Part shown: positions 1 to 42,905 of the stretch, one piece after another
Layout of the letters: each line of letters opens with the position of its first letter
How positions within the stretch are numbered: position 1 is the first letter of the stretch
Origin: a virus
DNA length: 42,905 nucleotides
Strand: one strand, 5' to 3'
IMG/VR virus record: IMGVR_UViG_3300037119_000871
Coordinates: 1 to 42,905 of that record
The notes under the pieces: model-generated
Seen by the model: the letters and a program-made list of their open reading frames with translations, nothing else
Database searches by the model: none
Told to the model about the DNA's origin: nothing
Translations under genes and position numbers: made by a program

Positions 1-731
1 AGCTGTACATGGATATTCTCGTCCCACTCGTCGTAGATGGAACCAGCGATAGCTGTGAAGGAAGCACCGTACTCCTGATCGAACCAGTGCTTACTAACCA
101 GCTTCTCAATACGTACGATTTCTGGATCTTCTCTACCGCCAGGATATCTAGCTAGGTTAGTCCAGCTAGGTGCGTGCCAGGACTTGTAATCTGGCATGGA
201 CTTGTCTTGCCCAAGGAGATGTAGCCCGTGATACCAGTTAAATCCTTGTGGTGTAGAGGGAAAGTCGGCACTACCCCTGTAATCTGATAGGGCAGGCTCA
301 ATATACTGTTCCCAGGTACTACGGCTATGCTTTGCTGCCTCTGACATAATGACATGGAATAGTCCTTCACCTAGAAGTGAATCTTGTTTCTCGGCAGAAG
401 CTACTTCTAGCACCGCACCCCAGGGTGTAGTGATAGCCATATCTCCTTGCTTTTTCGAGTAAGATCGCTTGCAGTACTTAAGAATTCCCAGTTTTTCAAA
501 GTCTTTCCATACAACTCTAAATTCTTTCTCGCCTAGTTTGTATGTCGGGCCTACAATCCAGTTATAGCTATCAGGCACGAACATCTTGTACGTCATACGG
601 TGTCCAGCCGCGATACTCTTACCCCAACGGCGACCACAGGTGGGTACGTTAAAACGCGCCTTACTATGGCAGTAGGCGTGTTGCAGTTCACCGTGAGGTT
701 TAAACTCCAACTGCTCAAACAGGGTATCCAT
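1..731 (-). CDS. terL: Terminase large subunit, 3' end cut by window
   Basis: This is the motor ATPase/nuclease that packages DNA into the prohead. The reading frame is open from 731 to the window edge (about 243 residues). The protein opens MDTLFEQLEF, shows a Walker A of the terminase type (GRRWGKS, residues 33-39), then an acidic patch MSEAAKHS that fits Walker B/coupling, and FDQEYGASF, typical of terminases before the nuclease domain. The nuclease half lies outside the window. The ATG at 731 is the first in-frame start, but its ribosome site is weak. It lies 60 bases after the small gene 791-1177 on the same strand, so the two are probably cotranscribed. The family call is firm; the exact start is less sure. 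Confidence 0.88.
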   Translation of the reverse strand, partial: MDTLFEQLEFKPHGELQHAYCHSKARFNVPTCGRRWGKSIAAGHRMTYKMFVPDSYNWIVGPTYKLGEKEFRVVWKDFEKLGILKYCKRSYSKKQGDMAITTPWGAVLEVASAEKQDSLLGEGLFHVIMSEAAKHSRSTWEQYIEPALSDYRGSADFPSTPQGFNWYHGLHLLGQDKSMPDYKSWHAPSWTNLARYPGGREDPEIVRIEKLVSKHWFDQEYGASFTAIAGSIYDEWDENIHVQ

Positions 732-790
732 GTCGATACCCGGCTCGGCAATAGAAGGGGCTGTGCTAGGTGGGATCTTTGCGGCTATGG

Positions 791-1177
791 TTAAGTAACC
801 GGGTCGTTCTTGGTTAGCTTGGCAAGTAGATCCTTGATAGGATCGCCGGCTGCGTCACTATCAGCAGTAGCCTTCTCGATGATATACTTAGACATATTGC
901 CACGCACCGACTCGCTATATGCGTTAGTCGATAGCCACACAATCTGTGCAGCAGCCGCGTGTACGTTCTTACGGAAGAAGTCTGTGGTGTATTCGCTTAC
1001 GTTCTCTGGATCGACTTCCGTTGAAAGCTGGTATTCCTGTCGGATAGCCTCGGCGTATTGGTTAAGCTGGCTCTGTAGGCTTTCCGGCGTAAGCTCGTCA
1101 TCTGCCATAAGTTCGTCAAACGAACGAAGCGGCAGAGTATCGTCAGGTTCGGGTGTAGGTGCGGAGTTCTCGTCCAT
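791..1177 (-). CDS. Small acidic protein, possible terminase small subunit
   Basis: The protein has 128 residues, with an acidic, proline-rich N-terminus (MDENSAPTPEPDD) and a mostly helical remainder. It is directly upstream of terL on the same strand, which is where small terminase subunits usually sit. No DNA-binding motif is obvious, so the role rests on position only. A promoter ends six bases before the ATG, so the mRNA is probably leaderless and the first codon doubles as the transcript 5' end. It could instead be an unrelated accessory protein. Confidence 0.7.
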   Translation of the reverse strand: MDENSAPTPEPDDTLPLRSFDELMADDELTPESLQSQLNQYAEAIRQEYQLSTEVDPENVSEYTTDFFRKNVHAAAAQIVWLSTNAYSESVRGNMSKYIIEKATADSDAAGDPIKDLLAKLTKNDPVT

Positions 1178-1183
1178 GCGGGG

Positions 1184-1211
1184 AGTATATGTAACTGTGG
1201 CGGCTTGTCAA
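1184..1211 (-). promoter_or_regulatory. Promoter for terminase genes, leaderless
   Basis: On the minus strand, TTGACA (1206-1211) is followed by 16 bases and then TATACT (1184-1189). The ATG of the small gene starts at 1177, six bases past the -10 box, where transcription should begin. No ribosome site exists, so a leaderless message is inferred. The -35 box lies inside a short palindrome, GCTTGACAAGC, which could be an operator. Confidence 0.75.
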
Positions 1212-1248
1212 GCTCCCGTCCGTCACTCAGTCGTGGCAGCGGGTTAAC

Positions 1249-1277
1249 TTGACAATGAGGGCTTGATCGTGTAGGCT
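1249..1277 (+). promoter_or_regulatory. Promoter for methyltransferase gene, leaderless
   Basis: TTGACA (1249-1254), 17 bases, TAGGCT (1272-1277). The methyltransferase ATG is at 1284, the expected transcription start, and there is no ribosome site between. The promoter is divergent from the terminase promoter, with about 37 bases between the two -35 boxes, so a single regulator could act on both. Confidence 0.7.
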
Positions 1278-1283
1278 CCGTTT

Positions 1284-2054
1284 ATGAAAATCTATCCTAC
1301 TAAGAGTTTACGACTACTCGACCTGTTCTGTGGGGCAGGGGCGGCTAGTGTCGGTTACGCAGATGCGGGCTTTGAATGTGTGGGGGTAGACCTGTTCAAG
1401 CAGGAGAACTACCCGTATGAGTTCCACCAGTTCGACGCTATGCAGGTTGTAGCTAATAAGGGGCTTATAAAGTGGCTAGACATTGATATCATTCATGCTA
1501 GTCCGCCATGCCAAGCTTACAGTGTGGCTAGTAGCTTGGCATATGAATCGCCACGTCTTATTGAGCCTTTGAGAGATCTATTGCTTGATCTACTTGATGA
1601 TGGGCTTATACGTGGCTATGTCATAGAGAACGTTATGGGCGCCCCGCTCGGTAGGAACTTTGCTGCTAGAGATACCGAACGTAGTGATACGATCAAGCAG
1701 GGAGCTGTAGCTGTTGGTAGTAGGATCGATAATGTAGGTGGCGTGATACAGTTGTGTGGTACGCAGTTTGGTAAGAAGATTGCTAGGCATAGACTGTTTG
1801 AGTATAGCGAGGGGTTGGATCTAGTTACTGCTGGTTTTCCTTGCGACCATGATGCAGTCGGTGGTATTATTAATATCTTCGGGAGCGATGTTCGTAACGG
1901 GGGAGAGTACAGTATGACGGATTGGATGAAAGAGATGTTTGAAGATCGATCTAATGGGAGACAGTGGTTGACGCAAGTAGAAGCCAAGCAAGCAATACCA
2001 CCATGTTATACAGAATACGTTGGTCTACAAATACAGCGACAATTTGGAGCCTGA
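1284..2054 (+). CDS. DNA (cytosine-5) methyltransferase
   Basis: It would transfer a methyl group from S-adenosylmethionine to carbon 5 of cytosine in phage DNA. It has 256 residues, short for the family (usually 300-450). Visible motifs in order are: motif I LDLFCGAGA (12-20), motif IV SPPCQAYS with catalytic Cys76, motif VI ENV (116-118), motif VIII RHR (169-171), and a C-terminal motif X-like stretch IPPCYTEYVGLQI. The space between VIII and X, which holds target recognition, is only about 60 residues. No restriction enzyme gene is adjacent, so it is an orphan, plausibly protecting DNA from host restriction. It is translated from a leaderless mRNA. Confidence 0.9.
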   Translation: MKIYPTKSLRLLDLFCGAGAASVGYADAGFECVGVDLFKQENYPYEFHQFDAMQVVANKGLIKWLDIDIIHASPPCQAYSVASSLAYESPRLIEPLRDLLLDLLDDGLIRGYVIENVMGAPLGRNFAARDTERSDTIKQGAVAVGSRIDNVGGVIQLCGTQFGKKIARHRLFEYSEGLDLVTAGFPCDHDAVGGIINIFGSDVRNGGEYSMTDWMKEMFEDRSNGRQWLTQVEAKQAIPPCYTEYVGLQIQRQFGA

Positions 2055-2880
2055 AGTTTTTGGGGGATATCCAACCCCGATCGCCGGCTTCCCTGATACA
2101 GTCTCTTTACTATTTGTAACATATATGCCTCTAGGAGCCACGTAGCCGGCTTCTGAGCTCATACCCCCCTTACTTGGTATGATCTATCATCTTCGGCATA
2201 GCGTAGCCTCTAGCAGGCTGTACAGGGCTTACAGGGCTATCCTTGTCTGAGTCAGCCTACAGAGCCATCCGTAGCAGTATGAGTTGTTAGTGGTATTGTG
2301 CTATTTGCAGGGACTTTGCACGAAAATTGTCGCTATTTGCGGGAATCGCAGCTAACAGGGCTTGCATAGCTGACTAGCTTGCCCTACTGTCCCACTTGAT
2401 TCATGCAGCGGGATGGCCTGGGAGTTTCGGTAACAGGCGTAGCTGTAAAGCCTTGAAGCGAAGGCTTACGCGCAAGAGTCGGATTCGTCCGAACAGCGCG
2501 GAGCCGGAAGCCTACGCAGTCCAGGGGTAGGCAGGGTGAAGTGGTTAGGAGCCACACTTGCAGGAGCCACGGGTAGCGCGCTGTATGGCGCTAGATTCCC
2601 CGGAAGCTTCCCTAGCTGTACGGGCCACTCAAATCCGTAGGGAAGTGAGGTTACGCAAGTAGCACCGGGATGGCCGATACGGACTCTTTCCTAGTATCCC
2701 TGAGAGACTGTCAAACCATGAGATCCCTACGCTATGCGAGATTCGCGCTGTATAGCCTCTAGGGTGATTAGGAGCGACTGGAATGCACATAGGGTGAACT
2801 TCTAGGTTCAGGAGGTTTGAATCGTAGGCATAGCATCCGGTGAATGGTTACAGGCTTTGCACCCTGTAGCCTTCGAATCA
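2055..2880 (+). ncRNA. Gene-free block, candidate large structured RNA
   Basis: No ORF of useful length exists on either strand over more than 800 bases, in a genome that otherwise wastes little space. The sequence is full of short complementary arms. One multi-branch unit is closed by 2437-2442/2512-2517. It holds hairpins 2448-2454/2461-2467 and 2470-2473/2496-2499, the latter capped by TCGGA-TTCG-TCCGA, a UUCG tetraloop. Others are 2574-2579/2588-2593, 2607-2614/2638-2645, a nested pair 2725-2729/2760-2764 over 2731-2735/2752-2756, and 2846-2854/2863-2871. GGAGCCAC recurs three times. The size recalls the large ornate phage RNAs GOLLD and ROOL, but I cannot assign a class. RNA ends and promoter are unknown; plus strand is assumed. 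Confidence 0.5.
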
Positions 2881-2887
2881 GTCTTTA

Positions 2888-3054
2888 GGGTACGCGCATA
2901 CACTGGCGTACCCTGCACTAGCAGCTAGTCCGTAAGGGATTCGGCAAGTGGGTAGGGCAAGCGGGCACAATCACGCCGCTTAGTTCCTACTCTCGCCAAA
3001 CCTATACCGCCTATACAGGCTGTTCCCTAGGGTTAGCTGCTAGTGCAGGGTACG
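2888..3054 (+). ncRNA. Structured RNA element with 21-bp closing stem
   Basis: 2907-2927 and 3034-3054 are perfect reverse complements (21 bp) and enclose about 105 bases with further arms, for example AAGCGG/CCGCTT. The 5' strand has a second partner: GGGTACGC at 2888-2895 pairs with 2906-2913 as an 8-bp hairpin with a 10-base loop. The two pairings exclude each other. The element ends 36 bases before the GTG of the next gene. It may be the 3' domain of the large RNA to its left or a separate 5' leader element. Confidence 0.55.
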
Positions 3055-3090
3055 GTAGCCCTGGTGAACTCCTAACGCGGAGGTTACAAA

Positions 3091-3372
3091 GTGAAGCCGC
3101 TTAACTTGGATACCTTGGATGCCCTAGCAGCATCCGAGCGTAAGCCTGTTCAGCGTAAGCGCACTAAGGTTAGCCCGAAGCATGAAAGAGCTTTGCGGCG
3201 TTACAAAGGTGCGGATAGGTCAGTAACACTCGGAGGCGTTATCGCGCCACCGACGAAGAACGCCGCTAAGACTGCCTTCGCTGCACAAGAGCCTAGGCTG
3301 TCTACTGCTACAGAAGTTCCGTTTGCAAAGGATCGTAAGGTAGTCACGATTCCTAGCAAGTTCGGCTGTTAG
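3091..3372 (+). CDS. Small basic protein, unknown
   Basis: 93 residues from a GTG start with a good ribosome site (GCGGAGG, 9 bases upstream). It is rich in Lys and Arg, with a KRTKVSPKHERALRRYKG stretch in the first half, so nucleic-acid binding is possible. The N-terminus (LNLDTLDALAAS) is a weak look-alike of the short helix shared by five other small proteins here. It is the first gene after the structured RNA block. No family recognised. Confidence 0.7.
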   Translation: MKPLNLDTLDALAASERKPVQRKRTKVSPKHERALRRYKGADRSVTLGGVIAPPTKNAAKTAFAAQEPRLSTATEVPFAKDRKVVTIPSKFGC

Positions 3373-3374
3373 GG

Positions 3375-3452
3375 ATGGCTGTAATAATCATCTCACTAAT
3401 GCCGCTAGTGCTTGCACTTATCGCGGCAATGATTCGCCTAGCATTGCGCTAG
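3375..3452 (+). CDS. Membrane micropeptide, 25 residues
   Basis: Almost the whole peptide is one hydrophobic helix (AVIIISLMPLVLALIAAMI) followed by a short basic end, so it should sit in the membrane with the C-terminus inside. The ATG is two bases after the previous stop, suggesting translational coupling. The ribosome site is poor. Small size makes the call uncertain. Confidence 0.45.
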   Translation: MAVIIISLMPLVLALIAAMIRLALR

Positions 3453-3506
3453 GAAGTTGTAAAGGCAAAGCCGGCAATAAGTGAGCCCCAAACAGAAAGG
3501 GTAACG

Positions 3507-3671
3507 ATGCCGCAGGAGCTGTTCTACGAGGTCACGATTAAGCGCAGTAACGGTGAGGCTTTCGATAGCCGAGACTTCAAGGTTGGAACGTGGAAGGAAA
3601 TCGGCTACTGGCTAGACGAATACGGCTACATCGATCCGGCCTACCACATCGATATCAAGGTGCGCGGCTAA
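3507..3671 (+). CDS. Small protein of unknown function, 54 residues
   Basis: Starts at ATG 3507 after an AGAAAGGG ribosome site. The sequence is MPQELFYEVTIKRSNG, then an aromatic-rich middle (WKEIGYWLDEYGYI), with even, globular-looking composition. No family recognised. It lies in a run of small same-strand genes. Confidence 0.6.
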   Translation: MPQELFYEVTIKRSNGEAFDSRDFKVGTWKEIGYWLDEYGYIDPAYHIDIKVRG

Positions 3672-3731
3672 GTGCCTTAATGAAGGGTAGCTAACCACTA
3701 CCTTTCGATAAGCCACTACCGAAAGGATGGT

Positions 3732-3878
3732 ATGCCTAAGATTCACAAGCCTTTCAAGGGACGATGTGCCTACGAATGGCAAATTGGAAATATCGTTTTC
3801 CAGTTCTGCCATAACGACACTTTCAACTGGCGCGAATACGCCACGTTCTGGCGCTTCAATATCTGGTCATGCAAGTAA
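3732..3878 (+). CDS. Small aromatic-rich protein, 48 residues
   Basis: Starts at ATG 3732 with GAAAGGAT just upstream. It has five Trp/Tyr-type residues in the second half and two or three Cys (CAYEWQ, FQFCHND, WSCK), which may bind a metal. A longer frame at 3727-3909 overlaps it but has serine-rich shadow-like composition. Function unknown. Confidence 0.55.
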   Translation: MPKIHKPFKGRCAYEWQIGNIVFQFCHNDTFNWREYATFWRFNIWSCK

Positions 3879-3895
3879 AGGGGAAGTGAGCTCCA

Positions 3896-4147
3896 ATGCC
3901 GGCACCTAGCCAAGAAATTCTCACAAGTGCTAGAGAACGGGAGATGTATCTTCAAGCAGTCCTAGACCCCGATATCCTCGTGGTACGGGAGAAAGGTAGC
4001 AAGGACAAGTTTTGGCTAGTCGTCGAAAACAGCGACGATGAAGTAGTGGTGATTGAAATGAAGATTAAATCAATCACCAAAACTCAAGTGACTAAGGCAG
4101 TCAAAAACGCCCTAGGAGTTAAAACCACCACAGGAGTCAAGCTATGA
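3896..4147 (+). CDS. Small protein of unknown function, 83 residues
   Basis: ATG 3896 follows an AAGGGGAAG ribosome site. The centre, FWLVVENSDDEVVVIEMKIKSIT, looks like beta strands, and the C-terminus is basic (VTKAVKNALGVKTTTGVKL). The next gene overlaps its stop by ATGA, so they are translationally coupled. No family recognised. Confidence 0.65.
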   Translation: MPAPSQEILTSAREREMYLQAVLDPDILVVREKGSKDKFWLVVENSDDEVVVIEMKIKSITKTQVTKAVKNALGVKTTTGVKL

Positions 4148-4266
4148 AGATCAAGCTGGTGAATGGTACTTGGGTTGTGATTGCCAACTGGCTTGGCGCG
4201 CCCCGCATCGTTTACAAGAACGATAACATCTTCGCTTGCATCCGCTGGGTTAATCGCGCCAGCTAA
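4144..4266 (+). CDS. Small protein of unknown function, 40 residues
   Basis: Begins in the ATGA overlap with the gene before. The sequence MKIKLVNGTWVVIANWLGAP suggests a small beta fold. No family recognised; support comes from coupling and clean composition. Confidence 0.5.
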   Translation: MKIKLVNGTWVVIANWLGAPRIVYKNDNIFACIRWVNRAS

Positions 4267-4592
4267 CAAGTAGAGGGAATGGAGAATCCGGAGGGAATCA
4301 CGCTAACTCCAGGTAGGAGTTGTTAGCAACCTGTACCAAAGGAATTGGGAATTTGGGATAGACTTAACAGTTCACTTACAACCCTACTACTTTAGCAAGT
4401 CTCTCTACAACTTCTCTGGGGAATTGGGTATTTGAACTACGCATGAAGTCACAGGAAAGATGCTGTACCAAATACATAGAGAAGAAAGAGAGAGAGTAGA
4501 GAGATAGGAGTAGTTCTCACGAGATTGCTGTGATAAGCAAGTTACCTGTGCGAGCCACCTCGGACGGGAATAAGCGACTGAGAAAGGGAAAG
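4267..4592 (+). ncRNA. Gene-free stretch with folded RNA and direct repeats
   Basis: No gene is seen over 326 bases. Arms 4401-4408/4496-4503 (8 bp) and 4411-4417/4478-4484 (7 bp) stack into one long stem. A 15-base repeat with one mismatch occurs at 4341-4355 and 4420-4434, and CTGTACCAAA occurs at 4331-4340 and 4463-4472. An extra hairpin lies near 4302-4326. The stretch leads into the ribosome site of the next gene, like the other leader elements here. Identity unknown. Confidence 0.4.
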
Positions 4593-4814
4593 ATGCCTAC
4601 CACGATAGAAGATATCGTAACCGCTTATAATGCCTGGCGTGAAGCGGAAGCCAAGTATTGGGCAGAATGGAAAGATACTTGGAAAATCGCGGGACACCCT
4701 AATCACGCAAAACTCGCAAAAACCCGCGATGCCTTCTATAAGGCAGTAAGCAATTCACCCTACGACGAAATCTTCACTGGCTACGGTTACGAGTTCTGCG
4801 GCTCAAACGACTAA
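4593..4814 (+). CDS. Small helical protein, 73 residues
   Basis: The frame is open from a GTG at 4530, but ATG 4593 has a good ribosome site (AGAAAGGG, 5-bp spacing) and gives a cleaner N-terminus, MPTTIEDIVTAYNAWREAEAKYWAEWKDTW. It is probably all-helical with many Trp. No family recognised. Confidence 0.65.
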   Translation: MPTTIEDIVTAYNAWREAEAKYWAEWKDTWKIAGHPNHAKLAKTRDAFYKAVSNSPYDEIFTGYGYEFCGSND

Positions 4815-4824
4815 GCTACACTCC

Positions 4825-4883
4825 GTCAAGCCCGACGAATAGCCTATGGCTAGCCTAAACCACTTCGGCGGGTCGGGCTTGAC
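4825..4883. repeat. 12-bp inverted repeat running into a -35 box
   Basis: 4825-4836 and 4872-4883 are perfect reverse complements, with a small inner hairpin AGCC-TAT-GGCT. The right arm contains TTGAC of the promoter at 4879. As DNA it could be an operator; in read-through RNA it would be a strong hairpin that could stop transcription, though no U-run follows. Confidence 0.6.
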
Positions 4884-4907
4884 AGAGTCTAGCTAATCTG
4901 CTAAACT
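4879..4907 (+). promoter_or_regulatory. Promoter for gene 4947-5258
   Basis: TTGACA (4879-4884), 17 bases, TAAACT (4902-4907), giving a start near 4914 and a 33-base leader ending in CACGGGAGGTAA, a very strong ribosome site. This suggests high expression. Confidence 0.75.
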
Positions 4908-4946
4908 CTACCATGGCAATCATGCCAAAACACGGGAGGTAAAGCA

Positions 4947-5258
4947 ATGAGTGAGATCACTGGTATCTCAGTCGATCTTATCGCCGAGCTTATGGCGAAT
5001 AGTCGTAACCGGAACGTCTATGGGCCTAAGCTCATCGAGTTCATGGAGTCGGATGAGGCTGGTATCAATCCGGCTGAGGTGTGGCCGCTGGAATGCAACG
5101 GTAAGGCAAGCTCTGTCTACCAGGGCTTCATCACCGCTGTTAAGAAGGCTGAGTTGCAGGACGTGGTTATGGTCAAGCGTCACGAGGAGTCTGTGTTTCT
5201 TATCCATCGTGAGCGTGCTGGACTGGCTGTGACTGAGGCTGCTGCTCAGGCTGCGTAA
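4947..5258 (+). CDS. Abundant small acidic protein, QIAxLL-helix family
   Basis: 103 residues with its own strong promoter and ribosome site. The N-terminus ITGISVDLIAELMANSR matches the short helix found in four other proteins of this window. It also aligns over nearly its full length with the protein at 14300-14665: both have a Y-x(3)-L-x-x-F-(L/M)-E-S-x-E patch, a central QGF with nearby Lys, a beta strand ending V-(Y/F)-L-I, and an Ala-rich tail. They are therefore paralogs. Codon use looks regular and C-ending, fitting high expression. Biochemical role unknown. Confidence 0.85.
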   Translation: MSEITGISVDLIAELMANSRNRNVYGPKLIEFMESDEAGINPAEVWPLECNGKASSVYQGFITAVKKAELQDVVMVKRHEESVFLIHRERAGLAVTEAAAQAA

Positions 5259-5358
5259 CAACAAAGGCACCCCAAGGGTGGACAAGATGGCTAGCACTAT
5301 CCTGAATAAGCCACGCCTGGAAAGGTCGTAATCTAGCAATGTTCACACAGTGGACTAG

Positions 5359-5487
5359 CTAGGTTACTGAGCGGGTAGACTTTCAACGCTACCTTTAGCG
5401 CCAGTTGCGCTATAAGATGTAGGTATGCAGCCTCATGGTAAGCATGAGGATTTTTACCCGCTCAGTAACCTAGTTGACTACTAGGTT
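5359..5487 (+). ncRNA. Multi-branched RNA with 19-bp stem and rival hairpin
   Basis: 5359-5377 pairs perfectly with 5455-5473. Inside are three arms: 5390-5394/5421-5425, its inner hairpin 5396-5401/5407-5412, and CCTCATG (5431-5437)/CATGAGG (5443-5449). The 3' strand of the long stem can instead fold locally: AACCTAGT (5467-5474) with ACTAGGTT (5480-5487), loop of five. No gene covers it. It ends 35 bases before the tRNA-like element. Confidence 0.6.
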
Positions 5488-5521
5488 GGATGGACAAGGT
5501 AAGGGTAAACGTAATGATCGT

Positions 5522-5659
5522 GCCCCTATAGCATGAGGCCAAGTGCGGCCGTCAAGCATAAGTCTAGTCAACTTAAGAAGTCTTGTGCCTTGATTGACTG
5601 TCAAGGTAACGACGCTAAGGCTCGTTCGGCAGGTTGGAGTTCAAATCTCCATAGGGGCT
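5522..5659 (+). ncRNA. tRNA-like RNA with enlarged middle
   Basis: The ends are tRNA: a perfect 7-bp acceptor stem (5522-5528/5652-5658) and a perfect T-arm directly before it (stem TGGAG/CTCCA, 7-base loop TTCAAAT, 5635-5651). A D-arm with GG in its loop fits at 5531-5546. Between D-arm and T-arm there are about 88 bases instead of about 22, closed by GCCG (5548-5551)/CGGC (5627-5630). They hold two hairpins, each with a 7-base loop: 5559-5563/5571-5575 and 5588-5593/5601-5606. No decoding identity can be given and CCA is not encoded. It may be a tmRNA-like reduced molecule, an intron-bearing tRNA or a tRNA mimic. Confidence 0.5.
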
Positions 5660-5788
5660 GCTTATCTTCAAGCTACCCACAGTAGCTAAGTAACGAGGCG
5701 TCATTCCACGCCTACCATCCAAAAGATTATGACACCAACATACCTCAAACCACTAAAGGAGAATCCAGGTGTTCTTTCGATTACTGTT

Positions 5789-5878
5789 ATGCCTGCTATG
5801 TCTAAACTTAGTGGCAAAGCTCGCATGGTAGCAAAGAACAAGCCCGGTTACACATCAACTCTAAGAAAGGTAAAGTAA
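5789..5878 (+). CDS. Possible basic micropeptide, 29 residues
   Basis: MPAMSKLSGKARMVAKNKPGYTSTLRKVK is strongly basic. No ribosome site precedes this ATG. An AAAGGAG at 5756 would better serve a GTG at 5769 in another frame, which gives a 20-residue hydrophobic peptide. At most one of the two is likely real. Confidence 0.3.
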   Translation: MPAMSKLSGKARMVAKNKPGYTSTLRKVK

Positions 5879-5884
5879 ACCACG

Positions 5885-6061
5885 ATGTTCACGCTAAGGC
5901 TAGTCACGGCTGGTGATATGCAGAAGCCTGTCACCATGCGTGACACAGAATTCCCAACTAAGGCAACTTGCCTCAGAGCAATCGGACTGCTCGGTAAGCT
6001 AAACCGTATCGACCGCTTCGGAAGGGTCTACGTAGTCACTCCATCTAAGAGTGGCAAGTAA
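5885..6061 (+). CDS. Small basic protein of unknown function, 58 residues
   Basis: MFTLRLVTAGDMQKPVTMRDTEFP opens a compact alpha/beta-like sequence ending VYVVTPSKSGK. The AAAGG near 5866-5872 is distant but usable. The layout resembles the 54- and 59-residue genes at 3507 and 6498 (strand, charged turn, strand), but I do not claim homology. Confidence 0.5.
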   Translation: MFTLRLVTAGDMQKPVTMRDTEFPTKATCLRAIGLLGKLNRIDRFGRVYVVTPSKSGK

Positions 6062-6099
6062 CAAAGTAATGTCGTCCCAAACTTTATGACGGCATAGTA

Positions 6100-6254
6100 G
6101 GGAGTCACGTACAAAAAACGGACAAAGGTGACTCCCATACCCAAGACTGATAACTCCCTAGTCTCCTGAGGCCATGCGAATGGACATGGAACGGGCTATC
6201 AAGCCTAAGACACCGTTGGTCACTAGGAAAGTTATCCCCTAAAAAGACGGGGAT
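6100..6254 (+). ncRNA. Folded gene-free stretch with competing hairpins
   Basis: Three arms are visible: GGGAGTCAC (6100-6108)/GTGACTCCC (6128-6136); a long-range stem 6149-6154/6231-6236 plus 6157-6162/6222-6227; and ATCCCC (6234-6239)/GGGGAT (6249-6254). The last shares bases with the long-range stem, so the two compete. No gene lies between 6062 and 6497. Confidence 0.45.
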
Positions 6255-6289
6255 CGTAGGGGGCGCGGCCTATCGTACCAAAACGCGCA

Positions 6290-6476
6290 ATAAAGCTAGT
6301 GAAGGGTAACAAAGATACCATTCTGAAACAAGGATGGCTACCTCCAATGAGTTACGGGTAAACTTTCCGCTTATGTCTAAGTCAGAGAGCCGGAAGCTAT
6401 ATCCCGTCTGTACGCAGCTAGAATTGCGTCTAGGACTTAAAGGAGTTCTGGCATTGTTACCCTTCACTAGCTTTAT
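6290..6476 (+). ncRNA. Structured RNA closed by a perfect 23-bp stem
   Basis: 6290-6312 and 6454-6476 are exact reverse complements, the longest such pair seen in the window. The 141 enclosed bases hold smaller arms, for example CTAGA/TCTAG and ACGCA/TGCGT near 6414-6432. The stem ends about ten bases before the strong ribosome site ACGGGAGG of the next gene. It could be an RNase III site, a 5' stabilizer or a switch. A 65-residue minus-strand frame across it is only a by-product of the symmetry. Confidence 0.6.
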
Positions 6477-6497
6477 CTAAACAACGGGAGGCAACAA

Positions 6498-6677
6498 ATG
6501 CCTAATGATTCAGTCAAGATTGAAATGCTTAACCAGGGAACTGGTGAGTGGGTTCCACTTGTAGTTGAGGTTGGTTCTTATCAAGATGCTGCTGATAAAA
6601 TCGACTCGTTTAGGGCATACGGCAGTAAGGGACAGTATCGTATTGTCACAACTGTCTACTTCCCATACACGTCATGA
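6498..6677 (+). CDS. Small protein of unknown function, 59 residues
   Basis: Has the strong ribosome site CAACGGGAGG typical of first genes of operons here. The sequence is MPNDSVKIEMLNQGTGEWVPLVVEV, then a helix and a strand (QYRIVTTVYFPYTS). It is the first gene after the 23-bp-stem RNA and is coupled by ATGA to the next. Confidence 0.6.
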   Translation: MPNDSVKIEMLNQGTGEWVPLVVEVGSYQDAADKIDSFRAYGSKGQYRIVTTVYFPYTS

Positions 6678-6754
6678 AGCGCAACTACATCACCCAACTT
6701 CTACTTGATATCCAACGGTATCTAGAGTTCATGGATATTGCACATGGCAACTGA
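6674..6754 (+). CDS. Micropeptide, 26 residues
   Basis: MKRNYITQLLLDIQRYLEFMDIAHGN, a likely amphipathic helix. It overlaps both neighbours (ATGA with the gene before, ten bases with the SprT-like gene after), so it may mainly serve translational coupling. Confidence 0.4.
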   Translation: MKRNYITQLLLDIQRYLEFMDIAHGN

Positions 6755-7211
6755 TATCAAGCAGATTACTGCGACCTATGCACTAGCCAATCAGCTACTC
6801 AGTGAACATGGCTTGACTGAGAAAGGTTGGCGCTTTGACTTCTCAACCTCTGCACACCGTGTGGGGGTTTGTAAACACGGTCGCCGGCTAATTGAACTAT
6901 CTCTGCATCGTATAGGTAGCGACCCCGATGTTATCCGCGACGTTATCCTACATGAGATAGCTCATGCGCTTGTTGGCCCTGGTCATGGTCACGATGATAC
7001 GTGGCGTGCTATGTGCCGAAAGATAGGCGCACGTCCTGACCGCTTGGTTTACGATAGCGTAACCACTAAACAATACAACTTTGAAATCGTTTGTGAATCG
7101 TGTGGTAATGTAGTGGGTAGGCGTTACCGTGTCAAGCGAGCACTACTCAATAACTACGTGACTACTTGCTGTAAGGCAAAGATGATCGCCTACGATATAC
7201 GGGAGGGTTAA
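6744..7211 (+). CDS. SprT-like zinc metalloprotease
   Basis: 155 residues from ATG 6744. The motif HEIAH (residues 70-74) with His81/83 further on is the SprT/Spartan zinc-protease signature. A C-terminal zinc ribbon follows (CESCG ... TCCKAKM), as in the SprT family. Cellular relatives cut proteins crosslinked to DNA; a phage might remove host proteins from DNA or capsids, but the target is unknown. An alternative TTG at 6738 adds two residues. It is three bases before the next gene. Confidence 0.85.
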   Translation: MATDIKQITATYALANQLLSEHGLTEKGWRFDFSTSAHRVGVCKHGRRLIELSLHRIGSDPDVIRDVILHEIAHALVGPGHGHDDTWRAMCRKIGARPDRLVYDSVTTKQYNFEIVCESCGNVVGRRYRVKRALLNNYVTTCCKAKMIAYDIREG

Positions 7212-7213
7212 AG

Positions 7214-7522
7214 ATGAAAACGGTACACGGTTTTACAGTTAAGCGTATCGATCGAGTTAACGAACGTGAGGCAAGAGGGGATCAGGAGTTGTGGTCTATC
7301 TCGCCGCCCGTTAAGTTCTACCATCGCGGTAAAGTTTGTACAGCCGATTTCGTAGTGGTAAGTGCGGTTGTCACATTCGGTTCAGGCCCGGAAACCTACA
7401 TCTTTCCTTCTGACCGTAATGGTGAGGTAATCAACTGGGGTGAGTTGCCTGGTTCGCAGCGCGGAACTATGAATCATGAGGCAACTATCATGAACGTTAA
7501 CCACGACAATAAGGAGTGGTAA
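7214..7522 (+). CDS. Protein of unknown function, 102 residues
   Basis: MKTVHGFTVKRIDRVNEREARGDQELWSI, with beta-type composition afterwards (FVVVSAVVTFGSGPETYIF). The ribosome site GGGAGG is immediately upstream, inside the SprT-like gene. No domain recognised. Confidence 0.7.
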   Translation: MKTVHGFTVKRIDRVNEREARGDQELWSISPPVKFYHRGKVCTADFVVVSAVVTFGSGPETYIFPSDRNGEVINWGELPGSQRGTMNHEATIMNVNHDNKEW

Positions 7523-7524
7523 CC

Positions 7525-7695
7525 ATGCCTAGAGATAACTACGTCGTAACGGGCGTACTTGTCAATGGCCGACGGTTTAAGGCTATCTACACACCTAGTT
7601 ACCATCACGCTATGGGAATCAATCTGTATCGTGGTTCGGTATGGGAAATGCAGTCCGACGGTTCGCGTAAGCTACTCAGAAGGGTGTGGAACTAA
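7525..7695 (+). CDS. Small protein of unknown function, 56 residues
   Basis: Starts at ATG 7525 after AAGGAG. MPRDNYVVTGVLVNGRRFKAIYT looks like a small beta sheet, with a basic C-terminus. Its stop overlaps the next ATG (TAATG). Confidence 0.6.
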   Translation: MPRDNYVVTGVLVNGRRFKAIYTPSYHHAMGINLYRGSVWEMQSDGSRKLLRRVWN

Positions 7696-7994
7696 TGCAC
7701 ACAGTTACTAATCACGTACCCCGTGATGTAATCGAAGCTTACGAACTAACCGAGTCTGAACAGCAACTCTTTGACTACATTGATTGGGGCAAGGTTAAAG
7801 CAGGTGAAGCCTCACACAGCTTCTTCAGGTACAAAGGGGAGTTGTTTGATATCGGGGAGTTTGAGCGCGCACCTGCTTTCTCTGATCTATCGGGAAAGTG
7901 GGATGGATACCAAAGCGACACATTCTTTTCGGCTACGGTAGTTAAGTATGTCAATGATTTCGAGCAAGTAATCGTCGGGAGGGTATACACATGA
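7695..7994 (+). CDS. Protein of unknown function, 99 residues
   Basis: Start chosen at ATG 7695, in the TAATG overlap, rather than the in-frame GTG at 7686. An acidic helical half (DVIEAYELTESEQQLFDYIDW) is followed by a beta half that binds no recognised ligand. Coupled by ATGA to the next gene. Confidence 0.7.
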   Translation: MHTVTNHVPRDVIEAYELTESEQQLFDYIDWGKVKAGEASHSFFRYKGELFDIGEFERAPAFSDLSGKWDGYQSDTFFSATVVKYVNDFEQVIVGRVYT

Positions 7995-8380
7995 AGATCA
8001 TCAAGCAGCGTGAGCGTGTTCACGTTGAGCGTTATATGCTAGGTTTCGATAACGCCGATGGTCGCGGTGGTTACAGCTTTGAGTGTGATAAGGATGGTAC
8101 ACCACACAAGTTGGATAACCCAGCAGCTATCGCTAACTACAACGGCTGTATCTCTGGCAAGTATGACGTAATTGCTAGAGGCGTCGAGGATTGGAGCTAT
8201 GACTATACCTCACCTAAGGTCGGACTGTGCGACTGTGGTAAGGAAGTCCAGCTAGACCACTTCACCAATACTTGCTACTGTGGTCGTGACTACAATAGCA
8301 GTGGCACCCTACTCGCTCCGAGAGAGTGTTGGGGTGAAGAAACAGGCGAGTCAGTCGCCGATATCCTAAGGATTCCATGA
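7991..8380 (+). CDS. Zinc-ribbon protein, unknown role
   Basis: 129 residues. The C-terminal part carries CDCG...CYCG (about 90-110), a four-cysteine zinc site. The first half is polar with no recognisable fold. It is one of many small zinc proteins in this arm and is coupled on both sides by four-base overlaps. Confidence 0.7.
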   Translation: MKIIKQRERVHVERYMLGFDNADGRGGYSFECDKDGTPHKLDNPAAIANYNGCISGKYDVIARGVEDWSYDYTSPKVGLCDCGKEVQLDHFTNTCYCGRDYNSSGTLLAPRECWGEETGESVADILRIP

Positions 8381-8562
8381 TGGGATACAGATATAAACTA
8401 CTCAAGATTCGACTCAAATGCCGTTGGAAACTTTTGAGGCTGTATCTAGCGGGTAAGTGTCTTAGGTCAGCTAATCGTCTTAGTCCAGATTTGATGGCAA
8501 ACTACGATAAAGCGGTAGTTGACCAGTTCCTACTTACAGGAAGGATCGGGTTGAAGTTCTAA
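8377..8562 (+). CDS. Small basic protein, 61 residues
   Basis: Starts with MMGYRYKLLKIRLKCRWKLLRLYLAGKCLRS, a highly basic, possibly amphipathic helix that may bind RNA or membrane. Overlaps neighbours by ATGA and TAATG. No family recognised. Confidence 0.55.
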   Translation: MMGYRYKLLKIRLKCRWKLLRLYLAGKCLRSANRLSPDLMANYDKAVVDQFLLTGRIGLKF

Positions 8563-8906
8563 TGGCTGATACAGAAATCTGCACAGGTTGTGGGCAACTT
8601 ACAGGTATAGAAGCCTACGACGACAAGCTATGGAACCTGTACTCACGTATCGACGACGGGCGCTCTACTTATGAGCCGCTAGTATTCGATAGCGAGTGGC
8701 TACAGGAAAACGTACAGGACGAAGATGACCACAGAGTAGTCATGCACTGTATGGACAAAGATATGTACCAACGCGGTCTGTGTACTACGTGCGGTAGACC
8801 TAACCTTACTGGTATTAATCCAGATCGTATCATGTCTGAGAAGGATGCCCAAGATATGCAGGATATGTGGGCTGAACAAGCTGCCGAAAGGAGGGCAGGA
8901 TGCTAG
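8562..8906 (+). CDS. Zinc-binding protein, unknown role
   Basis: 114 residues with CTGCG at 6-10 and CTTCGRP near 74-80, two CxxC pairs that together could hold one zinc ion. It is acidic between them. The next gene starts inside it. Confidence 0.7.
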   Translation: MADTEICTGCGQLTGIEAYDDKLWNLYSRIDDGRSTYEPLVFDSEWLQENVQDEDDHRVVMHCMDKDMYQRGLCTTCGRPNLTGINPDRIMSEKDAQDMQDMWAEQAAERRAGC

Positions 8907-9130
8907 ATAAATACTCTCTTAACACATACCAAGATACTCGTTCGCTTATGCGGATTTGGGATGAAGATATCACCCCTAACGAGGTCTACCTTGCTGAGAA
9001 AGCTTTTGATACTGGCTCATACGAAGATGCCCAACGATGGGGTAATCATCTACTGCTTATCCTAAAGCATAAGGCTGGTATGATACATCAATATCGTCCG
9101 GGCGGATCAAGCGAGGCGGTTGACCTATGA
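8900..9130 (+). CDS. Small helical protein, 76 residues
   Basis: AAAGGAGGGCAGG upstream is a strong ribosome site. MLDKYSLNTYQDTRSLMRIWDEDITPNEVYLAEKAF is probably all helix. Unknown function. Confidence 0.65.
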   Translation: MLDKYSLNTYQDTRSLMRIWDEDITPNEVYLAEKAFDTGSYEDAQRWGNHLLLILKHKAGMIHQYRPGGSSEAVDL

Positions 9131-9144
9131 AGGGGGTGAACTAA

Positions 9145-9294
9145 ATGAATTGGGGACTACTATTCGCTATCTTCATCGCCGTATGTATCGGTTGGGCTTA
9201 CTTCGGTTGGCTACAAGAGGAGTCACGACGTAAGCGCGAACTTGAAGATGCCAAGCTTAAGTACTACAAGTCAAATACCAAGGAGGATGAGTAA
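9145..9294 (+). CDS. Single-helix membrane protein, 49 residues
   Basis: Residues 3-24 form one membrane helix (WGLLFAIFIAVCIGWAYFGWL), followed by a charged helical tail (EESRRKRELEDAKLKYYKS). Ribosome site AAGGGGGTGA. The stop overlaps the next ATG. Confidence 0.65.
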   Translation: MNWGLLFAIFIAVCIGWAYFGWLQEESRRKRELEDAKLKYYKSNTKEDE

Positions 9295-9620
9295 TGAGCG
9301 CAGATAACGGATATGTAGTAAGCCGCTTGGCGCAGCTACAGGACGAATACGGTATCTACTACTACGGTAGCGCAGGGTTGGTTTTTGAGTGTACCCGCGA
9401 GAATGCTACCGCTACGTATACCAATCCACTTCACGCTATTCTAGCGGCTCACAAGCTTAACGCTGCTGTGCCTACAGAATATGGTGTGCGTGTGCAGACG
9501 CACGTTCTCGCTGATACACACGACTACTTCCAATACAATACTAACGAGATCGTGAAGCCGCTAAAGGAGAGGTATGACTATGACGCAGATAGCAGCAACT
9601 CTCGCAGAACGAGCATCTAA
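9294..9620 (+). CDS. Protein of unknown function, 108 residues
   Basis: MSADNGYVVSRLAQLQDEYGIYYYG, then an Ala-rich helix (LHAILAAHKLNAA) and a polar end. Good ribosome site (AAGGAGGATG) within the gene before. Its last 47 bases overlap a possible 20-residue frame at 9574. Confidence 0.7.
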   Translation: MSADNGYVVSRLAQLQDEYGIYYYGSAGLVFECTRENATATYTNPLHAILAAHKLNAAVPTEYGVRVQTHVLADTHDYFQYNTNEIVKPLKERYDYDADSSNSRRTSI

Positions 9621-9636
9621 GCCGGGGCATCCATAA
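9574..9636 (+). CDS. Possible overlapping micropeptide, 20 residues
   Basis: An AAAGGAGAGGT ribosome site sits ideally before ATG 9574, and the stop makes a TAATG overlap with the next gene. The peptide MTMTQIAATLAERASKPGHP lies in another frame of the preceding gene. It may only relay ribosomes. Confidence 0.35.
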   Translation: MTMTQIAATLAERASKPGHP

Positions 9637-9875
9637 TGCCAAGACACGAAATGATTATCCCGCTAGCTAACGAGTACGATAAGGAATACGGTAGGTGGGA
9701 TATCGCGCCGCGTGTTACTAATATGCCTAAAGGTGATTACGTAGGTTACTTGCTTGCGTATGATCCCGAGACAACCAAGTTTCTAGTTCTTTGGGATACG
9801 GAAGATCCCGCTGATCTAATGACACACTGGATCTACCGCGAGAACTTTACTGTCCTAACAGGAGTTGTGTTCTAA
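9636..9875 (+). CDS. Protein of unknown function, 79 residues
   Basis: MPRHEMIIPLANEYDKEYGRWDIAPRVTN, then YVGYLLAYDPETTKFLVLWD, a beta-rich small domain. TAATG overlaps at both ends. No family recognised. Confidence 0.65.
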   Translation: MPRHEMIIPLANEYDKEYGRWDIAPRVTNMPKGDYVGYLLAYDPETTKFLVLWDTEDPADLMTHWIYRENFTVLTGVVF

Positions 9876-9970
9876 TGGCTCACATTTCACTAGCTATGAC
9901 TGTACTGTGTATCGCATTGATTCTCGTATGCGCTATCTACATCGTACTGGTCATTACAGAAGGGTGGTGA
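9875..9970 (+). CDS. Membrane micropeptide, 31 residues
   Basis: MAHISLAMTVLCIALILVCAIYIVLVITEGW on translation is one long hydrophobic helix with almost no soluble part. The TAATG overlap with the gene before supports it. Confidence 0.5.
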   Translation: MAHISLAMTVLCIALILVCAIYIVLVITEGW

Positions 9971-9974
9971 ACTA

Positions 9975-10568
9975 ATGCAGGTAACTGATGGTGTGGTGGT
10001 TCTTGAAGCAAAGGACTGCACAGCTTGTAAGTTCCGCGATACCCCAGGTAAACAGCCTAAGTTGAAATGGCACACTTGCCCTAAGTGTAAGGGTACGGGT
10101 AAGCGAGGTAATGGTAAGTGTAGAGAGTGTAACTCTAAGTACCCTGGCGATGGAGCTAATCCCGGCTATGTCAAGTTCTGGGATCACGATGATCTAGAAG
10201 CTTGTGCTAAGTGTGGTGGTGACTACCATAACCGCGAGGTTGAGGGTGTCACTGACAACCTACCTACTCATGTGTGGGCTAATGTTCCTATCGTAGTTCG
10301 GGGCAGTATCTCACGTCCTATGACTACTGCGGAACAGCTGTTCGGTGCTGGTATTTATACCATCATCGACTACGGTGCTCACAAGGTTAAGACTGACGAC
10401 GAGCTTATCGAGTACGTGAGGTTTGAGCTTGACTCGGGTAAGAACAAGGTTCAGGCTAGTAAGGTTGTTAAATCGGCAGGTAGGGATTTGGACTTGACAT
10501 TCTGCTCAGGTCTTGCTATAATTCGTGCCGACCAGGGCTTCTCGGTTATTCCCTATTTCGGTGAGTAA
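9975..10568 (+). CDS. DnaJ-type zinc-finger protein
   Basis: 197 residues. Residues 14-80 carry CTAC, CPKCKGTG, CREC and CAKCGG, the CxxCxGxG pattern of the DnaJ cysteine-rich domain, which binds two zinc ions and unfolded chains. No J domain is present. The second half is alpha/beta, with a strand end FSVIPYFGE. A consensus promoter for the next genes lies inside its last part. Partner and role unknown. Confidence 0.75.
   Translation: MQVTDGVVVLEAKDCTACKFRDTPGKQPKLKWHTCPKCKGTGKRGNGKCRECNSKYPGDGANPGYVKFWDHDDLEACAKCGGDYHNREVEGVTDNLPTHVWANVPIVVRGSISRPMTTAEQLFGAGIYTIIDYGAHKVKTDDELIEYVRFELDSGKNKVQASKVVKSAGRDLDLTFCSGLAIIRADQGFSVIPYFGE
10494..10522 (+). promoter_or_regulatory. Perfect consensus promoter inside a gene
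   Basis: TTGACA (10494-10499), exactly 17 bases, TATAAT (10517-10522). It is in the 3' part of the gene 9975-10568 and points to the next gene. Transcription should begin near 10529, leaving a 70-base leader that ends in CAACGGGAGGTA. Confidence 0.85.
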
Positions 10569-10598
10569 CCACAGGTACATCTACAACGGGAGGTACGC

Positions 10599-10787
10599 AT
10601 GGCTATACAGGAAACGTGTGAGTTCCTAGGTTACGGTGGTCGTCGCAAGTATACGTTTATCGAAGCCTACGAGGAACGTAGCTCAAAGATCACAATTACG
10701 ATTGATGGTCAAGAGATTGTCTTTATGAATAAGGATCAGTTCCGCACGTTCCTAAAGATGCTAACCCGATTCGACGAAAGGGTATAA
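10599..10787 (+). CDS. Small protein of unknown function, 62 residues
   Basis: First gene after the consensus promoter and a strong CAACGGGAGG ribosome site, so probably well expressed. MAIQETCEFLGYGGRRKYTFIEAYEERSSKITITIDGQEIVFMN suggests a small beta domain with a C-terminal helix. Confidence 0.7.
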   Translation: MAIQETCEFLGYGGRRKYTFIEAYEERSSKITITIDGQEIVFMNKDQFRTFLKMLTRFDERV

Positions 10788-10788
10788 C

Positions 10789-10947
10789 ATGAAGCTAAAG
10801 GTTGGCGACGAGGTTAAGTTCTTTCATCCTGGTATGATGGGAGTTATCAAGGATGGAGAAGTTGAGAAGATCGGCAGCAAGTATATCTATGTCAAGTGGC
10901 TTGATACAACCGTTAGAATCAGGCCCGTCGATTTGGTGGTGATCTAA
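10789..10947 (+). CDS. SH3/KOW-like small protein, 52 residues
   Basis: MKLKVGDEVKFFHPGMMGVIKDGEVEKIGSKYIYVKW has the rhythm of a KOW or SH3-type barrel (short strands with V-G-D near the start), a fold often used for RNA or protein contact. The fold is inferred from pattern only. TAATG overlap with the next gene. Confidence 0.6.
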   Translation: MKLKVGDEVKFFHPGMMGVIKDGEVEKIGSKYIYVKWLDTTVRIRPVDLVVI

Positions 10948-11159
10948 TGGTATACGTCCTACGTAAATCGTTTGGCGCATACAGCGCAGGTACGAGAGTT
11001 AGTTATGATGAGGAAACTGGTGGCTGTTATATCTTCGATACGGATATCCCAGCTGAGTTGGTGGTAAGGCGCCGCGATATGACACGCATGGTTCCGACTA
11101 TTAACAGTCGTGAGCGCCGGCGTCGTATGAAAGCAGAGAAGCGCGCACTAGGTATCTAA
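10947..11159 (+). CDS. Small basic protein, 70 residues
   Basis: A beta-type first half (MVYVLRKSFGAYSAGTRVSYDEETGGCYIF) and a very basic tail (RERRRRMKAEKRALGI) suggest nucleic-acid or ribosome contact. Unknown family. Confidence 0.65.
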   Translation: MVYVLRKSFGAYSAGTRVSYDEETGGCYIFDTDIPAELVVRRRDMTRMVPTINSRERRRRMKAEKRALGI

Positions 11160-11188
11160 CCTCGCTTGGTCTAACTAAGGGGGTTTGT

Positions 11189-11284
11189 TTGACATACTTC
11201 TGGTTAGCGTATTCTATCGCGTGTTTGTGGTACTACAACAGACTTGAACGTAAGAAACGGGAGGGTAAAAATGGCGACAAGTGA
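11189..11284 (+). CDS. Possible membrane micropeptide, 31 residues
   Basis: A TTG start after AAGGGGG gives one hydrophobic helix (TYFWLAYSIACLWYY) and a basic tail (RLERKKREGKNGDK), a normal signature of a small inner-membrane protein. The same bases read TTGACA, so this may be a promoter instead. Confidence 0.4.
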   Translation: MTYFWLAYSIACLWYYNRLERKKREGKNGDK

Positions 11285-11558
11285 GGGTCGCAAGCTGTTT
11301 CATGCAGCACACTATAACGCCGTAGCTAAAGAGCTACGTGAGGAGTTTGCGAATCAACTGGCTAGTACCCTAGTACCAACAGGGCCGCGAGCTATTGCTA
11401 TCGGTACCACAAGTGTGGTAGTTAATCTAGCGTTGTCATTTACACACAGGTTTCAGCTTGATAATCCAAACTTCGATCCTTTGAAGTTTCTAGATCAGTG
11501 TTCACCTGACACTGAGGCTTATCCACTTAGCGAGCTATGGGAGGAACCCAACCTATGA
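11271..11558 (+). CDS. Protein of unknown function, 95 residues
   Basis: Start at ATG 11271 with CGGGAGGG; an in-frame TTG lies upstream at 11244. MATSEGRKLFHAAHYNAVAKELREEFANQLA is helical, and the rest is mixed. ATGA overlap with the next gene. Confidence 0.7.
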   Translation: MATSEGRKLFHAAHYNAVAKELREEFANQLASTLVPTGPRAIAIGTTSVVVNLALSFTHRFQLDNPNFDPLKFLDQCSPDTEAYPLSELWEEPNL

Positions 11559-11887
11559 TCGTAGCGATGATTGACAAGGACTACATCTCAGAAATAGATG
11601 GTGGTGACAGCACTCGTACTGGTACTCAGTGGACTGACCAACAAATCAAGGACTACTATGCTTACCAGAATATGGGTGAGCATATTGATATCAGTGATAT
11701 CCACACTTGGACACGTACACGGTTTCGTCTGCTTGACGATGATAGAGAAGTCTACTACGGTGGCTGGCTCTTGAACGATGATGGTTGCATCGTACAGATG
11801 ATGGTGTCATCGTGGGGTACATATGATGCTGGCGCTATCCACATCGAAATCAAGAAAGACGATAAGTGGGTGATGGAAATTGCATGA
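11555..11887 (+). CDS. Protein of unknown function, 110 residues
   Basis: ATG 11555 follows GGGAGG by nine bases and overlaps the previous stop; the longer start at 11537 lacks a ribosome site. Acidic, many Asp, Tyr and Trp; probably globular. No domain recognised. Confidence 0.65.
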   Translation: MIVAMIDKDYISEIDGGDSTRTGTQWTDQQIKDYYAYQNMGEHIDISDIHTWTRTRFRLLDDDREVYYGGWLLNDDGCIVQMMVSSWGTYDAGAIHIEIKKDDKWVMEIA

Positions 11888-11906
11888 TCTACTGTACGAG
11901 GATGCT

Positions 11907-12221
11907 ATGCAGCCTACAGTTAGGAAAACCGCCACAGTAGTCAAGGTCGAGTATCCCGGTAATGATGGTACAGCATGGGCTTATCTAGAAGTTGAGACAG
12001 AACACGATCCCGACTGCATGATTAATTGCCGTTACTGGCAATGGTTCGGTCTACACAGTAGCCATAAAGCCGCAGGCAATTATCAGGAAGCGTTAAACGA
12101 AGTTTGGGAATGGTTGGTCGAATGGGAACTTATCGAGCTTAGATCAATCGGCCCAGAGGATTCAGAATACTTCGCCACAGACAAACTGATGGAGGTTATT
12201 AATGACCACACTAGCACGTGA
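11907..12221 (+). CDS. Protein of unknown function, 104 residues
   Basis: ATG 11907 has GAGG six bases upstream; a TTG at 11880 is in frame. Acidic and tryptophan-rich (CRYWQWFGL, VWEWLVEWELIEL). No family recognised. The last 20 bases overlap the next gene. Confidence 0.65.
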   Translation: MQPTVRKTATVVKVEYPGNDGTAWAYLEVETEHDPDCMINCRYWQWFGLHSSHKAAGNYQEALNEVWEWLVEWELIELRSIGPEDSEYFATDKLMEVINDHTST

Positions 12222-12441
12222 AGATTGGATGAGTCCTCTCAACAAGATCCTTTGGTATAAGGCGTTTCGCGCTAAGAAAACCTCTATCAAGCTTCGTGAT
12301 GGTCGTGTGTTTACGATCGATTACAAGCAGATTCCGGGCAAGGCGTGGGTTAACGGTACTAATGGTGAGGTCGCGCCTTGCGGATGGTTTGATCTAGCTC
12401 GCGTAACCGACGAGCAATTCCTATACGAGTCGGTTAAGTAG
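12202..12441 (+). CDS. Small protein of unknown function, 79 residues
   Basis: Ribosome site TGGAGGT within the gene before. MTTLAREDWMSPLNKILWYKAFRAKKTSIKLRDGRVFTIDYKQI looks like a helix followed by a beta sheet. Function unknown. Confidence 0.65.
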   Translation: MTTLAREDWMSPLNKILWYKAFRAKKTSIKLRDGRVFTIDYKQIPGKAWVNGTNGEVAPCGWFDLARVTDEQFLYESVK

Positions 12442-12442
12442 T

Positions 12443-12694
12443 ATGGACAAACTCAGAGCAGCCTTTGCTGGTAGGGAACTAACTAAGAAGGAACAGAAGT
12501 CTATCCAACACGTCAATGAGTTTCTCTCAAAACTCGAGGATCATGTGCTAGTCGAGGTTACGATATCTACCGTATGTAACTGTGCATTCAGGCTTGCGGT
12601 AGATAGAGACACCGTTGACGTTAATCCTACTACTGAGGTATTTGCGCAAGCTATGCGCGATACACTAAAGTTGATTGGAGAATCAGTGAAGTGA
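12443..12694 (+). CDS. Small protein of unknown function, 83 residues
   Basis: MDKLRAAFAGRELTKKEQKSIQHVNEFLSKLEDHVLVEVTIST: helix, then strands with two Cys. No clear ribosome site, so translation may be coupled to the gene one base upstream. Confidence 0.6.
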   Translation: MDKLRAAFAGRELTKKEQKSIQHVNEFLSKLEDHVLVEVTISTVCNCAFRLAVDRDTVDVNPTTEVFAQAMRDTLKLIGESVK

Positions 12695-12903
12695 CATTCG
12701 ACACACAATTCTGGCGTGATGTTGCTATCGGTTACGAACAGGTAAGTCGTGACCCCACGCTACAGATCACTGTTGAACGGGAGAACAAGAGAGCTTTCAT
12801 CAAGGACAATAAGGGAGTTACGTTTATCTTGATCGAAGATGCTCCGAATGAAAAGTTGCCAACACTAATCGTCCCGCCGGGACAAGGAACGGGAGATACG
12901 TAA
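12691..12903 (+). CDS. Small protein of unknown function, 70 residues
   Basis: GTG start in a GTGA overlap with the preceding stop, after a TTGGAG ribosome site. Alpha/beta composition with a Pro-Gly-rich end (IVPPGQGTGDT). Confidence 0.6.
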   Translation: MTFDTQFWRDVAIGYEQVSRDPTLQITVERENKRAFIKDNKGVTFILIEDAPNEKLPTLIVPPGQGTGDT

Positions 12904-13350
12904 ATGAATGAGACTTGGAGTTTGGGAGTCCTAATCGGATTGCCGCTAGTTATTCTGACAATCCTACTCTCCGTAGCATTGATCGTCTACTGTATTCAAT
13001 CAGATGCTTATGACGCTTGGATGGGTACAGCAACAGGAGTGGTTGTTCTAGTCTGTGTGGTTATCGGGGCAGCTTGGGGATTCTATCCCTATTCTGCCGA
13101 GTATCACAAGTGGGTTCCTAAGACTGGCGTTGTGAAGGCTACCGATAAACGTATCGTAAGTGGTGGCGAAGGTAAGATCAACGAGAAGATCGTAGCTACA
13201 TACGAGAACGGCGCTCAGTATGGTTGTAATGACACACGCTGTGCGTCAGTTCGTAAGGGTGATACGCTTACGCTAACGTGTAAACGTACCTGGCAGTATA
13301 CAGGAGTAGACGGATACGATTGTAACTTCATCGAATTGAGGAAGGGATAG
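12904..13350 (+). CDS. Membrane protein with external beta domain
   Basis: 148 residues. Two membrane helices (about 8-31 and 40-60) precede a soluble beta domain with four Cys (GCNDTRC, LTCKRTW, YDCNF) that may form disulfides outside the cell or bind metal. Its promise is at the envelope, perhaps superinfection exclusion, but that is guesswork. ACGGGAGATACGTAA precedes the start. Confidence 0.7.
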   Translation: MNETWSLGVLIGLPLVILTILLSVALIVYCIQSDAYDAWMGTATGVVVLVCVVIGAAWGFYPYSAEYHKWVPKTGVVKATDKRIVSGGEGKINEKIVATYENGAQYGCNDTRCASVRKGDTLTLTCKRTWQYTGVDGYDCNFIELRKG

Positions 13351-13351
13351 T

Positions 13352-13597
13352 ATGCCTAAGATTTCTCTTAAGCAGAATACACAGGTTCGGACTCGCAACG
13401 ACTATACGAAGGTTGATACAGAGTTCACTGTGATGGTTGACGGTAGAGAGCTACCTAGTATGAGTGTCATTGGTAGCGCACTTGAGAAGGCTATCGAGGT
13501 TTTCGAGGCTGAGGTCAAGAAGTCATACGAGGTCGTGCCTGTTAGGGTAGATACACCTGTCGCTGAACCTTACGGCGCTAAGACCACCACAGCATAA
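13352..13597 (+). CDS. Small protein of unknown function, 81 residues
   Basis: MPKISLKQNTQVRTRNDYTKVDTEFTVMVDG is beta-like, followed by a helix (IGSALEKAIEVFEAEVKK). TAATG overlap with the next gene. The last codons contain the recurring ACCACCACAG string. Confidence 0.65.
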   Translation: MPKISLKQNTQVRTRNDYTKVDTEFTVMVDGRELPSMSVIGSALEKAIEVFEAEVKKSYEVVPVRVDTPVAEPYGAKTTTA

Positions 13598-13875
13598 TGG
13601 CGCTGTCACCGGATCAAATCAAGCTACTGTTGGCTAAGCCAGTTAGAGGTACTGGTACTGGTGGTAAGACAATCGACGTATCAGTACGTGACCATCACAC
13701 TTGGTTCAAGCTAGCACACAAGATCCTTGACAAAGAGGAAGTAGATACTGATGGCTGTAGTAACCCAGCTTGCGCAGATCCCCGCGAGAACCGTACTATC
13801 CTAGTTGCCGAGGTTAACGAGGTAAATATGTGTAGGTACTGTTTCCTTGAGGGCTACGTTAACGATGACCACTGA
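13597..13875 (+). CDS. QIAxLL-helix protein with zinc site
   Basis: 92 residues. The N-terminus ALSPDQIKLLLAKP is the short helix shared with four other proteins in this window. The second half holds CSNPAC...CRYC, a likely four-Cys zinc site. This helix-plus-zinc layout recurs in the genes at 20753 and 21143. Function unknown. Confidence 0.75.
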   Translation: MALSPDQIKLLLAKPVRGTGTGGKTIDVSVRDHHTWFKLAHKILDKEEVDTDGCSNPACADPRENRTILVAEVNEVNMCRYCFLEGYVNDDH

Positions 13876-14293
13876 GTCCCCCACCGTACTATCACACGCA
13901 GCGAAGTTCTACGTAGCAATGCAGGAACTGGCTAAACCCAACGAGTATCACGAACAGATATTCACTGGTGGGATGCTGGCTGTGTATAGAGAGACTGGAG
14001 CTTCTAACTCCTACTACTCTCGTATTCGCAAGGTACTTGTTGATTCAGAATCAATCACAATACTGCAACGGGGTACGGGTAGGCAGGCTAGTGAAGTTAG
14101 GCTAAACGGGCTTGACGAAAATATTTTCGCAATCCCCTTGACACCGCCCGGTCGGGGTGCTATCCTGGGGTCAGAGGTTGACAGGCGGCTTGCATCTTTG
14201 GAGTCGTGGAGAGGGACAACGGGAGGTTTGAATATCGCAGAGGTCTTAAGGAATTTTGAGAGTAGGATCGCAAGACTAGAAAGCGGGAGGTAA
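13865..14293 (+). CDS. Protein of unknown function, 142 residues
   Basis: Start taken at ATG 13865, overlapping the previous stop; an in-frame TTG lies at 13847. The middle carries a beta region (ILQRGTGRQASEVRLNG) and the last 40 residues a coiled-coil-like helix (EVLRNFESRIARLESGR), which may oligomerize. A strong promoter for the next gene is inside. Confidence 0.65.
   Translation: MTTESPTVLSHAAKFYVAMQELAKPNEYHEQIFTGGMLAVYRETGASNSYYSRIRKVLVDSESITILQRGTGRQASEVRLNGLDENIFAIPLTPPGRGAILGSEVDRRLASLESWRGTTGGLNIAEVLRNFESRIARLESGR
14138..14166 (+). promoter_or_regulatory. Promoter inside a gene, for 14300-14665
   Basis: TTGACA (14138-14143), 17 bases, TATCCT (14161-14166). Start near 14173, about 127 bases before the first ATG it serves. 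The spacer is unusually GC-rich. Confidence 0.75.
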
Positions 14294-14299
14294 GGATTA

Positions 14300-14665
14300 A
14301 TGGCAAGAAAGCGTAACACAGCAACATCAACTAATAACACAAACACAGGAGAGCATAAAATGGCAGGTCTTTCGGCAGAGCAGATCGCACAGTTGCTTGG
14401 CAAGACTCGCACCAAGGGTCAGTACGTTGTCTACCTCAACCAGTTCCTTGAGTCTGGTGAGGGTGGACTGTGCGTTAACGAGCAGTGGGTTGACCTTCGT
14501 GATAAGAAGGCTGCTACTCTTAAGCAGGGCTTCGAGGGTGCGAAGGATAACAAGGAAGCGCAGGATGGTTCCGAGAACGTGAAGGTTATCGCTAATGAGG
14601 ATAAGGTCTACCTCATTAACCTGGCCGCAGCGGGTATCGAGGTTCCTGAGGAGGCTGCTGCTTAA
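14300..14665 (+). CDS. Abundant small protein, QIAxLL-helix family, two starts
   Basis: Two in-frame starts both have good ribosome sites: ATG 14300 (GCGGGAGGTAAGGATTA) and ATG 14360 (CAGGAGAGCATAAA). The short form begins MAGLSAEQIAQLLGKTR, the shared helix. The long form adds 20 polar, unstructured residues (RKRNTATSTNNTNTGEHK). The short form aligns along its length with the protein at 4947-5258, so they are paralogs. Both have their own promoter and C-rich codons typical of high expression. Both forms might be made. Role unknown. Confidence 0.85.
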   Translation: MARKRNTATSTNNTNTGEHKMAGLSAEQIAQLLGKTRTKGQYVVYLNQFLESGEGGLCVNEQWVDLRDKKAATLKQGFEGAKDNKEAQDGSENVKVIANEDKVYLINLAAAGIEVPEEAAA

Positions 14666-14678
14666 AGCAGTAAGCACC

Positions 14679-14760
14679 AATAAGCTAGCTATCTTACGGT
14701 AGCTAGCTTATTAAGGTACTAGGGTTGGGCACCTGATCTTAGTACCTTAATAAGCTAGTT
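14679..14760 (+). promoter_or_regulatory. Switch-like RNA: 13-bp hairpin versus 19-bp stem
   Basis: 14679-14691 pairs perfectly with 14700-14712 (8-base loop). But 14703-14721 also pairs perfectly with 14740-14758 (19 bp, extendable by a G-U and an A-U pair). The middle strand 14703-14712 is common to both, so only one can form. Six bases after the second stem comes the ribosome site AAAGGAGG of gene 14777. This is the geometry of an attenuator or translation switch. No U-run makes it a classical terminator. Confidence 0.65.
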
Positions 14761-14776
14761 CAGCAAAGGAGGAAGT

Positions 14777-14959
14777 ATGAATATTATGGCAACTTCCGAC
14801 ACTGATATTACTGCTGATGAGTTCATTAGGCGTTACATCGCTGTATGGGGTGAGGACGAGGTAGACTACCTTATCGAGTCCGGTTACATTCCCGTTCAGC
14901 TTTCTAACGGTAAGTGGACTTGGCTGTATACCACAGCTGTTACTGCTAACGTCGGGTAA
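14777..14959 (+). CDS. Small acidic protein, 60 residues
   Basis: AAAGGAGGAAGT before the ATG. MNIMATSDTDITADEFIRRYIAVWGEDEVDYLIESGYIPV: helical, acidic, with a beta end. An ITADEFIRRYI stretch faintly resembles the shared helix. Controlled perhaps by the switch-like RNA upstream. Confidence 0.7.
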   Translation: MNIMATSDTDITADEFIRRYIAVWGEDEVDYLIESGYIPVQLSNGKWTWLYTTAVTANVG

Positions 14960-14965
14960 CTTGCG

Positions 14966-14994
14966 TTGACACGGTCGTACTTATCTGCTACGCT
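14966..14994 (+). promoter_or_regulatory. Promoter upstream of the tmRNA
   Basis: TTGACA (14966-14971), 17 bases, TACGCT (14989-14994); start near 15001. It could give the tmRNA precursor by reading through the gene 14966-15376. The -35 box is at the only usable start codon of that gene, which makes one of the two assignments doubtful. Confidence 0.6.
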
Positions 14995-15376
14995 TAATTG
15001 CGGCCGAGTCGAGGTTACTCCCGTTACCTCGGACGGTTACGATGGTGGGGCGGGGGTTGAGCGGCTCTATGCGCTCCCCCCGTCTTACCATAGACTTGAG
15101 AGTTATCTTGCTTCTAATGCAGATGAGCTTGAGCATTACATCACACAGGGCGCTACGCTTAATCAGGCTGTTAACAGGCTACACAAAAGTAGCAATGGTA
15201 ATCGCCCCACTTGCGCCTCCTGTGGTGGTGTCATAAAGAGGGCGCGTCGATCAGCTATCTTCTGTAGACAGCACAACTACTGTAGAAGATATGCCAGACG
15301 CTACACCTATCTCTACCAAGAGAAAGGGTTATCTAAGACAGAAGCACTAGCTCAAATTTTTCAGGAAATAACATAA
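14966..15376 (+). CDS. Zinc-finger protein, unknown role, start unsure
   Basis: Up to 136 residues. The C-terminal half has CASCGG...FCRQHNYCRRY, a probable zinc site, followed by a basic helix (RRYARRYTYLYQEKG) and a short helix of HTH-like composition (LSKTEALAQIFQEI). DNA or RNA binding is plausible. The only start is a TTG at 14966, which coincides with a -35 box; no ATG or GTG is in frame after it. It ends six bases before the tmRNA. Confidence 0.65.
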   Translation: MTRSYLSATLNCGRVEVTPVTSDGYDGGAGVERLYALPPSYHRLESYLASNADELEHYITQGATLNQAVNRLHKSSNGNRPTCASCGGVIKRARRSAIFCRQHNYCRRYARRYTYLYQEKGLSKTEALAQIFQEIT

Positions 15377-15382
15377 TACCCT

Positions 15383-15676
15383 GGGCGTGAAATGGTTTCG
15401 ACGGGGTAGTATGGGTACAGATTCGCAGCGGTATGGTGACACCTAAATCACCACAACAAACCAAAAGCCAACGTTAATTCGTTCGCTCTGGGTCATGTGC
15501 TTGCTAAGCACAGCGACCTTGCCTTTTCTGCGTAGGTCGAAACAGAAACGCAGAACGTAATACCAGTAACAAGGTGCTGACAACCTTAAAGGTCAGTGGT
15601 GGAGGCGTAAGAAAAGCTGCTAGATAGAATGTGTATACCGCTACGTCGGACGCGGGTTCGACTCCCGCCACGTCCA
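15383..15676 (+). ncRNA. ssrA: tmRNA
   Basis: Rescues stalled ribosomes by acting first as alanine tRNA and then as a short mRNA. The 5' end GGGCGTG pairs with CACGTCC (15669-15675) and keeps the G3-U wobble that marks alanine charging. The D-loop TGAAATGGTTTCGAC and T-arm GCGGGTTCGACTCCCGC are canonical. A pseudoknot fits at 15430-15453 (GGT/ACC and TGGTGA/TCACCA). The resume codon is probably GCC 15467. The tag frame runs 22 codons to TAG 15533, which sits in the helix 15526-15533/15548-15555 as in other tmRNAs. The tag starts ANVNSF and ends DLAFSA. CCA is not encoded. About 294 nt is short for the class. Confidence 0.93.
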
Positions 15677-15684
15677 TAGTAATA

Positions 15685-15818
15685 ACGTAGTTGAATGAGA
15701 GATACTGAGGCAACCGAATAGCTATCCAGAACCCATGTGCCTCATGGGCTTGCTGATAGTGATAAGCAAGATCGCCACTAGCGTGAGCTTTCGGACAGTA
15801 TCTCTCATTGAGCTACGT
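15685..15818 (+). ncRNA. Stem-closed RNA module after the tmRNA, copy 1
   Basis: 15694-15707 pairs perfectly with 15796-15809 (14 bp). The stem extends through TT/AG to ACGTAG (15685-15690)/CTACGT (15813-15818) with one mismatch. Inside are CCGAA/TTCGG, CCCAT/ATGGG and CTTGCT/AGCAAG arms, a branched fold. It begins nine bases after the tmRNA, so it is on the same precursor. The outer signature ACGTAGTTGAAT...ATTGAGCTACGT is repeated in the next module. Confidence 0.6.
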
Positions 15819-15997
15819 AGTTGAATACGGGTAGCGGATATGCACGTTAGACTTCGGGTAGCTGAGCAATCAGTACCAAGTTTTAACTGCTAACTCCGCT
15901 GCCCGTATTGAGCTACGTTATCCAAGGTCTAGGTTTTAATCCTGACGGGTTAAAGAGGTCGCATACCGCACGACTAGATACAGGTAACGTAGTTCAT
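15815..15997 (+). ncRNA. Stem-closed RNA module, copy 2, with rival pairing
   Basis: Shares the palindrome CTACGTAG (15813-15820) with copy 1. 15824-15838 pairs with 15895-15909 (15 bp, one G-U), again inside ACGTAGTTG...GAGCTACGT. Its 3' strand 15909-15919 can instead pair with 15986-15996 (AACGTAGTTCA, one G-U). About 14 bases later comes CGGGAGG of gene 16022. The inner sequence differs from copy 1, so only the frame of the module is conserved. Confidence 0.55.
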
Positions 15998-16021
15998 ATA
16001 ACAACAAACACGGGAGGTAAC

Positions 16022-16264
16022 ATGAAGTACATGATTTGCAGGAAGGATGCAGTAGAGCGTAACATTCGTACTAGCGAGATGTTCCCTGGAATTATCGAGG
16101 CTAGTCCAGATGAAACGCGGGAGAGTGTTCTGCTTCGTTATCTAAACGATCACTTCCCAGGCTACGTAGGTAAGTACGCTTACTACGTTGTGCCTATGGA
16201 TGAGGCGGTTATCGTCACGTTTCGTAAGAAGCAGGAGTACGACGTCTTTATCGAACCAGCTTAA
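16022..16264 (+). CDS. Small protein of unknown function, 80 residues
   Basis: Start at ATG 16022, five bases after CACGGGAGG; an upstream extension to 15908 runs through the RNA module and is rejected. MKYMICRKDAVERNIRTSEMFPGIIEASPDETRESVLLRYLNDHFP, then YAYYVVPMDEAVIVTFRK: alpha/beta. Flanked on both sides by structured RNA. Confidence 0.7.
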   Translation: MKYMICRKDAVERNIRTSEMFPGIIEASPDETRESVLLRYLNDHFPGYVGKYAYYVVPMDEAVIVTFRKKQEYDVFIEPA

Positions 16265-16268
16265 AAGA

Positions 16269-16332
16269 TGCGGCCTAGCGTGGTCCGAATCTTAGCAACC
16301 CCACACCACCCAGCTAAGATTGCTAGGCCGCA
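16269..16332 (+). ncRNA. Very strong 20-bp hairpin
   Basis: TGCGGCCTAGC (16269-16279) pairs with 16322-16332, and AATCTTAGC (16288-16296) with 16313-16321, separated by an 8-base bulge on one side only. The loop is AACCCCACACCACCCA. It starts five bases after the stop of gene 16022. It is GC-rich but no U-run follows, so it is either a 3'-end protector or a processing site rather than a simple terminator. Confidence 0.6.
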
Positions 16333-16359
16333 ATACCTTGTGGTACAAGTAGGCACATA

Positions 16360-16395
16360 CTCTAGTGCAATAGCCTACGGAAGTTTGCACTAGAG
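16360..16395 (+). ncRNA. Perfect 11-bp hairpin
   Basis: CTCTAGTGCAA (16360-16370) pairs with TTGCACTAGAG (16385-16395) with a 14-base loop. It lies between the strong hairpin at 16269 and the switch-like element at 16398. Function unknown. Confidence 0.5.
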
Positions 16396-16397
16396 AG

Positions 16398-16497
16398 TTG
16401 AATGAGGTACACCTAACGCCGCTGGTGTGCCTCATTGAGCTACGTAGGTTGGAGAAATCCAGACGACTTGTGAATAGACAGGACTACGTAGCTCAAT
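16398..16497 (+). promoter_or_regulatory. Switch-like RNA before the helicase gene
   Basis: The TTGAAT...ATTGAGCTACGTAG frame of the modules after the tmRNA occurs again. 16401-16413 pairs with 16424-16436 (13 bp, one G-U). The strand 16434-16447 can instead pair perfectly with 16484-16497 (14 bp). The two pairings share 16434-16436, and the wider context makes them exclusive. The ribosome site ACGGGAGG of the helicase gene follows 14 bases later. Confidence 0.55.
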
Positions 16498-16522
16498 CGT
16501 ACTTTAATCAACGGGAGGTTAG

Positions 16523-18106
16523 ATGAGTACGCAAGAAAGGAAGCCTATCCTTAAGAAGAAGCCAACGGGCAAGTTTAAGCGTCAGTGGTTTCAGAATGAA
16601 GATATCCCTATCTTGGCTCAGTTGAATGCTAGTGCAAACTGGTCAGAGATGGGTGCGATGAAAACCACCACAGCAGAGTGGTTGTGGGAACAGAAGCTTG
16701 CTCATATTCCTAACCCACGCTGTCTAGTTATCACAACTAAGTCAGGTAAGGGGACGTACTATGAGTCGCTTGCGGAGGTACTGCCAGAGTGGGACGTTTA
16801 TGCTGTTAGTCCCCAGCGTACTAATTTGGTTGTTGGTAGCAAGCCCGTTCCTCTCGATGTACGGCTTCCTACTCCTTTGCATATGCGTCCAGTTGTTGTT
16901 GTTGCTCATTATCATTGTTTCACGGATAGGGCGTGCATCCCGAAGCAAGTGATGGGTGAGAATGGTCTGCCTGTTATCCGTGAAGATGGGCTGTTTGAGA
17001 TGACTGAGCCTAAGTGTCTCAATCTACTCAGAATGCATTGGGATTACATCGTCGTGGATGAAGCACATAGAATCAAGAACCACGATGCTCAATGGACTAA
17101 GAACATCAAGAAACTTAAGTCACAGTTCAAGCACATCATGACAGGTACAGGGTTCGTCAACAACCCTGCCGAGGTATGGTCGTTGCTGAACTTCCTCTAT
17201 CCCGAAACGTATACCTCGTATTGGAAGTTTCGTGAGCGTTACTGCCAGGAGGAAGTTGACTGGTCAGGCTATCGCAAGATTGTCGGCATTAAGCCAGATG
17301 TGGAAGATGAGTTCCGTGACTTGGTTAGGCGTGTCGGAATCAGACGTAACATGATCGAGTGCTTCCCTGATATTAAGGAACCTATCGAGACTGTTATTGC
17401 TGTCGATCTTAACCCGACTCAGCGTAAAATGTACAATCAGATTCAAGACGAGCTTTGGACACTTGACCAGGCGGGTACACCGCTACACAGTCCTAACGTC
17501 TTGTCGATGCTTAACCGTCTACGGCAGATTTGCGTAGCTACACCGGAAGTTGTCGGTGAGCATTACGATCCTAAGCAGGAGCGCGTAGTCCTAGAGGTTA
17601 AGTTGACTGAGCCGTCTAGTAAGCTTGATGCTACTATGGAGATCATCGACGGCCTTGAGTGGGATAAGGATAGAAAGGATCAAGTGGTGGTGTTCTCTAA
17701 CTTCCGCGATCCACTGGAACTACTCAAGACTCGCCTTGATAAGAAGTCTATCCCATATCTGCATCTACACGCAGGTATGAATGACAGTGATCGTTACACG
17801 ATGTGGCATGACGAGTGGCCTAAGAAGGAACATCAGGTATTCCTGTGTACGCTAGCTGTAGGTAGTGAGAGCATTAACCTCACGTCAGCAAACAGGGCTA
17901 TCTTTCTAGATCAGGCTTGGAGTCCTGCCATGAATAAGCAGGCTATTGGGCGTGTCTATCGTCCCGGTCAAACGGAGGTTGCACAGCTTATCTACGTTCG
18001 TGCAGACGACACTGTAGACTTCCGTGTGCTTGACGCAGTTGAGACTAAGGGCGCATGGTTCACGCAAATCTTCGGAGCGAGAAATGGCGATGAAGAAGAT
18101 GAGTGA
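16523..18106 (+). CDS. SNF2-type DNA helicase/translocase
   Basis: 527 residues, a superfamily 2 ATPase. Walker A is GAMKTTT (43-49), lacking the usual GxGKT middle glycine. Motif II is DEAH (about 179-182), motif III MTGTG, and motif VI QAIGRVYRPGQ (about 472-482), the SNF2 form of the arginine-finger motif. VVVFSNFRDPLELL marks the second RecA domain. It would move along DNA in replication, recombination or repair. It has a strong ribosome site after a switch-like RNA and starts the helicase/nuclease operon. Confidence 0.88.
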   Translation: MSTQERKPILKKKPTGKFKRQWFQNEDIPILAQLNASANWSEMGAMKTTTAEWLWEQKLAHIPNPRCLVITTKSGKGTYYESLAEVLPEWDVYAVSPQRTNLVVGSKPVPLDVRLPTPLHMRPVVVVAHYHCFTDRACIPKQVMGENGLPVIREDGLFEMTEPKCLNLLRMHWDYIVVDEAHRIKNHDAQWTKNIKKLKSQFKHIMTGTGFVNNPAEVWSLLNFLYPETYTSYWKFRERYCQEEVDWSGYRKIVGIKPDVEDEFRDLVRRVGIRRNMIECFPDIKEPIETVIAVDLNPTQRKMYNQIQDELWTLDQAGTPLHSPNVLSMLNRLRQICVATPEVVGEHYDPKQERVVLEVKLTEPSSKLDATMEIIDGLEWDKDRKDQVVVFSNFRDPLELLKTRLDKKSIPYLHLHAGMNDSDRYTMWHDEWPKKEHQVFLCTLAVGSESINLTSANRAIFLDQAWSPAMNKQAIGRVYRPGQTEVAQLIYVRADDTVDFRVLDAVETKGAWFTQIFGARNGDEEDE

Positions 18107-18527
18107 GGTAATTCAGTCTATTGAGGAAGTAACGGTTAAGGACGAAGGTAAGTGGGAGAGTAACGCAGGATATAAGATCGTTACCTCAGATCAGGAGATT
18201 CTCTTTCTGATTGATGATGGACGGTCTTGCTGCGAATCGTGGGGTTACTTCACAAGCGAAGATGATTTCGTAAAGTTCGTTGGTGCTATTCTAACGGGTA
18301 TCACCGTCACTGATACAAATAGAACATCACGCGTTATCAATCAGGACTATAATTACGATAGTTCCGATGATGAGGATATCACCTTGGATCAAGGCGACGT
18401 GATGTTTGTAGATGTCGAGACTGATCGTGGTATCCTACAGCTTGTAGCTTACAACGCTCATAATGGCTACTACGGCCACGAAGCTAAGATCATTTCTAAG
18501 CAACTAACTCTAGAAAAGGTTCTCTAA
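18084..18527 (+). CDS. Conserved-looking protein of unknown function, 147 residues
   Basis: ATG 18084 is preceded by GGAGCGA and overlaps the helicase end by 23 bases. It is beta-rich with CCESWGYF and, near the end, GILQLVAYNAHNGYYGHEAKI. Such aromatic patterns occur in small phage proteins of unknown role. Acidic middle (SSDDEDITLDQGD). Confidence 0.7.
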   Translation: MAMKKMSEVIQSIEEVTVKDEGKWESNAGYKIVTSDQEILFLIDDGRSCCESWGYFTSEDDFVKFVGAILTGITVTDTNRTSRVINQDYNYDSSDDEDITLDQGDVMFVDVETDRGILQLVAYNAHNGYYGHEAKIISKQLTLEKVL

Positions 18528-18718
18528 TGGCAATGAACGTGAACGTACCGTTTAACAAGTACGATATCGACACAGACTTTCCTCTGATGTACGATATCGC
18601 AAAGAGGGTAGATGATAACGAGAAGATGGGCTTTAACAACTCACCGCTCAATGTAGAGATTGAAGCAGCTATGCGTGAGCTATGGATGGCTCGCTCAAAC
18701 AATAGAGCAGAAAGGTAA
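18527..18718 (+). CDS. Small protein of unknown function, 63 residues
   Basis: TAATG-coupled to the gene before. MAMNVNVPFNKYDIDTDFPLMYDIAKRVDDNEKMG, polar with a C-terminal helix. No family recognised. Confidence 0.6.
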   Translation: MAMNVNVPFNKYDIDTDFPLMYDIAKRVDDNEKMGFNNSPLNVEIEAAMRELWMARSNNRAER

Positions 18719-18719
18719 C

Positions 18720-18986
18720 ATGGGACTTAGGCTTACAGATGATGATGTTGTTGCATTCTACGATGATACGAGTGGTGTAGCCTTCGGGCCTATCTTTAAT
18801 AGTCATGGCGATGCAGAGGATTTTCTTGATTGGATTAAGGTAGGTGCCGATGAAAAGCGCACGTTCAAGCACAATACACATACACTGTTCTTTGTGGATG
18901 ATCCTAGACAGTATCGTGCTGCCGAACTGATGACGCTGTATAGTCTTTGGCGTAGAGAAACTAGAGATACAGACGACGATCTGTAA
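18720..18986 (+). CDS. Acidic protein of unknown function, 88 residues
   Basis: ATG 18720 follows AAAGGTAAC; longer starts in frame lie inside the previous gene. MGLRLTDDDVVAFYDDTSGVAFGP, with FLDWIKVGAD in the middle and an acidic end (RDTDDDL). Unknown role. Confidence 0.65.
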   Translation: MGLRLTDDDVVAFYDDTSGVAFGPIFNSHGDAEDFLDWIKVGADEKRTFKHNTHTLFFVDDPRQYRAAELMTLYSLWRRETRDTDDDL

Positions 18987-19001
18987 GTATTCCTAAAGGG
19001 C

Positions 19002-19030
19002 TTGACACGGCAGGGCAAACCTGCTAGCAT
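19002..19030 (+). promoter_or_regulatory. Promoter for the nuclease-ATPase gene group
   Basis: TTGACA (19002-19007), 17 bases, TAGCAT (19025-19030), start near 19037, only six bases before the CAACGGGAGG ribosome site. It drives the recombination genes from 19065 onward. Confidence 0.75.
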
Positions 19031-19064
19031 TGTCCATTCAGCAACGGGAGGTTCCAGGGTTCTT

Positions 19065-20369
19065 ATGTCAGAAACCACTGGTAGCGCAGGTACGACAGCT
19101 CTATGGGTTCCGCCAGAAATCCCATCTAAGTGGGATATCATTCCGATTCACAACAGTGACCGCGCATCATTCAAGCGGTGTCGTCGCTATTGGGATTGGT
19201 CTAGTCCAGCGCGTAGTAACTTGACTATTCGTGCTGACGTATTTGGTGTGAATCCCAACTTCTTCCAAGGTAACGGGATACATTACGCCTTGGAGAATCT
19301 ATACCAGCCAGGTATTAAACGTGACCCTATCGAGTCATTCTCTGAATGGTTCGATATCCAATGGCGTGGCGGTACAGTCACAGAAGATTGGCTACCGCGT
19401 GTGTACGATCTACAGCCAGTTAGAATCAATGTAGGTACGGCGCAAGGTCACGACGGTAAGCTTGGTATGCCGCATATGGATATGTACCGTGTTCGTGGGC
19501 TTGAGGATATCTTGCCTGATCCAGACCACGATGAATGGCTTGGGTATCGTGAGCTAGGTATCGAAATGCTCAAGAACTACAAGCGGTATGCTGAGATTTA
19601 CGATGACTTCGAGGTTCTCGTAGCAGAGCATGACTTCTCAGTTCCGATCTGGGACTTTGAGAATAACTGTACACTTCGCATGGTTGATATGCGCGAGAAC
19701 TCGCCTAACTATGGTAAGAAGCTAGAAGTCCATTCTCGTGGTCGTATGGATGCTATTAAGCGTGGCGTGTCTAACGGTCGCATGGGTATCATGGATCATA
19801 AGACAGCACAGAAGATTACTGAGGATGAGTTTGAAAAGCTGGAAACCGATGAGCAATGCACGTCGTATCTACACGCCGCAGAAGTTGAGGCTACGTATTA
19901 CGACTTGCCTCACAAGGGAGAGCAGCTTGAGGAAGTCTTGTACAACGTACTCAGGAAGGCTTACCCTAAGCCACCTACGATGCTCAAGAACGGTATGTTC
20001 AGCGTCAACCGTGATGAGGAAAGCACAACCTACGAGTTGTTGCAGAATTTCATCAACACGCAAATGCCAGGTGTACCGTTGTCGGAGAAACAACAGGGTT
20101 ATGTAGACTACGTTCGTGATGTGGGTGAGGAACAGTTCATCATCCGTAAGCACGTCCGTCGTAATCGCCACCAACTACAGAACGCAGGTAAGCGTCTGTA
20201 TATGGAGGCTATGGATATGTTGTCACCTGATCTACGTATCTATCCTAACCTCAGGAACGATTGGGCGTGTCTGCGTTGTACGTTCCGCGCACCTTGTCTA
20301 GCTATCGAAGATGGTAGCGACGCATCACAGCTAATTGACTCCAACTACACAGGCAACATGGATCGGTAG
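19065..20369 (+). CDS. Cas4/RecB-like PD-(D/E)XK nuclease
   Basis: 434 residues from ATG 19065; frame upstream of this lies in the promoter and is not translated. FKRCRRYWDW near the N-terminus holds the first cysteine of a Cas4-type iron-sulfur site. GIMDHKTAQ (about 241-249) carries the D-x-K nuclease motif, followed by the QCTSYLHAAE helix. CLRCTFRAPC near 403 supplies three more cysteines. AddB/Cas4-like phage nucleases trim DNA ends in recombination. No Cas genes are nearby. It lies just before the Sak4-like/DUF669 pair. Confidence 0.85.
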   Translation: MSETTGSAGTTALWVPPEIPSKWDIIPIHNSDRASFKRCRRYWDWSSPARSNLTIRADVFGVNPNFFQGNGIHYALENLYQPGIKRDPIESFSEWFDIQWRGGTVTEDWLPRVYDLQPVRINVGTAQGHDGKLGMPHMDMYRVRGLEDILPDPDHDEWLGYRELGIEMLKNYKRYAEIYDDFEVLVAEHDFSVPIWDFENNCTLRMVDMRENSPNYGKKLEVHSRGRMDAIKRGVSNGRMGIMDHKTAQKITEDEFEKLETDEQCTSYLHAAEVEATYYDLPHKGEQLEEVLYNVLRKAYPKPPTMLKNGMFSVNRDEESTTYELLQNFINTQMPGVPLSEKQQGYVDYVRDVGEEQFIIRKHVRRNRHQLQNAGKRLYMEAMDMLSPDLRIYPNLRNDWACLRCTFRAPCLAIEDGSDASQLIDSNYTGNMDR

Positions 20370-20374
20370 CAAGA

Positions 20375-20578
20375 ATGACTGACTACGAAATCTTGACTGA
20401 TATGTTCAATCGTTCGGGGATCGTCTTTGAAATTCCATCTATACCTGAAACTGTTATAGTCGTTAGGGAAGATACTTACGGGCCTAACGAAAAAACGAAT
20501 AAGGGGTATAGCGGATTCTATACCGCTTTTGAATTCGACGAGAATAAAAAGCTTACATCAATGGGAGCATTTGAATAG
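20375..20578 (+). CDS. Small acidic protein, 67 residues
   Basis: MTDYEILTDMFNRSGIVFEIPSIPETVIVV, then a polar loop and FYTAFEFDENKKLTSMGAFE. Its pattern recalls small alpha/beta phage proteins, none recognised. The ribosome site is weak (GGTAGCAAG). Confidence 0.6.
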   Translation: MTDYEILTDMFNRSGIVFEIPSIPETVIVVREDTYGPNEKTNKGYSGFYTAFEFDENKKLTSMGAFE

Positions 20579-20769
20579 TGTCCACCAATTTCTATAGGCT
20601 CGCCATCGCCGGTTTGATTGGATTGTTTATAGGCGGATATGCAGATGCTCACGATGTTAGCCTTATCAGAACCATGACAACAATTTTTCTTGTGGTAGCT
20701 GCTTATACTTTGCTGTGCGATCTGATACAAGATTGGTTCCGAAAGGGTGATGATGGGCCTAGCGGCTAG
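20578..20769 (+). CDS. Small membrane protein, 63 residues
   Basis: GTG start overlapping the previous stop. Two hydrophobic helices (LAIAGLIGLFIGGY and TIFLVVAAYTLLCDLI) with a short basic end. Envelope location is likely; role unknown. Confidence 0.6.
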   Translation: MSTNFYRLAIAGLIGLFIGGYADAHDVSLIRTMTTIFLVVAAYTLLCDLIQDWFRKGDDGPSG

Positions 20770-21031
20770 CCAAATTGCAGACTTGCTTGAACGTGATGAA
20801 CTAGGTAGAACGGTTCATCAACGTAGGCAAGACTTCTACGCTTCGTTCTATCCGGCAGCAATCTTTCTTCTTGACCTAGACTACGAGAATCTATTTGATC
20901 CGGCTAACGGGGGAAGTTTACGGGAGTGGGTGTTTAGGTGTAAAGGCTGTGGTAAGGAAGTCGAGCGCATCTATCGCAAACACCACCACAGGGATCACCT
21001 ACATCAGTTCAATAAGATACGGGAGCAATGA
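20753..21031 (+). CDS. QIAxLL-helix protein with zinc site
   Basis: Of three adjacent starts (20747, 20750, 20753), ATG 20753 has the best spacing to AAAGGG and gives MGLAASQIADLLERDE, matching the shared helix. The last 30 residues hold CKGCGKEVERIYRKHHHRDHLH, a CxxC plus His site for zinc. 92 residues. Function unknown. Confidence 0.75.
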   Translation: MGLAASQIADLLERDELGRTVHQRRQDFYASFYPAAIFLLDLDYENLFDPANGGSLREWVFRCKGCGKEVERIYRKHHHRDHLHQFNKIREQ

Positions 21032-21189
21032 TGGAAAAGCTTGTTACAATGTGGGATCACGAACCTGCTCTAACTGAAACTGAACAAATGCGTGACAAGA
21101 TCAACGAGTTGGTTAATGCTGTTAATCAGTTGATTGACATTAATGAGCGATTGGCAGCCAGTGTCACTAACGCCAGAACAGATAGCTGA
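21031..21189 (+). CDS. Coiled-coil micro-protein, 52 residues
   Basis: MEKLVTMWDHEPALTETEQMRDKINELVNAVNQLIDINERLAAS shows heptad spacing of Leu, Ile and Val from residue 17 to 43, so a coiled coil is likely. It overlaps both neighbours, and the next gene starts within it. Confidence 0.6.
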   Translation: MEKLVTMWDHEPALTETEQMRDKINELVNAVNQLIDINERLAASVTNARTDS

Positions 21190-21403
21190 ACTTCTTAAGC
21201 CTAAAGAAACGGTAGCGACAGTTCCGCAAGCAGGGCCGCTACGTTGGTTCGACAAGGAAATGCGTTGTGCGTCAAGGGGGTGTAGCTCGCCAACATTTGC
21301 TAAAGTTAATGGTACACCACGTTGTATGATGCACGCACTACGTGAACTGAATGAAATGCTAACCAGGTTAATGATAAGACCTGATGAGGGAGACGCGGTT
21401 TAA
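21143..21403 (+). CDS. QIAxLL-helix protein with zinc site
   Basis: 86 residues from ATG 21143. Residues 8-17 are SLTPEQIAEL, the shared helix. A zinc-type site CASRGCSS...CMMH follows, then a helix. It is directly upstream of the Sak4-like ATPase (ATG overlap), hinting at work in the same process. No ribosome site precedes this ATG; it may depend on coupling. Confidence 0.75.
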   Translation: MSDWQPVSLTPEQIAELLKPKETVATVPQAGPLRWFDKEMRCASRGCSSPTFAKVNGTPRCMMHALRELNEMLTRLMIRPDEGDAV

Positions 21404-22182
21404 TGGCAACAGCGGCAATTAGTAAAGAGGGTCAGGAACTCAGAGAGCTTCTGCAAGTAAAGCCGCCTTCTGAGGTAGTAGATTGGATTAACCTGCTTGT
21501 CTATGGTGATCCAGGTTCGGGTAAGACTTGGCTTACTGGTACTGCGGCAGATGATAAACGTCTGAGTCCTCTGTTGATTGCAGATGTTGAGGGTGGGCTA
21601 ACCACACTTCGCCACAGGAAAGACGTGGACGTTAAGCCGATCCGTTCGATGAAAGACCTAGAAGCATTGTACAACACGCTCTACAAGTCTATCAAGGATG
21701 GCAAGATTCACTATGGTACAGTTGCCATTGACAGTCTCTCTGAGCTTGCCGACCTTGATATGCGCGACATTATGAAAGAGGCTTACGCTAAGAATCCTGA
21801 CAAGGTTGATAAGGACGTACCTAGTCAGAGAGAGTGGGGTAAGGCTCGCGCTCATATGCGTACCATCGTTCGCGCATTCCGTGATCTTCCCTGCCACGTT
21901 ATCTATACTGCCCAGGTTGCTACGCTACAGGAGGAAGGCCAGCCTACTAAGTATTTCCCTGGCCTATCCGGTAAGCTTAGGACAGAAATTCCTGGCTTTA
22001 TGGATATCGTCGGCTATCTCACAGCCGAATCACAACAGGGGGTGATTGAAAGGAGACTACAAATCCAGGGTACTCGTAGGGTCGTAGCTAAGGATCGTAC
22101 ATCTAGCTTGGCCCCAGAAGCAGGTTTCATCGAAAGCCCCACACTACCAATGATGTGGGATCTCATTCACTCGGCGGGTTAA
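21403..22182 (+). CDS. Sak4-like RecA-fold ATPase
   Basis: 259 residues. Walker A GDPGSGKT (35-42), Walker B-like VAIDSLSEL (about 108-116), and a glutamine-bearing strand VIYTAQVATLQEE fit the phage AAA/Sak4 group (Pfam AAA_24 type). Those proteins pair single strands or load recombinases together with an SSB-like partner. The DUF669-like gene that usually accompanies it follows directly. The call is firm on fold, good on role. Confidence 0.85.
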   Translation: MATAAISKEGQELRELLQVKPPSEVVDWINLLVYGDPGSGKTWLTGTAADDKRLSPLLIADVEGGLTTLRHRKDVDVKPIRSMKDLEALYNTLYKSIKDGKIHYGTVAIDSLSELADLDMRDIMKEAYAKNPDKVDKDVPSQREWGKARAHMRTIVRAFRDLPCHVIYTAQVATLQEEGQPTKYFPGLSGKLRTEIPGFMDIVGYLTAESQQGVIERRLQIQGTRRVVAKDRTSSLAPEAGFIESPTLPMMWDLIHSAG

Positions 22183-22192
22183 GTTTAACCCG
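22175..22192. repeat. Short palindrome at the end of the ATPase gene
   Basis: CGGGTTAA and TTAACCCG separated by GT. It lies across the ATPase stop codon and 20 bases before the next start. It could be a repressor site or a small hairpin that separates translation of the two genes. Confidence 0.4.
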
Positions 22193-22212
22193 TCTAAGTA
22201 TAAGGAGTTATT

Positions 22213-22734
22213 TTGTCAGATTCAGGCCAAGGCCCGCTTAATCTGTCCGATGCTGATACCAGTGGTTTTGCTCCGCTTGAGGCTGGTAGGTATCCTGCTG
22301 AGGTTTTTGAAGCGAAGTGGGATGCTGTTAAGAATACGTCTGGAACGGGAAGGCTTCCCGCAGGTACTCCGTGTGTCAAGGTTCAGTTCAAGATCACTGA
22401 CCCGGATCTAAAGGAAGCGCGTGGTTATGAGCCTAGGGTGTTTGCACAGTACAATATCCCTGGCCCCGACTACGACAAGGGTAAGGCATCGAAGATGAAG
22501 GGAATGTTCGTTAATTTCCTCGTCGCTCTTGGTGAGGATGAGAGCAAGGTTAAGACGGCTAAGTACAATCTCGACCTTGAGGATCTTCTGGGCCGTGAGT
22601 GCGTTGTCGTTATCTCTAAGGAACAGAAGAAGGATCAGAATGGCAATCTGATCGAGGACGAGTATAACAACCCGGTTAAGGGTGTTAAGCCGGCTGGTAC
22701 TGCTACAGGCGGTAGTTCTGAGGGTCTGCTCTAA
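22213..22734 (+). CDS. DUF669-like protein, probable ssDNA binding
   Basis: 173 residues from TTG 22213 (AAGGAG, seven bases upstream). GRYPAEVFEAKWDAVKNTSGTGRLPAGTPCVKVQFKI and a following FVNFLVALGED region are typical of DUF669, found next to Sak4-like ATPases and thought to bind single-stranded DNA. An acidic, Gly/Ser-rich tail (GTATGGSSEGLL) resembles SSB tips. Acts in recombination/replication with its neighbour. Confidence 0.75.
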   Translation: MSDSGQGPLNLSDADTSGFAPLEAGRYPAEVFEAKWDAVKNTSGTGRLPAGTPCVKVQFKITDPDLKEARGYEPRVFAQYNIPGPDYDKGKASKMKGMFVNFLVALGEDESKVKTAKYNLDLEDLLGRECVVVISKEQKKDQNGNLIEDEYNNPVKGVKPAGTATGGSSEGLL

Positions 22735-22744
22735 GTAACAGGTG

Positions 22745-22846
22745 TAGGGGGACAAGCGCCCCCTATACTAAGCGGTCTAGTTTGCTGACATACTTGGGCT
22801 GACGGCTGAGTATGTAGGATGGGCGCGACTAGACCGCTTAGTATAG
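22745..22846 (+). promoter_or_regulatory. Structured leader with 19-bp stem before primase gene
   Basis: 22763-22781 and 22828-22846 are exact reverse complements and enclose ACATACT (22788-22794)/AGTATGT (22809-22815). A rival hairpin, TAGGGGG (22745-22751)/CCCCCTA (22759-22765), shares the first three bases of the long stem. The GTG of the primase gene is 26 bases after it. Same build as the elements at 2888 and 6100. Confidence 0.6.
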
Positions 22847-22871
22847 TAAACTACAACTGAGGGATTTATAG

Positions 22872-25049
22872 GTGCCAGCAGCAACCATTCAAGCTAAAAG
22901 CCAAATCAGGGTAGCCTTCTTTGATCTGCTATTTGGATCGAATGAAGGCTATCTCTGTATTGCGACTACGGAGTCGTCAAACAATAAGAATACGTTTAAG
23001 CAGAAGTTCTTTGATTGGCCTGGAGATTTCAAGAAGGTCGAAGAATATATCCTTGCCGTAGAAAAGAAGCACAACGTATACTTCTGCGTCAATCTGCTGA
23101 ATAAGCAGGAACGCAAGAAGGACAACTGCCTAGCCACAGATTTTCTATGGGCAGACCTTGACGACGCTAATCCTAACACAGATGCGTTCGGTAAGCTACC
23201 TCCACCTGTGGTGGTTCAATCATCACCGGGCCGCTGGCAAGCTTACTGGCGTCTGACGACTAAGCTAGAACCTTTCCAAGCGCAGATTTACACTAAGCGC
23301 ATAGCTTACTCTTTCGGTGCAGATAAGTCGGGTTGGGATCTTACGCAACTGTTGCGTGTCCCAATGACGGCTAACTTCAAGTACGAAGGCTCACCTCAAA
23401 TTGAAATACAACGCGCCTTGGAAACTAAAGCGCCGCCTCTGTTGTTTGAGGCGCTACCTAAGCCTATCGAAGAAAATGGCGACTATGCAGAACTGCCTGC
23501 GGATACCAACCTACCCGATCCTCAGGCGGTTATCTACAAGTACACTATGGCATTGCGACAGACACAGTTCGTCGCTATCTATAGTCAGGTTCCTGGGGAA
23601 GATGATGATTGGTCACGCCTACTGTGGCGACTCATTCACATCTGTCTTGAAGCAGGGATGAATGAAATGGAAGTATTCGCTATTGTCCGTACTGCGCCGT
23701 GTAACAAGTACGAGCGCGACGGACGACCGATTGAACATCTATGGAAGGACATTCTTAAAGCACAGGAAGCACAGGCTAACATTTCTCAGTTGCAACGGGA
23801 CTTTGTTGCGCTTACGATGCCCCAACTGGTTGATGAGCCTCACAGTGAGACTATCATCGACAGGTATCGTAATTGGGCTGAGGAAGCTACCGATGCGCTA
23901 CCCGAATTTCACGACCTATGTTGTGCAATCGGACTTAGTAGCGTAATAAGTAACTCAGTCAGACTAGATACAAGTTATGGCTTGATGGTTCCTAACCTGT
24001 GGGGACTTATTCTCGGTGACAGCACATTGTCACGTAAGACCACAGCTATGAGAATGATAATGGATATCATCGCCGCGTTGGATACTGATATGATCCTAGC
24101 TACCGACGGTAGTGCAGAAGGTCTGCTTAGTGGGTTGTCTACACGACCCAATAAAACCAGCATCTTCTACAAGGATGAGATTTCAGGCTTCTTCGATGCG
24201 ATGAACAAGAAAGACTATCTAGCAGGTATGGCCGAGACTTTGACCGCACTCTATGATGTACCTGCTATCTTCACTCGTAGGCTACGCAAGGAAACCATCG
24301 TTATTGAGTCTCCTGCATTTGTCCTGTTCGGTGGTGGAGTACGCGACAGAGTATACGAAGCCATTAACGAGGAATATGTCCTGTCGGGCTTTCTACCACG
24401 GTTCCTAGTAGTGAGTGGTGAAACCGATATGGCTCGGCTTAGACCTACAGGGCCGGCTACGAATGTTGGCATAGCTAAACGGGCTGGACTAGTTACTGAG
24501 TTTGCTGATCTATACGAGAGCTATGCGTCAGACGTGACAGTGAAGATAGGCGGCGAATCTGTGCGTATGTCAGGTAGGGTAACAGCCGCTCTTAGTGATA
24601 AAGCGTGGGCTAAGTATGGAGAGCTTGAAACTCTCATGTGGACGACAGCCTCAGAAAGCACTGTGGCGAATTTGGCTCTGCCCACGTTTGAGCGTCTATC
24701 ACGTTCGCTACTTAAACTGGCTATTATCTTGGCCGCGTCACGTCAGCAACCTAAAGATGAAAGCATCACTGTGGAGGAATCTGATATTATCAATTCCGCA
24801 TGGTACATTCAGAATTGGGGACGGTTCTCGATTGACTTGGTTAACAATGCAGGCAAGAGAATCAGCGAGAAAATTCTTGAGAAGATCCAACGAGCTATCA
24901 CGCAGTATCCTGGTATCGCTCGCTCTACGATCATGCAACACTATCATCTGTCTAAACGGGAGGCCGACGAAGTGCTAGGTACGCTAGAGGAACGTCAGCT
25001 AGTCAGGACTGAAAAGCGTGGTCGTGGCACAAACTACTTTATCAACTAA
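22872..25049 (+). CDS. Primase-helicase fusion (RepB primase-like + DUF3987-like)
   Basis: 725 residues, GTG start. The N-terminal third resembles archaeo-eukaryotic/RepB-type primases: WADLDD (93-98) would hold the catalytic acids, with a later QSSPGRWQAYWRL strand pair. The middle is a P-loop ATPase of the DUF3987 type with Walker A GDSTLSRKTT (about 381-390) and Walker B FYKDE (near 431-435). The last 55 residues form a winged helix (IARSTIMQHYHLSKREADEVLGTLEERQLV). It would open and prime the phage origin. The ribosome site is weak (CTGAGGG), behind a structured leader. Confidence 0.82.
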   Translation: MPAATIQAKSQIRVAFFDLLFGSNEGYLCIATTESSNNKNTFKQKFFDWPGDFKKVEEYILAVEKKHNVYFCVNLLNKQERKKDNCLATDFLWADLDDANPNTDAFGKLPPPVVVQSSPGRWQAYWRLTTKLEPFQAQIYTKRIAYSFGADKSGWDLTQLLRVPMTANFKYEGSPQIEIQRALETKAPPLLFEALPKPIEENGDYAELPADTNLPDPQAVIYKYTMALRQTQFVAIYSQVPGEDDDWSRLLWRLIHICLEAGMNEMEVFAIVRTAPCNKYERDGRPIEHLWKDILKAQEAQANISQLQRDFVALTMPQLVDEPHSETIIDRYRNWAEEATDALPEFHDLCCAIGLSSVISNSVRLDTSYGLMVPNLWGLILGDSTLSRKTTAMRMIMDIIAALDTDMILATDGSAEGLLSGLSTRPNKTSIFYKDEISGFFDAMNKKDYLAGMAETLTALYDVPAIFTRRLRKETIVIESPAFVLFGGGVRDRVYEAINEEYVLSGFLPRFLVVSGETDMARLRPTGPATNVGIAKRAGLVTEFADLYESYASDVTVKIGGESVRMSGRVTAALSDKAWAKYGELETLMWTTASESTVANLALPTFERLSRSLLKLAIILAASRQQPKDESITVEESDIINSAWYIQNWGRFSIDLVNNAGKRISEKILEKIQRAITQYPGIARSTIMQHYHLSKREADEVLGTLEERQLVRTEKRGRGTNYFIN

Positions 25050-25058
25050 GGAGAGGGT

Positions 25059-25298
25059 ATGCTAGATAACAAACAACACGCTACTAATGAACGAATCAAG
25101 GCTTGGGTGTTCTTCGGTGTAGAAGCTGAGATGGAACTGGTCAGCCTACACACCGAGGTTAGAAAAGCTATTGATATCGCAGCGGATACCGAAGATGATG
25201 ATGATATCAAGAGCGTCGAATATTTGAGAGGCGAGATTGCAATTAAGCAAGATCAGATCGCTCTCGCTAATAAGAGGATCGGTGAGTTGGGTGGCTAA
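25059..25298 (+). CDS. Small acidic helical protein, 79 residues
   Basis: Ribosome site AAGGAGAGG. The C-terminal half is a likely coiled coil (IKSVEYLRGEIAIKQDQIALANKRIGEL). Part of the replication operon. No family recognised. Confidence 0.65.
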   Translation: MLDNKQHATNERIKAWVFFGVEAEMELVSLHTEVRKAIDIAADTEDDDDIKSVEYLRGEIAIKQDQIALANKRIGELGG

Positions 25299-25653
25299 GT
25301 CAGCACCACACGCACTGCTCGATTATGTAGAAGATTGGCTTGACGATGAACTGCGTGATTACGTCTATAGGAAGTTTGATCCAGCAGAAGATGTAAAGCA
25401 TCTTCATGAGTTTATCGCAGCTAACTCTGCTGCTGAACTTGACGAGACTTGGTGGAGTAAGCAGCTTGCCAACTACTACCACAGAGCTAAGATCCTCGGC
25501 CTAGAAAACGCTAACGGGAGACAGGCGCTAGGTAAGTTCGTCGCCACAGCTATCGGTATGCTCGCTGCTGCTGTTGATGAATTCGGGGAGCTTCCAGAAC
25601 CAGGCGTATCTAGCGGCGACAACCTCAACAATCTTAGGAGCATCAATGGATGA
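25282..25653 (+). CDS. Helical protein of unknown function, 123 residues
   Basis: Starts GTG 25282 or GTG 25291; AGAGG favours the first. DYVEDWLDDELRDYVYRKFDPAEDVKHLHEF is acidic and helical, followed by more helices. Possible replication accessory protein from its place, otherwise unknown. Confidence 0.65.
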   Translation: MSWVAKSAPHALLDYVEDWLDDELRDYVYRKFDPAEDVKHLHEFIAANSAAELDETWWSKQLANYYHRAKILGLENANGRQALGKFVATAIGMLAAAVDEFGELPEPGVSSGDNLNNLRSING

Positions 25654-25771
25654 GCTTGAGATTAGAGAACTGTTCGCTCATCTATCGGGACTTGGTAGTG
25701 CCGCTATGATTATCATGCTCCTGTTGCTTATCAATATTGCGTTGGGCGTAACGATTGTGATTATGCTATGA
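25646..25771 (+). CDS. Membrane micropeptide, 41 residues
   Basis: ATG 25646 follows TTAGGAG. An acidic front (MDELEIRELFAHL) and one long hydrophobic helix (AAMIIMLLLLINIALGVTIVIML). ATGA overlap with the next gene. Confidence 0.55.
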   Translation: MDELEIRELFAHLSGLGSAAMIIMLLLLINIALGVTIVIML

Positions 25772-25983
25772 GCGATGATTGGGCATTACATCTTGTGCAG
25801 GTAAGAACGAGAAGTGGGGTTTGGGAGGCTCAACGTAGACTAAAGGAGCATGGCTATTATCCCACGATTATCTGGGGTCAGCCACCTGCGTTTCCTCATC
25901 AGCTTAAGTTCAATGCTCCACCCGATGAGAAGCTAGACTTCCTTCGTCCAGATATCATACCTCCGAGGAGAGAGAATGAGTAA
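25768..25983 (+). CDS. Small protein of unknown function, 71 residues
   Basis: MSDDWALHLVQVRTRSGVWEAQRRLKEHGYYPTIIWGQ resembles a small alpha/beta unit. Pro-rich end. Overlaps MazG by eight bases. Confidence 0.6.
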   Translation: MSDDWALHLVQVRTRSGVWEAQRRLKEHGYYPTIIWGQPPAFPHQLKFNAPPDEKLDFLRPDIIPPRRENE

Positions 25984-26353
25984 CGCATTCGACGAGTACC
26001 AAGACTTTACAGACACCACAGCTATGTATCATCTAGGCGCAGAAAAATTTCTATCACGCCATCCCGAGGAACAGATTGACTTTCTGGGTCTTATGTATGT
26101 AACTGGTAAGTTGAATGGTGAAGCCGGCGAGATTGCAGAAGAAGTGTTTAAGGCACTTCGTGATGATGCTGGTGTAATCACAGACGAACGTAGGGCGAAT
26201 ATCATTAAGGAGCTTGGCGATGCTCTGTATTACATCGCTCGTATTGGGCGTCATGTTGATATTACACTAGATGAGATTGCTGCGTTTAACGAGCTAAAGT
26301 TGAAGGATCGTCAAGAGCGCGGTAAGATTACTGGCTCAGGGAATGATCGTTGA
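25976..26353 (+). CDS. MazG-like nucleotide pyrophosphohydrolase
   Basis: 125 residues, the size of a single MazG domain. GKLNGEAGEIAEEVFKALRDD (about 43-63) and KELGDALYYIARI (about 82-94) carry the E-x-x-E and E-x-x-D metal ligands. It would split NTPs or dNTPs, or (p)ppGpp, to monophosphate. Adjacent dNMP kinase and polymerase support a nucleotide-pool role. Confidence 0.85.
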   Translation: MSNAFDEYQDFTDTTAMYHLGAEKFLSRHPEEQIDFLGLMYVTGKLNGEAGEIAEEVFKALRDDAGVITDERRANIIKELGDALYYIARIGRHVDITLDEIAAFNELKLKDRQERGKITGSGNDR

Positions 26354-26973
26354 TGATTATCGGTCTTTGTGGAGAGAAGCAATCAGGCAAAGATACCGTT
26401 GCGGCTTATCTCATTAAGCACTACGAGTTCGAGCGTAGAGCATTTGCCGATCCGCTTAAGCGTAGTGTGGCTGCTCTACTTGGTATTCCATATCACGAAG
26501 TTGATTTGCATAAGAACGACGCCACAGTTCATATCAGTTTGGGATATCACAATACTGTTGTGAGTGAAGATGCTCAGGCAGCTTTTCCACATCTATCTTC
26601 GTGGTCGCCTATTGTTGAGCCTCTAACGTTCCGTTCGTTCTTGCAGCGTTACGGTACTGAGTCGCATCGTGACGTATTCGGTGAGGATTTTTGGGTAGAT
26701 CAGACGTTGCCGATTAACGGGTACTATCCAGGGCGGAAGATCGTACTTACCGATGTTCGCTTTGAAAACGAGGCTGAACGAGTTAGACAGATTGGTGGGT
26801 CTGTCGTTCGTATCTATCGTTCGCAGACCTTGAATAAAGATTCGCATCCAAGCGAGAACTACGATTTTCCCGTAGATCACATTCTCTACAACAACGACGG
26901 GCTTAATGAACTTTGGAATAAAGTTGAAATGTTGTTGATGTTGCTAGGAGAACAGGAGAAGAATGGAGAGTAA
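26353..26973 (+). CDS. Deoxynucleoside monophosphate kinase
   Basis: 206 residues from ATG 26353 (TGATG overlap; a TTG three bases earlier is possible). P-loop GEKQSGKDT (7-15), then AFADPLK, which in dNMP kinases contacts the substrate, and VLTDVRFENEAERVRQIGG with an R-F-x-N-E signature of the T4 gene 1 type family. Feeds dNTP synthesis for phage replication. Confidence 0.87.
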   Translation: MIIGLCGEKQSGKDTVAAYLIKHYEFERRAFADPLKRSVAALLGIPYHEVDLHKNDATVHISLGYHNTVVSEDAQAAFPHLSSWSPIVEPLTFRSFLQRYGTESHRDVFGEDFWVDQTLPINGYYPGRKIVLTDVRFENEAERVRQIGGSVVRIYRSQTLNKDSHPSENYDFPVDHILYNNDGLNELWNKVEMLLMLLGEQEKNGE

Positions 26974-29449
26974 GGCACCATACGCTAATTGCGGTATGTG
27001 CCCCTTTAAGGATCGTGCGTTCGCTAAGACTACCGGCCCTGTTGGTGCGAAGCTTGCGTTGGTTAGCAGATCGCCTGGGCATCATGAGGCTTTGAACGGT
27101 AAATCGTTCTTTGGACCTAGTGGTAAGGTACTCGATCATCTACTACAGCTACAAGGTGTAGATAGGTCTGACGTACTTACGACTAACGTAGTTCTGTGTC
27201 AGTCGGACGGAACAGAACCCGGTTGGGGTATGGCTGCGGCTTGTTGTGCGCCCCGTCTTGAGGCTGAAATCGCAGAAGCCGAGACTGTCATCGCTGCGGG
27301 TGCAGAGGCGGTACAGGCGCTCCTAGGCGGCGGCAGCATTGCCCGTTTGCGTGGTTATCCGCATTACCGCGACTTAGAGCAGGTACACGGGAGCGAGCAG
27401 TTCGCGGGTAAGCAACAGAAGATTGTCGTTACGACTAATCCAGTGATGGTCATTCGTGACGATGCTAACTTCCCTACGATGGTTCGAGATTTTCGTCTAG
27501 CTATCAATCCCTTGCCACAACCTAGCTTGCCGAAGGTTAAGTGGACAGAGGATATCGAGCAGGCTAAAGCGTGGGCAACTGAAATGATCGAACAGTTTGA
27601 ACTTAGAACAGGTAGCTTCTATGACGACAGCGAAAATCTAGTTGCCTGCGATATCGAAGCTAGGGGTACAGATGAAGAATCAGGACTCTCACAATTTGCT
27701 GAGGTTGTTTGTGCAGGATTCAGCATTAGGACTGATAGAGCAGTCGTTTTCGGAGAAGCCCCATGTTACGACGACGAGTTCAGAAACGATTACCTACGAC
27801 GACTTTATGAAGTTCCAGAGGTACGTTATCTCTGGCACAATGGAAAGTACGACGTAAAGATTCTACGTCAGCAAGGTATCCATGCTAGAGTAGACGAAGA
27901 TACTATGCTACTCAGCTATGCCCTAGATGAGCGCCCAGGTAATCCTGAATCGGGTGCTGGTGGTCATAGCCTAGAGTGGCTTCTAAAGGATGAATTGGGG
28001 TGGCCTAAATATGAACCGGACTCAGTTAGGGATTTCAAGAAAACAGGGATACTATCCGATAAGCGAGCCAGGATTGATCTATACGAATACAATGGCATGG
28101 ACACCGCGGGTGCGCTTGGCTTATTCGTCCCATTTAAACTGCAAGCCACCAATGACAAAGTGTTTGAATCACCCTATAGATCCACGTTGATTCCACTGAG
28201 TGAGGCTTTCACACAAGTTGAGATGCAGGGTAACAAGTTTGATTCAGAAGAAGCCTGTGACTTGCTTGAAGATCAGGCTTACCCTAAGCTACGCCAGCAA
28301 CGTCAGTATATGCGTCAGCTTAGTGAACGCGAGAAGTTGAACCCCAATTCGCCTACGCAGCTTGTGGATCTTCTGTATGATGAGTGGGGTTTTAGCCATA
28401 CGCTACGACGTGGACAGATTGAAGTAAAAGGCAAGCGTTCCACAGATAAGTGGGTTCGCGCCGAAGTTCTTGAAACTGGTAACTTTAAAGTTACAGGTGT
28501 TGACCGTACTAAAATGGTTGACTTCGTTCAGCATCTACAGGACTTCAAGACACTCGGTAATTGGAAAGGCGCCACAGAAGGCTACGTCCTAAGAAGGAGT
28601 AAAGATGGCAGGCTATACACGGATTTCAAGATTCATGGTACTGAGTCTGGTAGGGTCAGTAGTTCAAACCCCAACTTGCAAAATGTAACAAGACCGAAAG
28701 AAGGGCTACCCAACATTCGTAGTTGTTTCCTCGCCGATGATGGATGCACACTCATCTCCGGTGATCTTTCGCAAGCAGAACTCAGAGCCATTTCGTATCT
28801 GAGTGGTGATACGGGTATGCAGGCGATCTATACCGACACCGGACGCAGTTTGCATAAGGAAATCGCCACAGAGTTCTATGGCTCCGAATATTCCTACGAA
28901 CAGTATGTAAGAGCCAAGAACATTAACTTCGGTGTGGTCTACTGGCAGAGCGCATTCACGTTCGCGCAGATGTACAAGATGCCACAGGAAGAAGCACAGA
29001 ACTTTATTGACTTTTGGTGGGAACGATTCCCCAAGGTCTATGAATGGACGAAGAATATCGAATGGTTGGTATTGAATGAGGGAGAACTGCAATCCCCATT
29101 CGGACACAAGCGTAGGTTCTACGTTATCCCTAGCGACCAGTCGGGGAGGATTCATGTCGTCAAAGAAGGGATTAACTTCCTACCACAAAATATCGCCGCT
29201 AATATTACTCTTTATGCTATGGCTGATCTTGTGGATAGACTTGACCCCGCCGTGGCACAGGTACGCCTTACTGTCCATGACAATATTGTGGTTAATTGCA
29301 GAACGAATTATGTGGAAGAAGTTGCGCCGATAGTAAAGGCAACAATGGAATCGGCAGCTAAAGAGAGTATCGGGTGGGACTTCCCATTCGGCGCAGAAAT
29401 TAGTGTAGGCCAGAATTGGGGAGATATGGAGGATTGGAATGGAAACTAG
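26963..29449 (+). CDS. DNA polymerase I with N-terminal uracil-DNA glycosylase domain
   Basis: 828 residues. Residues 1-190 look like family 4-type uracil-DNA glycosylase: CGMC near the start, GKSFFGPSGKVLD, and a second Cys pair (CCAPRLEAEI) that could complete an iron-sulfur site. Then a DnaQ-type 3'-5' exonuclease: CDIEA (Asp230, Glu232), WHNGKYD, and YNGMD. The polymerase palm follows: motif A GDLSQAELR (Asp600), motif B RAKNINFGVVYW (about 650), motif C VHDN (Asp773, Asn774). Usual polymerases have VHDE and NFGxxYG; both are altered. Replicative polymerase of the phage, perhaps reading out uracil as it goes. Confidence 0.9.
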   Translation: MESKAPYANCGMCPFKDRAFAKTTGPVGAKLALVSRSPGHHEALNGKSFFGPSGKVLDHLLQLQGVDRSDVLTTNVVLCQSDGTEPGWGMAAACCAPRLEAEIAEAETVIAAGAEAVQALLGGGSIARLRGYPHYRDLEQVHGSEQFAGKQQKIVVTTNPVMVIRDDANFPTMVRDFRLAINPLPQPSLPKVKWTEDIEQAKAWATEMIEQFELRTGSFYDDSENLVACDIEARGTDEESGLSQFAEVVCAGFSIRTDRAVVFGEAPCYDDEFRNDYLRRLYEVPEVRYLWHNGKYDVKILRQQGIHARVDEDTMLLSYALDERPGNPESGAGGHSLEWLLKDELGWPKYEPDSVRDFKKTGILSDKRARIDLYEYNGMDTAGALGLFVPFKLQATNDKVFESPYRSTLIPLSEAFTQVEMQGNKFDSEEACDLLEDQAYPKLRQQRQYMRQLSEREKLNPNSPTQLVDLLYDEWGFSHTLRRGQIEVKGKRSTDKWVRAEVLETGNFKVTGVDRTKMVDFVQHLQDFKTLGNWKGATEGYVLRRSKDGRLYTDFKIHGTESGRVSSSNPNLQNVTRPKEGLPNIRSCFLADDGCTLISGDLSQAELRAISYLSGDTGMQAIYTDTGRSLHKEIATEFYGSEYSYEQYVRAKNINFGVVYWQSAFTFAQMYKMPQEEAQNFIDFWWERFPKVYEWTKNIEWLVLNEGELQSPFGHKRRFYVIPSDQSGRIHVVKEGINFLPQNIAANITLYAMADLVDRLDPAVAQVRLTVHDNIVVNCRTNYVEEVAPIVKATMESAAKESIGWDFPFGAEISVGQNWGDMEDWNGN

Positions 29450-29693
29450 AGAATGCTGTGATATGCCAATCAATGCACATCACGCAGAACTTTGTGACAA
29501 CAAGCGTTGTCTCGATTGTGGCGCGTTTGTGAATAAAGAAAACCACCACAGCACTTGCCCCATCATTCTCAAGTTGAATGAATCTTTTAGGCAAGACGGC
29601 AATCGTTGGCGCGAGGGTTACGGGTACATGAGCGCGTCGGCTGTACGCGGTAGGGTATTAGCACACAATGCGACGCTTAATGGGGGCGGCTGA
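29439..29693 (+). CDS. Zinc-binding protein, 84 residues
   Basis: The N-terminal half has CC, HH, CDNKRCLDCG and HHSTC, enough ligands for two zinc ions. The second half is basic and Tyr-rich. ATG 29439 follows GGAGGATTGG and overlaps the polymerase end. Unknown role, possibly replication. Confidence 0.7.
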   Translation: METRECCDMPINAHHAELCDNKRCLDCGAFVNKENHHSTCPIILKLNESFRQDGNRWREGYGYMSASAVRGRVLAHNATLNGGG

Positions 29694-30121
29694 TGCTCAC
29701 ACAATTAGACGAGCTTGAACAAGTAAGAAAGCAAATCGAGTATCATAGGGAAGAACTCGCTAAGCTTAGAGAGCGGCGCGATAAAATACAACGAGTTCTC
29801 TATTCAAATACAACGGGAGAACGTAGAGGCCCGGATGAATTTTACGTTGTATCAGCGGAGGTTAGACCCTATGTTGAAAGTTGGGTTGCGAGATACAACA
29901 GACAATACGGCGGTGGTGGTGTTAGAACACTAGCTATGCGCGCCGGCCTTAACACTAGATCAGTTCGTAAAGTCAAGAATGGCGGTGGAAATACTTACGG
30001 AGAAATGATTTCGTACAGCACACTACGTCGTATTCTGGAAGGAATCAACTTGGAATACATACTCGACGAGTTCACTCTTTACCGACGTTCCAGAGATAAC
30101 GGATTCGTGAAGATGGCATGA
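29693..30121 (+). CDS. Coiled coil plus HTH-type DNA-binding protein
   Basis: 142 residues. Residues 3-38 are a coiled coil (LEQVRKQIEYHREELAKLRERRDKI). The middle and end (VRTLAMRAGLNTRSVRKVKNGG ... YSTLRRILEGINLEYIL) look like a helix-turn-helix of the Cro/C1 type. A candidate regulator, at the end of the replication operon. Confidence 0.7.
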   Translation: MLTQLDELEQVRKQIEYHREELAKLRERRDKIQRVLYSNTTGERRGPDEFYVVSAEVRPYVESWVARYNRQYGGGGVRTLAMRAGLNTRSVRKVKNGGGNTYGEMISYSTLRRILEGINLEYILDEFTLYRRSRDNGFVKMA

Positions 30122-30615
30122 TTAGAGTAATCTCTATTGATCCAGGTGTTCACACTGGTTACTGCTACGCCAAGATTGTAGACGGCGTATTGCAGTATTA
30201 TCCGTTCCAGGCCGTTGACGATGTTGACGAGTTGTGGCGTAGGCTAGTGAAATTTCAGCCACGTATCATCGTTATGGAGAAATGGGTAGATAGACTTCCT
30301 GCGCCGAAGGAACGCGCTTATAAATCTGTGAACAGTTTTCCACAGCAGTTGATTGGGGTAGCTAGACTCTATGCAGTATTGGCGACTCTGCAATGCGGTA
30401 TCTATCTACAGACACCTGCACAGGGTCTTGGCGGTTTCTACTCGCAAAAGATGCTCAAGCAGCTTGGCCTGCTTAAACGTGGAGATATCACTAACTTGGC
30501 TCATGGTCTATCCGCTACACAACATCTTTTGCAATGGGCACACTTCGGCGGTGGTGGTCAATACATCACAGAGAAGCGCGACTTCGCAACCCGACTAGAG
30601 GAATGGAATGGCTGA
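30118..30615 (+). CDS. RuvC-like Holliday junction resolvase
   Basis: 165 residues. ISIDPGVHTGYC (Asp8) and IIVMEKW (Glu54) match the first two acidic motifs of RuvC; the later acids are less clear (RGDITNLAHGLSA near 121-133). It would cut four-way junctions before packaging. ATGA overlap with the HTH gene. Confidence 0.78.
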   Translation: MIRVISIDPGVHTGYCYAKIVDGVLQYYPFQAVDDVDELWRRLVKFQPRIIVMEKWVDRLPAPKERAYKSVNSFPQQLIGVARLYAVLATLQCGIYLQTPAQGLGGFYSQKMLKQLGLLKRGDITNLAHGLSATQHLLQWAHFGGGGQYITEKRDFATRLEEWNG

Positions 30616-30976
30616 CGCAGTTACTATACCAGCAGATCGTGAAATTCTAGCTATTGTAGGTTTGGCAGTTGAAGCCAGAGAACACGAATTCGATCAGAAG
30701 CAATGGCTAGGTTTGGTTATTTGCGATACTCAATCACATCTGAGTTGGTGTATTAGAAAACTTCACGACGGTAATGCATGGGATACCGTAGATGGACACG
30801 TCAAACTGTTCCACGAGGGTATTGAGGTACGTAATGCCAAGATCGTTCTGACGACGATTAATCGTTCTTCTATGCTTCGTGGCCTACAACCCGACAAAAT
30901 TCTATTGATGGGTAATACGGGAGAATTGTGGTATCATCTTAACTCCATGAATTGTCCCATTGAAGGTGTAGCGTAA
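30608..30976 (+). CDS. Protein of unknown function, 122 residues
   Basis: MADAVTIPADREILAIVGLAVEAREHEFDQKQWLGLVI, alpha/beta with two Cys late on. Overlaps RuvC-like gene by eight bases; TAATG with the next. Confidence 0.65.
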   Translation: MADAVTIPADREILAIVGLAVEAREHEFDQKQWLGLVICDTQSHLSWCIRKLHDGNAWDTVDGHVKLFHEGIEVRNAKIVLTTINRSSMLRGLQPDKILLMGNTGELWYHLNSMNCPIEGVA

Positions 30977-31119
30977 TGGCTAAAGCAAATCCTAGTCCTA
31001 CTGCTCTTGAACTTAAACAACAAGTTACGTCGTTACGAAAAGCTTTAGATGCTGCTATGCAGTATGTAGATCCTAAAGACCGTGATTGGATTGAGTCAAT
31101 TGCTAAAGGAGGAACATGA
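30976..31119 (+). CDS. Small helical protein, 47 residues
   Basis: MAKANPSPTALELKQQVTSLRKALDAAMQYV: probably one long helix with coiled-coil character. TAATG-coupled to the gene before. No family recognised. Confidence 0.6.
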   Translation: MAKANPSPTALELKQQVTSLRKALDAAMQYVDPKDRDWIESIAKGGT

Positions 31120-31144
31120 CATAGACTAGCACGACGCCTAGTAA
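31116..31144 (+). promoter_or_regulatory. Possible promoter for the Rpf-like gene
   Basis: ATGACA (31116-31121), 17 bases, TAGTAA (31139-31144). One mismatch in -35 and two in -10. Start near 31151, with AAGGAG then serving the TTG at 31163. Confidence 0.5.
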
Positions 31145-31162
31145 ACTAACAAGGAGATAGTC

Positions 31163-31678
31163 TTGCGTAAGCTGCTACTACTGACGGCGGTTCTGTTTAT
31201 CACAACCACCACAGGAACCACAGCCCAAGCACATCTAGTAACAAAGCCTAAGAATGACACACTTAAATCGACACTTCACAGCCAGACCGAGAACCTCAAA
31301 CACGTTAGATATGTGTGTCGCAGAGGTAAGGGTATTACTAAACGGTGGCACTGTTTGGCACGTAGGTGGCTCATACGAGAGCGCAAAGAAACACTACGAC
31401 GAATTGACCAAGCTAATAACCCTTACAGAAGTGCCGGGTATTGGGCTAACATACAAATTCTATACGCCACTAAGATTGCTTGGTCATCCAGAGAAGATCC
31501 CTGGCCCAACTGTCCAGATCCTGGCCCTAGAGATAACCAGGGATCAGGACATACGTGGTACGACACTGTAGCTTGCGAGAATCATGGTAATTGGCTTGAC
31601 AGTCCTGGCTATTACCGATGTGGTCTACAATTCGATCCAGATTGGGAAGTCAAATACAAGACTAGATTTTGTCCATGA
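31163..31678 (+). CDS. Secreted Rpf/transglycosylase-like protein
   Basis: 171 residues, TTG start with a strong AAGGAGAT site. Residues 1-22 are a signal peptide (RKLLLLTAVLFITTTTGTTAQA). The last 40 residues, YDTVACENHGNWLDSPGYYRCGLQFDPDW, follow the resuscitation-promoting factor/lysozyme pattern, with the Glu in ACENHGNW as catalytic acid and GGLQF-like end. Such enzymes cut peptidoglycan glycan strands. It is not in the lysis region of the late arm, so it may change the wall early or assist release. The catalytic domain seems short. Confidence 0.7.
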   Translation: MRKLLLLTAVLFITTTTGTTAQAHLVTKPKNDTLKSTLHSQTENLKHVRYVCRRGKGITKRWHCLARRWLIRERKETLRRIDQANNPYRSAGYWANIQILYATKIAWSSREDPWPNCPDPGPRDNQGSGHTWYDTVACENHGNWLDSPGYYRCGLQFDPDWEVKYKTRFCP

Positions 31679-31699
31679 TAATGAGAGGGGGTGATATCA

Positions 31700-31780
31700 A
31701 TGTATAAGGAAACTGATGCACCCGCACCTGAGGGTGATGACGAGTCAACTACGCCTGCCGAGCCTGATGACGAGAGCTAA
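31700..31780 (+). CDS. Very acidic micropeptide, 26 residues
   Basis: A strong GAGAGGGGGTGA ribosome site precedes ATG 31700. The peptide is rich in Asp, Glu, Pro and Thr, with no hydrophobic core. It is the last gene before the terminator. Confidence 0.5.
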   Translation: MYKETDAPAPEGDDESTTPAEPDDES

Positions 31781-31792
31781 GTAGGCAAAAAG

Positions 31793-31840
31793 ATAGCCCC
31801 CTTGAACCTGGGAGAGAGTGCAGGCAAGGGGGCTATTTTT
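31793..31840. terminator. Bidirectional rho-independent terminator
   Basis: ATAGCCCCCTTG (31793-31804) and CAAGGGGGCTAT (31825-31836) form a perfect 12-bp stem with a 20-base loop, followed by a run of T on the plus side (31836-31840). On the minus side an A-rich AAAAAG precedes it, giving U's on the opposite strand. It lies where the rightward and leftward gene arms converge. Confidence 0.92.
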
Positions 31841-31868
31841 GTGCGCTAGTTTAGCTGTTCAGCGCATA

Positions 31869-31967
31869 CTAATCTTTCTTATTGCGATGTGATATATAAG
31901 CTGCTAGCACTACGCTACCAGCCGATATAAGAGCGATCGCAATATGCTCTACGAGTTCGGCAGACAT
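31869..31967 (-). CDS. Membrane micropeptide, holin-like, 32 residues
   Basis: MSAELVEHIAIALISAGSVVLAAYISHRNKKD has one membrane helix and a basic end, as in small holins or their inhibitors. TAATG overlap with the gene upstream. Last gene of the leftward arm. Confidence 0.55.
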   Translation of the reverse strand: MSAELVEHIAIALISAGSVVLAAYISHRNKKD

Positions 31968-32230
31968 TAGGGGGAATTGGTGTTATCCGGTGCGTTGGCA
32001 ACGAGGTAGGTTGAACCAGCCTGGACAATCCAACCAATTAGATAGATGCTTTCTTCCTGATCCCACGAACCTGTTGTAACGTACATAGTGGCTAGAGCGC
32101 CAAACGCAACAAACTGCGCGACTCCCCACTTACGAGTAGGAAGCCACGGCTTTCTTTCTTTAACAGGTACAGCTAGAACAGTAGGTGGCGCAGGCTCAAC
32201 TGCCGCCGGTGCGTTACGCTTAGACGGCAT
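31967..32230 (-). CDS. Holin candidate, 87 residues
   Basis: A Pro/Ala-rich basic N-terminus of about 35 residues is followed by two membrane helices (VAQFVAFGALATMYVTT and IYLIGWIVQAGSTYLVA). Size and build fit phage holins. In the same operon as the amidase, but eight genes downstream of it. Confidence 0.6.
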   Translation of the reverse strand: MPSKRNAPAAVEPAPPTVLAVPVKERKPWLPTRKWGVAQFVAFGALATMYVTTGSWDQEESIYLIGWIVQAGSTYLVANAPDNTNSP

Positions 32231-32309
32231 TCGTCCCCCAGATAACTAGGACAACGAGACACGCCGCACAGATAATCAAACACACTTCACTAAGACTGAT
32301 GTTCTTCAT
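32220..32309 (-). CDS. Membrane micropeptide, 29 residues
   Basis: AAAGGAGAGAAG precedes the ATG, an excellent ribosome site. ISLSEVCLIICAACLVVLVIW is one helix with three Cys. It overlaps the next holin-like gene by 11 bases, so the three small membrane genes form a set. Confidence 0.55.
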   Translation of the reverse strand: MKNISLSEVCLIICAACLVVLVIWGTNAV

Positions 32310-32319
32310 CTTCTCTCCT

Positions 32320-32682
32320 TTAGGCAAATAGTCTAGTAATGTCACGGACTAGATGAAGCGTTCCGCGTTGGACTGTGGTGACTCTACCACTCTGCTCTCT
32401 CACTTGAACATCGTAAACCAAGCTATCTTCTTCGACGTTTGCTGTGTCAGTGGGCATTACATGAATGTAGAATAGTCCAGCAGGTCTATTAGTGAATACA
32501 CACTGAGCCGGATCGTCTGTGCTATTTAGACTAATCACAGCATCAGCATCCAGATCATCTTTCGTGCGTTTGGCTGTGAACCAAATCTTAACGGCCGCAC
32601 CTGTTAGATCAACGGGAGCGCCGCTTCTAACAGCCGCCAGATCGTAATACTCTGTATCTCCTCTAACAGCTTCGATATCCAT
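32320..32682 (-). CDS. BppU-like baseplate/tail protein
   Basis: 120 residues from ATG 32682 (MDIEAVRGDTEYYDLAAVRSG), with AGAGG upstream. The pattern RGDTEYYDLA...DLTGAAVKIWFTAKRTKDD...ISLNS...GLFYIHV is that of N-terminal domains of phage baseplate upper proteins (BppU type). Likely attaches the adjacent fibre to the tail. Confidence 0.7.
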   Translation of the reverse strand: MDIEAVRGDTEYYDLAAVRSGAPVDLTGAAVKIWFTAKRTKDDLDADAVISLNSTDDPAQCVFTNRPAGLFYIHVMPTDTANVEEDSLVYDVQVREQSGRVTTVQRGTLHLVRDITRLFA

Positions 32683-32687
32683 TATGT

Positions 32688-34697
32688 CTATTCCTCTCTC
32701 CTTTCGATTCGTGCCCACGGTTTGTCACGCCTAAAGATCAAGCTTTCTTCTTTATTCTGTCTGCGGATATAAGCCATAGCTTTGTTGTAATCCGCTACGA
32801 AGATATAGAAGTCTTGGATCAGTTGGGTGTAAGCAGCGAGCGTACCATTCTTACCGCTACCACCCGATTTAATACCCGCTAGATAGGCACCTGCAATTAG
32901 CGAACCAAACTCAGCATATACGGCTTGATCCACACCTGCCAGAAATGTTTGTGCTTGTAGAAAACCAGCTTTACTTGTTGTCTCAGATTTAAGGCCGGCG
33001 AGCATCGTATCTACGATTAGAGCACCAGCTTTCGCACGTTCTTCTGCGTCAATGCCAGCAAGTGTGGTATCGGCAATAAGCGATCCTAGCTCTGCAAAGG
33101 TACTGGCATCTATACCGCTCGTAGTAGTGTCAGCTACCAAGCTACCCGTTTTACTACTATTCACTCTGAGACTAGTACCTGCGATAAACGCACCAGCAAC
33201 TAGACTTCCTAGTTCCGCGAAGGTAGTTGCGTCTGTTCCCGCAAGTGTAGTGTCTGGGCTTAGCGAACCAGTCCTACCGATAGTTGCGGCGTCAGCACCC
33301 CTGAGTTGTGTAGCTGGGCTTAGACTACCAAAGTTGATATACTCGGGTACATCTGCGCCTGCTAGTCTAGCTGTAGCTAGCAGCGATCCCAGCTCTGCAT
33401 ATGTGCTAGCATCGGCACCCGACAGCACACCGCCAGGAGACAGAGAGCCTGTCTTACCAGGAGAGGTTTTCTCACTAGCACCGGCGAGCGTAGTGTCAGG
33501 TGTGAGACTACCTAGTTCTGCATACGTGATTGCGTCTAGTCCAGCCAGCGTAGTATCCACTACTAGAGAACCAGTCTCACTATAGGTTGGTACGTCCAGA
33601 CCTGCGAGAACAGCGCCGCTGATTAGCGCGCCTAGTTCTGCATATGTAACTGCGTCTGCTGCTCTAAGTTGTGCGCTAGCAATTAGAGCGCCCGACTTAC
33701 CACCAACAGTTTTTGCGCTAGTACCACTCTCTAGGCTACCCGCAGCAAGACTACCTGTGGGCTGTGCTGTAAAGACTGGCAGACCAGCCATACGAGCAGC
33801 ACTAAGCAAAGCACCTAGTTCTGCGAACGTACTAGCATCAGCACCAGCTAGCGTAGTATCAGGCGTAAGTGATCCAGCTTTTTCTGCCGCCTTCGATCCG
33901 ATACCAGCAACTCTAGCACCAGCTAGCAGACTACCTAGCTCTGCCCACGTAGAGGCGTCAATACCTGACAGTAGACCGCTAGTGGAAAGAAAGCCTGCTT
34001 TGTCGTGAGTAGTTGGGCCAACAGGTGAGACTGTGCCATACCCATAGTCGTAGAATAGTGAAGTGATGCGCGGAGCGTGTTGATCCTGCGTCGCGCCCGT
34101 AACAGTCATATGTCTACGGTTACGTGTGTAGTCAATCTCGGGTGACGAATTACCCCAGATAGGCATATTCATTACGATACTACCGGGGCGAATTAGGAAC
34201 GGTGTAATACCGCGAGACAGCGCAACTACCTCAGCCACACTGAGCGCAACGTTCCAAACCACAACTTCACAGATACGTCCTGCCATCGGTTCAATAGGCG
34301 TAGACGCCATATGCCTACCGATAGATGTTCTGTCTGCACCAGTAGGAGCGCGGCTAGTTGTATTCTGTCCTTCACCACCACCATTGAGATACGCTCGCCT
34401 GTCCGTAGCAGAAGCGAAAATGCCGCAGGCATGATTCCAAGTTCCATTACTAGCTGAAGTCGATGTATTTGCATTTACAGTTGTACCACCAGCGGCAGCA
34501 GCAATCTGAACTGTATCGGTGCCCGACATTCTAAGCGCCCACCAATGGTTTGTTACATCTTTGTCGCCACACCACCAAATATTGCCCAACTGATACGTCG
34601 CCATGTAGACCCAAGCAGATACCGTAAACGGCGCAGCCGTAACTACAGCAGAGTCAATGCTGAGTGAGTCGTCTGTTCCGTCAAACAATCGTGACAT
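32688..34697 (-). CDS. Tail fibre: LamG lectin domain plus about 20 tandem repeats
   Basis: 669 residues. Residues 1-165 are a LamG/concanavalin-like fold (MSRLFDGTDDSLSIDS, FTVSAWVYM, NGTWNHACGIF, YLNGGG, VVVWNVAL). From about 234 to 626 follow some 20 repeats of 20-21 residues with the consensus GSL-x(3)-T-x-LAG-x-DA-x-T-x-AEL. Some have lost part of the pattern. A basic C-terminal tail (AMAYIRRQNKEESLIFRRDK) ends it. Lectin plus repeat shaft suggests a host-binding fibre. TAATG overlap with the gene upstream. Confidence 0.82.
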   Translation of the reverse strand: MSRLFDGTDDSLSIDSAVVTAAPFTVSAWVYMATYQLGNIWWCGDKDVTNHWWALRMSGTDTVQIAAAAGGTTVNANTSTSASNGTWNHACGIFASATDRRAYLNGGGEGQNTTSRAPTGADRTSIGRHMASTPIEPMAGRICEVVVWNVALSVAEVVALSRGITPFLIRPGSIVMNMPIWGNSSPEIDYTRNRRHMTVTGATQDQHAPRITSLFYDYGYGTVSPVGPTTHDKAGFLSTSGLLSGIDASTWAELGSLLAGARVAGIGSKAAEKAGSLTPDTTLAGADASTFAELGALLSAARMAGLPVFTAQPTGSLAAGSLESGTSAKTVGGKSGALIASAQLRAADAVTYAELGALISGAVLAGLDVPTYSETGSLVVDTTLAGLDAITYAELGSLTPDTTLAGASEKTSPGKTGSLSPGGVLSGADASTYAELGSLLATARLAGADVPEYINFGSLSPATQLRGADAATIGRTGSLSPDTTLAGTDATTFAELGSLVAGAFIAGTSLRVNSSKTGSLVADTTTSGIDASTFAELGSLIADTTLAGIDAEERAKAGALIVDTMLAGLKSETTSKAGFLQAQTFLAGVDQAVYAEFGSLIAGAYLAGIKSGGSGKNGTLAAYTQLIQDFYIFVADYNKAMAYIRRQNKEESLIFRRDKPWARIERREE

Positions 34698-35014
34698 TAC
34701 TTAGTCACCTGGAAGGTAATTACACATGGGATCTGACCTTCATCGTGTCTACACTCATGCCAACCTACCCAACTGCCTGCAAGAATGTAGGTACGTTGAA
34801 GCCACTCAGTAACGATTTCGTCTAGCACTTCTCTGGCTTTCTCTGGCACATCAAAGTCAACCGTCACATTCACAGTAGTAGTGTCGGTAATACCAATCGT
34901 GCCTTCTATGGTATAACTGCCTTTAGCGTCCAGACGGTTCTCAAGGAAGCCACTTACCTGACTAGCACGTTGTGCTGTCGAAGTAAGAATTACTGCCTGT
35001 AGACGACCCTTCAT
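34697..35014 (-). CDS. Structural protein, tail-associated, 105 residues
   Basis: Start at ATG 35014, right after the stop of the upstream gene; the longer frame is a shadow. MKGRLQAVILTSTAQRASQVSGFL, then strands and a helix (DVPEKAREVLDEIVTEWLQRTYILAG). It could be a small tail protein; family not recognised. Confidence 0.65.
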   Translation of the reverse strand: MKGRLQAVILTSTAQRASQVSGFLENRLDAKGSYTIEGTIGITDTTTVNVTVDFDVPEKAREVLDEIVTEWLQRTYILAGSWVGWHECRHDEGQIPCVITFQVTK

Positions 35015-35015
35015 T

Positions 35016-35549
35016 TTAGACGTCGGCGTACTGGAAGTAAAGGCCGAAGATAAGAGTTGCACTAGCTTTCGTATCAGCGCCGTCAGTACCATCCCTAGCG
35101 AAGAAGAACGATACGATATCGTCAACTGCGAAGTTACCTGACGTAAGAGTGAATTCATCTTCCATACGCTCCCACGCCGCAGACGGCTCACCTGAGCCAG
35201 TAGTAATTGTCAGCGATTCCTGCGTACCTGCCTGGTCGAGCGACTCTGCATCCGAACCCCCCACAGCCCTGTACTCAAAGTCGAATACAGTTACGTTGGT
35301 AGTTACCGTTGCTGACCATTCCACGATGATCTTCGCAGTACCGACGAAGTTCTTGGGTACTGTAAATGCTCCGTGGACGCCTGCTCTAGTTGTGAGAGCA
35401 GTAGCATTGCCGCCGTTCTCGTCAATGCGTAGGAGTAGTCTATCCCACACATCGTTTGTAGCTAGAATATCCTGTGGTTCAAACCACACCTTACCCGAAT
35501 CATCGGGACGTGTGGCCCAACCAAGAATCGGAATCCTATGTGTAGCCAC
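35016..35549 (-). CDS. Beta-rich structural protein, 177 residues
   Basis: MATHRIPILGWATRPDDSGKVWFEPQDILATND, then strands with VTTNVTVFDFEYRAVGG and a C-terminal VSFFFARDGTDGADTKASATLIFGLYFQYADV. This matches carbohydrate-binding or jelly-roll tail proteins in general style. One base from its neighbour on each side. Confidence 0.7.
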   Translation of the reverse strand: MATHRIPILGWATRPDDSGKVWFEPQDILATNDVWDRLLLRIDENGGNATALTTRAGVHGAFTVPKNFVGTAKIIVEWSATVTTNVTVFDFEYRAVGGSDAESLDQAGTQESLTITTGSGEPSAAWERMEDEFTLTSGNFAVDDIVSFFFARDGTDGADTKASATLIFGLYFQYADV

Positions 35550-36092
35550 TTAAGGTGTTCCCCTTCCGTGATACGTTAGTCCTGAACCAGCGTCAGGAGT
35601 TTCTAGGTAAGCGTAAGTCAAACCGCCTGAACCGATGAACGGATCACCGTCGTTTCCTTGGTAGAACCGCATCACCAAGTCCTGCCAATCGTGTACCAAT
35701 CCAGCAGGGTTAAAAGGTTCGCTTTGAATATTCCATTCGGTGCCATAGGTATCGGCAACAGGCAACAAACCCATAGTGACAACGATGCTGCTGTCATTAC
35801 CATTCAATATTTGTAGGTCGCCGTCAATCGGATTACAATGCCAGCCATACAAAGTGCAAGTACCTGCCGCCGGATCAGAAAGCGTATCCATTTGCATTAT
35901 AACTTCGATGGTGCCAGTACCAAAGCCGTACTCCACTTCAATGTGGCGATTCGTGAAGTTGAACTCATCACTCGGCAAACTGGCTGTGGCTTCTGCATAC
36001 GTTGATGATCCCGAAAACGGAGTGATGGCAAGAGTTAGGGCACCTGCCTCATCGGTAGAAACATCTGATACTGGTAGCCAAATTTGTGTCAT
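35550..36092 (-). CDS. Beta-rich structural protein, 180 residues
   Basis: MTQIWLPVSDVSTDEAGALTLAITPFSGSSTYAEATAS and many short strands after. Domain not recognised; tail or fibre part by place. A 9-bp hairpin separates it from the gene upstream. Confidence 0.7.
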   Translation of the reverse strand: MTQIWLPVSDVSTDEAGALTLAITPFSGSSTYAEATASLPSDEFNFTNRHIEVEYGFGTGTIEVIMQMDTLSDPAAGTCTLYGWHCNPIDGDLQILNGNDSSIVVTMGLLPVADTYGTEWNIQSEPFNPAGLVHDWQDLVMRFYQGNDGDPFIGSGGLTYAYLETPDAGSGLTYHGRGTP

Positions 36093-36100
36093 TAGAACAG

Positions 36101-36130
36101 AGCGGGGTGTCGGGTAAAGACCACCCCGCT
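36101..36130 (-). terminator. Hairpin between structural genes, possible attenuator
   Basis: AGCGGGGTG (36101-36109) and CACCCCGCT (36122-36130) form a GC-rich 9-bp stem with a 12-base loop, just after the stop of 36144-36578. On the minus strand it is followed by CTGTTCT, a poor U-run, so partial termination or a stability role is more likely than full stop. Confidence 0.5.
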
Positions 36131-36143
36131 TACCATTCCCATC

Positions 36144-36578
36144 TTAGTGGAGTAGTGCGATAGTCGGCGTAACCTTGATGATATCGTTCGTAGCAAGAAC
36201 GACAGCAAGACCATCATCGAAGTTAGCCTGTCCGGGGAACAGAACCGTGTTACCGTTGTTGGTGATGTGGAAGCCGTTGATTGTGGCTCCTGTAACACCA
36301 ACCGTCGGAAACGTAACCTGCGGATACGTGGTCTGACGACCGAGGTTAGTAGGCCGCTCTGCGAGTGAACCCCACGTAGCTGCCGCAAGAGACTGACGGG
36401 CATAGTTCGTGAACGTTGTCTCAGTAACGCTGGATAGCGTCTGAGCGTGAGTAATCACCGTCGATGCCGTATGCGATGTAAACAAGCAGAGGTTCAACGG
36501 TGAGGTATACTTCGCCGTATTCAGCGGGAACTGACCAAGCCAAAGGTCAAGACCTTCATCGGGACACATCTGTGCCAT
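36144..36578 (-). CDS. Structural protein, 144 residues
   Basis: MAQMCPDEGLDLWLGQFPLNTAKYTSPLNLCLFTSHTAS, with a beta C-terminal half (GATINGFHITNNGNTVLFPGQANFDDGLAVVLATNDIIKV). Similar sequences are seen in phage tail-tip genes; I cannot name the family. The hairpin after it suggests higher expression than genes downstream. Confidence 0.68.
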   Translation of the reverse strand: MAQMCPDEGLDLWLGQFPLNTAKYTSPLNLCLFTSHTASTVITHAQTLSSVTETTFTNYARQSLAAATWGSLAERPTNLGRQTTYPQVTFPTVGVTGATINGFHITNNGNTVLFPGQANFDDGLAVVLATNDIIKVTPTIALLH

Positions 36579-36579
36579 A

Positions 36580-36762
36580 CTATTTCACTTCCTTTCCGGC
36601 CTTACCACAGTTGGGACAAACACCATCGCCGTAGTTCTCAGGCTCAGGCTCACCTGTGAGAGTAGTGATATGCTGCTTGGTAGCTCCACCTGAGAACTTA
36701 CCAGGATTACCGACAGTTCCCAACGAACAGGCTGGATTGCTACATTCATACAGTTTAGCCAT
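36580..36762 (-). CDS. Zinc-ribbon protein, 60 residues
   Basis: CSNPACS at 7-13 and CPNCGK at 50-55 make a four-Cys zinc site. It sits among tail genes, which is unusual. One base from its neighbour; likely coupled. Confidence 0.7.
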   Translation of the reverse strand: MAKLYECSNPACSLGTVGNPGKFSGGATKQHITTLTGEPEPENYGDGVCPNCGKAGKEVK

Positions 36763-37043
36763 TAACCTACAACTCCTTTCGGTTCTGCTAGAGGGCCACC
36801 AAGCGGATGGAATGGCGGGATACTACACTTAGAACAGTACCGCTCCGTAACACCATCAGCACCGAATAGATTGTCACAACATGGACAAAGATGAATCTTG
36901 TGAATACCGGGCTGGAATACGAAACCCGCCACAGCAGCCAACTCGATAACCTGCTGTTCTGTGGTGACTTGCCGCTTCTCCCAATTATGGACACATACCA
37001 CCTGGGCCTTACCACTTAGTACAATTTCGATAGCTCTACCCAT
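36762..37043 (-). CDS. Zinc-binding protein, 93 residues
   Basis: LCPCCDNLFG and RYCSKCS form a zinc ribbon in the C-terminal half; CVHNW adds a further Cys-His. AAGGAGAGAG precedes the start. Paired with the zinc-ribbon gene after it; role unknown. Confidence 0.7.
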   Translation of the reverse strand: MGRAIEIVLSGKAQVVCVHNWEKRQVTTEQQVIELAAVAGFVFQPGIHKIHLCPCCDNLFGADGVTERYCSKCSIPPFHPLGGPLAEPKGVVG

Positions 37044-37129
37044 GCTCTCTCCTTATGTCTCCTTTCACGATATGTAGGGTTTTGCGATTGAAGGGTCTGC
37101 AAACTTTTGGTACAATCTTACGTTTCCAT

Positions 37130-37552
37130 TTACACGTCTGACTCACGCCGCCCCGCTCCCTTATATGTAGTTTCGATAATCCTGAGTTGTAGGTGATCAA
37201 TCAAATATGCACAGCCTGCGATAAATAGCGACTTCAAGATGAAGATAGCTGTAACGACGTAGGTAAGAGGATGAACCGAAGTCGCGCTAGTGGATGGAAT
37301 AAGCATGGCGATTAAGCCGGCTGTTGTATTAGCTGTAGTTACGAACAGCATAGCACCGTATACTAGAACGGAGACTCTGGCGGCATCTTCTCTCGTGCCA
37401 TTCCATTTATTTTGCTTGAGCCATTGCAGATTGCCAACGGCTCGCTTAAATAGTTTGCCTACATAGATTGCAGCAAACAGAGATATAAAAGTCCAACCGA
37501 CTTCTGGAATAGAAATCGTTTTAGTTAGAACTATGCTGATTGCTATCGACAA
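37130..37552 (-). CDS. Membrane protein, 140 residues
   Basis: At least three membrane helices (VGWTFISLFAAIYVG, VLVYGAMLFVTTANTTAGLIAMLI, LTYVVTAIFILKSLFIAGCAYLI). It is larger than a normal holin but placed near the endolysin. May be a holin, antiholin or envelope factor. It overlaps its upstream neighbour by 32 bases. The 86 bases after it (37044-37129) hold no gene, just the ribosome site for 37043. Confidence 0.65.
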   Translation of the reverse strand: MSIAISIVLTKTISIPEVGWTFISLFAAIYVGKLFKRAVGNLQWLKQNKWNGTREDAARVSVLVYGAMLFVTTANTTAGLIAMLIPSTSATSVHPLTYVVTAIFILKSLFIAGCAYLIDHLQLRIIETTYKGAGRRESDV

Positions 37553-37724
37553 GATTCCCCTCGCGCCTAGTTAAGTTGTCAAGCTCAATTTGTAGTGCAT
37601 CTAGACGGGCACTTAGATTACGTCTGACGATTGCATCCCTACGTGCAGATTCGTCTAACTTAGCTAGTTCCCTCTGCGCTGCTACCATTTCAGGCGACTT
37701 CTTTCTTTTCCGCAGAATTGCCAT
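37521..37724 (-). CDS. Coiled-coil protein, 67 residues
   Basis: MAILRKRKKSPEMVAAQRELAKLDESARRDAIVRRNLSARLDALQIELDNLTRREG is basic at the front and heptad-like after. Could pair with the membrane proteins on either side. Unknown family. Confidence 0.6.
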   Translation of the reverse strand: MAILRKRKKSPEMVAAQRELAKLDESARRDAIVRRNLSARLDALQIELDNLTRREGNLVDSNQHSSN

Positions 37725-37725
37725 T

Positions 37726-38040
37726 TCATCGCTCCTGGCGTAACTGTTCGCCTCGCGTTATTGCAGCAGCAGCGATAGTAGTAGCTCCTGCTGCGATACG
37801 ACCCCCTGTGAGAGCTTGTTCTTTCCAAGCCTGTACTTGATCTTCTGTTTTACTGAGTCTCTCTCGCATCATTTCGTGTCGTTTAACTAGATCCTCGTAA
37901 TCGTATCCCCAAACCCACCAACGTTTATGGAAACCGTAGTGTGAGATTACGAGTATTGCAACAACTCCGATTCGGCTGATATAATCTAGCCAGCTTTGTT
38001 CGGCAGTTACTCCTACGAGTATTAGTGCTTCATGGAGCAT
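37726..38040 (-). CDS. Membrane-anchored coiled coil, holin/spanin-like
   Basis: 104 residues: one membrane helix (ISRIGVVAILVISHYGF), a Trp-rich turn (KRWWVWGYDYEDL), then a coiled coil (HEMMRERLSKTEDQVQAWKEQAL) and an Ala-rich end. Directly follows the endolysin with an 11-base overlap, so a lysis role is likely. Confidence 0.65.
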   Translation of the reverse strand: MLHEALILVGVTAEQSWLDYISRIGVVAILVISHYGFHKRWWVWGYDYEDLVKRHEMMRERLSKTEDQVQAWKEQALTGGRIAAGATTIAAAAITRGEQLRQER

Positions 38041-39103
38041 TCAACTTCGCCAATGTCGCGTCTAACATATCCCTTACCTCCTGGATACGTGCCTCAAGTG
38101 CCGCAACCTTGGTATTGTCGATTCTCTTAGCTTCTTCGAGTTCGATCTTCGTAGACGCCAATTCATTCTGCAATGACACGATCTGCTTTAGCCTATTGGC
38201 TAGTTCTACCTGTAGCGGATCGTCGGCTTGGTTAGCGTACTGCTCCGCAAAAGCATGATCGATAACCGCACCGTCCCACCACCAATCAGAGATAGGTAGT
38301 GGTACGCCTTCCGGCTGTGGCGCACCTACGAGTCTGTAGTTACGCCAGTTCTGATAAATAAGTGGAGGCCCCAACTGACGATGAATACTCACGGTAAGTT
38401 CGATATCATCCCACGCCCATTGAGGAATAGGATCAGGCAGACCTGGGATAGCCGGCATTGGTACACCCTTAGGTCTACTAACGATATACCACGGCTTCCA
38501 CTTCTCATACCACGCGGGGAACACTTCTTCGTCAACCTCCTCATCTGCCTTAAGCAACACGTCCCATCTAATTGCGCGGGGGTCTGTATGGTCATTCTCT
38601 GGCGCTTCTTTATGTCCGAACCAACCAGCTTTAGAGTTCCATCTAACTACAGAGCGACTATCATTACCGCCGCGAATTAGTGGTACATCAGCAACCCGTT
38701 TGATTTCGGCCATCAGTTGCTTAAGCAGTTCTGTTGTCTGTGGATCGGGAAGCCAAGGTTCCCACTGGCAATGAGCTACAAGCTCAATCTGTACTAGGCA
38801 ATCTCTGTTGGTTTCTACACCGCCGGATAGGTTCTCTAGCGTAAGTGCCATTTCACCGATAGGCATAAACTGAGCGATACGTAGGCGTCCGTTGTAACCA
38901 ACACCTATTCTAGCTGAACCGTCGCGTCCGATCATAAACGTGGGAGTGCCAGTGTTATACCTAAAGACGGACAGCGACCCACTCCACGATCCTTCGGTAG
39001 TGTGTAGTACACCTTTAGCTGGCGTCTTGTCGGCAAGAACGAAGGATCGTTTACAATCCTTGATATGTTCTACCTGAATACCGCCTACGCTAGTGAGCCA
39101 CAT
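38030..39103 (-). CDS. Endolysin, N-acetylmuramoyl-L-alanine amidase type
   Basis: 357 residues. GVLHTTEGSW (His34), VQIELVAH and GWFGHKEAPENDHTDP fit the zinc-binding amidase-2/PGRP fold, which cuts the stem peptide from the glycan. A central part (about 180-280) has two repeats with PxPIPxxxWDD-like motifs, PGLPDPIPQWAWDDIEL and PEGVPLPISDWWWDGAVI, perhaps wall-binding. The last 60 residues are a coiled coil (LKQIVSLQNELASTKIELEEAKR). Confidence 0.88.
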   Translation of the reverse strand: MWLTSVGGIQVEHIKDCKRSFVLADKTPAKGVLHTTEGSWSGSLSVFRYNTGTPTFMIGRDGSARIGVGYNGRLRIAQFMPIGEMALTLENLSGGVETNRDCLVQIELVAHCQWEPWLPDPQTTELLKQLMAEIKRVADVPLIRGGNDSRSVVRWNSKAGWFGHKEAPENDHTDPRAIRWDVLLKADEEVDEEVFPAWYEKWKPWYIVSRPKGVPMPAIPGLPDPIPQWAWDDIELTVSIHRQLGPPLIYQNWRNYRLVGAPQPEGVPLPISDWWWDGAVIDHAFAEQYANQADDPLQVELANRLKQIVSLQNELASTKIELEEAKRIDNTKVAALEARIQEVRDMLDATLAKLNAP

Positions 39104-39585
39104 CAGCTTCTCAACCTTGTAATAATTGCAATCGAATCATAGTCTCTAACGCCTGCTCCTGTGCCTTCGCCTTGAGAAATAAAAGCAATCCAATCCCCCA
39201 CCAACAGATATCTCTTAATAGGCCCAAGAGTAACGACTTTGTCTCCTGTGGACATATCAACTGGCCCCCAGGCGTATGTGGCTTCCCAACCATAGCGACT
39301 GGTAGCAATCGAACCACCACCTTGTCCAGTTCCCGTCCATCCGACTCCGAATCCTGGCGGCTGTCGCCAAGTGGCGTAAATGTTGTAGTAGCCATCTTCA
39401 CGAATATAGAAATGAGGGTTGTCGGCAAGGCCAGTTAGAGGAAATAGTTGATCTGTGACCAGCGTATTCCAATGCTTCACATAATCGAAGCCGTGCTCTG
39501 GCCCTCCACCTGGATATTCAATGCGCTTAAGAGTAGTCCAGAATGGACTATCAACAACTCCCGCATCTAGTACAGGCATAGGCAT
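39103..39585 (-). CDS. Tail protein, C1q/TNF-like beta domain possible
   Basis: 160 residues from ATG 39585 in a TAATG overlap; an upstream ATG at 39615 is possible. GYYNIYATWRQPPGF, GGGSIATSRYGWEATYAWGPVDMSTGDKVVTLG and SIAIITRLR resemble the jelly-roll tips of phage fibres. Placed right after the repeat fibre. Confidence 0.65.
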   Translation of the reverse strand: MPMPVLDAGVVDSPFWTTLKRIEYPGGGPEHGFDYVKHWNTLVTDQLFPLTGLADNPHFYIREDGYYNIYATWRQPPGFGVGWTGTGQGGGSIATSRYGWEATYAWGPVDMSTGDKVVTLGPIKRYLLVGDWIAFISQGEGTGAGVRDYDSIAIITRLRS

Positions 39586-40769
39586 TACGGCGTCAACGCT
39601 CCTATAGCCACCCACGTATCGGTAGCCATTTTCTTAAGAGTAACTGCCGTATACTGCCCAACAGTTTTCAAGCCTGGATTGCCTACGAGTGTAACTCCAC
39701 CAGCGGCAACCAAGGTAACCTGTGAAGCACCCCACTGAATTACATCTACAGAATCACCGATAGCGAAAGCATGAGAAGCATTCGTAGGCACTGTAAGGTT
39801 TCCTCCACCGTTCATCTGAATCAACTTGAAACGGTCGGAGAGTACCATCGAATAGCTACCAGCCTGAACATTGATAACTTGTGAAGCTAGTTTATCGGCC
39901 GTTACTGCGGCATTAGCAATCTCGCTTGTACCAACACCACTAGCAGCAATCTGTGTAGCTGTAATCGTATCGTTTGCAATCTCGGCAGCGGTAATGGTAG
40001 TGGGGGCAATCTCGCTTGCGCTAACTGAGTCGGCAATGATCTGTGCTGCGCCAACTGAATCGTTAGCCAGCTTAGCTTGTGTAACAGCAAGGGCAACAAT
40101 TTCGGTAGTACCCACAGAGTTATCCGCCATCTTCGCAAGCGTAACAGCGTTGTCTGCAATCTCTGCTGTATTGACAGCGTTGTCTGCTATCTTAACGTTG
40201 GTAACAGAATCGGAAGCCAACTGAGTTGCTGAGATAGAGTTAGCGCCTAGAGGGTCTGCACCTGCGGAACCATGTTGTGTAGCGTGTGAACCCGCTGCTG
40301 CGTTAGCTGCGCCAGTACCGAGAGCGCGTAGGGCTTCTGCACCCGCGCCTGCGCCTGTGGAGGGCTTGAGCGCGTTGACTAGGTGCGCTGCGCTCACTAC
40401 GTTGTCTGCTAGTTCATCGTCACCAACAGAGTTAGCGATAATCTCAGCAGACCCAATAGAGTTGTCTGCCATCTTTGCCAACGTGATGCTATTGTCGGCA
40501 GGCGTCTGATCTGGATTAATGTGAATCCATCCAGTACCATGATCGTAGTGTACCTGACCAGTCTCAGCACCGGACGTAACAAAGTACAAACGACCCTGCT
40601 TACCAGGAGAACCAGGAGTACTAACAGGTCTAGCTGCTAGAGTACCCTGTCCGTACATAGCGGCATGAATATCAACCTGATCGGCAATAGCCTTGTACGC
40701 AGCATCCGTATTAGTTCCCTCAGTACCTAGCGGAGTAACGATTGCGAGTCTTGGAGTAGTACTAGGCAT
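39585..40769 (-). CDS. Minor tail/fibre protein with ADNS-type repeats
   Basis: 394 residues. GTLAARPVSTPGSPGKQGRLYFVT...GQVHYDHGTGWIHIN is a common start of actinophage minor tail proteins. Residues 90-300 are short repeats around N-(S/A)-(V/I)-x-x-x-E-I-A-x-N and T-x-A-K-(L/M)-A-D-N, a trimeric beta-shaft pattern. The C-terminus (KLIQMNGGGNLTVPTNASHAFAIGDSVDVIQWGASQVTLVAAGGVTL) is a known type of fibre-tip beta domain. Confidence 0.82.
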   Translation of the reverse strand: MPSTTPRLAIVTPLGTEGTNTDAAYKAIADQVDIHAAMYGQGTLAARPVSTPGSPGKQGRLYFVTSGAETGQVHYDHGTGWIHINPDQTPADNSITLAKMADNSIGSAEIIANSVGDDELADNVVSAAHLVNALKPSTGAGAGAEALRALGTGAANAAAGSHATQHGSAGADPLGANSISATQLASDSVTNVKIADNAVNTAEIADNAVTLAKMADNSVGTTEIVALAVTQAKLANDSVGAAQIIADSVSASEIAPTTITAAEIANDTITATQIAASGVGTSEIANAAVTADKLASQVINVQAGSYSMVLSDRFKLIQMNGGGNLTVPTNASHAFAIGDSVDVIQWGASQVTLVAAGGVTLVGNPGLKTVGQYTAVTLKKMATDTWVAIGALTP

Positions 40770-41021
40770 TTAACTCTCCAACCAAATCGCAGGAATTTCC
40801 ATTCTGACCTGAGCACTATTGTCGGTATTAGTACCGATCGCGATTCTAAGCATCACATCTTCGACACTGAATTTCACAGGCACATCATTAACATTAGTAC
40901 GAAGTTCGTCAGCTTCGATCTCGGCACTTGCCATAGCCGTAACGACACTTTTAATCTTGGTGAATACAGCAGTATCGAAACTGGCTGTATTGATAATCTC
41001 CCATTGTTCTTCCGGGGTCAT
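40770..41021 (-). CDS. Small tail-region protein, 83 residues
   Basis: MTPEEQWEIINTASFDTAVFTKIKSVVTAMASAEIEADEL is helical; the second half is beta. GAGGGTGAG is its ribosome site. Zero-gap neighbour of the fibre gene. Family unknown. Confidence 0.65.
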   Translation of the reverse strand: MTPEEQWEIINTASFDTAVFTKIKSVVTAMASAEIEADELRTNVNDVPVKFSVEDVMLRIAIGTNTDNSAQVRMEIPAIWLES

Positions 41022-41030
41022 CTCACCCTC

Positions 41031-42188
41031 CTATGGGTTATTTGAATCAATATCATCGTATGTTGTAAAGGCTGCGTCAATAGCATTGTACGTTGCGTAA
41101 CCTGCATCAAGATCGTCATAAGTCCAACCCGGAACGATCTGATAGGTAAACTGTAGTCCAGCAGGCTTCTGGGCATTAATAGCCTTACGAATATTTGCCA
41201 TGCCTGCCGCTCTGCTGGCTTGTGCTCCATCGGTGTGAACGTACGGAGTGGCCGCTGGCTTCTTTTCAATTTGAACATCGTCAAACCAAATGGAGGTAGC
41301 AGGTTGAACGCCCGAAGTTGTTACGTATGCCTGCAACCTCAAGGTTGAAGCACCAAGCGTTACGGTGTGAGTCAGTCTCGTAAAGACCCCGGCGGGGCAA
41401 ACCTGGGCACTACCTGTAGATGATCGCAGCAATGCGCTGGCTCCATCCAGTTCATTCGCTTGCAGGTCAAGCGTTACCGTTACGTCAGGACGAACGTAAG
41501 CAGAAATTGTTACTACCTCTCCTGTCGCATATTCGGATACGCCAGAGAGATAAGCCGCAGCATCGTTAACTCCACCAGCTGTAACAAGTTTGAAGGCCCA
41601 TGATCCGGATCTAGAATATGTTGAATCACGTGTAAGTGATGTCCCAACGGATAGCGACCATCCAGTTGTATTTGTTTCAGCGCCACCATTACGACAAAAA
41701 TTTGTAGTTGCCCATTCTTCTACGGGCGTTTCGGTTTCGCGAGTACGAATATCAAAGTGGTATGGAGAAGTATCGCGCTCGTATAGGATAACTTCCTTAG
41801 TACCTGTGAGGAACTGCTGAACAGCACCCACCACAGATGAGGGCTTACCTCTATCGAAACCACCCACAGCCCTGATGTAGTCTCTAACTCGGGCGTCGTG
41901 TGCAGCCTCAGTTTCTCCGATCATAAGCGCAGGTGTGGTGACTCCCACGAACTGACCAAGCCAAGGCAAACCGTAATAAGGAGCGCGATCTACATCAAGA
42001 ACGATAGACCAACCAGGGGCATCAATAGTTTGGTCATCCCTAATCAAATCTTCTACCAGTTGCATACTACCAATGAAAGCTTCGCAGAAGTGTAGTAGTG
42101 CCCAATTCTGGGTTTCGTCGTCGAAGGCCGCAGGTAGCAGCCCTTCGTACATCTTTTCTGCGATAGGTGAGACAGTTGGCCTAGGCAT
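41031..42188 (-). CDS. Tail protein (P2 gpI-like) with carbohydrate-binding insert
   Basis: 385 residues from ATG 42188, two bases after the J-like gene; the longer frame starts in that gene. MPRPTVSPIAEKMYEGLLPAAFDDE...WALLHFCEAF...PGWSIVLDVDRAPYYGLPWLGQFVG...RVRDYIRAVGGFDRGKPSSVVGAVQQFLTG is the tail-tip part. Residues 180-330 (TNFCRNGGAETNTTGWSLSVG ... SIWFDDVQIEK) form a jelly-roll of the CBM4/9 type. The end contains the repeat TYDDLDAGYATYNAIDAAFTTYDDID. Confidence 0.78.
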   Translation of the reverse strand: MPRPTVSPIAEKMYEGLLPAAFDDETQNWALLHFCEAFIGSMQLVEDLIRDDQTIDAPGWSIVLDVDRAPYYGLPWLGQFVGVTTPALMIGETEAAHDARVRDYIRAVGGFDRGKPSSVVGAVQQFLTGTKEVILYERDTSPYHFDIRTRETETPVEEWATTNFCRNGGAETNTTGWSLSVGTSLTRDSTYSRSGSWAFKLVTAGGVNDAAAYLSGVSEYATGEVVTISAYVRPDVTVTLDLQANELDGASALLRSSTGSAQVCPAGVFTRLTHTVTLGASTLRLQAYVTTSGVQPATSIWFDDVQIEKKPAATPYVHTDGAQASRAAGMANIRKAINAQKPAGLQFTYQIVPGWTYDDLDAGYATYNAIDAAFTTYDDIDSNNP

Positions 42189-42189
42189 A

Positions 42190-42905
42190 TTAAGGAGCCG
42201 ATACCGTTCCTGAAATAGAACCCGGTCGTGGTAGTGGCACAGCACCGGGAAGATTAACGTCTACGCTAGCAAGAGTGCCGGGAGAGATTGCCAACGTAAG
42301 ACTCGAAACGTAATCGAGTCCTTCGGTCGAGTTGATAACCTGAGCTAGCTCAAGATATCTCACAACTTGTTCATTAACCCAATTCTGTGATTCGGTACTG
42401 TCGCCAATATTTCCTTCGACGAGTCCCCAGTTAGCAGGAGACAACCACCCTTCTACAGCCTGTTCCGCCGCCAGAGTCACTAGAGCCTCATCGAAACCAG
42501 GCAACGAAGTAGCAGTAAACGATACGTCGATAGTTGAGTAAACAGGATCGAATACGTTAACGATGAAATTGATTTCGCGCAATGATTCTAGGTAAGCATC
42601 AATCTCTGCTTTAATCGGGCCGCTGACGGCTTCTCCTTCTTCATCAACGGCAACCACAGCAACCATGCGTTCGTTGTTAAATGACGAAGTGCCGATACCT
42701 TGTCGTGTGGTAGCGTTCGTAACTGTGCCAGCGCCACCAGTTAGAGTATCAGCGTTAGTCATCTGTGTTACGTTAACACCGTCATATGCGCCCAAGAACT
42801 CCACAGTCCACGGAGCAGGCCCAGGCCCACCAGTGACGAATACATCACCCGGAGCGATATTGGATAGCGCCTCTAGTGCGGCCTGCACAGCAGCAGCGGT
42901 AGCGT
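42190..42905 (-). CDS. Baseplate J-like protein, 5' end cut by window
   Basis: The frame is open to the window edge, so the start lies outside. VAVVAVDEEGEAVSGPIKAEIDAYLESLREINFIVNVFDPVYSTIDVSFTATSLPGFDEALVTLAAEQAVEGWL is typical of gpJ-type baseplate wedge proteins, which close the tail tip. Such genes exist in both contractile and some non-contractile actinophages, so tail type cannot be told from this alone. Confidence 0.82.
   Translation of the reverse strand, partial: ATAAAVQAALEALSNIAPGDVFVTGGPGPAPWTVEFLGAYDGVNVTQMTNADTLTGGAGTVTNATTRQGIGTSSFNNERMVAVVAVDEEGEAVSGPIKAEIDAYLESLREINFIVNVFDPVYSTIDVSFTATSLPGFDEALVTLAAEQAVEGWLSPANWGLVEGNIGDSTESQNWVNEQVVRYLELAQVINSTEGLDYVSSLTLAISPGTLASVDVNLPGAVPLPRPGSISGTVSAP

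What the first reader, a model, noticed from the sequence alone, without database searches (positions are those of the whole stretch)
2888..22846. A family of long-stem RNA elements placed before ribosome sites
At least ten gene-free stretches hold a long, perfect or near-perfect stem: 2907/3034 (21 bp), 4825/4872 (12), 5359/5455 (19), 6290/6454 (23), 14703/14740 (19), 15694/15796 (14), 15824/15895 (15), 16269/16322 (20, one bulge), 16434/16484 (14) and 22763/22828 (19). Their sequences mostly differ, but the build is alike: a long outer stem, inner branches, then within about 10-40 bases a strong ribosome site. Stems this long do not occur so often by chance. They could be RNase III sites, mRNA caps or switches. 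I know of no described phage system of this kind.
Basis: partly seen in the sequence, partly recalled or inferred. Interest (0 to 1): 0.85.

Follow-up and report, generated by a model that had tools for sequence, protein, structure and literature searches.

The report
Phage intergenic RNA stems conserved by pairing
In a group of uncultured soil phages, the gaps between early genes hold long RNA hairpins whose letters change freely while their base-pairing is kept, so the fold is what evolution preserves; the likeliest job is to mark where the long messenger RNA is cut into separate messages.

Summary
The stems are real. The window has 10 perfect stems of at least 12 bp against 0.34 expected, and 5 of at least 19 bp against none in 100 shuffles. 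Relatives (~60% identical DNA polymerase) carry the same kind in the same early-gene gaps.

Between the same two genes, 13 phages have a long stem of unrelated sequence: 233 of 234 positions pair, and all 18 columns show two-sided changes. Sense-strand G·U far exceeds A·C, so the selected molecule is RNA.

Many elements hold a second, shorter hairpin sharing one arm (X–X'–X; 25/72 versus 1.9 expected), and several of these have two nearly equal-energy folds. At the primase gene, some relatives have a tRNA-like structure where others, including this window, have a stem.

Best reading: intercistronic RNA-processing signals cut by host RNase III, as in phages T7 and lambda, with the shared arm capping one product and releasing the other. 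RNA-level selection is well supported; RNase III itself is inference. 'Before a ribosome site' fits about 6 of 10; the stems mark gaps rather than starts. Start-associated inverted repeats are already described in actinophages, but with conserved sequence.

The parts
2887..2914 (+). E1 5' alternative hairpin P1 (AGGGTACGC / GCGTACCCT), shares its 3' arm with the E1 long stem
   Evidence: two folds differ by 1.0 kcal/mol
2907..3054 (+). E1 long stem, 21 bp perfect, branched 106-nt interior
4814..4894 (+). E2 long stem, 23 bp with 2 mismatches; the right arm overlaps a sigma70-like -35 box
   Evidence: promoter TTGACA-17-TAAACT at 4879-4907 (promoter matches in the region not above chance)
4884..4909 (+). 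E2 possible alternative 3' hairpin re-using the right arm (AGAGT..GCTA / ..ACTCT)
   Evidence: direct reading; below the 6-bp perfect threshold
5359..5473 (+). E3 long stem, 19 bp perfect, 77-nt interior
   Evidence: stems also follow the paralogous gene in 3 of 4 relatives tested
5467..5487 (+). E3 3' alternative hairpin (AACCTAGT / ACTAGGTT) sharing the right arm
5522..5658 (+). tRNA-like structure: 7-bp acceptor GCCCCTA/TAGGGGC and a canonical T-arm TGGAG-TTCAAAT-CTCCA
   Evidence: not called by standard ARAGORN, below Rfam thresholds
6290..6476 (+). E4 long stem, 23 bp perfect, 141-nt branched interior, 21 nt before an ATG with ACGGGAGG
14679..14712 (+). E5 5' hairpin P1 (13 bp), shares its 3' arm with the E5 long stem
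   Evidence: folds differ by 1.3 kcal/mol
14703..14758 (+). E5 long stem P2 (19 bp perfect), 18 nt before ATG 14777; conserved by pairing at the same site in 13 phages
15383..15679 (+). phage tmRNA; E6 begins a few bases after its 3' end
15685..15818 (+). E6A long stem, 23 bp, ends ..GTTGAAT / ATTGAGC.. with a G.G mismatch
15815..15918 (+). E6B long stem, 24 bp, same ends as E6A but a different inner helix
16269..16332 (+). E7 stem, 11 + 8 bp around a large bulge
16401..16436 (+). E8a hairpin (AATGAGGTACACC / GGTGTGCCTCATT), overlaps the left arm of E8b by 3 nt
16434..16497 (+). E8b long stem, 14 bp perfect, 25 nt before the helicase ATG 16523
22763..22846 (+). E9 long stem, 19 bp perfect, between the SSB-like gene and the primase gene
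   Evidence: same gap holds stems or tRNA-like structures in relatives

Best explanation
The elements are cis-acting RNA structures in the early polycistronic transcripts of this phage group. Selection keeps the double helix (about 19-25 bp, two turns), not its sequence. Most likely they are intercistronic processing signals: host RNase III cuts the long helix and separates the upstream message (or tmRNA) from the downstream one. At the primase gene some relatives use a tRNA-like structure, a possible RNase P or RNase Z substrate, in the same place. Shown: the stems, their excess, their pairing-level conservation, sense-strand bias, the shared-arm design and its near-equal folds, and the alternation with tRNA-like structures. 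Inferred: transcription as one message, cutting, RNase III as the enzyme, and the capping role.
For: Excess over chance. The same kind of stem in early-gene gaps of relatives. At one syntenic gap 13 phages keep the stem with arms averaging 49% identity (minimum 11%): 233/234 cells paired and 18/18 columns with two-sided changes. Those intergenic regions were chosen by flanking genes, not by stems, and shuffles of them almost never give 11 bp. Pooled 84 elements: sense-strand G.U 35 versus A.C 12 (p = 5e-4), G.G 15 versus C.C 2; lengths peak at 19-24 bp with none over 27, near the 22-nt minimum quoted for RNase III (PMC5371410). 87 of 98 elements lie upstream of a forward gene, 83 of them between two forward genes, and only 3 have a T-run. 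Shared-arm hairpins 25/72 on the 5' side (1.9 expected) and 13/72 on the 3' side (2.2 expected). Two folds within 2 kcal/mol in 11 of 25. tRNA-like structures alternate with stems before primase. T7 RNase III hairpins occupy the same kind of place (T7 and lambda cleavage cited in PMC5371410).
Against: No RNA data; host unknown and no prophage found. T7 RNase III sites are shorter and irregular: no stem over 10 bp was found in the T7 early region, so the anatomy differs. Some elements have large branched interiors that cutting alone does not require. The P2 end sits 0-10 nt before the Shine-Dalgarno sequence at the E5 site in most phages (read), which also suits translational control. C-to-T strand bias could add some G.U. 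Only 40 of 149 long forward gaps carry an element by my thresholds, so they are not obligatory.
Confidence: 0.5

Rival explanations
1. Translational switch. P2 ends next to the Shine-Dalgarno sequence; X' moves between the upstream X (P1) and the downstream X (P2), which opens or closes the ribosome site of the next gene, for example in response to ribosomes finishing the upstream gene.
For: At the E5 site P1 and P2 folds differ by about 1 kcal/mol in most phages, at total energies of -40 to -60; P2 ends 0-10 nt before the Shine-Dalgarno sequence in most; genes after elements have stronger Shine-Dalgarno sequences, 28/43 versus 144/330, p = 0.009.
Against: About half the elements are not next to a start (45 of 84 within 70 nt); most elements have no detected shared-arm hairpin; many with one favour P2 by 7-12 kcal/mol. 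Near-equal energies follow in part from X being a direct repeat. A switch does not need two-turn perfect helices and does not explain tRNA-like substitutes.
Confidence: 0.25
2. Uncut stability elements: the stems block exonucleases and protect mRNA 5' or 3' ends.
For: Very stable hairpins fill gaps between genes; some P1 loops are GNRA-type tetraloops: GAAA, GCAA, GGAA, GUAA.
Against: The length peak at two helical turns and the steep drop above 25 bp fit a cutting enzyme better; a cap needs no shared arm.
Confidence: 0.12
3. DNA-level sites: inverted repeats bound by a protein, as proposed for ESAS repeats, or cruciform DNA.
For: Inverted repeats near starts in actinophages have been read this way (PMC3203893, PMC7302621).
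Against: No shared sequence across elements or across phages at one site; sense-strand bias in mismatches.
Confidence: 0.05
4. Intrinsic terminators or attenuators.
For: Strong hairpins between genes.
Against: Only 3 of 87 are followed by a T-run; loops of 40-140 nt are far too long; genes continue in the same direction.
Confidence: 0.04

Closest known systems
RNase III processing hairpins of phage T7 early mRNA (R0.3, R0.5, R1, R1.1, R1.3) and of phage lambda (N leader, cIII, int)
   Same: Intercistronic or leader hairpins shortly before ribosome sites in the early region, with structure more important than sequence (PMC5371410).
   Different: T7 sites are short, irregular and similar to each other; here helices are longer, near-perfect, of unrelated sequence, often with big branched interiors and a second hairpin sharing an arm. 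Cleavage is untested here.
Extended Start-Associated Sequences (ESAS) of Cluster K mycobacteriophages
   Same: Inverted repeats just upstream of start codons in wide gaps of the non-structural gene region, tied to particular gene families (PMC3203893).
   Different: ESAS arms have a conserved 17-bp sequence and the authors found little support for RNA pairing; here sequence is free and pairing is kept.
18-bp inverted repeats 14-22 bp before starts in Microbacterium Cluster EG phages; 17-bp repeats of Cluster O
   Same: Inverted repeats, many intergenic; those of Cluster EG lie just before starts (PMC7302621, PMC4351075).
   Different: One conserved palindrome per genome, with a 2-3 nt centre.
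tRNA punctuation of mitochondrial transcripts
   Same: tRNA or tRNA-like structures between genes could mark cut sites; here in front of primase in several relatives.
   Different: From established knowledge only; in these phages it alternates with long stems and was not tested.

Membership tests
RNase III processing sites | Double helix of about two turns (about 22 bp) | tested here: met
   Length mode 19-24 bp, maximum 27
RNase III processing sites | Located between genes or in leaders of one transcript | tested here: met
   83 of 98 between two forward genes, 87 with a forward gene next; one transcript assumed
RNase III processing sites | Pairing conserved without sequence | tested here: met
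RNase III processing sites | Cut by RNase III, leaving 2-nt 3' overhangs | not testable with these tools
   Needs RNA or purified enzyme
ESAS/SAS (Cluster K) | Conserved 13-bp SAS GGGATAGGAGCCC at the ribosome site | tested here: not met
   Printed leaders carry varied Shine-Dalgarno sequences and no SAS
ESAS/SAS (Cluster K) | Arms share one consensus sequence within a genome | tested here: not met
   Arms of E1-E9 differ; only subsets share ends, such as the two E6 stems with E8a, and a GGGTTAG set in G001
Intrinsic terminators | Short GC hairpin then T-run | tested here: not met
   3 of 87 with TTTT
Known Rfam families | Match at gathering score | tested here: not met
   Only the tmRNA matches in the window

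The most novel reading that the evidence does not exclude
A phage group has its own RNA punctuation system: rapidly rewritten long helices, built as three-strand exchange modules (X-X'-X) with two nearly equal folds, and interchangeable with tRNA-like structures. It cuts, caps and releases each message, possibly leaving leaderless mRNAs after the tRNA-like type.
Probability: 0.3. Interest if true: 0.8.

Novelty: new variant of a known kind. Interest (0 to 1): 0.62.

Why it matters
It shows strong selection for base-pairing alone at fixed places in a phage operon, with sequence rewritten between relatives. That points to a structure-reading enzyme or a fold-based switch and gives many natural variants for a direct test. 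The strand-sharing design suggests how a cut site could also finish both product ends. The alternation with tRNA-like structures at one site offers a way to ask whether phages use tRNA mimics as cut marks.

Tried and rejected
(1) Close relatives by DNA in cultured phages: none; single-protein scans with primase and helicase: none; DNA polymerase worked. (2) Terminators: rejected, no T-runs. (3) Rfam families: only tmRNA in the window and tRNAs in relatives. (4) MAFFT alignment of the E5 gaps could not align them, so pairing was counted in helix register. (5) The gene upstream of E5 as a candidate RNA-binding protein: AlphaFold pTM 0.54, no significant PDB match, weak winged-helix-like hits only; not pursued. 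(6) Host or prophage by genome contigs: only distant helicases. (7) Two cultured, distantly related Arthrobacter phages as controls have no stem of 16 bp or more. (8) sigma70-like promoters in the gaps: not above shuffled counts, though one good match overlaps E2. (9) TM4 could not be fetched as a control.

Full report
What the window is. A 42.9-kb IMG/VR phage contig, GC 48%, with terminase, tail, helicase, exonuclease, Sak4-like, SSB-like, primase and DNA polymerase genes. The nearest cultured relatives are actinophages at under 30% identity for the primase. A phage tmRNA lies at 15383-15679.

Ten perfect stems of 12 bp or more are present against 0.34 expected in dinucleotide shuffles; five are 19 bp or longer against none. 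All the elements lie in gaps between called genes. The stated coordinates are right or nearly so; two of the ten stems are imperfect and one is a bulged 11 + 8 bp helix. 'Ribosome site within 10-40 bases' fits about six. E3 is followed by a tRNA-like RNA, and E6 and E7 lie 100-210 nt from a called start.

Relatives. The DNA polymerase finds 25 IMG/VR contigs, mostly at ~55-61% identity. Tiles of eleven were read. They hold the same kind of stem in the same early-gene gaps with other sequences. Alignment-based scans with helicase and primase added 41 and 80 loci. Two cultured, distant Arthrobacter phages have no perfect stem of 16 bp or more.

The decisive test. Element E5 lies between a ~120-aa gene (14300-14665) and a ~60-aa gene (14777-14959). 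Profiles of these two proteins, not of the stem, picked 14 gaps in relatives and the window, two of which are near copies of each other. All 14 have a long stem. In 13 aligned by helix register, 233 of 234 cells pair, every one of 18 columns has changes on both sides, the left arms average 49% identity with a minimum of 11%, and there is no A.C mismatch. Shuffles of these gaps almost never give an 11-bp stem.

RNA, not DNA. Over 84 distinct non-terminator elements the sense strand shows 35 G.U against 12 A.C (p = 5e-4) and 15 G.G against 2 C.C. A DNA palindrome has no such preference, though C-to-T strand bias could contribute to the G.U part.

Build. Helix lengths peak at 19-24 bp and stop at 27. 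In 25 of 72 elements a shorter hairpin on the 5' side shares the outer left arm (1.9 expected), and in 13 of 72 a hairpin on the 3' side shares the right arm (2.2 expected). Both folds lie within 2 kcal/mol in 11 of 25, including the E5 site in most phages and E1; in about ten others the long stem wins by 7-12 kcal/mol. P1 loops include GAAA, GCAA, GGAA and GUAA. Within the window, both E6 stems and E8a share the ends TTGAAT/ATTGAG (E8a as far as TTGAAT) but have different inner helices, which looks like duplication followed by compensated change.

Place. 40 of 149 forward gaps of 80 nt or more carry an element; none of 46 gaps of 20-79 nt does. The stems are not closer to the next start than to the last stop (19 of 46), so they mark gaps rather than starts.

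tRNA-like structures. The T-arm motif occurs 23 times in intergenic DNA (268 kb) and once in genes (876 kb). Some are ordinary tRNAs, many are not called by ARAGORN. In L141, L144, L150, L168, L171 and L061 such a structure with paired acceptor ends 3-4 nt before the primase ATG, in the gap where the window has E9 and about 30 of 80 loci have a stem of 10 bp or more. The distant phage Anansi has two tRNA genes there. Alternation of a two-turn helix and a tRNA mimic at one site fits RNA processing better than other readings.

Mechanism. I commit to processing by host RNase III with product capping by strand exchange. Shown: structure, selection on pairing, sense-strand bias, shared arms, alternation. 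Inferred: cutting, the enzyme, and the roles of the products. The main rival is a translational switch, which the near-equal folds and the closeness of P2 to the Shine-Dalgarno sequence at the E5 site keep alive.

Known relatives. T7 and lambda use RNase III sites in early transcripts (PMC5371410); the T7 sites are shorter and irregular. Cluster K ESAS, Cluster EG and Cluster O repeats are inverted repeats of conserved sequence; ESAS and EG repeats sit before starts, and the ESAS authors argued against RNA pairing. Neither description covers this build, so I file it as a new variant of a known kind: intercistronic phage RNA structures. No searched paper describes it, but the library is partial.

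Limits. Gene calls are from my own simple caller. Counts depend on thresholds. Host unknown. No transcript data.

Noticed in passing
L144:1386-1496, L141:1394-1496, L150:1357-1466, L171, L168, L061:4231-4277 (minus): tRNA-like structures (paired 7-bp acceptor, invariant GGTTCGATTCC-type T-arm) end 3-4 nt before the primase ATG with no Shine-Dalgarno sequence; 3'-end processing would leave a nearly leaderless mRNA.
   Followed up: partly
5522-5658: tRNA-like structure in the window; ARAGORN calls it tRNA-Glu(ctc) only if a 66-nt intron is allowed.
   Followed up: partly
15383-15679: Phage tmRNA whose predicted tag ends ...RKAAR rather than the usual ALAA-like end.
   Followed up: no
L055 (G012), L075:2228-2288, L078:2218-2276: A conserved module GGGCCGGA...(hairpin)...ACATGACCG inside or just after the E5-type element in three relatives; looks like a small structured RNA motif with conserved internal loops.
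   Followed up: no
4947-5258 and 14300-14665: Two paralogues of a small unknown protein family absent from cultured phages, both followed by a long stem in the window and usually in relatives.
   Followed up: partly
4121, 11925, 16661, 20979, 29539, 31202, 36922: A recurring word (A)AAACC(A/G)CCACAG in seven or more places, all on the + strand, some overlapping ribosome sites.
   Followed up: no
2055-3090: About 1 kb without a convincing gene and with heavy predicted structure just before E1; possible non-coding RNA or DNA region.
   Followed up: no
33024-33860: Seven degenerate 48-nt repeats at about 60- or 120-base spacing in a predicted structural protein gene on the minus strand.
   Followed up: no
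16269-16332: In E7 the bulge GTGGT could pair with ACCAC in the hairpin loop, giving a pseudoknot.
   Followed up: no
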